From: Atopobium sp. oral taxon 810 str. F0209
GTDB lineage: Bacteria > Actinomycetota > Coriobacteriia > Coriobacteriales > Atopobiaceae
Direction of reading: 5' to 3'
NCBI RefSeq assembly: GCF_000466405.1
Contig: NZ_KE952943.1
Coordinates: 29,405 to 61,703, forward strand
DNA length: 32,299 nt
Positions within the stretch are counted from its first letter, which is position 1, and every line of letters begins with the position of its first letter. Below the pieces are notes generated by a model. That model made no database searches. It worked only from the letters and a program-made list of their open reading frames with translations, and was not told the DNA's origin. Below, piece after piece: positions 1 through 32,299 of the stretch. Both the position numbers and the translations under genes were made by a program.

Positions 1-15
1 GCAGGGCGATGCTGA

Positions 16-130
16 TTGAAACAGTCTGTGGCCTTTGGCAAACGGGACTGCGCCACCTGAAAGAATGTGTGGCTTTTGACAAGCAAAACCTGATCGTTAA
101 AACAATGTATGGCACTTGACAAGCTGGGCG
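16..130 (+). repeat. Short tandem repeat array A, left block (3 copies, cut by window edge)
   Basis: Three forward copies of a unit running TTGAAA-x-AG then TGTGGC-x-TTTGxCAAG. The TGGC core starts at 29, 70 and 110, so the spacing is 41 and 40 bp. The bases before the first copy (GCAGGGCGATGCTGAT) match the inter-unit spacer of the copies near 1820-1835, so the array probably continues to the left of the window. The same unit recurs in both orientations at 1570-1940, on the other side of the only gene here. The unit is not palindromic and is too short for a CRISPR repeat-spacer. I see no open reading frame in the block. Confidence 0.75.
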
Positions 131-540
131 CTACTCGCTGCGGGAAAATATGGAGCCAGGTAAGCGAAGCACTGCTTGTTGCGGAAAAGCGTAGCTTCAG
201 CCATGCAGCGCTGACAAGGCATCACTGTCGCCCAGTAATATAGTCTCCAACTATTCAATTGTTGAAAACTTCCCTATCACAAGTCCATTCACTACCGAAT
301 AGCATTGAATTCGCTATTACTTGACATAACTTTGCACAAGCTGGCAGCCGGCTGACAACCAGCTTGCAGCACCTTGTCATCAGCTTGCCATCAGTTGATT
401 TGGCCAGACTGCCGCATGTCAAATACCTTAGAGTTTCTTCATACAATTTATCTACCAGCAACGATACGCTTATTTAGTCCACTTCTATAGAGCTACTTTT
501 AGCTTCAGACTAAAAGACTCCAACAAGATTCGGTGATTAC
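131..540. other. Gene-free stretch upstream of the AbiEi-like gene
   Basis: No convincing coding region. It contains a 7-bp hairpin AAGCTGG/CCAGCTT (338-344 with 359-365) and a cluster of CAGCTTGC-like words between 358 and 393. A second AT-rich hairpin, CTTTTAG/CTAAAAG (496-502 with 510-516), lies just before the start codon at 541. A TTGACA at 321 and a TACAAT at 442 resemble promoter hexamers but are not correctly spaced partners, so I do not call a promoter. Confidence 0.5.
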
Positions 541-1557
541 ATGAGCGCATCTGCACCACAACAAGCTTCAACACTGCTTGACCAAGCAGAACTCCAGGCA
601 CGCTGCTTAGAGCCACTGAGTAAAGCACAGGGATTAGCCCTCTTCCGTCTAAAACAACGGGGTGCGGTTGTCTCTCCTCTGGAGGGGCTCTTTATACGCA
701 CCGAAGCTTGGGACCAACTCAATCCTGTAGAGAAACATCTGCACATTGCACGCGCTCTGCATGAAAGACATCCTCATTGGATTTTTTGCGGACCGACAGC
801 AGCGGCGGCACATGGCCTTGCGATCAACTATAAATTTTTACACCACATACACCTCTGCCATCCAACGGATACCAATCGTAAAACGGGATTGCTGACTCAT
901 CACCGCTTTAACTCTCAAATGATAAATCCGCAATATCCCTTAGAGTTTCATGCGGGAATTCCTGTAGTGAGTTTGGAAGCGGCTGCCGTGCAATGTCTCT
1001 GCCTAATGGATTTTACAGACGGGCTCAGCATTGCAGATTCAACACTACGTGCAACGGGGAAGTCAGTAGGCTGGCTCGGTGCACAAATTGACGAGTTGGG
1101 ACATGGCTTCCGGGGCATCAAACAAGCACGCATAACTGCTCGTTTTGCCAATGCATTATCCGAAAATGGAGGCGAGTCAACTGCGCGCGCAAAAATGATT
1201 AAGCTGGGATTTCATATCCCTGAGCTACAAGTAAATGTAACGGATTCTCTTTCTGGATCGCACTACCGAGTTGATTACTACTGGACATGCGACGACGGAA
1301 GTGCAATCGCGGGCGAACTAGATGGACGTCAAAAGTATAGTGACCCCACAATGACGCAAGGTCATACCTCTGTAGAGGTGTTCGCTGAAGAGCGTCTGCG
1401 CGAATCCCGCATCACCCGCGAAATGCGCGTCGTACGGTTTTCGTATGCCAATGTCTGTGACAGCAACTATTTCCAAGCGTTGCTGGATTCCTACCACGTA
1501 CCTCGTGTCTCTTGCCCACCCGTTACGACAGCTGCGCAACGGAAAAGACGAGGATAG
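541..1557 (+). CDS. AbiEi-like winged-helix protein with DUF559/VSR-like PD-(D/E)XK C-terminal domain
   Basis: A 338-residue protein. The N-terminal ~100 residues look like an AbiEi-type antitoxin/regulator domain: a helical start, then RGAVVSPLEGLFIRTEAW, which matches the wing 'RG-hydrophobic...G-aromatic-hydrophobic', then a GPTAAAAHGL segment. The C-terminal third resembles a DUF559/very-short-patch-repair-like nuclease fold: E212 (GGESTARA), D245 (VDYYW), then E259-L-D-G-x-x-K265, followed by an ERLRESRITREMRVVRFSY helix-strand typical of that fold. I infer a DNA-binding protein that may also cut DNA. Proteins of this two-part design are common in Actinobacteria without a known function. 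No AbiEii nucleotidyltransferase toxin partner lies next to it, so a classical type IV toxin-antitoxin pair is not supported. The start has only a weak GGTGA at 532-536. It stands alone between arrays of repeat A. Confidence 0.7.
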   Translation: MSASAPQQASTLLDQAELQARCLEPLSKAQGLALFRLKQRGAVVSPLEGLFIRTEAWDQLNPVEKHLHIARALHERHPHWIFCGPTAAAAHGLAINYKFLHHIHLCHPTDTNRKTGLLTHHRFNSQMINPQYPLEFHAGIPVVSLEAAAVQCLCLMDFTDGLSIADSTLRATGKSVGWLGAQIDELGHGFRGIKQARITARFANALSENGGESTARAKMIKLGFHIPELQVNVTDSLSGSHYRVDYYWTCDDGSAIAGELDGRQKYSDPTMTQGHTSVEVFAEERLRESRITREMRVVRFSYANVCDSNYFQALLDSYHVPRVSCPPVTTAAQRKRRG

Positions 1558-1569
1558 GACGTTGTAGGA

Positions 1570-1725
1570 GCCACATGCTATTTCACACTCGCGCTCGGTG
1601 TCAAAAGCCACGTTCTATTTCAGAAATCGCAGCCCCGCTTGCCAAACGCCACACTCTATTTCATGCTAGGTGCCAAACGCCACGTTCTACTTCACTTTTT
1701 TCGCCAAACGCCACATATCTCTTCA
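1570..1725 (-). repeat. Repeat array A, reverse block (5 copies)
   Basis: Five copies of unit A in reverse orientation, reading xGCCAAACGCCAC then x-TCTATTTCA on the plus strand. The GCCA cores start at 1570, 1607, 1648, 1679 and 1710, giving spacings of 37, 41, 31 and 31 bp. The first copy is the least conserved. The block begins immediately after the stop codon of the AbiEi-like gene and faces the forward block at 1761-1940, making one large inverted structure. Confidence 0.75.
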
Positions 1726-1760
1726 CGCCCAAAAAATCTACCTGCGCAAACGTCAAGTCC

Positions 1761-1940
1761 TTTGAAACAGAGTGTGGCGTTTGACATTTTTTCTGAAATA
1801 GAATGTGGCTTTTGGCAAGCAGGGACGTGCTGATTGAAAGAGTATGTGGCGTTTGGTAAGCGGGGCCGCACTGCTTGAAAGAATCGGTGGCGTTTGACAA
1901 GCGGGACTGTAATCGTTGAAACAGTCTGTGGCTTTTAGCG
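1761..1940 (+). repeat. Repeat array A, forward block (5 copies)
   Basis: Five forward copies of unit A. The TGGC cores start at 1775, 1806, 1847, 1888 and 1929, spaced 31, 41, 41 and 41 bp. The best-conserved part is TTGAAAxAG..TGTGGCGTTTGxCA, followed in long units by AAGCGGG. The short (31) and long (41) units differ by about one helical turn. The block ends just before the terminator of the fructose operon, which is transcribed towards it. Confidence 0.78.
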
Positions 1941-1950
1941 GGGCTGAGAG

Positions 1951-1981
1951 GAAAAAGGGAGCCGCGCAGGGCGACTCCCTT
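1951..1981 (-). terminator. Rho-independent terminator of the fruRKA operon
   Basis: On the minus strand AAGGGAG (1981-1975) pairs with CTCCCTT (1961-1955) around a 13-nt GC-rich loop, followed directly by a run of T. It lies about 140 nt beyond the fruA stop codon, so the operon message should carry a long 3' untranslated region (see 2006-2112). Confidence 0.75.
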
Positions 1982-2005
1982 GAACTGCAATAGACGAGCA
2001 GTACA

Positions 2006-2112
2006 GACACGCTGGCAATGCGGACGTGTCAGCAACGTGAACGCCAGTAGCGTGGTCGTATTGGTAGTGCAAGCGTACTGGTAATACGGGTTGCACGAGT
2101 AATGCCACGCTA
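2006..2112 (-). ncRNA. Structured 3' region of the fru transcript: hairpin plus candidate closed pseudoknot
   Basis: Between the fruA stop and the operon terminator. Outer arms TAGCGTGG (2048-2055) and CCACGCTA (2105-2112) are exact inverse complements. Inside are two exact 6-bp pairings that interleave: CGTATT (2057-2062) with AATACG (2083-2088), and GTGCAA (2068-2073) with TTGCAC (2091-2096). The order a-b-a'-b' is that of an H-type pseudoknot, or of two alternative hairpins. A separate hairpin GACACG/CGTGTC follows at 2006-2011 and 2025-2030. All pairings work on either strand, but the minus strand is the one expected to be transcribed. I do not recognise a known RNA family. It could be a 3'UTR-derived small RNA, an mRNA-stabilising structure, or chance. 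Confidence 0.45.
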
Positions 2113-2121
2113 GAGGAATCT

Positions 2122-4086
2122 TTACTCGCTGACAGGCTTCTTCCAGAAGGAAAGGATCAGCATGCCAACGATAGAACCAGCAAGCAGAGCAACAAGGAAC
2201 ATCACGGGATTACCAAGAACCGCAATAACCCAAGCACCGCCATGGGGAGCGGGGCTGTAGCAACCGAAGAGTGCAGACAGACCACCGGCAACAGCTGAGC
2301 CAACGATGCAGCTCGGGAGAACATGGGCAGGGTCGGCAGCCGCAAAGGGAATGGCACCCTCGGAGATAAAGGACAGACCCATGATGTAGTTCACCAAACC
2401 AGCATCACGATCAGCCTTGTTCCACTTGTTCTTAAAGAAGGTTGTGGACAGAGCAATAACCAGAGGAGGCACCATACCACCAACCATGCAGGAAGCCATG
2501 ACTACCTGACCGGCAGAGCCAAGCGTGGCATCAGCAAGCAAACCCGTGGAAAAGACATAGGCAGCCTTGTTGAATGGGCCACCCATATCGATGGACATCA
2601 TGCCACCGACAACAGCGCCAAGCAAAACAAGATTGGTCGTACCCATACCAGCAAGGAAGTTGTTCAAAGCAGTATTGATAGCGCCAAAAATCGGGTTAAG
2701 CAGGAACATCACGCCACCGATAACGAGCACTCCAAAGAGCGGATAAATAAGGATGGGCTTGATGCCTTCAAGAGACTTGGGCATACCCTCGCAGAGCTTC
2801 TCAATGCCAAGCATGATGTAACCTGCGGCAAAACCAGCAAAGAGTGCTGCCAAGAAACCACCAGAGACGCAGGCAGCGGCAGCAGCCTCAGCATCACCAG
2901 CTGCAGTTGCGGTCACATAACCCAAGCTATAGCCAGCCTTGGCAAACAGACCACCAACAAAGCCAGGCGCCAAACCAGGACGGTCAGCAATGGACATCGC
3001 GATATATGCCGCAAGAATGGGCAACATCAGACCAAAGGCTTCGCCACCGATTGCCTTAAAGAAGAAGGCAAAAGGTGTAGAAGAACCATAGTTGCCAGCA
3101 CCAGCTGCACCCATATCAAAGAGGAAGGCAAGTGCCGTCAGGATGCCGCCACCAATAACAAAGGGCAGCATATGAGAAACACCATTCATCAGGTGCTTGT
3201 AGATGATATGACCAACACCCTCGCCATCGTCACCCGAACTCACTGGCGCAGCGCCATTACCAGCATAAATAGCAGCCTCACCATTCATAACCTTATTGAT
3301 GAGCATCTCAGGCTCCTGAATGCCCTTGGTGACAGTGGTGGAGTAGACGGGTTTACCAGCAAAGCGTGCAAGGTCGACGTTTTTGTCAGCAGCGATTACG
3401 ACACCCTTAGCGGCTTTGACATCTTCTGCAGTGATGACATTTTTGGCACCACCAGAACCCTGGGTCTCAACCTTGATTTTAAGGCCCATCTCGGCGGCCT
3501 TCTTCTCAAGACTTTCTGCAGCCATATAGGTGTGAGCAATGCCGGTGGGGCAAGCAGTAATAGCCACTAGGTCAAACTGACCCGTCTGAGCTTCAAGCTC
3601 GCGCTTCTTTTCCTGCTCGGCAACATACTGAGCATCCTCAGCTGCATTCAGCAGATTAAGGAACTCATCTGGCGTCTTTGCCGCACGTAGCTTGTTGCAA
3701 AGCTCCTCATCCACCAAGAGTTGAGAAAGGCTTGCAAGTACCTGCAGATGTACGTTGTCCTCGGTGTCGGGAGCCGCAATCAAAAAGACCAGCGTAGTTG
3801 GCTCGCCATCAAGTGCTTCATAGTCAACACCTGTAGGAATCGTCATCGCAGCCAAACCAGGCTTGCTTACCGCGGAGGACTTGCCATGAGGGATAGCAAG
3901 GCCATTTTCCACGCCTGTACTCATCTCGGCCTCACGGGCAAGAACTGCTTTTTTGTAGGTCTCAACATCAGTAATGTTGCCTTGATGCTCCATCAGCGCC
4001 ACCATCTGGTCGATGGTTGAAGCTTTATCTTTTGGAGCACCTCCAATCTTGATTGCCTCGGGTTTGAGTAAGTCTTTAATCCTCAT
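2122..4086 (-). CDS. fruA: PTS fructose transporter, fused subunits IIA-IIB-IIC
   Basis: A 654-residue membrane permease that imports fructose and phosphorylates it to fructose 1-phosphate with phosphate passed from HPr. Domain order: EIIA-Fru (~1-150) with the phosphorylated histidine H67 in GLAIPHGKS; EIIB-Fru (~171-270) with the phosphocysteine C179 in ITACPTGIAHT; a short linker; EIIC (~285-650) starting at HIIYKHLMNGVSHMLPFVIG, with many hydrophobic helices. The IIA-IIB-IIC arrangement and length are normal for Gram-positive fructose transporters. The start has a good ribosome site (AAAGGGGAG, 4 nt before ATG). It is the last gene of fruR-fruK-fruA, 47 bp after fruK, so transport and the next metabolic step are co-expressed. 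Intact; no odd residues seen. Confidence 0.95.
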   Translation of the reverse strand: MRIKDLLKPEAIKIGGAPKDKASTIDQMVALMEHQGNITDVETYKKAVLAREAEMSTGVENGLAIPHGKSSAVSKPGLAAMTIPTGVDYEALDGEPTTLVFLIAAPDTEDNVHLQVLASLSQLLVDEELCNKLRAAKTPDEFLNLLNAAEDAQYVAEQEKKRELEAQTGQFDLVAITACPTGIAHTYMAAESLEKKAAEMGLKIKVETQGSGGAKNVITAEDVKAAKGVVIAADKNVDLARFAGKPVYSTTVTKGIQEPEMLINKVMNGEAAIYAGNGAAPVSSGDDGEGVGHIIYKHLMNGVSHMLPFVIGGGILTALAFLFDMGAAGAGNYGSSTPFAFFFKAIGGEAFGLMLPILAAYIAMSIADRPGLAPGFVGGLFAKAGYSLGYVTATAAGDAEAAAAACVSGGFLAALFAGFAAGYIMLGIEKLCEGMPKSLEGIKPILIYPLFGVLVIGGVMFLLNPIFGAINTALNNFLAGMGTTNLVLLGAVVGGMMSIDMGGPFNKAAYVFSTGLLADATLGSAGQVVMASCMVGGMVPPLVIALSTTFFKNKWNKADRDAGLVNYIMGLSFISEGAIPFAAADPAHVLPSCIVGSAVAGGLSALFGCYSPAPHGGAWVIAVLGNPVMFLVALLAGSIVGMLILSFWKKPVSE

Positions 4087-4133
4087 GCGGCTCCCCTTTC
4101 ACCTAACATGCGTGTGCCAGCTATCGACCTGTC

Positions 4134-5036
4134 TTATAGAGTTGCAAGCAGAGCTTCCGCCTCGGCACGAGTCGTCAACTCAGACGAGAATGCAGATGCG
4201 CTGCCACACGCAACACCCATCTTGTATGCGTCCTCGTAATTGCCCTTCTCCAAATAACCCGCAACAAAGCCAGCAACCATCGAGTCACCAGCACCTACGG
4301 AGTTGACCACAGTGCCCTTAGGAGCAGGACCACCAGTAACTGTGCCATCCTCAGCAACCAGCACAGCGCCCTCTCCTGCCATAGAAATCAATACATTTGC
4401 CGCGCCGCGCTCCTGAAGCTTTTTTGCATAAGGCACAACCTCATCGCGAGTGCGCAGCTCAACATCAAAAATGGCCCCAAGCTCGTGATTGTTTGGCTTG
4501 ATTAACCAAGGGTGATATGGCAACACGCGGGTAAGCAATTCACGCTCAGCGTCAACTACAATACGAATGCCACGCCCCTCAAGGCGGGCCATAATACGCT
4601 CGTACATATCAGCTGGCAACACAGAGGGAATCGATCCAGAAATCACCAGCACATCGCCTTCAACTAAGGTATCAAGCTGCTCAAAAAGTGCCTGCACATC
4701 AGCGTCGGTAATACGAGGGCCCATACCGTTGATCTCGGATTCCTCATCGCTTTTGATCTTTACATTGATACGTGAAAGACCTTCAGCAACATGAATAAAC
4801 TTGCACTGAGCACCATAAGACTCCGTACGCTCTTCAATCTCACGACCAGTAAAGCCTGCGACAAAGCCCAATGCGATGGATTCATGCCCTAAATTGCCCA
4901 AGACAATTGATACGTTAATACCCTTACCACCAGGGAGAATTTTCTCGCTGCAGGTACGATTAACCGAACCAAGTTGTAGGTGTTCCACCCCCACTGCATA
5001 GTCGAGTGCCGGATTGAATGTAACGGTGTAAATCAT
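4134..5036 (-). CDS. fruK: 1-phosphofructokinase
   Basis: A 300-residue PfkB/ribokinase-family sugar kinase. It should convert the fructose 1-phosphate delivered by FruA to fructose 1,6-bisphosphate with ATP, feeding glycolysis in the cytoplasm. Visible signatures: N-terminal TVTFNPALDYAV, the substrate loop PGGKGINVS (G36-G37), and the C-terminal PfkB signature VNSVGAGDSMVAGF with catalytic base D251. Length is typical. Its ATG overlaps the fruR stop by four bases (ATGA), which implies translational coupling, and fruA follows 47 bp downstream. TagC/LacC-type tagatose 6-phosphate kinases are close relatives, but the fruR/fruA context makes 1-phosphofructokinase much more likely. Confidence 0.93.
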   Translation of the reverse strand: MIYTVTFNPALDYAVGVEHLQLGSVNRTCSEKILPGGKGINVSIVLGNLGHESIALGFVAGFTGREIEERTESYGAQCKFIHVAEGLSRINVKIKSDEESEINGMGPRITDADVQALFEQLDTLVEGDVLVISGSIPSVLPADMYERIMARLEGRGIRIVVDAERELLTRVLPYHPWLIKPNNHELGAIFDVELRTRDEVVPYAKKLQERGAANVLISMAGEGAVLVAEDGTVTGGPAPKGTVVNSVGAGDSMVAGFVAGYLEKGNYEDAYKMGVACGSASAFSSELTTRAEAEALLATL

Positions 5037-5785
5037 TCAGATACCTCCACTACGTTGGGAAGCTTGCCGAACGCACTATCCACATCGCCTGCGGTGATAA
5101 CCGTAGCCGAAGCGAAATCTGCAAAAGTTACGGGCGCAACACGACCAAGTTTGTCAGCATCCGCAAGTACAAAACGCTGACCCGACCTTTCCATAGCTGT
5201 GCGCTTGACCTGCGCCTCGTTGATATCAGGAGTGGTAAAACCTTGAGCACGCGTGGCACCATTGGTACCCCAAAAGCCCTTGGTAAAGTGATAACGCTGA
5301 ATACCTGAAATTGCCTCAGGACCTACCAGAGCCTCTGTTGATGCCTTGAGTTCACCGCCTGTAAGAAAAGTGCGGTAACCCTTAAATACAAGCTTGCGTG
5401 CAAGCACTATCGAATTGGTGACAAACATTGCGCCTTGGCAATCCAGGGCATCCACCAGAGCTTCGGTGGTAGACCCCGCATCGATATAGACAAAATCGCC
5501 TGGCTCAATGAGTGCGGCAGCATGAGCACCAATGATTTTCTTTTCGCCTACACTCAGCGCATAGCGTTCATCCATAGCGCGATCGGAAGTCTCGTAAGTA
5601 AAGCTATTGATTGCCGTAGCGCCACCATGCACTTTGACGAGACGACCCATCTGAGCCAAAGCTTCGATATCACGACGAATAGTTGCAGGACTAGCGTCAA
5701 GTTCTTCTACGAGCCTGCTGGCCGAAATGCTGCCGTGAATATCAACGAGTTGAACTATGCGCTCGCGTCTCTCTGGGGCCAACAT
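5033..5785 (-). CDS. fruR: DeoR-family repressor of the fructose operon
   Basis: A 250-residue DeoR/GlpR-type regulator. The N-terminal ~60 residues are the DeoR helix-turn-helix (RRERIVQLVDIHGSISASRLVEEL, given here only as the region 6-29, then SPATIRRDIEALAQMGRLVKVHGGA). The rest is the phosphosugar-binding DeoRC domain, with FVYIDAGSTTEALVDAL and the TGG / GTNG loops expected to bind fructose 1-phosphate or a related effector. First gene of the operon, with a strong ribosome site (AGGAGG, 5 nt before ATG) and a four-base overlap with fruK. It probably represses its own operon; candidate operators are at 5858-5878 and 5897-5928. I infer the effector from the operon, not from residues. Confidence 0.9.
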   Translation of the reverse strand: MLAPERRERIVQLVDIHGSISASRLVEELDASPATIRRDIEALAQMGRLVKVHGGATAINSFTYETSDRAMDERYALSVGEKKIIGAHAAALIEPGDFVYIDAGSTTEALVDALDCQGAMFVTNSIVLARKLVFKGYRTFLTGGELKASTEALVGPEAISGIQRYHFTKGFWGTNGATRAQGFTTPDINEAQVKRTAMERSGQRFVLADADKLGRVAPVTFADFASATVITAGDVDSAFGKLPNVVEVSE

Positions 5786-5825
5786 TTCGCCTCCTATGGA
5801 ATCAATCCCATATCTGTTGTGATTG

Positions 5826-5853
5826 ATTATGAGCTGTTTTAGTTTTATTGCAA
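5826..5853 (-). promoter_or_regulatory. Candidate promoter of fruRKA
   Basis: On the minus strand TTGCAA (5853-5848), a 16-bp spacer and CATAAT (5831-5826), about 40 bp before the fruR start codon. The position is right for the operon, and the candidate operator at 5858-5878 lies just upstream of the -35 box. Confidence 0.5.
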
Positions 5854-5857
5854 TCTA

Positions 5858-5878
5858 TTCGCTCATATTCGCTCAATT
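5858..5878. promoter_or_regulatory. Tandem ATTCGCTCA sites, candidate FruR operator
   Basis: ATTCGCTCAT is followed directly by ATTCGCTCAA, a direct repeat with a 10-bp step. DeoR-family regulators commonly bind tandem repeats of about one helical turn containing TTCG. A third copy, in the opposite direction (TTGAGCGAAAT), occurs at 5974-5984, near the marR promoter. The assignment to FruR is an inference from position and spacing. Confidence 0.45.
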
Positions 5879-5896
5879 ATGGGCAAAATAAAAGGT

Positions 5897-5928
5897 AAAC
5901 GGTCGTTATATCACCGCAAACGGTCGTT
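5897..5928. promoter_or_regulatory. Duplicated AAACGGTCGTT site between fruR and marR
   Basis: AAACGGTCGTT occurs at 5897-5907 and again at 5918-5928, 21 bp apart (two helical turns). Each copy holds the short palindrome AACG-GT-CGTT. It lies between the divergent fruR and marR promoters and may be an operator for either. Bound protein unknown. Confidence 0.45.
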
Positions 5929-6016
5929 CTGCTTACTTCCTAACCCTGTTCACCCCTGCCATAGATATCCAATTTGAGCGAAATATGTACTTCTCCCGAT
6001 AAAAACAAAAATATTA

Positions 6017-6054
6017 TTCGGTACCTTGACATTAAATATTTCGGTACCTACAAT
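6017..6054 (+). promoter_or_regulatory. Strong promoter of the marR-ABC operon with duplicated TTCGGTACC operator
   Basis: TTGACA (6026-6031), a 17-bp spacer and TACAAT (6049-6054) form a near-consensus promoter. TTCGGTACC appears twice, at 6017-6025 directly before the -35 box and at 6040-6048 directly before the -10 box, 23 bp apart. Protein bound to both would cover the promoter, so these are the natural candidate sites for autoregulation by the MarR protein encoded next. Confidence 0.7.
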
Positions 6055-6108
6055 CCCTCCATGTTCACAATTTTTAGGAGAAGAAATACTCGAGTGAGAG
6101 AGGAAATT

Positions 6109-6576
6109 ATGCTCGAGACAGAAGACGAAAACGATAAGCTCACATCAGTGTCTATCGAACGTCAGGTACTTCGAAATTTTGGTTACTTCGGCTTTTTCTT
6201 GCACCGCCATGCAGGAGGTCGCGCAGGCAAACCCTATATCCTCATTGCTCTGCGCCAAGCCGGAGGAAGCCTTCCCCAGCGCGAATTGCTAAGCCAAGCA
6301 GGAACTGCAGCTGCGTCACTTTCTGAAGTGCTCACTAAACTCGAAAACGAAAAACTCATCGAACGCAGGCCCATGGAACACGATGGTCGTCAGCGTGAGG
6401 TGATTCTGACCGTAGAAGGAAGGGCACGCGCTGAGGAAATCAATGCCAAGCGTGAAGCCTTTATAGAGCAGTCCCTCTATCCACTTGCAGACGAAGAAAA
6501 AACTCAACTAGCTGGAATGCTTGACCGCATATCCGCACATTGGCACGAAATTGAAGATCGAGAGAGGGCGATGTAA
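6109..6576 (+). CDS. MarR-family transcriptional regulator
   Basis: A 155-residue winged-helix regulator. The helix-turn-helix and wing are visible as LPQRELLSQAGTAAASLSEV followed by LTKLENEKLIERRPMEHDGRQ, with the DGR wing tip and VILTVEGRARAEEI typical of MarR. I place the start at ATG 6109, preceded by AGAGAGGA with a 4-nt spacer. The frame is open further upstream: an in-frame ATG at 6061 falls where transcription should begin for the TACAAT at 6049-6054, so a leaderless longer form (171 residues) is possible. The stop codon overlaps the next ATG by one base (TAATG). MarR proteins next to exporters usually repress them until a toxic ligand binds; that role here is inferred from context. 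Confidence 0.85.
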   Translation: MLETEDENDKLTSVSIERQVLRNFGYFGFFLHRHAGGRAGKPYILIALRQAGGSLPQRELLSQAGTAAASLSEVLTKLENEKLIERRPMEHDGRQREVILTVEGRARAEEINAKREAFIEQSLYPLADEEKTQLAGMLDRISAHWHEIEDRERAM

Positions 6577-8429
6577 TGGCAAAAGAAGAACAAAAACAAG
6601 GCTGGGCAAAGCGCCTTGGCTTCCAAGATGGTGCTTATAGCTTTGGTGAGGTCATCGCCATCCTCAAACGCAGTATTCGTGAATACAAAAAACTTTCTAT
6701 TGAGACTCCTGTTCTCGTAACGGGCGAGGTTGTCATCGAGTGTGCCTTGCCTTTCTTGACCGCAGGTCTCATCAATGCCATCAACGAAGGTGCTGGCATG
6801 GGCGTCGTTGCCAATTATGGCATTGCCCTCATTTTGCTGGCAATTTTGTCACTTGCCTTTGGTGCTGCAGCAGGTGTGACCTGCTCGACCGCCTCTGCTG
6901 GCTTTGCAAAAAACCTCAGGCACGATATCTTTTCGCGCATTCAAGATTTTTCCTTCTCCAATATTGATCGTTTTTCAACCTCGTCGTTGGTCACCCGCCT
7001 CACCACAGATGTAACCAACGTCCAGCAGGCATACATGATGATCATTCGTACGGCAATCCGCTCGCCAATGATGCTCATCTTTGCCATCATCATGGCTTTT
7101 GCCACGGCGGGCCCCATGGCGGCACTCTTTGTGGTTGTTGCCATTTTCCTAGGTATATTCCTCTTCTTTATTGCAGCGAAGGTTATGCCTATCTTCCGCC
7201 GCATTTTCAAGAAGTACGACCGCCTGAATGACTCCGTTGAAGAAAATATCGATGGCATACGTGTCGTCAAAAGTTATGTGCGCGAAGAATATGAGAAGCA
7301 AAAATTTGGAGATGCAAGTGGCTCGCTCTACCACGACTTTGTCCACGTTGAGCGTATCTTGGCTTGGAATAGCCCTGTAATGACCTTCTCGATTGATATC
7401 ATCTTCCTTTTTGTCATCTACTTTGGCAGCAAAGCTATCATTCAGTCCAAAGGCACTCTGATGCAGGTAGGTGCTTTATCTGCTCTGCTTACCTATGGTA
7501 TGTCGGTACTGATGAGCTTGATGATGCTCACAATGATTTTTGTCATGATTACGATGTCTTTTGAGAGTGCTCAGCGTATCTGCCAAGTACTCATGGAAAC
7601 CCCTGATATCAAAAATCCCGAGCACCCTCTGATGGAGGTAAGCGACGGCAGCATTGACTTTGACAACGTGAGCTTCCGCTATTCTGAGCGCGCTGACCGT
7701 ATGGCACTTTCTGACGTTGATCTACATATTAAAAGCGGCGAGGTACTAGGCATTATCGGCGGAACAGGCTCCAGTAAGTCTACCCTCATCCAACTTGTCA
7801 GCCGCTTGTATGACGCAACTGAAGGTACGGTGCGCGTGGGCGGTCACGATGTACGTGACTATGATCTTGATACCCTTCGCGATGCCGTAGCAGTTGTGCT
7901 ACAGCGCAATGTCCTTTTCTCGGGCACTATCAAAGAAAACCTTCGCTGGGGCGACAAAAACGCCACCGATGAGGAACTTATCGAAGCATGTAAGATTGCT
8001 CAGGCAGATGAGTTTATTCAGCTGATGCCTGACAAATATGACACCTATATAGAGCAGGGTGGCACCAATGTTTCTGGCGGTCAAAAACAGCGTCTCTGTA
8101 TTGCACGCGCCCTGCTCAAGCATCCACGAGTCCTTATCATGGACGATTCTACAAGTGCTGTAGACACCAAGACCGACCGTCTGATTCGTGATGGTTTGCG
8201 CAGCTACGCGCCTGAGACAACCAAGATTATCATCGCCCAACGTACTGGATCGGTCGAAGATGCAGACCGTATTTTGGTACTCAATGACGGACGTGTAAGC
8301 GCTATCGGCACCCATGATGAGCTGCTACACACATCCGAGATTTATCGCGACATCTATACCACACAAAACAAAAAGTCCCACGACGAGCGCATGGGCGATA
8401 TCGCAGAGGGAGGAGAGGCTGATGAGTAA
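6576..8429 (+). CDS. ABC exporter half-transporter with degenerate ATPase site (subunit 1)
   Basis: A 617-residue type IV (exporter-fold) ABC half-transporter: six membrane helices (~45-330), then an ATPase domain (~355-600). Walker A is GGTGSSKST (396-404), the signature NVSGGQKQR lies at 498-506, and Walker B is VLIMDDSTSAVD. The residue after the Walker B aspartate is D524 instead of the catalytic glutamate, and the H-loop histidine is Q555 (IIIAQRT). These two changes mark the degenerate member of heterodimeric exporters such as TM287/288, LmrCD and BmrCD. The partner is the next gene, overlapping by 8 bases. Likely substrate: drugs, toxic metabolites or a peptide; not identifiable from sequence. 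Controlled by the MarR protein upstream. Confidence 0.92.
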   Translation: MAKEEQKQGWAKRLGFQDGAYSFGEVIAILKRSIREYKKLSIETPVLVTGEVVIECALPFLTAGLINAINEGAGMGVVANYGIALILLAILSLAFGAAAGVTCSTASAGFAKNLRHDIFSRIQDFSFSNIDRFSTSSLVTRLTTDVTNVQQAYMMIIRTAIRSPMMLIFAIIMAFATAGPMAALFVVVAIFLGIFLFFIAAKVMPIFRRIFKKYDRLNDSVEENIDGIRVVKSYVREEYEKQKFGDASGSLYHDFVHVERILAWNSPVMTFSIDIIFLFVIYFGSKAIIQSKGTLMQVGALSALLTYGMSVLMSLMMLTMIFVMITMSFESAQRICQVLMETPDIKNPEHPLMEVSDGSIDFDNVSFRYSERADRMALSDVDLHIKSGEVLGIIGGTGSSKSTLIQLVSRLYDATEGTVRVGGHDVRDYDLDTLRDAVAVVLQRNVLFSGTIKENLRWGDKNATDEELIEACKIAQADEFIQLMPDKYDTYIEQGGTNVSGGQKQRLCIARALLKHPRVLIMDDSTSAVDTKTDRLIRDGLRSYAPETTKIIIAQRTGSVEDADRILVLNDGRVSAIGTHDELLHTSEIYRDIYTTQNKKSHDERMGDIAEGGEADE

Positions 8430-10401
8430 GCAAGACGAACTCAAGCAGGAAACTGCTCAAACAACTCAAAAGCCCGCAGGCGAAGGCGACTCCAAGCTTG
8501 GACACAAGCGCGGAGCTCGCAGACCCATGGCAACGCTGCGACGCGCCATCGGCCTCATGATGAATTACTATCCTGCCTACACAGTAATTATTGTTATTTG
8601 CATCATTGCGCAGGCCATTGTGGCGACCTTGCCTTCAATGTTTTTGCAGCAAGCCATTGCTGTTGTAAGTCAATATTGGAAGCAGGGCGATTGGTCAGCA
8701 GCAGCCGCTCCCCTTATGCAGATTGCATTTACACTTTTGGGTTGCTACCTGTTGGCATTGGTTGCCATCATCATCGAGACCCAGCTTGCTGCTGTGGTCA
8801 CTCAGGGCACGCTGATGCGTGTGCGTGATGATATGTTTAGCCACATGGAAGATTTGCCCATCAGGTATTTTGATACGCGCAAACACGGAGACATTATGTC
8901 TGCGTATACCAATGACGTTGATACGCTGCGTCAACTTATCGGCGTAGCCCTCCCCAACCTGCTGATTTCTGGTATTGCCATGATTTCAGTACTCGCCTTA
9001 ATGCTGTGGTATTCAGTGCCCCTGTCGCTGGTAGTACTGGTGGTTATTGCGCTGATGTTCTGGGTTACCCGTCTGCTGGGTAGTCGTTCTGCTCATTTCT
9101 TCTTGGATCAGCAGCATGAGATTGCCAATGCTGAAGGCTTTGTCGAAGAGGCTATGAGTGGTCAAAAAGTCATCAAGGTCTTTACCCACGAAGAGGCCAC
9201 CAAGGCAAGCTTTGACGAGGTTAATGGTCGTTTATTTGAGGCTTCCAACAAGGCAAATATCTATGGCAATACACTTGCTCCCATCCTGATGAATATGGGA
9301 AACATCGCCTATGTGTTGGTTGCGCTTATGGGCGTTGTTATGCTTGAGACTCATATGGCCAACCCCTCGATTTCGGGCATGATTATCTCCATTGATATCG
9401 TGGTTCCCTTTCTCAATATGACCAAGCGCTTTGCTGGCCAAATTGGTCAGGTATCAAACCAGATTAACTTTGTAGTTATGGGTCTAGCCGGTGCTGAGCG
9501 TATTTTTGAGCTGCTTGATGAGCCCACCGAGACCGATGAGGGTTACGTTACACTCGTCAATGTTGTGCGCGATCCTGACGGCAGTCTGCACGAATGCTAT
9601 GAAAACTCTGGCAAATGGGCCTGGAAGCACCCTCACAAGAAAAACGGCAAGGTTGATTTGATTCCGCTACAGGGCGAAGTGGTGCTTGCCGATGTGGACT
9701 TTGGCTATGAGCCTGGTCATGAGGTACTGCACGATATCTCCCTGTATGCATTACCTGGTCAAAAGGTTGCTTTTGTTGGCGCTACAGGCGCTGGCAAAAC
9801 AACTATCACCAATTTGGTGAACCGCTTCTACGATATTTCTGACGGCAAAATTCGCTACGACGGCATCAATATTGACAAGATTCGCAAAGCAGATCTGCGC
9901 CGCTCACTCGGAATGGTGTTACAGGATACCAATTTGTTTACTGGCACCGTTATGGACAACATTCGCTATGGCAAGCTGGATGCCTCCGATGAAGAGTGCA
10001 TTCGCGCAGCAAAGATTGCAGGTGCCGATAGCTTCATCCGTCGTCTGCCACAGAGCTACGAGACGATGCTGACCGACAATGCTGCCCGTCTTTCGCAGGG
10101 TCAGCGCCAACTGCTCTCAATTGCACGTGCCGCTGTAGCCGATCCACCAGTCATGATTCTCGATGAGGCAACAAGCTCCATCGATACACGTACCGAGCAG
10201 ATAGTGCAGCGTGGTATGGACGCGTTGATGGAAGGCCGCACAACCTTTGTTATCGCCCACCGCTTGTCGACCGTTCGCAACTCTGATGTGATTATCGTGC
10301 TTGATCATGGCCACATTATCGAGCGCGGTACCCACGATGACCTGATTGCAGCCAAGGGTACTTACTACCAGCTCTACACCGGTGCTTTCGAGTTGGAGTA
10401 G
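8422..10401 (+). CDS. ABC exporter half-transporter with canonical ATPase site (subunit 2)
   Basis: A 659-residue partner of the preceding gene. Start chosen at ATG 8422, preceded by GGGAGGAGAGG and overlapping the previous stop (ATGAGTAA); the frame is open upstream but lacks a ribosome site there. Six membrane helices (~50-345), then an insertion of about 45 residues (~371-415, with DPDGSLHECYENSGKWAWKH) between membrane and ATPase domains. The ATPase has canonical Walker A GATGAGKTT (453-461), Walker B VMILDEATSSID with the catalytic glutamate E582, and H-loop IAHRLST. The signature is LSQGQ rather than LSGGQ. In heterodimeric exporters the consensus Walker B of one chain works with the intact signature of the other, matching the NVSGGQ of subunit 1. 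Ends before the terminator at 10454. Confidence 0.92.
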   Translation: MSKQDELKQETAQTTQKPAGEGDSKLGHKRGARRPMATLRRAIGLMMNYYPAYTVIIVICIIAQAIVATLPSMFLQQAIAVVSQYWKQGDWSAAAAPLMQIAFTLLGCYLLALVAIIIETQLAAVVTQGTLMRVRDDMFSHMEDLPIRYFDTRKHGDIMSAYTNDVDTLRQLIGVALPNLLISGIAMISVLALMLWYSVPLSLVVLVVIALMFWVTRLLGSRSAHFFLDQQHEIANAEGFVEEAMSGQKVIKVFTHEEATKASFDEVNGRLFEASNKANIYGNTLAPILMNMGNIAYVLVALMGVVMLETHMANPSISGMIISIDIVVPFLNMTKRFAGQIGQVSNQINFVVMGLAGAERIFELLDEPTETDEGYVTLVNVVRDPDGSLHECYENSGKWAWKHPHKKNGKVDLIPLQGEVVLADVDFGYEPGHEVLHDISLYALPGQKVAFVGATGAGKTTITNLVNRFYDISDGKIRYDGINIDKIRKADLRRSLGMVLQDTNLFTGTVMDNIRYGKLDASDEECIRAAKIAGADSFIRRLPQSYETMLTDNAARLSQGQRQLLSIARAAVADPPVMILDEATSSIDTRTEQIVQRGMDALMEGRTTFVIAHRLSTVRNSDVIIVLDHGHIIERGTHDDLIAAKGTYYQLYTGAFELE

Positions 10402-10453
10402 TCAGACCGCCAGCATATACGTCTTTGCAGGTGTAACGTTACTTGCACTAATC

Positions 10454-10485
10454 AAGCGCCTAGTTGTTCGCAGCTAGGCGCTTTT
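10454..10485 (+). terminator. Terminator of the marR-ABC operon
   Basis: Exact 10-bp stem AAGCGCCTAG (10454-10463) and CTAGGCGCTT (10474-10483) with a 10-nt loop and a short T run, 53 bp after the stop codon. A 10-bp perfect palindrome GTAACGTTAC lies just upstream at 10433-10442. Confidence 0.85.
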
Positions 10486-10520
10486 CTCTGCTTCTCCACG
10501 CAGGCCTTCCCAAACAAAAA

Positions 10521-10650
10521 GGATTCACGATTCATCAACCATCCTGAAAAGGGTTCGTTTTTCTCGTTTTGCTTCACAAAACACCTGGTGAATTTTGAGT
10601 CAATGATGAATTATGAACCCAAAACAGTGATGCTGATGAATTGTGAACCT
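10521..10650. repeat. 2+2 inverted repeat locus C (30-bp step)
   Basis: Two reverse copies, GGATTCACGATTCATCA at 10521 and the more diverged GGGTTCGTTTTTCTCGT at 10551, are 30 bp apart. Two forward copies, TGATGAATTATGAACCC at 10604 and TGATGAATTGTGAACCT at 10634, are also 30 bp apart. The inner pair spans 70 bp (10551-10620). The locus lies between convergent genes (ABC exporter and ubiB). The locus at 32141-32283 has almost the same dimensions. No gene is seen in the stretch 10402-10689. Confidence 0.6.
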
Positions 10651-10689
10651 TATTCGCAACATGGAGGACGCAAGGTAAGCTGGGGGGAA

Positions 10690-12417
10690 CTACTTATTTT
10701 GCTTGCGGCGATGGCTTTCGCGAAGGATGGAAATAACGATCCAAAGACCCAAAACAAGTGCCACTACATAGCCTAAAAATCCAATCACAGGAATGCCAAA
10801 AACAACAGGCTTAATGCGGGCAAAATACACCACCGATGAACCAATAAACAAGCCAGCAATAATAATACTCATTGCCAAGCGGTCAAGCGCATGTGCCAAA
10901 CTGCGCATAGGCCGATGTAGGCCATTCACATCAAGCTGTGTCCTTAGTTGGCCGCGGGTAAGCATGCGCGAAATGTTTGACATTTCGCTTCCTGCCTGCA
11001 GCAAACTATGAGTTGCTCGCCCAAATTCCATCGCGTAACTACGTGCCTCATCAATGGGAGCAGCGTGATCTTTGCGTACATGACTCACATGCTGCCCAAT
11101 GATGTCAACAATGGACGTACCAGGCAAAAATTCATCGACCAAACTCTCAAGGGTCACCAGCGAGCGGGCCAGCATCGTAACCGTACCCGGCAACTCGATG
11201 CCATTTTCACGTGCCATCGAAATCAACGCATTAAAGAAGCCCCCGATATCGAGCTCGGAAAGATCTGCTTCACCATAATTTGCAATAATTTGGTCTAGGT
11301 CTGCAAGCAAACTCGCATGATCAACTTCCGATACATCGGAGGAAGCAAAACGCAATAAACCATCTTTGAGTCGTACAGAATCACGCGTACCTACTGCTAC
11401 AACCATATCGGTCAGTGCTGCTCGATCAAGCGCAGTCAGGCGTCCCATAATGCCTAAATCGAGAAAAATCAACTGCCCATCGCGTACGACAAGGTTGCCT
11501 GGATGCGGATCGGCATGGAAGAAACCATCGTCCAGCATTTGGCGCGTGTAATTGTCAACCAGCTTTGAGCCAATTTCGGAGAGGTCATAGCCTGCCGCTT
11601 TGAGCTCATCAGTTTTGTCGACAGGGATACCCTCAACGTAATCCATCACGACTACATGACGGGTACACCAGCGCCAATACGGCTTGGGGCAGTCAACAAA
11701 TTTGCAGTTAGCATTATTGCGGCCAAACTCATCAAGACTTTTAGCCTCGACCAGAAAGTCCGTTTCTTCGACAAAAGACTGCCAGAGTTCATCGACCACT
11801 GAAGAAAAATCAATGAACTGCTTGCCCCGCATCAATTTGTCCATACGGCGCGCAAGAGAACGCATGATAGAGATATCCTGCGCCATCTTTTCTTGTACCT
11901 GAGGACGCTGAATTTTGATAGCTACTAGCTCACCTGTAACAAGACGCGCCTTATGCACCTGAGCAACCGATGCCGAACCCAACGGCACGTCGTCGATAGC
12001 GTCAAAAATATCCTCAATGGGGGTTGTATATTCGTCACGCAAAGCCTGCAGCATGGTCGTACGGTCCATGGGCTCGACTTCGGTACGTAACTTTTTGAGT
12101 TCATCACAAAAGCTTTCGGGCAAAATCTCCGAACGCATAGAAAGAATCTGCCCTGCTTTTACAAAAGTAGGCCCCAGCTCCTCAAGCAGAGACCTCATGC
12201 TCCGCGGCGTCAAACCATGCCAGACATCATAATGGCTGGCAATCGCCAAGATTTCCCTCAGACGAGACAGTTTGCTCGCCCGCGTAATTTGGTACTGGTC
12301 GGACGATGCATCTCGCCCACCAAAAATACCTATAGTCTCAAAGGCACCTTCTTCCGCCTTGAGAGCTTCTTCCCAGCCCTCAAGGCGGTCTTCAGGTCCA
12401 AATTCGTCTTCAGTCAC
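10690..12417 (-). CDS. ABC1/UbiB (AarF) family atypical kinase
   Basis: A 575-residue protein of the UbiB/ADCK family. Visible hallmarks: the KxGQ motif FVKAGQILSMRSEILP (KAGQ 87-90), the alanine-rich nucleotide loop PLGSASVAQVHKA (~145-157), the lysine K168 in VAIK, the catalytic-loop-like HADPHPGN (301-308) and the metal motif FLDLG (318-322). Two hydrophobic helices near the C terminus (~520-565) anchor it to the membrane, as usual. Family members support isoprenoid quinone biosynthesis or lipid handling as ATPases; whether this organism makes quinones cannot be seen here. It starts at GTG 12417 without a clear ribosome site, 30 bp after the phasin-like gene, so translation may depend on that gene. 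Confidence 0.9.
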   Translation of the reverse strand: MTEDEFGPEDRLEGWEEALKAEEGAFETIGIFGGRDASSDQYQITRASKLSRLREILAIASHYDVWHGLTPRSMRSLLEELGPTFVKAGQILSMRSEILPESFCDELKKLRTEVEPMDRTTMLQALRDEYTTPIEDIFDAIDDVPLGSASVAQVHKARLVTGELVAIKIQRPQVQEKMAQDISIMRSLARRMDKLMRGKQFIDFSSVVDELWQSFVEETDFLVEAKSLDEFGRNNANCKFVDCPKPYWRWCTRHVVVMDYVEGIPVDKTDELKAAGYDLSEIGSKLVDNYTRQMLDDGFFHADPHPGNLVVRDGQLIFLDLGIMGRLTALDRAALTDMVVAVGTRDSVRLKDGLLRFASSDVSEVDHASLLADLDQIIANYGEADLSELDIGGFFNALISMARENGIELPGTVTMLARSLVTLESLVDEFLPGTSIVDIIGQHVSHVRKDHAAPIDEARSYAMEFGRATHSLLQAGSEMSNISRMLTRGQLRTQLDVNGLHRPMRSLAHALDRLAMSIIIAGLFIGSSVVYFARIKPVVFGIPVIGFLGYVVALVLGLWIVISILRESHRRKQNK

Positions 12418-12447
12418 GGAAGAAAAACCTTTGCGGCACAGCGAATG

Positions 12448-12867
12448 CTATGCCTCAGCATCCTCGGACTTAGGCTCGTCCGCTGGCTCTACCTCAATTT
12501 CAACCTCAATATCGGGCTCCTCAACAGGCTCACCATCAACCTCAACAGGCTCAGCATTGAGGTCTTCTTTGATCTGAGTAATTTTTGCCACGTAGGCCTC
12601 GCGCTCCTCGGGTGTCATACCACGCAGACGGGCACGCAAAATACTTGCCTCGGTATCACTACTTGCCGCAGAAGCCTTGTGCTTGAGCTCTTCGTTGAGC
12701 GTCTTGCCCTGCTCTACCGTAAGCTCGCCCTTCTTGACCAGCTCTTCGATAATCGCGCCAGACTTTTCTGCAATCTGACCAGACATTTCTGCGCCAGTTG
12801 CAACAGCACCAATACCGGCTAGAAAAATCTTACGGGCGGTCTCGGACATGTCGTCAATCAGTGCCAT
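12448..12867 (-). CDS. Phasin-like coiled-coil protein
   Basis: A 139-residue protein that resembles the PhaI/phasin-like family (poly-hydroxyalkanoate granule-associated). It shows RKIFLAGIGAVATGAEMSG at the N terminus, then a charged amphipathic helical stretch (IIEELVKKGELTVEQGKTLNEEL), and a very acidic tail rich in E, P and D (~100-139). Start chosen at ATG 12867 because AAAGGAG precedes it by 6 nt; the longer frame upstream lacks such a site. Genes of this type are often found next to aarF/ubiB genes, as here. There is no PHA synthase in view, so storage-granule function is not implied; a lipid- or membrane-surface role is plausible. Confidence 0.75.
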   Translation of the reverse strand: MALIDDMSETARKIFLAGIGAVATGAEMSGQIAEKSGAIIEELVKKGELTVEQGKTLNEELKHKASAASSDTEASILRARLRGMTPEEREAYVAKITQIKEDLNAEPVEVDGEPVEEPDIEVEIEVEPADEPKSEDAEA

Positions 12868-12893
12868 GATAAGCTCCTTTGTTCGTAGCTTGT

Positions 12894-12946
12894 ACGGGTG
12901 TACACCCGTTGGCTTTTGTATACCCATCGTAGGCGAGCTCTGACAA
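12894..12946 (-). promoter_or_regulatory. Promoter and 16-bp palindrome upstream of the phasin-ubiB operon
   Basis: On the minus strand TTGTCA (12946-12941), a 17-bp spacer and GTATAC (12923-12918), or TATACA with 18. Just downstream is a perfect 16-bp palindrome ACGGGTGTACACCCGT (12894-12909), within the expected 5' leader, 27 bp before the ATG. It could be an operator covering the start of transcription or an mRNA hairpin. Confidence 0.55.
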
Positions 12947-13008
12947 AATTTTCCGCTCGTCTCCATGAGAACACCGTGAACGGTGGTTTTTGCCCTTCAG
13001 TTCAACAG

Positions 13009-13731
13009 CTAAAGGCCGCGAAGGATACGACCAAGCTGAGCCACACTGTGTACCACCGTGATGGCGCCTGCTTCCTCAAGCTCGCCGGCAGGCGCTGTAT
13101 CGCCAAAGTAGACACCGATGCAGGGCATGCCAACTTGTTTGGCAGCTTCGACATCATAATGCCTGTCGCCTACCATTACCGCTTGTCCAGCCGTAAAACC
13201 TAGCTTGTCGATGGCAGCCTGGATGGTATCAGCTTTGGTCTGCTTGTTAGTATCGTTTTTCTTGCCCTCAATAGCTTCGAAATAATCAGCAATCTTGCCA
13301 TCGCCTACACAACGCTCAAGCAGGCCCTGTCGTTTGGATGAAGCAACAGCTAAATGGCGCCCGTTGGCCTGCAACTGTGCCAACAACTCGGGAATACCGG
13401 CAAAAGGAGGCCAAGCTTCGGGACCGCAAGCATCATACAGCCTACGATAATGTGCAGTGACAGTGGCCGCATCTTTCTCCGATAAGCCATATACCTCGGT
13501 ATATGCTTGAGGAAAAGGTGGTCCAATCAGACGACGCAAGTCGCCCATCTCTTCTTCACTCATGCCAAAATCGCTTAACACAGTATGTGCCGTAGCCACG
13601 ATTGAATGAGTGGTATTACCCAGCGTGCCATCAAAATCAAAAAGGATACAGGGGCGCTGTGCAAGATCGACAATTCGCTCGATACCTCGTGGACCACCCG
13701 CATCAAGATCTGATAAAAAACGATAATTCAT
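13009..13731 (-). CDS. HAD-superfamily phosphatase (phosphoglycolate phosphatase-like)
   Basis: A 240-residue HAD hydrolase with an N-terminal extension of about 25 residues. Motif I is LFDFDGTLGN with the nucleophile D32 and acid D34. A C1-type helical cap follows (~45-110). Motif II is AVASSK, motif III lysine probably lies in NKQTKADTI, and motif IV is VMVGDRHYDVEAAK. The layout fits the Gph/PpaX-like subgroup acting on small phosphorylated metabolites; the substrate cannot be told. Good ribosome site (GGAGGAATTGA before ATG). Divergent from the DUF1015 gene across four tandem palindromes. Confidence 0.87.
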   Translation of the reverse strand: MNYRFLSDLDAGGPRGIERIVDLAQRPCILFDFDGTLGNTTHSIVATAHTVLSDFGMSEEEMGDLRRLIGPPFPQAYTEVYGLSEKDAATVTAHYRRLYDACGPEAWPPFAGIPELLAQLQANGRHLAVASSKRQGLLERCVGDGKIADYFEAIEGKKNDTNKQTKADTIQAAIDKLGFTAGQAVMVGDRHYDVEAAKQVGMPCIGVYFGDTAPAGELEEAGAITVVHSVAQLGRILRGL

Positions 13732-13811
13732 TCAATTCCTCCAAGCTTAGCGGCAAATTTCTTGTTAAATACGTCACCGCGACTCGAAATACACAAATCT
13801 ATTTTATCTAC

Positions 13812-13913
13812 TTGAGTTGTCACGAACTCAATACTCTGCTTGAGTTACCATGAACTCACAATCTATTTGAGTTGCAATAAACTCGTTCTCTGTTTGAGTT
13901 GCAATAAACTCGT
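13812..13913. repeat. Four tandem palindromes (TTGAGTT-N6-AACTCAA)
   Basis: Four 20-bp palindromic units begin at 13812, 13840, 13867 and 13894, stepped by 28, 27 and 27 bp. Unit 1 is perfect (TTGAGTT / AACTCAA around 6 nt). Units 3 and 4 are identical to each other (TTGAGTTGCAATAAACTCGT). They fill the region between the divergent HAD and DUF1015 genes and end 24 bp before the DUF1015 start. The symmetry and position suggest a multi-site operator for a dimeric repressor or activator. They are not CRISPR: the 7-8-bp spacers are too short. Confidence 0.75.
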
Positions 13914-13937
13914 ACGACCACAGCAAAAGGGATATCC

Positions 13938-15173
13938 ATGCACACTCAGCCAATATTCTGTTTTCGTCCCACACCTGAGAGAGCGGCTGATTTTGCTGCT
14001 CCACCCTATGATGTGTTTGACCGTACAAGTGCAGCTGAGTATGTAGCAGCACATCCTCAGTCATTCTTGGCCATCGATCGACCTGAAACCGCTTTTTCAG
14101 CAGAGCAGGACATGTATGCTCCCATAGTTTACGAAAAGGCACGTCAGCTGCTTAATGAGCGTGTAGTTGATGGCACCTTATTGCGCGATGAGTCGGCTTG
14201 CTACTATATCTGGCGCATGGCAGTCGATGGACATACCCAAACGGGTTTGGTTTGCGGAGCAGCGGTATCTGATTACGAAGATGGTGTCATCCGCCGTCAC
14301 GAGTTGACGCGCAAAGACAAGCAGCAAGATCGCATTAACCACATACGCGCAACTAGTGCGCAGACAGGACCCATTTTCCTTGCTTATCGCGACAACAGCG
14401 CACTGGATGCCTTGATTACACTGATGAGCAGCGCGGAGCCACTGTACGATTTTACAGACGAGGCTGGCTGCCACCACAGCATTTGGCGCGTGGCGCGTGA
14501 TGTAGCTGTAGGATCACTACAACTCATACTCGATCAAATACCTTGTGCCTACATTGCCGATGGACATCATCGAGCTGCATCGGCGGTTGCGGTGTGCCAA
14601 GAAAAGCGCACAAAGTTACAGGAAACAGACCAGAATACCTCCAGCGAAGCAGATACATTTTTAGCAGTACTTTTTCCAGCGAGCCAGTTGCATATTTTGC
14701 CGTACAACCGCGTTATCACTGATAAAGGCAGTAAAACGCAAACTGAAATATTTGCGGAATTGTGCAAGCAGGGCTTTGCCATTACGGAGGTAGATGATGT
14801 GGTAAACCCTGCTCAAAAAGGCATGTTTGGCTTGAAACTAGAAGGTAAATGGTATGAGTTAAGACTTACTGAGAAGTCTGCAAAAGATGACCCTGTTGCA
14901 AGGCTTGATACCTCTCTTGTTCAAAATCTTATCTTAAGCCCGATTTTTGGTATCAATGACCCTGCAGTTGACCCACGCATTTCTTTTATTGGTGGCAAAG
15001 ACGCAGCTCGACGCAGTGGGGAAGCCGCAGGAGATACGGGCGTTGCCATCACTTTGCACGCAACTTCGCTCGATGAGCTGATGTCCGTATCCGATGCTGG
15101 TTTGTTGATGCCGCCAAAGTCAACGTGGTTTGAGCCAAAACTCCTATCGGGACTTTTTATTCGTCATATCTAG
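13938..15173 (+). CDS. DUF1015 family protein
   Basis: A 411-residue cytoplasmic protein of the DUF1015 family, found widely in bacteria and archaea and without an established function. Family signatures are present: AAPPYDVFD near the N terminus (20-28) and IADGHHRAAS (206-215) in the centre. Length is typical. The paired histidines and acidic residue of DGHHR suggest an enzyme active site, but no reaction is known to me. Ribosome site AAAAGGGA before ATG 13938. It appears to be a single-gene unit controlled from the palindrome cluster upstream, with a hairpin downstream at 15183-15253. Confidence 0.85.
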   Translation: MHTQPIFCFRPTPERAADFAAPPYDVFDRTSAAEYVAAHPQSFLAIDRPETAFSAEQDMYAPIVYEKARQLLNERVVDGTLLRDESACYYIWRMAVDGHTQTGLVCGAAVSDYEDGVIRRHELTRKDKQQDRINHIRATSAQTGPIFLAYRDNSALDALITLMSSAEPLYDFTDEAGCHHSIWRVARDVAVGSLQLILDQIPCAYIADGHHRAASAVAVCQEKRTKLQETDQNTSSEADTFLAVLFPASQLHILPYNRVITDKGSKTQTEIFAELCKQGFAITEVDDVVNPAQKGMFGLKLEGKWYELRLTEKSAKDDPVARLDTSLVQNLILSPIFGINDPAVDPRISFIGGKDAARRSGEAAGDTGVAITLHATSLDELMSVSDAGLLMPPKSTWFEPKLLSGLFIRHI

Positions 15174-15182
15174 TCTAAATTC

Positions 15183-15253
15183 CACCACAGTCCCATTTTG
15201 CGGATATCAAAAAAATGTATCCGGTTTTGATATATGTCTACAACAGTGGAGGC
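15183..15253. terminator. Large inverted repeat after the DUF1015 gene
   Basis: Inner arms ATATCAAAA (15204-15212) and TTTTGATAT (15225-15233) pair exactly. Outer arms CCACCACAGT and ACAGTGGAGG pair with two mismatches. The element begins about 10 bp after the stop codon. It is plausible as a terminator or processing hairpin, but no long T run follows. Confidence 0.4.
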
Positions 15254-15338
15254 ATATCGAAAAAGCATAGCTAGGTTGAGCGTACAAAGCTTAGTGTCTT
15301 TATTTTTGACAAGTTTTGCTTCAAAAAATGTATCTAAG

Positions 15339-15376
15339 AAAACAGCTGCTTAACAGCTCTTTAAGACAGCTGTTTT
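15339..15376 (+). terminator. Hairpin AAAACAGCTG / CAGCTGTTTT
   Basis: Exact 10-bp stem (15339-15348 with 15367-15376) and an 18-nt loop, in the gap between the DUF1015 gene and the TPR gene. It could terminate readthrough or act as an attenuator 73 nt before the next start. I see no convincing promoter between it and the TPR gene. Confidence 0.5.
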
Positions 15377-15449
15377 GTTACAAGGAAGGTTTTAATGTCT
15401 GCCTGCTGGGGTATAAAACTATACAGAACAACTTGTGAAAGTGAGACGA

Positions 15450-18089
15450 ATGCGACTTTTTGGCCGTACTGATAAACAAAAAAATAAGGAAGCTTTAGCG
15501 CTTACTAGGAAATCGCAATTGAAGAAAGCGATTCTGTGGGTGTTGGGAATATCAGCTGCACTGAGCATAGCGAGATTTACGCCGAACAAAGAGTTGGCAA
15601 TTGCCGTATTGCTGGGTGTTATCGGTGGTGCTGTCAGCGCATATTTTCTTTTGCAGTCAAAACGCGAGGTGCTGCCAGCAAGAAAGCCTCTTGCTGTTGA
15701 TGATGTCAAAACTACTTGCCCTGTTGATGCTACAGAGCTTGCAGCTGAAGATACATCCAAAAGAAAGGATGTACCCAATCCCAAGCTGAACCTTAATACT
15801 ACACACGCCGATCAGGCACTTAACTCGTCTGAAGCGCCTGTAGTAGCCGAAGATGATGGTGAGCCCGCTTATCGCCAGTCACAACTTGACTTTACAGAGT
15901 TCACCAAAAAGCTACTTGAAAGCCCTGATCCTTTAGGTGAGCTCAAACTCTTTGCTGCAGATGTACGTGAACGCGAAAACTTCTACGGTGCCCCCGCCCT
16001 TGAAGAAGCAGACCTTGGCGAAGCAGAACCCAACGAGACTGTATCTCAGTTTGAATATGCCAAGGATGAAGAACCCCTACTACCCTCTGGTGTAGAGCTT
16101 TTCTTGGCACATCGCCTATATGAGTCGGGACTTTTTGACGAGAAGATTGAATTGCCTCATATACGCATTGTACGCCCTCATGCATCAGGCATGCTTTATC
16201 TTAGAATTGAGCAAGGACAGCTTCCCTACTCAGCAATGCTCACAATTCTGCGCATCGAAGCGGCACTCAATGCACTGCGCTTTGCTTACAGTTATTTTGA
16301 AGACCCACAGGATGCAAGCGAAGAAGATGTCGCCGTTCTCCAGCAGCGCATTACTTCTTCGATTGTGGCTCAGGCCGCACCTATTGATACCCCTATTGAG
16401 CTGCCTGAAGGTGTAGAACCTGATGGTGAGTGGGCAGTGCGCAACTGCATCTCAACAGCTATCGAGAGCTTCCAGTTGCCCTATCGCTTGACCGCATCAT
16501 GGCGCACCAATGTTGCCGATGGAAATGTCGCTATCGAAATTCAACTGGTACCTTCAGATGTCTTCCCCAATTCATGGGCAGTGCCGACGCTAAATGATGG
16601 AAACAAGCGCGTGAAAACCACCAAACAGATGCGCCGCCAAATGGCTTCTGCTTATGCTATTCGTCTCGCCCTGCTTTTGGCGGCAAGTGCGTTTCGCGCA
16701 TCCTCCAAAATTAAGCATGTTTGGGTAGCAGGCATTCTGGATAATGCCTCGCGTCATGATTGCTATCTTTCGGTGGATTTTGACCGTTGGCGTTTTGCCA
16801 AAACGGAGCTTGATCATACCGATGACCTTGAAAAAATTATGCGACCCTTCTGTCCTGTCATGCGCCTTGAGGATGGCTTTTTGCGTCCTGTTACGCAGAG
16901 TTTTTCTCTTTCAGAAGAGCGCTTCTGCCCGCGACGGCGTTATGAAAGCGTTTCGCTGTCAACACGCAAGCTACCAAAACACCTAGCAAATGCGCTAGGC
17001 ACCGACCACGTCAGCGGACTTGCTATCCAAGAATCCGAGAAGCGCGAAGCAATCGCTGATGACATTTTGCGGCGCTTGGTGGCGCCCGCGCGTGAACATG
17101 CAACTCAGCATAACGTCCACACCATCCTTGAGCTGGCAGGAGACGATCCTGACCCTAGTGTTCGTAGCGCTGCAGAGCGTACAGCAAATGCTCTAGTACG
17201 CGGATCGATTGATGGAGAGCCTCAATCAGTTGTCGAAGAATTTATGACAGGCGATGTGCTATCTCGTGCCTGCGAGCTAGCACGCAGGTCGTTACAAGCT
17301 CGCAACGCCACAGCTGCTCTTGAAGTACTCAAGGCTGCGCTGGAGCCACTGGATGCAGCCGGTGCATATGCTGATTCTCCACAGGTAGAATGGCGTTATT
17401 TCTCGAGTTTTGTAGACCGTGCGCTATACAATCGCAGTCACAAAGCCAATGGTCGCAGCCTCATGCTAGTACCTGATACCTACTACAATGCTCACGTGCT
17501 CGCAGTTATGGCTGAGCTCGCGCTGGGTCATGCTCAGCGCGCAACAGAACATGCCCAGGAATTGGTGCGTATTGCTCCCCTAGATGCACATGCAAAATTG
17601 CAATTGGTACGTTGTTTGGAAGCATCAGACAATGATAAAGCAGCTGTTGAGCTTCTAACGCGGTTGCTTAAAGAAGCGCACGATCCTCAAGCTGTTGGTA
17701 CTGCTTACTACCGCATGGCTTTCTTCCAATGGAAGCAGGGCAATATTTTGGCCGCACGTGCGTGCTATCAGATGGCAACACAATTTGTGCCAGCTGCTGC
17801 ACCAACCATTGCAATGGAACTCACAGCGCTCGCAATGCAGACAGGCACCAAAGATGCACGCGAGCCGCTCTCACCCACCGAACTGCACCACGTCCTTGAG
17901 ACTCACCATATTCCCGAGTCACCTACCGATGAGATGTCTGGGGTCTTTATGGAATGCGCCCAGGCATCACTAGATGCAGAAGTTTTTCCTGTTGCGCGGA
18001 ACTTCTTGTCCACACTGGCAGCCTTTACTCCTGACGATATCATCGTCGGAATGATGAACTCTCTCGAAAGTTTCCCCGACTCCTTGTAA
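15450..18089 (+). CDS. Large membrane-anchored TPR protein, unknown function
   Basis: An 879-residue protein from ATG 15450; GTG codons at 15435 and 15441 are in-frame alternatives and no start has a good ribosome site. Near the N terminus are two hydrophobic segments (~27-42 and ~48-68: ELAIAVLLGVIGGAVSAYFL), then an acidic low-complexity stretch (~75-215). The middle (~220-500) is a globular region I do not recognise. The C-terminal ~350 residues are helical, with TPR-like units around residues 685-790 (e.g. YYNAHVLAVMAELALGHAQRA; AKLQLVRCLEASDNDKAAVELL in parts; AYYRMAFFQWKQGNILAARA). Most of the protein would lie in the cytoplasm, tethered to the membrane, as a scaffold for a protein complex. 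Its flanks carry hairpins at both ends, so it looks monocistronic. Probably a lineage-specific family. Confidence 0.75.
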   Translation: MRLFGRTDKQKNKEALALTRKSQLKKAILWVLGISAALSIARFTPNKELAIAVLLGVIGGAVSAYFLLQSKREVLPARKPLAVDDVKTTCPVDATELAAEDTSKRKDVPNPKLNLNTTHADQALNSSEAPVVAEDDGEPAYRQSQLDFTEFTKKLLESPDPLGELKLFAADVRERENFYGAPALEEADLGEAEPNETVSQFEYAKDEEPLLPSGVELFLAHRLYESGLFDEKIELPHIRIVRPHASGMLYLRIEQGQLPYSAMLTILRIEAALNALRFAYSYFEDPQDASEEDVAVLQQRITSSIVAQAAPIDTPIELPEGVEPDGEWAVRNCISTAIESFQLPYRLTASWRTNVADGNVAIEIQLVPSDVFPNSWAVPTLNDGNKRVKTTKQMRRQMASAYAIRLALLLAASAFRASSKIKHVWVAGILDNASRHDCYLSVDFDRWRFAKTELDHTDDLEKIMRPFCPVMRLEDGFLRPVTQSFSLSEERFCPRRRYESVSLSTRKLPKHLANALGTDHVSGLAIQESEKREAIADDILRRLVAPAREHATQHNVHTILELAGDDPDPSVRSAAERTANALVRGSIDGEPQSVVEEFMTGDVLSRACELARRSLQARNATAALEVLKAALEPLDAAGAYADSPQVEWRYFSSFVDRALYNRSHKANGRSLMLVPDTYYNAHVLAVMAELALGHAQRATEHAQELVRIAPLDAHAKLQLVRCLEASDNDKAAVELLTRLLKEAHDPQAVGTAYYRMAFFQWKQGNILAARACYQMATQFVPAAAPTIAMELTALAMQTGTKDAREPLSPTELHHVLETHHIPESPTDEMSGVFMECAQASLDAEVFPVARNFLSTLAAFTPDDIIVGMMNSLESFPDSL

Positions 18090-18135
18090 GGCCACTATAA
18101 AGCCGCTCCACCTCTACCCAAACCTGTTCTAAGCT

Positions 18136-18172
18136 AAAAATCTGACCCAACCTCAGATTGGATCAGATTTTT
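18136..18172. terminator. Bidirectional terminator between convergent genes
   Basis: AAAAATCTGA (18136-18145) and TCAGATTTTT (18163-18172) pair exactly, and the inner CCAA/TTGG extends the stem after one mismatch. A and T runs on the two sides let it work in both directions, for the TPR gene (plus) and the surface-protein gene (minus). Confidence 0.85.
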
Positions 18173-18266
18173 CTGCAGACCATCTACCTACTCTTTTATC
18201 TCAGTTTACCTGGTGGATTCCTCGATAATCAATTGGGGACTCAGGAAACTCAATAACAAGGCTGTA

Positions 18267-19589
18267 TTAGCTATTCTTGCGAGCCTGCTGTAGACCTAAG
18301 CCTGCAAGCAGAACAATGACACCTGCGCCAGTCACAAACGGGACATATGAGTTGTCTCCAGTCTGAGGAAGTGCAGATTTCTTAATCCTCTTTGTAACAG
18401 TCTTGCGCTTAGGAGTCTTTTTGGGAGTCTTGGGAGTCTTCGGAGTGTCCTTGGGAGGCTTAGGGGTCTCAGGAATCTTCTTATTGCTAATGGGATCAAG
18501 CACAGCGGAGAGATGTGTGTTGGTCAAATCAAAGGTATGGGTCTCAGGGTTAATCTCATAGCCTTCGGGTGCCTTTGTCTCGTTAAGTGTATAGCTACCC
18601 CACTCAAGACCTGTCACCTTCAGCGAACCAAGAGCAGGATCTTCGTCGTTCTCACCATTATCGACTACCGTCTTTAAGAAACCATTTTCACCTGCGAGCA
18701 GCCACTCTGAACCACCCAACAGCTCGGAGTTCTCAGCGGCAACCTTGGTCCATGCAAGTTCTCCAGGAATGCGACCATCCTTAATCTCCCCTACAAAAAT
18801 AGGGGTATCAAAGTCGCTGTTCTCATTGAATTCAAATGTATAGGTATTTTCGTCGATGGTATAACCCTTAGGAGCCTTGGTTTCCTTTAGCGCATAAGTA
18901 CCCCACATGTTTTGGGTGTCCTTCTTTACGCCCCAAGCAAAACCAGAAACCTTCAGTGAACCAATTTCGGGATCTTCGTCATTCTCGCCATTGTCAACGA
19001 CTTTCTTGGAGAAGCCATCTGCTCCCGTAATCAACCACTCAGAACCACCGATTTTCTCAGAGGTCTTTGCATCAAGCTTTGTCCAGTTAATCGTTCCAAG
19101 CTTGCGCGTATTGGTAAGATGAAAAACTCCATTGTCGTCTGTCTTTATCTGAGAAGTAAATCCAGGCGTTGGAATTTCTCGACACCGATATGTCATTTTA
19201 TTAGCAATACCGCCAGGCTCATTTGCCGGAGCATAAATAACAAACTGCCAATCATCATCGCCATTATGAGGATTGACATCGGCAGAAAACTGGTTTTCGT
19301 TACCAGTGTAGATGCAATCGATCAGTTCAGCTGTAGTTCTGTGAATTTTAAATTTGGCAACGACAGACTCATACTTTGGCTTGGTTGTATCTGGCCTTCT
19401 ATCAGGACCAAGAGGATATCGAGTCGCAAGGAGCTCTACCTCAATATAATCGGGATGCTCAAATTCAGTACTATCCCGTGCATACGCAACACGTGTAAAC
19501 AAGGCGCTTGTCAGCAGGGCAAGCGAAAAAAGTACAATTACCCCCCCCCTTAGTTTCTTTAATAGAATGCGTAAATCCTTCAAATTCAT
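18267..19589 (-). CDS. LPQTG-anchored surface protein with SpaA/Cna-B-like domains
   Basis: A 440-residue surface protein. Start chosen at ATG 19589, preceded by AGAAAGGAG with a 6-nt spacer; ATGs at 19595 and 19613 are in frame but poorly placed. Signal peptide ~1-38 (hydrophobic VIVLFSLALLTSALF, cleavage near AYA). An N-terminal region (~45-165) ends in VFHLTNTRKLGTINWTK. Two duplicated Cna-B/SpaA-type domains follow (~166-275 and ~278-362), each with EWL..G, DNGENDEDP..GSLKV and an E-box-like LKETKAPKGY / LNETKAPEGY that may support isopeptide bonds. Next comes a PK/T-rich wall-spanning stretch, LPQTG (407-411), a hydrophobic helix and a basic tail for sortase anchoring. No sortase or pilin gene is adjacent. 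Nine G in codons 14-17 make it a phase-variation candidate. Confidence 0.87.
   Translation of the reverse strand: MNLKDLRILLKKLRGGVIVLFSLALLTSALFTRVAYARDSTEFEHPDYIEVELLATRYPLGPDRRPDTTKPKYESVVAKFKIHRTTAELIDCIYTGNENQFSADVNPHNGDDDWQFVIYAPANEPGGIANKMTYRCREIPTPGFTSQIKTDDNGVFHLTNTRKLGTINWTKLDAKTSEKIGGSEWLITGADGFSKKVVDNGENDEDPEIGSLKVSGFAWGVKKDTQNMWGTYALKETKAPKGYTIDENTYTFEFNENSDFDTPIFVGEIKDGRIPGELAWTKVAAENSELLGGSEWLLAGENGFLKTVVDNGENDEDPALGSLKVTGLEWGSYTLNETKAPEGYEINPETHTFDLTNTHLSAVLDPISNKKIPETPKPPKDTPKTPKTPKKTPKRKTVTKRIKKSALPQTGDNSYVPFVTGAGVIVLLAGLGLQQARKNS
19541..19549 (-). repeat. Homopolymer tract of nine G in the surface-protein start
   Basis: Nine C on the plus strand, nine G in the coding strand, covering codons 14-17 (AGG GGG GGG GTA) in the signal peptide. 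Loss or gain of one base would shift the frame. In the given sequence the frame is open, i.e. the ON state. Confidence 0.9.
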
Positions 19590-19633
19590 CAACATCTCCT
19601 TTCTAAAATACAAACTATAAAAACTCCTTATTT

Positions 19634-19661
19634 ATTATAAACTTTAATAATTAACCCTCAA
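19634..19661 (-). promoter_or_regulatory. Promoter of the LPQTG surface protein
   Basis: On the minus strand TTGAGG (19661-19656), a 16-bp spacer and a perfect TATAAT (19639-19634), about 45 bp before the chosen ATG. Confidence 0.65.
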
Positions 19662-20030
19662 ACCCCTTGAAATACAAGGATATTTGCAAGAGAACAAGTT
19701 GAATTTACTACCAATTTACTACTTTTGAGGAAAAAGCCTTGATGTGCTGTAAAAACTCTTGCAGATAGGAACATTTTACCACAGATAGCACAAAGCATGT
19801 TGTGAGGATCAAAACTAAATAGGAAATCGTAAAAGCGGTGTTCTTTCGCTTCTGTTAAAGGAAGCATAGGATGCCGCTTTTTTCATGCCCATGTTACGAA
19901 GTAGAGGTAAATAAGGGCTTGAAATACAAAGCTTTCAGAGGGCGGTTTTGAAAAAGTAAGGGAAATATACCTTTTCTTTCAAAATTGCCCTTTTACTGCG
20001 TAACAAATAAAAAACGAAAGGAGTATCCGC
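19662..20030. other. Gene-free left flank of the foreign island
   Basis: No supported gene. The 12-bp word CTTGAAATACAA occurs at 19666-19677 and again at 19918-19929. A strong plus-strand terminator lies at 19832-19883. A minus-strand frame (19867-19658) carries a CAIC-like cysteine pair but matches nothing I know, and I do not call it a gene. Composition becomes AT-rich here, so this is the likely junction between backbone and island; no integrase gene or clear attachment core is visible. Confidence 0.45.
19832..19883 (+). terminator. Branched hairpin terminator at the island edge
   Basis: AAAAGCGG (19832-19839) pairs with CCGCTTTT (19874-19881), ending in six T. The loop holds a second hairpin, GCTTC/GAAGC (19849-19853 with 19861-19865). 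It would stop plus-strand transcripts before they enter the island genes. Confidence 0.65.
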
Positions 20031-20930
20031 ATGGCAGTTTTCAGAGTAGAGAAAAACAAAGGCTATACCGTCATGAGCAATCATCATCTGCGAAACAAAG
20101 AGCTAACGCTAAAAGCAAAGGGCTTGCTCTCACAGATGCTTTCACTTCCGGAAAACTGGGACTATACCCTTGCCGGACTTTCCCATATCAACAAAGAAAG
20201 TATCGATGCCATTCGTACTGCTGTCTTGGAGCTTGAAAAGACAGGATATATCGAAAGGTCGCAAGGCAGGGATGAGAAAGGAAAAATGACAGCTATTACC
20301 TATGCCATTTATGAGCAGCCGCAAAGTCCGGTACCCAAAAATCCAACATCGGATAAGCCGGTATTGGAAAATCCGACAACGGATAATCCGACGTCGGAAA
20401 ATCCAATGCAATTAAATAAAGATATACAAAAAACTGATCTATCAAAAAAAGAAGAAATAAATAAAGATGGATTAAGTACCGATTCCATTCCTATCCTTTC
20501 CCCTAACCCCTCTCCTTTGAGAGAGCCGCCTTTATCGGAAAAGAACGGAAAGGAAGAAAAAGACGCATACAAAATCTATGAGGAACTCATCAAGGACAAT
20601 ATCGAGTATGAACACCTCATAAACACAAAACGCCTTGATCGTGATCGCATTGATGAAATTCTTGACCTCATTCTTGAAACCGTATGCAGCAAAAGAAAAA
20701 GAATTTTAATTGCAGGCGACGAATACCCGGCAGAGCTTGTGAAGGCAAAATTCATGAAGCTTAACAGCGAACATATTGAATTTGTCCTTAACTGTATGCA
20801 GGAAAACACAACGAAAGTCAGAAACATCAAACAGTATCTAAAGGCGGCACTTTTTAATGCTCCGTCCACAATAGAAAACTATTACACCTCACTTGTAAAT
20901 CACGATATGTACGGAAGAAACGACTTCTAA
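20031..20930 (+). CDS. RepA-like replication initiator / HTH protein of ICE (DUF6017-type)
   Basis: A 299-residue protein of the kind found at the head of many Firmicutes ICEs and plasmids. N-terminal winged-helix domain (~1-95): MAVFRVEKNKGYTVMSNHHL, then LKAKGLLSQMLSLPENWDYT and an HTH around residues 45-80. The middle (~95-170) is a low-complexity linker with NPTSDKP / NPTTDNP / NPTSENP repeats. The C-terminal helical domain (~175-299) resembles DUF6017. It has a strong ribosome site (GAAAGGAG). Such proteins are thought to start replication of the excised element, an inference from their plasmid RepA relatives. The gene itself is intact, although the element around it is not. Confidence 0.82.
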   Translation: MAVFRVEKNKGYTVMSNHHLRNKELTLKAKGLLSQMLSLPENWDYTLAGLSHINKESIDAIRTAVLELEKTGYIERSQGRDEKGKMTAITYAIYEQPQSPVPKNPTSDKPVLENPTTDNPTSENPMQLNKDIQKTDLSKKEEINKDGLSTDSIPILSPNPSPLREPPLSEKNGKEEKDAYKIYEELIKDNIEYEHLINTKRLDRDRIDEILDLILETVCSKRKRILIAGDEYPAELVKAKFMKLNSEHIEFVLNCMQENTTKVRNIKQYLKAALFNAPSTIENYYTSLVNHDMYGRNDF

Positions 20931-20943
20931 AGGAGAAATCACT

Positions 20944-21165
20944 ATGAAACAGGGAACCATTATCTTTGACGAATACCGCGACCTTTATGACATCCGTTTT
21001 GACTTGAAAGACTACTTAGGAGGTCTTTATCCCGGAGATCAGTTTGAAGTCTTTACCTATGGAAAGTGGAAGCCCACCGAGATAGATATAGACAAAAACG
21101 ATGAATGGTACCTGAAAGGAATACGGGGAAATATAAACGGGCTTCGGGTAAGAGTTAAGGAATAA
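20944..21165 (+). CDS. DUF5348-type small ICE protein
   Basis: A 73-residue protein rich in aspartate, glycine and aromatic residues (FDEYRDLYDIRFDLKDYLGG, then GDQFEVFTYGKW). It fits the small DUF5348 proteins encoded between the RepA-like gene and pcfB in many ICEs. Function unknown. It follows the RepA-like gene after 13 bp with its own AAAGGAG ribosome site, so the two are one transcription unit. Confidence 0.72.
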   Translation: MKQGTIIFDEYRDLYDIRFDLKDYLGGLYPGDQFEVFTYGKWKPTEIDIDKNDEWYLKGIRGNINGLRVRVKE

Positions 21166-21198
21166 AAAAATTCAGAGAACAGGAAAGGAGGATGACAG

Positions 21199-21655
21199 TT
21201 GCAGGATGAAATAAACGAAAAAGTAATTGCCCTGTATATTAAGGGTGGAAAATTACAGCAAGGTTGTTGCAAAAGGCAATAAAGATTTTTCTTGCCGAAA
21301 TTAAAAACAATCTTCAAAACAGCAGCTTCCCCACGGGAACCAAAGTCTGAAACAGCTTATGAAGCAAAATACAGGTATTTCCAATATCGAAATCACGGAT
21401 AAAAACATCAAAGCCTTTGAAGCGACGGCAAAGAAATACGGAATCGACTTTGCACTGAAAAAAGACAGCAGCACTTCGCCGCCCCGGCACCTTGTATTTT
21501 TTAAGGGTCGGGATGCGGATGTTCTAAAGGCGGCATTTACCGAGTTTTCACAAAAGAGGCTGTCAAAGGAAAAGCTGCCCTCTGACTTTTTATACGGTTA
21601 CTTTGTGATTATCAAGCGTAGGAATGTTATACTTTTTCATCAAAGTCAATTGTAA
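21199..21655 (+). pseudogene. pcfB-like (DUF3801) conjugation gene, broken by frameshifts
   Basis: A ribosome site AGGAAAGGAGG (21181-21191) precedes TTG 21199, which opens LQDEINEKVIALYIKGGKL, the usual PcfB start. Near 21253 the frame shifts, and the next frame reads TARLLQKAIKIFLAEIKNN before a stop. Near 21325 a second shift restores the first frame's partner with LPHGNQSLKQLMKQN and continues through IEITDKNIKAFEATAKKYGI and HLVFFKGRDADVLKAAF. After LSKEKLPSD (about 21588) the sequence no longer looks like PcfB, so the C terminus is lost too. PcfB works beside the VirD4-like coupling protein, and its loss fits the missing transfer region. Confidence 0.75.
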
Positions 21656-21835
21656 AATGAAATTGAACTAAAAAAGTTCCATAGAAGATCACATTTGGTA
21701 TAATTGATTCACCATAAAACAAAGAACCAAAAGGTGATAATTATGGAATATAATAATATTACTGAAACTATTTGGTAATTTCCTGAGTTAAACCGTTCTG
21801 ACGAAGTAATTTTAATTTTACGCTGATCCCCATTT
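21656..21835. other. Junction segment with a decayed short reading frame
   Basis: Contains the palindrome GAACT-N5-AGTTC (21665-21679), a TATAAT (21709-21714 region) and ATG 21743 opening MEYNNITETIW-stop-FPELNRSDEVILILR-stop. The in-frame stop after 11 codons suggests a decayed gene start, perhaps of a transposase, but I cannot name it. It separates the broken ICE genes from the cargo operon. Confidence 0.4.
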
Positions 21836-21841
21836 TTAGAT
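21827..21841 (+). repeat. Candidate terminal inverted repeat, left end of cargo cassette
   Basis: TCCCCATTTTTAGAT here matches, with one gap and one change, the inverse complement of 26454-26467 (TCCCCATTTAAGAT). A TGA/TGT precedes CCCC at the two ends, as in some IS3-like ends. The acyltransferase stop codon lies inside this repeat. Confidence 0.4.
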
Positions 21842-22855
21842 TTCTTCCGAATTTATCATTTCCATCTGCCTTCCCGGGAAAATGCCGAATAGCTGTGGTA
21901 CATACCTGGCAATGACTTTAATTAGATATCCCGAAATAAACTTTGTCAGAACCATACCCACCAGAAAAATCAGCATTTTCGGTATAGAAAAAGGAATGAA
22001 TCCAAGGAGCGGCAAAACCACCTGTTGCAAAAGTGGCATATGAATTACTAAAATTCCCATGGTGACACGGTTAATTCCCTCTTCGTTTTGCTCATTTATT
22101 ACCGGACCATGTTTTTTCCAATTACGGCTGATAAGAGACGAAATGCTAAGTACAAGCAGACAACCCGATAATGAATTTACAAAAAACCAAACTATATCGC
22201 CGTAATCTCCACTTCTCAGCAGGACCATTTCAAGACTCTCTGCCCTCAACACGCTCCCCGCAATGAATACGGTTACCGAAAGTACGAATATCAAGACTGT
22301 GCACACCGGATTCTTTCCCACTTTTTCAATCAAAGGCTTCATAGAGTATCCCAACAACATGAAACCCGCTGCTGTAAAAGCTATGTTAATGCACCAAGGA
22401 TAGGAAAGATTTCCGAGTTTTGGAAGGAGGATGCCCGCCAGAAATAAAAATACAGCAAGCAATGGCAAGGCAAATCTCTTTAAGGAATCAAAACTCGAAG
22501 CAAGAGAAAGAACTCCCTCTAATATAATTCTGGCTACAAACATGCAAGGAAAAAACCATAATATAGGAAGTGTGCCGGCTCTAATCAATGCTTCATAAGA
22601 ACCATACAGTAACCAAATTAAGTTTCTATACGAAAAATTCGAATATATCAGCGACCATAAAAAGTAAGGAAATATGAAGGAAAGAGCCATTCTTCGCAAA
22701 AAATCGCACCATCCGTTTTGCCCTTTTCCCTTATGTGTAACTAATGCAAGACCGCACAGCAGAAAGAAGATCGGCATATGAAAGGTAAAGAGCACCCTGC
22801 GAAAAAGTGAAGTCTCTCCCATTCTTGCTGTCGCTGTTGCAAGGATGATGAGCAA
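21836..22855 (-). CDS. Membrane acyltransferase (acyltransferase-3-like), N terminus probably damaged
   Basis: About 339 residues with some ten hydrophobic helices. FTFHMPIFFLLCGLAL is the second hallmark of acyltransferase family 3 (OatA/fucose-acetylase-like O-acetyltransferases of sugars or cell-surface polymers). The usual first motif, an arginine then ~25 residues later VxxGH, is missing: the frame begins only with ILLIILATATARMGETS. The open frame extends up to 22906 without a good start codon; TTG 22855 is nominal. A run of nine A (22900-22908) lies exactly where a GTG start in another frame (VLKKKEVQSASLKLQIL) would have to join. A frameshift or truncation is therefore likely. Last gene of the cargo operon. 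Confidence 0.65.
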   Translation of the reverse strand: MLIILATATARMGETSLFRRVLFTFHMPIFFLLCGLALVTHKGKGQNGWCDFLRRMALSFIFPYFLWSLIYSNFSYRNLIWLLYGSYEALIRAGTLPILWFFPCMFVARIILEGVLSLASSFDSLKRFALPLLAVFLFLAGILLPKLGNLSYPWCINIAFTAAGFMLLGYSMKPLIEKVGKNPVCTVLIFVLSVTVFIAGSVLRAESLEMVLLRSGDYGDIVWFFVNSLSGCLLVLSISSLISRNWKKHGPVINEQNEEGINRVTMGILVIHMPLLQQVVLPLLGFIPFSIPKMLIFLVGMVLTKFISGYLIKVIARYVPQLFGIFPGRQMEMINSEEI

Positions 22856-22927
22856 TATTGTTATAGTATTTGCAGTTTTAAGGAAGCTGACTGCACCTCT
22901 TTTTTTTTAAGCACTGTTATTTTCACC

Positions 22928-24871
22928 TCACGGTTCTATTATGTTGAATGTTCTTACTATCGGCGACATATATTTTAAAAGACGCAACGGTACCGTCCTA
23001 TCTCCAGTTATAACAATCTGATCCATTACTTCTTTTTTCCCAAATATAAGTGACAGGAACTGAATGCGTTTCAGACTGATTGAACAGTCTGCCATACTTT
23101 TTGCTTCGCCCTTATAGACGAGAAGAATACCATCTCTTCTAATCGCAAGGAACTCTTCGTTCGTATCGGTAATTTTCAGGTTGAGAGTAAAATTATCGTC
23201 TTGCGCCGCCATAGAATCCGTCATAATATCTATGTATGACAGTATCATTTCCGTTGTCATACCCATCATCATTACTTCATAGCCTTTTGCGGTTCCTTCT
23301 TTGCGTGACTGATTTCCGTCAAAAAGCTCCCACGCTCCCATAAGATATGCACAACGCCACGGACCGCTCTCAGATTGATAGCCGAGTTGTTCAAGTGCCA
23401 TTGCACAAAGATCTCTTGCTTCCTGAAAATCCGGTTTGGCAAATACAATTTCCTTTGTGAGCTGAGCTACCCATTGGTATTCTCCCTTGTCGAAATCCTC
23501 CTTAGCCTTGCTCATAACCCTTTCTAAATCGCCCAAGTATGAAATCCATTTTTTTGCGGTATCTTCGGGAGTAAGCGGATTAAGATTGACCGGATTGGCA
23601 TCGTACCAACCCATGTAACGCTGATAAACAGCTTTTACATTGTGACTCAGCGTGCCATAATATTGACGGCAATACCACACTTTGTTAAGCCTGTCCGGAA
23701 GCTTTAAACTCCTTGAAATTTCAGCAGATGTCATTCCCTGATTGATATAATGCAGCGTTTGATTATTTATATATTGATAAACCGCAGCCGTATCCCGCAT
23801 ATATTCCTTTATTGTTTCTTTTCCCCAGTGCGGCCAGTTGTGAGATTGAAAAACTACATCGGTCTCGTCTCCAAAAAGATACTCGGCTTCCAGTATGAAA
23901 TGTGCCCATGCCTCAGCATCACGCACTTCAGCGCCTCTGAGAGTATAGATATTATGCATGGTTCCTGTGCAATTTTCAGCCATCCAAAGACCTTTATATT
24001 TGGGGAAATATGCATTCATTTCCACCGGTGCTTCTGTTCCAGGAGTCAGATGAAAGCAGATTTCAAGCCCGTCTATAATTAAAGTATCATTGCTCTTAAT
24101 CTCTATCGTAGGTGCCATAAGACCGACTGTCCCTGTGGACTGACCGAGTCCTATACCTATTGCCATACGATCTTTTTCACCGGCTTTCATAGGAGACCCG
24201 TACTGATATTGAGCTCTTCGTCCCATAGCAGGTCCGCAGTAAATGTTTTCACTCACAGCATGTTTCAAGAAACCTTCGGGGGCTAATATCAGAATCTTAC
24301 CGGAAGCGAGCTGTTCTTCTAAGCTGAGTTTTGCATCTGCTACCTGTTCAGCCTTCACTGCACCCATAATTCCGCCATAGTGATCTATATGAGAATGACT
24401 ATAAAGAATTGCCTTGATGTTGAGTTTTCCGAAATGCTTTTCCATGAGTATCATAGCTGCTTCCATATTCTCCTTGCACATCAAGACATCAAAAATTATC
24501 CAGCCGTGATCTGTTTTAATGAAAGTAGCATTTGCCATATCATACCCACGTACCTGGTATATACCATCACATACTTCAAAAAGCCCTGCGTAGGCGTTAA
24601 GTTGGGTATGTCTCCATAGACTCGGATTTACCGTATCCGGTGCTTCCTTATCCTTGACAAAATCGAAATTTTCGAGATTCCACGCCACTTCTCCGTCATC
24701 ACGCTTAATGACGAGTCCGTCCGGAGATTCAATCAGACCTCTCAATGCACACTCTTTTTCACGTTCGTCTCCAAAGTTAAGCAAAGAATACCAGGTTTGA
24801 TTAGCTTTAGCCGTACTCGCCGTTGCACACGAACAACGGGTCCTGCCCGAAGATTTTCTTTCAATTCCCAT
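22928..24871 (-). CDS. Alkylsulfatase, metallo-beta-lactamase fold (SdsA1/type III sulfatase)
   Basis: A 647-residue enzyme expected to hydrolyse alkyl (possibly aryl) sulfate esters to alcohol and sulfate using two zinc ions. The metallo-beta-lactamase domain (~95-360) carries SHSHIDHYGG (H159, H161, D163, H164), TPGTEAP (E280), MAENCTGTMHNIYTLRG (E299) and FQSHNWPHWG (H344): a full metal set. The alkylsulfatase dimerisation domain follows (~370-520), then an SCP2-like lipid-binding C-terminal domain (~525-645) that holds the hydrophobic tail of the substrate. No signal peptide, so probably cytoplasmic. Ribosome site AGGAG, 9 nt before ATG. Middle gene of the cargo operon. Possible substrates in a host include sulfated fatty alcohols or detergents; not determinable here. 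Confidence 0.92.
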   Translation of the reverse strand: MGIERKSSGRTRCSCATASTAKANQTWYSLLNFGDEREKECALRGLIESPDGLVIKRDDGEVAWNLENFDFVKDKEAPDTVNPSLWRHTQLNAYAGLFEVCDGIYQVRGYDMANATFIKTDHGWIIFDVLMCKENMEAAMILMEKHFGKLNIKAILYSHSHIDHYGGIMGAVKAEQVADAKLSLEEQLASGKILILAPEGFLKHAVSENIYCGPAMGRRAQYQYGSPMKAGEKDRMAIGIGLGQSTGTVGLMAPTIEIKSNDTLIIDGLEICFHLTPGTEAPVEMNAYFPKYKGLWMAENCTGTMHNIYTLRGAEVRDAEAWAHFILEAEYLFGDETDVVFQSHNWPHWGKETIKEYMRDTAAVYQYINNQTLHYINQGMTSAEISRSLKLPDRLNKVWYCRQYYGTLSHNVKAVYQRYMGWYDANPVNLNPLTPEDTAKKWISYLGDLERVMSKAKEDFDKGEYQWVAQLTKEIVFAKPDFQEARDLCAMALEQLGYQSESGPWRCAYLMGAWELFDGNQSRKEGTAKGYEVMMMGMTTEMILSYIDIMTDSMAAQDDNFTLNLKITDTNEEFLAIRRDGILLVYKGEAKSMADCSISLKRIQFLSLIFGKKEVMDQIVITGDRTVPLRLLKYMSPIVRTFNIIEP

Positions 24872-24960
24872 AATATTTTTCTCCTGTTAATATTTTTCTA
24901 ACAGCTGATTGCTGTGACTCAATTCTATGATATAGCCTTTTGTTCAGCTTTATTTATAGT

Positions 24961-26286
24961 TTAGTCGATTTTTGTTATTTTAGGTGCTTTCCACGTTCCG
25001 TTTAACACGCTGTTACCGGGTCTATATATTCTAAGATAAAGATGAAATCCTCTCTCTCCTACAGGTAACCAGTTTTCTCTGTTTTCATTCGGTTCTTCAG
25101 TTTGAAGAATCAAGTCCAGGGAATTATCGTCGTTTAACCTGAAGTCGTTTCGATTGCTTATAGCATAACGTTCGATTGGGTTTGAAATCAAAAAATCATC
25201 ATCTCCGTATGCGGTTATCGACCAAAACCCATATTTTCCGACAGGCGGAAGTCCATCGGCGTTGAAATGTAACAAGTATCTGTTTTTTGCATCCAGCTTT
25301 TCACCTTTGTTATCTTCTTCTGCTTTAAGGTAAACGGCGACATCTACAGGATTGGCACCGAAACCCGCAATTGCAACGAGACAGCGATATCCGTATTGCG
25401 TACCGAAACGACTTATCGGATCTCCGTAAAATTTAAAGTTACCATTTCTCACCATGAAGCAGGATGTTTCCTCAATAAGCTTCGGAAGAAGGCGATCTTT
25501 CATTTCCTGCCAAAATTTTTCCAAATCTACAGGTGAAAGAGAAGATTTAAAAGAGCATCCGGCACCTATTCCTAATTCAGCAAGTTCACTGAGTAATTCA
25601 CCGTCCTCCGAATATGCCGGATTGTCGCTTAATAATCTGTTTACCATCTCGAAATAAGCATTGGAAGACAACTTCATCGCAAGCATAATCGGAATACCCT
25701 CTTTATCCGGATCATAGGTACCTTTAGGCATTTCGCCACCTGTAAGCCAAACAGATAATGTTTTTGTTTCCATCTCATTTTGCAATTTATATATGTTCGC
25801 TATATCCTCAGGACCATAGCAGATTGTCCTTCCGATAAGCCATCCGATAGAAGTAGGAACCTCTATTCTCTTCATGCCGTCGGGAATATTTCCCTTAAAA
25901 GCAGGCCCTGTGAGTATGTAGGTCCTTTCTTCGTCTGTATCCCCGCCGGTTCCCAAAATCGCTACGGTATTTGACCATGCATCCATTATTTGAAACATCA
26001 GATACCTGCCGGCTTGCGGTTTTTTAATCACAAGTGCATCATCCTTTAAATCGAAAAAAATCTGCGAATACAGAGTATCGACATTTGGTGTAACAACCTG
26101 TCTGAACTCCGATGTCGCAAGATCTTTCGCATGAAGAAACTGATTGACTGGAGACTTTGATTTAGCAGGTTCTATCGTGTTTGTGCTGACATCCTTGGTG
26201 ATATTCATCAGAACCAGCGGAAAAGAAAAGATAAACGCCCTCTCTATGAGCAACTTTTCTCTTTCAATTTTCATTTCATTTTCCAT
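24961..26286 (-). CDS. DUF1254/DUF1214 domain protein
   Basis: A 441-residue protein. The N-terminal half (~10-125) fits DUF1254 (FSFPLVLMNITKD, then FLHAKDLATSEFRQVVTPNVDTLYSQIFFDL) and the C-terminal ~110 residues fit DUF1214 (GKYGFWSITAYGDDDFLI, then NPIERYAI, then WLPVGERGFHLYLRIYRP). Function of these beta-rich domains is not established; they often accompany catabolic or stress genes. No signal peptide, unlike many Gram-negative relatives. Start chosen at ATG 26286, which has GGAGG 8 nt upstream; the ATG at 26301 does not. First gene of the cargo operon, 89 bp before the sulfatase gene, so the two may act on the same substrate. Confidence 0.85.
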   Translation of the reverse strand: MENEMKIEREKLLIERAFIFSFPLVLMNITKDVSTNTIEPAKSKSPVNQFLHAKDLATSEFRQVVTPNVDTLYSQIFFDLKDDALVIKKPQAGRYLMFQIMDAWSNTVAILGTGGDTDEERTYILTGPAFKGNIPDGMKRIEVPTSIGWLIGRTICYGPEDIANIYKLQNEMETKTLSVWLTGGEMPKGTYDPDKEGIPIMLAMKLSSNAYFEMVNRLLSDNPAYSEDGELLSELAELGIGAGCSFKSSLSPVDLEKFWQEMKDRLLPKLIEETSCFMVRNGNFKFYGDPISRFGTQYGYRCLVAIAGFGANPVDVAVYLKAEEDNKGEKLDAKNRYLLHFNADGLPPVGKYGFWSITAYGDDDFLISNPIERYAISNRNDFRLNDDNSLDLILQTEEPNENRENWLPVGERGFHLYLRIYRPGNSVLNGTWKAPKITKID

Positions 26287-26565
26287 CTTAAAATCCTCCA
26301 TAATACTTTATACTTTATTATTTTTTTGACTGAACTCACACATAATCATATTCTTAAGTAAAACTAAAAACAAATATAAAGCTTATAATTTGCGTCTTAA
26401 TATTCTTAATCTTTTTCTTTATATGATGATTAAAGTGCTTTAACTTTTTATATATCTTAAATGGGGACATATTTATTGCATATTTGCTATAAATTATTCT
26501 TTTATGTACGATGCGGCGAGAGTTTTCTACCATACTTCGAGTGTACAAATACCTAACTGCTTATA
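26287..26565. other. AT-rich gene-free right flank of the island
   Basis: Holds the presumed promoter of the cargo operon: on the minus strand TTCAGT, a 16-bp spacer and TATAAA, close to the DUF1254 gene. Beyond it the sequence is very AT-rich, with no reading frame I trust. The candidate right inverted end lies at 26454-26467. Backbone composition resumes after about 26,500. Confidence 0.4.
26454..26467 (-). repeat. Candidate terminal inverted repeat, right end of cargo cassette
   Basis: ATCTTAAATGGGGA, followed by CA, is the inverted partner of 21827-21841. Together they enclose the DUF1254-sulfatase-acyltransferase operon and its promoter, about 4.6 kb. No target duplication is evident. 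Confidence 0.4.
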
Positions 26566-26598
26566 TAAAAAAGGCATCAGACAAAAAGCCTGATGCCT
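26566..26598 (-). terminator. Terminator of the first dipeptidase gene
   Basis: On the minus strand AGGCATCAG (26598-26590) pairs with CTGATGCCT (26580-26572) around a 9-nt loop, followed by six T. It begins 26 bp after the stop codon. Confidence 0.88.
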
Positions 26599-26623
26599 AA
26601 AGCCATACATGTACAAGCAGAGC

Positions 26624-28039
26624 TTAGAGGTCAAGCTTCATAAGGCGAGACATTGCAACGATGTAAATCTCCAAAGCCTTCTTGAACTGCTCCTCAGAGA
26701 AACCTTCATCGGCAGAGTGCTCAGCGCCAATCCAGTCGGGCATCGGGAAGGCGGGGTCATTGGGACCAAAGGCGCAGGCACACTTGAAGTGACGCGCATA
26801 GGTACCTCCACCGATAACATAAGCCTTGGAATCGCGACCAGTGTACTCGTTGTACGTGTCCACGCAGGTCTGAATTGCGGGATTATCGGGCTTGATATAG
26901 AAGGTTGGCATATCAAGATCCACAGTGAGATTAGCGTCGTAATCAGCAAGAACCTTCTCAATGGCAGCGCTAATTTCATCTGAGCTAATAGAGGTCGGAT
27001 AACGAGAGTCGATGGTCTGTTCAAACATACCGTCCTTGGTGCGGATGGTACCACCGATGCAGGTCAGAGGACCAAACATCTCATCACGGGAAGCAAAGCC
27101 CATGGAAGAGCCATCAGTAGTGCAAAGTACCTTATGATCAAGCTCAAGGAAGCGACGCTCTGCCTCGCTACCAATACCATTCTCCAAGAGATAATCAACA
27201 AGAACGAGAATCGCGTTTACGGAACCCTCGGGCGTGGAGGCATGAGCACCTATACCAGTAGCTACGATACGAACTGTACCGTCACCCAAGTCCTCAACCT
27301 CAATACGGTCGGCAGCGGTAAGCTTGGAAGCATCGGCGCGTACGTTTGCAATCGCCTGACCAGGAACAGCGTTGCCAGCAGTGCCACCCTCAAAGCTTAC
27401 AATCTGGTCGGCAATTGCCTTGTTGGGACGAATGGTGGCAGAATAACCACCCTTTTCGCCACAGATTACAGGGAAGTCTGCATCGGGAGTAAAGAGGAAT
27501 GCGGGCTGCTCGAAGTTCTCGATATACCACTCCACGTCACGCATATCGGTCTCTTCATTGTTGCCGATGATGCAACGGATGGTATAAGGCAGAGGCTCTC
27601 CAGTCTTGTCAGCCTGCTCTTTGAAGAACTTGGCTGCATACATACCCATAACCAGAGGACCCTTGTCATCAAGAACACCGCGACCAATCATATAGCCATC
27701 CTTACGGGTGACTTCAAAGGGCGGGAAGGTCCAACCAGTGCCTTCGGGCACGATATCGGTATGACCAATAAGAGCGAGCTGCTTTTTGGAAGCGCCAGGA
27801 ATATCTGCATAAGCAATATGGCCGTCACAATTGTGAGTATCAAAACCCATACGTTCTGCAATATCGCATGCAGCGCACAAAGCCTCGTAGGGCTTGGGGC
27901 CATACGGCATGCCCTCGGTAGCATGCTCCATATCCTCAACGGAACGAATACTGACAAGGGTAGCAACATCAGCAACAATGTTCTCCCACTCGCGCTCAAT
28001 ATAAGCGCGCGCGTCCTGCTTGACCTGCTCGTCTGCCAT
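26624..28039 (-). CDS. Sapep/PepV-type M20 metallo-dipeptidase, copy 1
   Basis: A 471-residue zinc/manganese dipeptidase of the M20 family, cytoplasmic, cleaving dipeptides taken up or formed during peptide breakdown. Metal and catalytic motifs are complete: LIGHTDIVPEG (H93, with D95), GRGVLDDKGP (bridging aspartate ~D124), GNNEETDM (E162, E163), TPDADFPVICGEKG (aspartate at ~186-188) and a C-terminal GGGTYARHF. The lid/dimer domain sits between (~200-380). Length equals that of PepV and Sapep. Ribosome site AAAGGAC, 5 nt before ATG. A same-length paralogue lies at 29167-30582 with a HAD gene between them. PepV-like carnosine dipeptidase is the closest alternative name. Confidence 0.92.
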   Translation of the reverse strand: MADEQVKQDARAYIEREWENIVADVATLVSIRSVEDMEHATEGMPYGPKPYEALCAACDIAERMGFDTHNCDGHIAYADIPGASKKQLALIGHTDIVPEGTGWTFPPFEVTRKDGYMIGRGVLDDKGPLVMGMYAAKFFKEQADKTGEPLPYTIRCIIGNNEETDMRDVEWYIENFEQPAFLFTPDADFPVICGEKGGYSATIRPNKAIADQIVSFEGGTAGNAVPGQAIANVRADASKLTAADRIEVEDLGDGTVRIVATGIGAHASTPEGSVNAILVLVDYLLENGIGSEAERRFLELDHKVLCTTDGSSMGFASRDEMFGPLTCIGGTIRTKDGMFEQTIDSRYPTSISSDEISAAIEKVLADYDANLTVDLDMPTFYIKPDNPAIQTCVDTYNEYTGRDSKAYVIGGGTYARHFKCACAFGPNDPAFPMPDWIGAEHSADEGFSEEQFKKALEIYIVAMSRLMKLDL

Positions 28040-28331
28040 GACAGTCCTTTCTGCCGAAGCTAATTTGATTGCATAACCATTGCTAGTTTAGCGTTTAATA
28101 TCACCAGATAGAAACAAAGCGGCAAAGCGCTTAGCGGCTCGGTAGACGGCTAAAGTTTGCTGGTAGAGTCTTTGGACATACACAATTTATGCAGAAAGTC
28201 ATGCACAAAAGATACATGAGGCTAACTTGCATGAAATAGTAGTATGTGTCTGCAATTGAATCGCAGCATAAGCCATAGACTCCTTTAGAATGCCAAAGAC
28301 AACAACATACCCCGCGCAGAACGGTAAATAG

Positions 28332-29000
28332 ATGGCAGTAGATAAACGACTTTGGCCAGCAGAATTTGCAGGTGCAATTTTTGATTTTGATGGAACAATT
28401 GCCGAAACGCACTCCATTTGGCATGAGGTTGATCAGATATTTTTAGGTTCACGCGGTATTGAGGTTGATTTTGAGTACCAGAGAATGCTCTCAATGATGG
28501 GTTTCCAGGCGGGCGCACGCTATACCATCGAGCGTTTTGGTCTGCGCGAAACTGTCGATGAAATTTGTGATGAGTGGAACCGGTTGGGTAAGGCACTCTA
28601 CCACAGTCGTGTGCATTTGCGGCCAGGCGCTCAAGCCTATATCGAAGCCCTAGGAAAGCAGGGCATCCCCTGTGCATTGGCAACAGTAAACGATGCCGAG
28701 GTATTAGAATCATGTCGCCATATTGATGTGCGCAGCCTTTTTGACCAGCGAGTTTACGGGAAGGAAGTGGCACATCCCAAGGACCATCCCGACATTTACC
28801 TCGAAGCGGCTCACCGGCTTGGTGTTGCCCCCGCTAACTGTATTGTATTCGAAGATCTTGCTGCAGGCATTCGTTCTGCTCATAGTATTGGGATGTTAAC
28901 CTGCGCTGTTGCTAGTAATGACCCTATGCAAGACGAGCAGGTCGTAACACAGCTCGCAGATATTTTTTTGCCCGACTGGCAGGATATTAATCTGGCATAA
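28332..29000 (+). CDS. HAD-superfamily sugar phosphatase / beta-phosphoglucomutase-like
   Basis: A 222-residue HAD hydrolase. Motif I IFDFDGTIAET (D18 nucleophile, D20 acid), C1 helical cap (~30-95), motif II ATVND, motif III lysine in HPKDHPDIYLEAA, and motif IV VFEDLAAGIRSAHSIGM. The last two are typical of the beta-phosphoglucomutase/sugar-phosphatase branch. Substrate unknown. It is the only plus-strand gene between the two dipeptidase paralogues, and divergent from copy 1. The 290-bp gap upstream shows no clear promoter or ribosome site. A 25-bp inverted repeat follows the stop codon. Confidence 0.85.
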   Translation: MAVDKRLWPAEFAGAIFDFDGTIAETHSIWHEVDQIFLGSRGIEVDFEYQRMLSMMGFQAGARYTIERFGLRETVDEICDEWNRLGKALYHSRVHLRPGAQAYIEALGKQGIPCALATVNDAEVLESCRHIDVRSLFDQRVYGKEVAHPKDHPDIYLEAAHRLGVAPANCIVFEDLAAGIRSAHSIGMLTCAVASNDPMQDEQVVTQLADIFLPDWQDINLA

Positions 29001-29069
29001 AATGTCGCCCCAAGCCTCGCTTGAAGCGACAGATAAAGCGAATCTGCTTCCATAAAATACAATTGCTTC

Positions 29070-29152
29070 CACAGATGGTTCATTCCTCGAGTTCGGAGAA
29101 AAATTTATCTGCGGTTTGGTGGTTGTTGAACTCGAAGTTTGAACCATCTGTG
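29070..29152. repeat. Inverted repeat locus D (25-bp arms)
   Basis: CACAGATGGTTCATTCC.. at 29070-29094 is the inverse complement of 29128-29152 (..GTTTGAACCATCTGTG) at 22 of 25 positions, with 33 bp between the arms. The GGTTC and GAACC cores span 71 bp (29076-29146), the same inner span as loci at 10551-10620 and 32176-32246. It sits between convergent genes and could fold into a hairpin in either transcript, but lacks a T run. Confidence 0.72.
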
Positions 29153-29166
29153 ACATAAGCAAACTT

Positions 29167-30582
29167 TTAGAGTTCGAGCTCCATCAGACGAGCAATGCTC
29201 ACGATGTAAATTTTGAGCGCGCGCTTAAGGCTGGCCTCAGGAATTGCCTCATCGGGACCATGCTCAGGGCCTGCCCATTCGGGTACAGGATCGGCTGGAT
29301 CCCAAGGACCAAAGGCAGCTCCACGGGCAAAGTGGCGCGCATAGGTACCACCGCCAATGGTAAAGGCCTTGCCTTCACGTCCGCTATACTCTTCATAGGT
29401 ATCCAACAAGCAACGAATTTCGGGCAGCTCAGGGTCAACATAAAAAGGCGTAACATTGCGACCCTCAGCGTAACTGCAGCCATATTTAGCTCCAAAGGTG
29501 CTAAGCGTTTCGGTAATGCTTTCGCCCGTTGTGCTAGTTGGGAAGCGTGAATCAACCGTTTGTACAAAGCAGCCATTCTCCGTGCGCACTGTGCCGCCAA
29601 TGAGCGTCAGTGGCCCGAACTTATCATCTTCACTGGCAATGCCCACCGAAGAGCCATCTGTTGTCGCAAGCAGTATGCGCTCCATCTCGAGGAAGACACG
29701 CTCCTCATCAGAGCACAGGTTTTGCTCTAGCAAGTAATCAACAAGCAAAGCAATTGCATTGACGGTACCAGCAGGCATAGAGGCATGACCACCCTTGCCA
29801 TGAGCAGTAATGAGTGCCTGACTATCCCCCGCTGCCTCAATATCGATGTTATCGGCTTCAGGCAACTCACTTGCTACACGCCTGACCACAGCAGTCGCGC
29901 GACCAGGAATTGCATTACCAACCGTACCACCATCAAGTTCAACGATGATGCCACCTGCGATCTTGCCCGAGCAAAAAGTTCCTGAATACAGGCCCTTCTC
30001 ACCACAAATCAGCGGAAATTCTGCATCAGGCGAAAACGCAAATTCGGGCATGGGGTAGCGCTCAAGATACCAGTCAAGGTCTTTCATACTGGTCTCTTCA
30101 TTGTTGCCCACGATGCAACGCAGAGTATACGGGAGCTTCTTGCCTGTACGTTGAACCTCACGCGCAAAATAGTGAGCAGCATAAAGCGATAACACGCAGG
30201 GACCCTTATCGTCCAAAACACCACGACCAACTAGGCAACCTTCCTTACGAGAAACATCAAAAGGAGGAAAGGTCCAACCCAAGCCCTCGGGCACAACATC
30301 AGTATGGGCAATAGTGGCGATTTGCTTGTCCGACTCACCGATAAGGTCTGCATAGCCCAAATAACCTTCGCACTCATGTGCATCCAAGCCCAAGCGATCG
30401 GCAATTCCGAGACCTACTACCAGCGCCTCATGGGAAGCAGGACCCCAAGGCATACCAGGCTTCGCAGCAGTGCGATCCTCGACAGAACGGATACGCACGA
30501 GCCTGCGAATATCAGCAACAACGTCTTCCCAGACCTCATCTACAAAGGTATCAACGTTCTGCTTGAATTGTTCATCAATCAT
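29167..30582 (-). CDS. Sapep/PepV-type M20 metallo-dipeptidase, copy 2
   Basis: Also 471 residues and alignable end to end with copy 1. Motifs: TIAHTDVVPEG, GRGVLDDKGP, GNNEETSM, SPDAEFPLICGEKG and GGGTYARHF, so the metal site looks intact. The lid domain and the segment after SPDAEFP differ most from copy 1, suggesting a different peptide preference. Ribosome site GGGAGG, 6 nt before ATG 30582. Nearly identical size, same strand and proximity indicate an old local duplication, with the HAD gene either inserted or carried between. Confidence 0.92.
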   Translation of the reverse strand: MIDEQFKQNVDTFVDEVWEDVVADIRRLVRIRSVEDRTAAKPGMPWGPASHEALVVGLGIADRLGLDAHECEGYLGYADLIGESDKQIATIAHTDVVPEGLGWTFPPFDVSRKEGCLVGRGVLDDKGPCVLSLYAAHYFAREVQRTGKKLPYTLRCIVGNNEETSMKDLDWYLERYPMPEFAFSPDAEFPLICGEKGLYSGTFCSGKIAGGIIVELDGGTVGNAIPGRATAVVRRVASELPEADNIDIEAAGDSQALITAHGKGGHASMPAGTVNAIALLVDYLLEQNLCSDEERVFLEMERILLATTDGSSVGIASEDDKFGPLTLIGGTVRTENGCFVQTVDSRFPTSTTGESITETLSTFGAKYGCSYAEGRNVTPFYVDPELPEIRCLLDTYEEYSGREGKAFTIGGGTYARHFARGAAFGPWDPADPVPEWAGPEHGPDEAIPEASLKRALKIYIVSIARLMELEL

Positions 30583-30710
30583 CTAGGCCTCCCGACCTCC
30601 ATACTCACATTTTTGCGCGGAGCAAAACGAAGCAAAAGGAGTCGACAACCCAGACCTATCGCAGCGGATACTCGCGCGTCAATCTAGTTTAGTTTAAACA
30701 CCTATTTGGT

Positions 30711-31859
30711 TTAGATGCTTGCCATCTCAGAGGAGACGGAAGAATACCAGAAAGAGTAATTGGGCGGACAATACTTCTTTGCTGCGCTTAGCGAGATGGT
30801 ATAGCCATAGCCACTCGCAAGACCGGCAACGTGAGCATTGATAGCCTCTTCCCAACTGCCCCAGCTAGAACTACCCCAGCCCCAAGCATTATGCGGCTTA
30901 AAGCAAGCAGCACCTTTACTAGACTCGATGCATGAAATTGCCGGAGACCAGCGAGGGTCAACACCATAGCGCAGGGCAGCTTCGGCAAAGGTCCTACCTT
31001 GACCGGCAAGCGGCGAACCTGCAAGGTAGGCATCAATGCGTGCGGCCCAAGAGTCAACAGAGTCAGACGAAGAAGAACCGCTGCTTTCTTTGTTGCCATC
31101 CTCAGTTTCGACCGCAGACTTGTTGTGCTCAACTTTTGCAGGAGCTGACTCTTCTTTTTTGGTGTTGGAGCTAACCTTAGCTTCGTTGCCACTAGCGGTC
31201 TTAAAGGTTTTATTTTCGGACTCAGCTTTTTTTGCCTCGGCAAGAGCTGCCTCGCGGGCTGCCGCCTCTTCCTTTGCCTGCTCGGCCGCGCGAGCCTCTG
31301 CCTCAGCACGAGCTTCCTCGGCTGCATTCAATGCATCTGCTGCTTTTTGACGGGCTTTCTCGGCCTCTGCTTTTTCAGCTTTGAGACTTGTCTGAGCTAC
31401 TTCAAGCTCATTTTGCATCTCTACCAAAGAACTAATTTCATCGGTATTTTTGTCCGAAATGATATTGAGATACTGAAGAGTCGACAACAAACTCGAGAAA
31501 TCCTCAGAAGAAAGCACTAAATCAATCAAGCCGCCACGGGACTGCTGGAACTTGTAAAGAACGCGCATAGAGCTTGCAGACTTTTCACGCTGCTCAGGGA
31601 GTTTGGCGGTAATCGTGTCAATACGATCTTGAACCTCACTCATGCGCTCCTTGACGTCTTCGACTTTCTTGACCGCGGCATCATAGTCGTCGTTTGCCTT
31701 CTCGATACGCTTGGCAATAGAGGCGATGTCATCTTTGCCAGCGGCGTGTGCGACACTGGGAAGAACAGCCGGCATTGAGAATGCAAACAAAGTACCCACA
31801 AGTGCAAGTACAAGAATCTTGTTTGCTTGTCGACCAGTTGCTGCCTGCCTTTGCTGCAC
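30711..31859 (-). CDS. Secreted coiled-coil peptidoglycan hydrolase (lysozyme-like C-terminal domain)
   Basis: A 382-residue exported protein. Start chosen at GTG 31859: AAGGGA lies 7 nt upstream, and it gives a proper signal peptide (basic start, NKILVLALVGTLFAFSMP, cleavage near AHA-A at ~40). A longer open frame begins at ATG 31997 but would add a poorly suited 46-residue extension. Residues ~45-215 form a PcsB/CwlO-like coiled coil, continuing into an alanine/glutamate-rich helix and a Ser/Lys/Glu linker (~215-275). The C-terminal domain (~278-382) has a lysozyme/transglycosylase look: YGVDPRWSPAISCIESSKG with candidate catalytic glutamate E312, then NAWGWGSSSWGSWEEAI and a Cys near the end. 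The coiled coil suggests control by a partner such as FtsEX; not shown here. Confidence 0.82.
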   Translation of the reverse strand: MQQRQAATGRQANKILVLALVGTLFAFSMPAVLPSVAHAAGKDDIASIAKRIEKANDDYDAAVKKVEDVKERMSEVQDRIDTITAKLPEQREKSASSMRVLYKFQQSRGGLIDLVLSSEDFSSLLSTLQYLNIISDKNTDEISSLVEMQNELEVAQTSLKAEKAEAEKARQKAADALNAAEEARAEAEARAAEQAKEEAAAREAALAEAKKAESENKTFKTASGNEAKVSSNTKKEESAPAKVEHNKSAVETEDGNKESSGSSSSDSVDSWAARIDAYLAGSPLAGQGRTFAEAALRYGVDPRWSPAISCIESSKGAACFKPHNAWGWGSSSWGSWEEAINAHVAGLASGYGYTISLSAAKKYCPPNYSFWYSSVSSEMASI

Positions 31860-32140
31860 GCTAAAGTCCCTTCTTCTGCGCACCTTTTGGCCGCATAAGC
31901 GGAGGTACGTCTTGTCTCTCAAGTAGTGCTTTGCCGCCCAAGACCAAGACGACGACGTGTCTTGCAAATAAAAAACCCTTCTTTTGGTGGGCCGCAACAG
32001 CTGTTAAGCAAGCTACAGATCCCACGTAACTTTCGAAATTTTACCCGAGAGAAGCCCATACGCCAAACGCCAACCAATAACTGCAGGAATTTGGCACAAG
32101 TCGACTTTGAGGGTTGGGGGGAGCCATGTCCTGCTTCCCC
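31860..32140. other. Leader and intergenic region upstream of the wall-hydrolase gene
   Basis: No gene. On the minus strand it holds a small hairpin CCGC-TTAT-GCGG (31891-31902), CAAGAC/GTCTTG (31945-31950 with 31959-31964) and a 10-bp palindrome AACAGCTGTT (31996-32005). CGCCAAACGCCAA at 32061-32073 resembles the core of repeat A in reverse. I looked for a ydaO-type cyclic-di-AMP riboswitch, common before such genes, and did not find its conserved words. Confidence 0.4.
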
Positions 32141-32283
32141 ACAACGGGTTCAAAAGCGTCCCTTCAGCTTGCAAACGGTTCAAAACCGTACCTTACACGC
32201 CACAAAACCGCTGATAAAAATTTTCGCAAGGGCGCTTATTGAACCCGATGTAAGCAAAAGGGTGCTTTTTGAACCCGTTGTAG
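32141..32283. repeat. 2+2 inverted repeat locus B (30-bp step)
   Basis: Reverse copies ACAACGGGTTCAAAAGCG (32141) and GCAAACGGTTCAAAACCG (32171) are 30 bp apart. Forward copies GGGCGCTTATTGAACCCG and GGGTGCTTTTTGAACCCG (cores at 32239 and 32269) are also 30 bp apart. The inner pair spans 71 bp (32176-32246). The geometry matches locus C at 10521-10650. No gene to the right within the window. Confidence 0.72.
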
Positions 32284-32299
32284 TCACTTTTCCGCAGGC

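Follow-up and report, generated by a model that had tools for sequence, protein, structure and literature searches.

The window, i.e. the whole stretch of 32,299 nucleotides that was analysed (positions 29405-61703 of contig C11 in the 1.95-Mb draft genome G000), carries near its left end a lone gene enclosed by arrays of a repeated unit of ~24 bp, whose start-to-start spacing in these arrays is 31 or 41 bp. The following features were identified:

1..121, forward strand: right-hand (forward) part of the upstream array, with copies at 16-40, 57-81 and 97-121; the remainder lies left of the window
541..1557, forward strand: AbiEi-like/Vsr-like nuclease gene encoding 338 aa, a single ORF with no toxin partner adjoining
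541..1152, forward strand: codons 1-204 of this gene, AbiEi antitoxin fold (VIA-align to 6y8q; PADLOC), its winged helix (1-60) being the candidate DNA-recognition domain
1165..1503, forward strand: codons 209-321, PD-(D/E)XK/Vsr-like nuclease domain (VIA-align to 3r3p; homologue alignments)
1568..1725, reverse strand: reverse arm of the downstream array, with units at 1599-1622, 1640-1663, 1671-1694 and 1702-1725 and a partial one at ~1568-1585
1726..1761, no strand assigned: conserved centre of the array element (CGCCCAAAAAATCTACCTGCGCAAACGTCAAGTCCT)
1762..1940, forward strand: forward arm of the downstream array, with units at 1762-1786, 1793-1817, 1834-1858, 1875-1899 and 1916-1940

The repeats around the gene, described in an earlier note made from the letters of this DNA, proved to be real, with three forward copies upstream and four reverse copies plus one partial copy, then five forward copies, downstream; a 14-base core matches 17 times in the window against 2.4 expected, and none of 100 shuffles reached 17. 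While the copies and their orientations stood, the upstream array does not start at the window edge. It runs on leftward (locus L001) across a 10-N scaffold gap with reverse copies, the conserved centre and further forward copies, so that the gene at 541-1557 lies between two complete arrays. The upstream and downstream elements are 87% identical over 239 nt and in direct orientation, each consisting of a reverse arm, the conserved centre and a forward arm. A search of window positions 1-2200 against Rfam gave no match. Elsewhere in the window a 27-bp tandem repeat in four copies (TCTACTTGAGTTGCAATAAACTCATAC) was noticed at 13807-13915, as well as two similar 471-aa ORFs, apparently paralogous dipeptidases, at 26624-28039 and 29167-30582 with a HAD-like ORF (28332-29000) in between.

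When searching the whole of G000 for the unit TGTGGCNTTTGRCAAGC, 262 matches were found at up to three mismatches (control 16) and 128 at up to two (control 1), the genome-wide counts being drawn from pattern searches together with selected stretches. They form ~30 dispersed arrays located between genes, which contradicts the idea that the repeat is private to this locus. The centre CGCCCAAAAAATCTACCTGCGCAAACGTCAAGTCCT alone occurs 12 times in the genome (control 0), and in most of the dispersed arrays the innermost opposing units are exactly 71 bp apart. Gaps or contig ends within arrays were seen at L001:951-960 and at the starts of contigs C7, C11, C16, C23, C24, C25, C28, C30 and C35; since several contigs start within arrays the copy counts are probably low, and draft genomes in general under-count such arrays. 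A role as terminator or 3'-end signal was considered, and the arrays lie between convergent, tandem and divergent genes in 8, 11 and 2 cases in G000 and in 5, 14 and 6 cases in a second genome, G071, so such a role is not general. The arrays were also compared with CRISPR arrays and rejected as such, as the units diverge and invert, the spacing of 31 or 41 bp leaves only ~7 or 17 bp between them, and no cas gene is found by the window gene or among the other identified neighbours.

The distances between units on the same strand show a period of 10.3 bp (R 0.43 against a mean of 0.13 in 2000 nulls, none of which was as high) in a set of 29 loci, each counted once and encoding proteins less than 60% identical. 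Such a period is consistent with proteins lined up along the same side of the double helix, and RNA hairpins hardly account for it. The inverted repeats that AbiEi and Rv2827c bind next to their own genes are 23 bp long (PMC7319586), a length of site close to the 24-bp unit of the window family.

The 338-aa protein gave nothing in Pfam and NCBIfam scans, nothing relevant in a PDB profile search by sequence and one marginal match in PHROGs. An AlphaFold2 model (mean pLDDT 92) retrieved Rv2827c (1zel) and the S. agalactiae AbiEi antitoxin (6y8q) as top ranks in Foldseek; VIA-align placed 181 residues, spanning 4-204, on 6y8q with Z 8.5 and 93 residues within 209-321 on the catalytic domain of I-Bth0305I (3r3p) with Z 8.8 and rmsd 2.6, while residues 1-60 match many winged helices in the comparison of the model. 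Although a VIA-align Z of 7-8 may reflect a common arrangement, the two matches were taken as meaningful because the best two chains cover complementary halves of the protein and are both biologically sensible. At the level of sequence, PADLOC AbiEi models match 17 of 23 homologues and Pfam AbiEi_4 only two of the 23. The description of the product as AbiEi-like and nuclease-like was thus borne out by the model and by PADLOC. In an alignment of 63 homologues the residues E212, D245, E259, G262 and K265 are invariant and D261 nearly so. The spacing D-x(13)-E-x-D-G of this core (D245, E259, D261, G262) presumably resembles that of DUF559-type nucleases, which we take as a lead only, and DUF559 is assumed to have a histidine where the window protein carries K265; differing from the DUF559/VSR PD-(D/E)XK nucleases, no homologue scanned matched a Pfam nuclease family at E 0.1.

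Two further paralogues (48% and 45% identity) are present in G000, each flanked on both sides by a different repeat. The neighbours of the three genes encode a hydrolase, a fructose-type PTS, RsmB, thiamin pyrophosphokinase and Ffh, and no AbiEii (DUF1814) was found at E 1e-5 among 20 neighbour proteins from 13 loci, both neighbours of the window gene included and eight of the 20 matching no family at all. Of 150 relatives, 69 carry a homologue, and profile searching across 296 genomes of the phylum added distant relatives in other actinobacterial families, many but not all of them with flanking repeats and some (e.g. L234, L238 and L245) with a repeat geometry that is the same on either side of the gene. 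Similarity from flank to flank was detected at 28 of 37 gene loci compared with 16 of 148 random positions on the same contigs (Fisher 1.7e-14), the flank-to-flank repeat being absent from about one quarter of homologues at the sensitivity used. Among the 65 named loci long enough for at least 20 control windows each, the flanking repeats exceeded every control window of their own locus in 36. At least two units on each side are present in 52 loci out of 56 that were pre-selected for a strong repeat signal, a figure which describes the selected set and not a rate among all homologues. The internal geometry is often alike on both flanks of a gene, and the flanking pairs of arrays are more commonly direct than inverted (direct at 50, inverted at 24 and of both kinds at 14). 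A minority of homologues contain an internal stop (e.g. L037, L043 and L045), suggesting frequent gene decay.

In the genomes checked the gene is single-copy per repeat family, and several homologues occupy orthologous loci, in several genera, which speaks against the proposal that the arrays delimit a mobile cassette carrying the gene. No phage relatives were found and plasmid carriage was seen in one record.

Dispersal over the genome was counted for a few families, i.e. the window repeat, the L003-type repeat of a paralogue and those of G071, G031 and G289, and is accordingly claimed for these families and inferred for others. The unit CAGANTGCGCTTTTNCGTG from the G071 locus has 1030 copies (control 27) in this 3.2-Mb one-contig genome and background numbers in seven other genomes, two from the same genus included; its exact copies occur all along the chromosome, and the intergenic arrays they form hold up to 33 units, mostly 31 bp apart. 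Similarly, G031 contains 420 copies of AAATGCACGCNNNTGCGT (control 18), while seven other genomes show background numbers. The unit GCGAGCAGACGCAGAATCGCAC, which flanks a distant homologue (L238, contig C1 of G289), was counted 73 times in G289 (control 0), for the most part in inverted pairs, with four to 14 copies in three other genomes of the genus and zero in six other genera. A primer for the promoter of Rv1219c in M. tuberculosis contains the first 13 bases of GCGAGCAGACGCAGAATCGCAC (PMC4155686), and from this overlap G289 is likely a mycobacterium. In G000 the L003-type repeat is found 47 times versus seven in the control, and the start of an array resembling this family (GGTTCAANACCG / TTGAACCCG) was seen at 32146-32299, where it runs off the right end of the window.

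The repeat unit and the protein vary together. Among 44 loci the pairs with motif similarity above the 99% null level make up 1.3% of those below 35% protein identity, 33% of those at 50-60% and 58% of those above 60%, and motif similarity correlates with protein identity (Mantel rho 0.26, p 0.0005). Part of this covariation could stem from vertical inheritance at a single locus; some motif-similar pairs share no detected flanking gene, in a comparison which short contigs restricted to few genes. The partial correlations of 0.13 for the winged helix, 0.12 for the middle part and 0.18 for the nuclease single out no specificity domain.

A sister genome lacking a homologue, G004, was compared with G000, the aligned DNA being mostly ~84-94% identical. 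It holds 27 copies of the window repeat, about one fifth of the number in G000, and at the orthologous site ~200 bp between the neighbour genes retain the remnants of two forward units, showing that repeats were once present there; this is most simply read as a loss, in G004, of the gene together with most of its arrays. The check on co-occurrence suggested in the earlier note gave a mixed outcome: the repeat is present in a genome without homologue, but in a close sister with far fewer copies and a remnant at the gene site. Of the arrays compared, some are shared by the two genomes at the same position and others are missing from G004; looked at for the defined ends and target-site duplication of a transposon or MITE, the empty sites showed untidy junctions and no duplication, so that insertion in one genome and deletion in the other are not always separable and some of the differences may be deletions. 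Decay of the surviving G004 arrays after loss of the gene was looked for and was not apparent, the mean number of mismatches being 1.10 compared to 1.08 in the arrays shared with G000.

A lone nuclease, present in many actinobacteria, whose own repeat is dispersed through the genome wherever it was counted suggests that an enzyme and a repeat population act as partners in a way not described before. The protein very probably recognises its repeats, and the association, i.e. flanking repeats specific to each gene, their phasing and the covariation, strongly supports the units as putative binding or cleavage sites. We consider it somewhat probable that these genes form a repeat-linked nuclease system in which the protein binds the units and cuts or nicks the arrays, and repair spreads them. 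The single-copy protein would bind the ~24-bp unit, with the AbiEi-type winged-helix half as the most likely point of contact and several copies sitting next to each other along the same face of the helix, an arrangement that would account for the whole-turn spacing of the units. The Vsr-like domain may then nick or cut inside or beside the bound array, and repair of the break against other arrays would copy and homogenise the arrays, occasionally disperse them into intergenic DNA and also restore those around the gene itself. We infer binding, cutting and mobility, as well as cutting as the driver of copying; the outcome would be a non-autonomous repeat population with one dedicated enzyme per family, sustained by a nuclease of double-strand DNA instead of an HUH transposase.

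The main rival reading is that of a regulatory or architectural role, in which a DNA-binding protein useful to the host (autoregulator, chromosome organiser or supercoiling factor) has the arrays as selected operator or docking sites and its nuclease is rarely active or only a nickase. AbiEi-type proteins do autoregulate through 23-bp promoter repeats (PMC7319586), the gene has arrays upstream, cooperative binding would go well with helical phasing and the genes are single-copy at orthologous loci in several genera. Against such a role stand the catalytic-type residues invariant in the 63 homologues aligned, the differences of close sisters in array positions and of congeners in the identity of the repeat, the internal stops of several homologues and the lack of a fixed orientation of the G071 arrays to genes; it is judged unlikely, though it deserves to be taken seriously. 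More doubtful is a selfish gene resembling those of homing endonucleases, with the arrays as target and the duplicated flanking arrays as homology arms for self-copying into empty arrays. The catalytic domain is closest to that of the homing endonuclease I-Bth0305I, and a gene between two array copies, more often direct than inverted, is what break repair would yield; the genomes checked, however, hold one gene per repeat family though tens to hundreds of empty arrays are available, several homologues sit at orthologous loci, and the targets are gene-specific repeats instead of a conserved host site.

The matches to PADLOC AbiEi models could also indicate a defence or toxin-antitoxin element in which a nuclease toxin is joined to an AbiEi-like antitoxin and the repeats serve for self-regulation or as decoys. 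This is very improbable, as no AbiEii toxin was detected among the neighbours examined and the identifiable ones are of housekeeping type, phage relatives are lacking with a single plasmid record, and hundreds of dispersed sites are unexpected for the operator of a toxin-antitoxin pair. Dispersed intergenic repeats are common in bacteria (PMC3733652), and REP- or MITE-like repeats spread by other machinery might border the gene by chance; such a coincidence is hardly credible at all given that gene and repeats are seen together, each time with other motifs, in different genera and orders, far above controls, and that motif and protein covary.

Among known systems, the proposed spread of arrays by a dedicated nuclease resembles that of RAYT (TnpA-REP). 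This gene is single-copy, is inherited vertically and lies between REPIN/REP repeats of its own, which are dispersed, intergenic and genome-specific; there are several families per genome with one gene each, the repeats being more numerous where the gene is present (PMC8049555, PMC3733652). The window gene is likewise flanked by its own intergenic repeats, with dispersal counted in four genomes, and one gene per family, orthologous gene positions and many repeats without a gene bring it closer to REPIN/RAYT than to a self-copying homing gene. The enzyme is, in contrast, an AbiEi-Vsr-like nuclease and not an HUH/Y1 tyrosine transposase, and the ~24-bp units of the window family form long helix-phased arrays, whereas REPINs are GTAG-tagged hairpins. 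Pfam found no Y1 transposase in 23 homologues, the best matches of the window protein's model, AbiEi and a Vsr-like nuclease, together cover the protein, and the system is therefore not regarded as a member of RAYT/REPIN; no GTAG or CGTC tag is common to the unit consensuses. With the type IV toxin-antitoxin system AbiE it shares the AbiEi fold at residues 1-204 and the presence next to the gene of repeated 23-24-bp DNA sites, but compared to AbiEi of S. agalactiae and Rv2827c of M. tuberculosis the window gene has no AbiEii neighbour found and an added C-terminal nuclease, and the sites of the counted families amount to tens to a thousand, genome-wide. The fold of its catalytic domain is that of the Vsr-like I-Bth0305I (EDxHD), and a nuclease domain with invariant catalytic-type residues is a feature shared with homing endonuclease genes, but unlike I-Bth0305I the window gene lies outside any intron, has an AbiEi-like recognition half and has dispersed arrays as putative targets. 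A literature search covering only a minority of subscription journals yielded no publication that connects AbiEi or Vsr/DUF559 proteins with repeats, which makes the novelty provisional. As no part of the enzyme or of the repeats belongs to a known enzyme-repeat system, the system was rated as new in kind, while the way of life suggested for it has a known parallel in REPIN/RAYT.

In the wider reading, which we regard as evenly balanced between right and wrong, the repeats would constitute a hitherto undescribed class of repeat populations found throughout the Actinomycetota, each founded and sustained by a dedicated single-copy AbiEi-Vsr nuclease that recognises phased arrays, with fast co-evolution of unit and protein; this would mean that the REPIN/RAYT way of life was invented twice, independently. 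If true, the dispersed intergenic repeats of Coriobacteriales, and probably of some other actinobacteria, for which no enzyme is known would gain a candidate maker, and repeat populations sustained by an enzyme would have had more than one origin, in enzymes unrelated to each other. It would become questionable to annotate such genes routinely as orphan antitoxins of the AbiEi type, and the family would provide a natural collection of nucleases with a separate ~20-bp site for each, useful for working out rules of DNA recognition.

Follow-up and report, generated by a model that had tools for sequence, protein, structure and literature searches.

The window analysed here, a stretch of 32,299 nucleotides, belongs to the 1.95-Mb, 38-contig genome of an Olegusella (G000), a vaginal bacterium close to Olegusella massiliensis KHD7 (genome G004, contig NZ_FLLS01000002.1; 94% protein identity for the ORF at 29167-30582). 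Three imperfect palindromes lie within it: locus C (10552-10619, + strand, 68 bp, centre ACAAAACACCTGGTGAATTTT), locus D (29077-29145, - strand, 69 bp, with borders ACAGAT/ATCTGTG) and locus B (32177-32245, + strand, 69 bp), the last being followed, past an assembly gap beyond the window, by a further copy of its type. An earlier note on this DNA had placed inner inverted pairs spanning 70-71 bp at these three loci; the positions stand, and each side of each span is one base tighter. The second pair that it described 30 bp outside on both sides of C and B corresponds to half-units at 10521-10551 (left) and 10620-10649 (right) for locus C and at 32147-32176 (left) and 32246-32275 (right) for locus B, all on the + strand, and the two of three loci that it set between convergent genes are C and D. 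Each locus folds far better than its shuffles (z -4.6 to -5.3). We note that the arms differ in type among the loci (III at C, II at D, I at B), a point that had been missed.

At the left end of the window lies a gene for an orphan 338-aa protein (541-1557, + strand), which we regard as the candidate partner of the repeats. To its right stands an element of a type IV on the - strand (1703-1785; arms GCCAAACGCCAC/GTGGCGTTTG, centre on that strand TTTGCGCAGGTAGATTTTTT), with tandem half-units on either side of this core forming an array at 1569-1940. To its left a second type IV array of half-units occupies positions 1-120, its core lying just beyond the window at L256:9205-9299. Neither these arrays around the gene nor the conserved centre of the elements had been remarked upon in the earlier note.

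Each copy is an imperfect palindrome of 68-69 bp with a conserved asymmetric centre, AAAANNGCAGGT, and arms that are specific to its type. When 40 copies from G000 and 14 from KHD7 are oriented by this centre they align with almost no gaps over 69 columns, in which the terminal GGTTC and GAACC and the C..G of the centre are invariant, and the consensus reads GGTTCAA..TTCG......(C)A.AAAA.CGCAGGTCA.ATTTT......CGAA..ATGAACC. The centre is common to type I (arms GGTTCAAAACCGTACC/GGGTGCTTATTGAACC), type II (ACAGAT-GGTTCAAGCTTCGG/CCGAA..TGAACC-ATCTGT) and type III (AAAG-GGTTCCTTTTTCACG/GGTGATGAATTATGAACC), and it is unchanged in the further type IV. The two arms pair in 83% of cells as compared to 75% with shuffled partners (0/500 shuffles as high), an excess that owes part of its size to subfamily structure, and mismatches within the stem recur copy after copy, at positions 7-8 with 62-63 in type II and at positions 11-13 with 57-59 in type I. 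On either side the core is accompanied by 0 to about 4 further half-units of 30-31 bp, as a rule with left-type units preceding the core and right-type units following it, and cores are also linked by a fixed 24-bp junction. The outer pairs of the earlier note are these tandem arm half-units, whose number varies between copies; simple nested insertion was rejected as their origin because the central 19 bp would then be missing and because the units duplicate independently on each side.

A scan of Rfam at the gathering score returned no element match, only tRNA and aspS elsewhere. The RYYYAAC...GTTRRRY boxes of an integron attC site are not present, the order here being GGTTC...GAACC. Ten nucleotides of the centre resemble the antisense of the 16S rRNA 3' end, which we judged to be chance because those centre positions vary.

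In the window itself the pattern GGTTC-N55..65-GAACC has 3 matches where dinucleotide shuffles lead one to expect 0.27. Across the whole of G000 the pattern GGTTC-N57..59-GAACC occurs 88 times and its reversed control 19 times, so that the outcome by which the earlier note would have been refuted, no excess over control, was not observed, and the same pattern gives 20 matches against 14 reversed in KHD7 and only background levels, with no excess, in 58 other relatives. A profile of the 69 columns (R1) finds 119 matches in G000 when duplicates on the two strands are counted, which amount to ~105 distinct full-length copies, as well as 32 matches in KHD7 representing ~26 loci, and none in the three congeners G001-G003. 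These pattern and profile counts cover whole genomes, while the remaining statistics come from a sample of ~450 kb. In viral contigs the pattern matches are single and scattered, and a search of the same contigs for the partner protein gave no match. The three loci of the window are thus members of a family of ~100 modular hairpin repeats.

The gene at 541-1557 is one of three G000 homologues of a single 338-aa gene that, in genomes G076 and G010, is enclosed by two near-identical elements. All three (3/3) are likewise enclosed by elements, each by another type: the homologue at C17:180190-181074 by type I, that at C17:161001-161861 by type II and that at C11:29945-30952, which is the gene of the window, by type IV; for comparison, 0.6% of randomly drawn 1-kb blocks of G000 have elements on both sides within 700 bp. 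For type III no partner was found. Among the dispersed copies, the best type II matches show 99% and 98% identity to the flanking element over 100 bp, a dispersed type IV copy is 99.1% identical to its flanking copy over 115 bp, and dispersed type I copies reach up to 88%. In this arrangement a repeat type has one gene of its own, which it flanks, and is dispersed elsewhere as well; the pairing of gene and element and the match of arm type at each of the three genes, like the family and its geometry, are directly supported.

The query gene had been picked for its flanks in G076, and therefore the other homologues constitute an independent test, from which we left out G076 and G010 as the source of the idea. 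A repeat shared between the two flanks was present within 1500 bp at 21 of the remaining 33 homologue loci (3/250 random control blocks) and within 500 bp at 15/33 (0/300 controls), although many of these positives belong to a single genus (g4) and cannot count as independent; about a third of the 33 have no shared flank repeat. The long shared repeats are mostly strong hairpins of 66-157 bp, and a few of the other shared repeats are short (20-25 bp) and weak. The congener G001 has the gene-element pairing, yet with another arm, and in G113 the element flanking the gene has ~20 dispersed copies in that genome. The protein family is present in 166 of 395 Coriobacteriales genomes.

Where the genomic context of a copy is clear, the elements sit between convergent genes in 17 cases, tandem genes in 16 and divergent genes in 2, the gaps in the same DNA numbering 69, 156 and 64. 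Such a convergent enrichment, together with the strong folding of the elements, is what one would expect if they were host-functional hairpins, either bidirectional terminators or mRNA stabilisers, maintained by selection. The comparison with KHD7 makes this quite improbable. Nine sites are occupied in both genomes and the orientation is reversed at 5 of them; at the site orthologous to locus D the element is present in the opposite orientation, other sites, locus C among them, are simply empty in KHD7, and orthologues differ in their half-unit numbers. A terminator or stabiliser under selection would hardly be turned round in about half of its orthologous copies, nor be missing from nearly all relatives, congeners included, and the convergent bias fits tolerance of insertion just as well, as has been argued for BOX, RUP and SPRITE (PMC3049150). 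All three gene-plus-element units are also missing at the orthologous KHD7 sites, one of which retains a type IV remnant, and KHD7 carries the partner gene only as a 78-aa relic elsewhere while its older type II elements are still there. Together with the near-identical young copies, these missing units and the reversals at common sites are direct observations. No target-site duplication was visible at the G000/KHD7 sites compared, including those of the three units, and no clean empty site with a target duplication was found among them.

Outside the genus, profile R1 returned weak but full-length matches, of 69 bp in g7. These elements share the architecture of the G000 family and carry the centre CACAAAANNGCAGGTC, with unrelated arms (GTGTGGGTGCGATTCTCCCG in G076/G010, AAAGTCTGTAG in G093, TTAATGTGCAAACTTCG in G350 and GATTAACGGGCAAAATTCG in G111/G123), and therefore the arm sequence changes between genera while the centre and the layout stay. 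The earlier statement that core and geometry are kept thus holds across genera for the centre and the palindromic layout; it does not extend to the arms, which vary. Several flank repeats in other genera are without the AAAANNGCAGGT centre, and a 396-aa protein sited among the elements of G350 (P0001) showed no significant similarity.

Terminal inverted repeats, a length of 69-300 bp and an intergenic location would also suit classical MITEs moved in trans by an ordinary DDE transposase, the orphan gene then being cargo or a hitch-hiker, and pneumococcal BOX and RUP have been partly explained in this manner (PMC3049150). We consider this improbable for the elements described here, for the arm type tracks the orphan gene in 3/3 cases, other genera have the pairing again with arms unrelated to these, and a target duplication is not seen at the compared sites. 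A search covering the ISL3 and Y1 families found only one ISL3 remnant, and this ISL3 transposase was rejected as the element source, being a single broken copy with unrelated ends.

The 338-aa partner protein itself has no sequence match in Pfam, NCBIfam or PDB. Its homologues fall into two unequally conserved halves, the C-terminal one at 54% and the N-terminal one at 37% over 32 homologues, and the lower N-terminal value would fit an N-terminus that reads the arms. All of E212, E259, D261, G262 and K265 are present in 32/32 homologues and D245 in 31/32; these residues fall inside RVDFLW...GE.DG..K, with the spacing E259-x-D261-G-x-x-K265. At motif level this is a PD-(D/E)XK-like signature, and because of its conservation we assign the protein as a predicted nuclease. 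The VDF..GE.DG..K motif resembles that of DUF559, and DUF559/Vsr-type endonuclease domains are among the closest known systems. A single-sequence structure model had a pLDDT of 34 and was unusable for the fold. The N-terminal half of some members gives weak AbiEi profile matches (E 2e-6 to 0.01), and that of others gives none.

These weak matches raise the possibility that the partner is instead an autoregulator akin to AbiEi that binds DNA or acts in defence. The flanking palindromes would then be its operators, and the dispersed copies would be secondary binding sites that gene conversion or slippage, and not the protein, had spread. Antitoxins of the AbiEi type are reported to bind inverted repeats within the promoter of their own gene (PMC7319586), and elements do lie on either side of the partner gene. 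However, they lie past both gene ends and up to 600 bp off, and so not at the promoter alone, some 100 copies are dispersed genome-wide with recent near-identical ones at unrelated sites, and the partner, unlike AbiEi, has an extra nuclease-like C-terminal domain, with nuclease-like catalytic residues preserved in 31-32/32 homologues. We therefore regard this explanation as unlikely, though it is the one among the alternatives that we would take most seriously. We are not aware of any report of Rpn genes with palindromes at their flanks. The Rpn proteins (YhgA-like, Transposase_31) are PD-(D/E)XK-type nucleases proposed to promote recombination (PMC5350276), and differ from the partner described here in that the latter is without a detectable Pfam match.

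The organisation as a whole recalls that of REPtrons, in which the TnpA-REP (RAYT) gene is flanked by its own type of REP/BIME repeat (PMC6006769, PMC8266576). In both, the palindromes are extragenic and numerous, each repeat type flanks a single gene that belongs to it, mismatches within the stem are conserved, a genome holds several types and the distribution is patchy. The earlier description of the elements as REP/BIME-like in style, with a selected spacing, was to this extent apt, since they are high-copy, extragenic, palindromic, mosaic, convergent-biased and lineage-restricted; the arms are not fixed. It is highly improbable, however, that the elements are REP/BIME in the strict sense and that a Y1 (HUH) RAYT moves them, which the same likeness might suggest. 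A search for the Y1/HUH transposase PF01797 gave 0 matches in G000 and was positive in 5/14 control genomes, so that a Y1 RAYT is refuted for this genome unless its unassembled part encodes one. The RAYT that had been suggested as a partner is absent, and its place is occupied by the predicted PD-(D/E)XK-like protein described above. The GTAG/CGTC-type foot is absent as well, for the alignment starts with GGTTC and ends with GAACC and none was seen in the flanks listed, and the unit is one of 68-69 bp with tandem 30-bp half-units rather than a palindrome of 20-50 nt. As the Y1 protein and the GTAG foot are absent, we call the family REPtron-like in organisation and not a member of REP/RAYT. 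In modularity and distribution pneumococcal BOX is the nearest analogue: the BOX, RUP and SPRITE elements of Streptococcus pneumoniae (PMC3049150) are likewise stem-loops of ~100 copies, modular with a variable module number, biased to convergent pairs and species-restricted. They differ in sequence and layout and have no dedicated gene described between them, and target-site duplications are reported for BOX and RUP, with none seen for the G000 elements.

We think it probable that these repeats form a REPtron-like family in which an AbiEi-like/PD-(D/E)XK-like protein spreads modular palindromic elements from master loci. A master locus would consist of the gene for this protein between two palindromes of one arm type. 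Its variable N-terminal domain may recognise the arms and half-units of its type, which are spaced by about three helical turns, and its conserved C-terminal nuclease-like domain may cut the element, either as a duplex or as an extruded hairpin. Repair of the cut might then copy elements into new intergenic sites, replace old elements in either orientation and add or remove half-units. The catalysis, the roles of the domains in reading and the copying step are what we infer.

Together, the repeats and the uncharacterised predicted nuclease look like a novel partnership of repeat and enzyme by which copies are spread along the chromosome. The open-access literature searched contained no description of such a pairing, and one may exist elsewhere. 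The means by which short palindromic repeats spread in bacteria have yet to be settled, and to our knowledge HUH/Y1 is the single enzyme family so far tied to this process. We consider it about as likely as not that the system is a new class, in which a dedicated PD-(D/E)XK-type nuclease, whose domain for reading DNA is readily re-targeted, spreads the palindromes in a way that has no relation to HUH/RAYT or DDE transposition, and that this class is present in ~40% of the sampled Coriobacteriales genomes. As a second, unrelated pairing, with several arm types each matched to a protein of its own in one genome, it offers natural experiments on specificity and makes the copying step testable. 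Our findings also suggest what an orphan protein family of human gut and vaginal Coriobacteriales may do.

In some of the type II copies the common sequence extends about 60-85 bp further upstream (GCACATGCAAGCTTCGCTATTTGGAGCACAGGTGGGATACAAACCACA), and this stretch is an extra module, carried at L023:9837-9967 and at L024, L027, L037 and L021. Element copy numbers are lower bounds, because assembly gaps and contig ends fall at element arrays (window position 32299; the ends of contigs C8, C15 and C26). A broken remnant of an ISL3-family transposase lies at L038 (G000:C35:49559-49938).

The perfect hairpin GCCGACCGTTCGTAATTCGGCC... of G188 (L174, L180), with a core of about 48 bp and high-copy within that one genome, is possibly another repeat family, and the hairpins of the GGGACAGGTTCATTTGTCTC / GGGGACGGTTCATCTGTCC kind in G111 (L182, L188) and G369 (L176) appear to form a REP-type family of their own.

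No partner gene was found for the type III arms (window 10552-10619 and the other type III copies). In Olegusella massiliensis KHD7 about 26 elements are still present despite the survival of the partner gene only as a short relic at L219 (G004:C2:1445376-1445609). In G350 (contig C190), five elements of another arm type surround a 396-aa protein, P0001 (L203:1220-2407), whose similarity to the partner family is not significant and which is perhaps a distant analogue.
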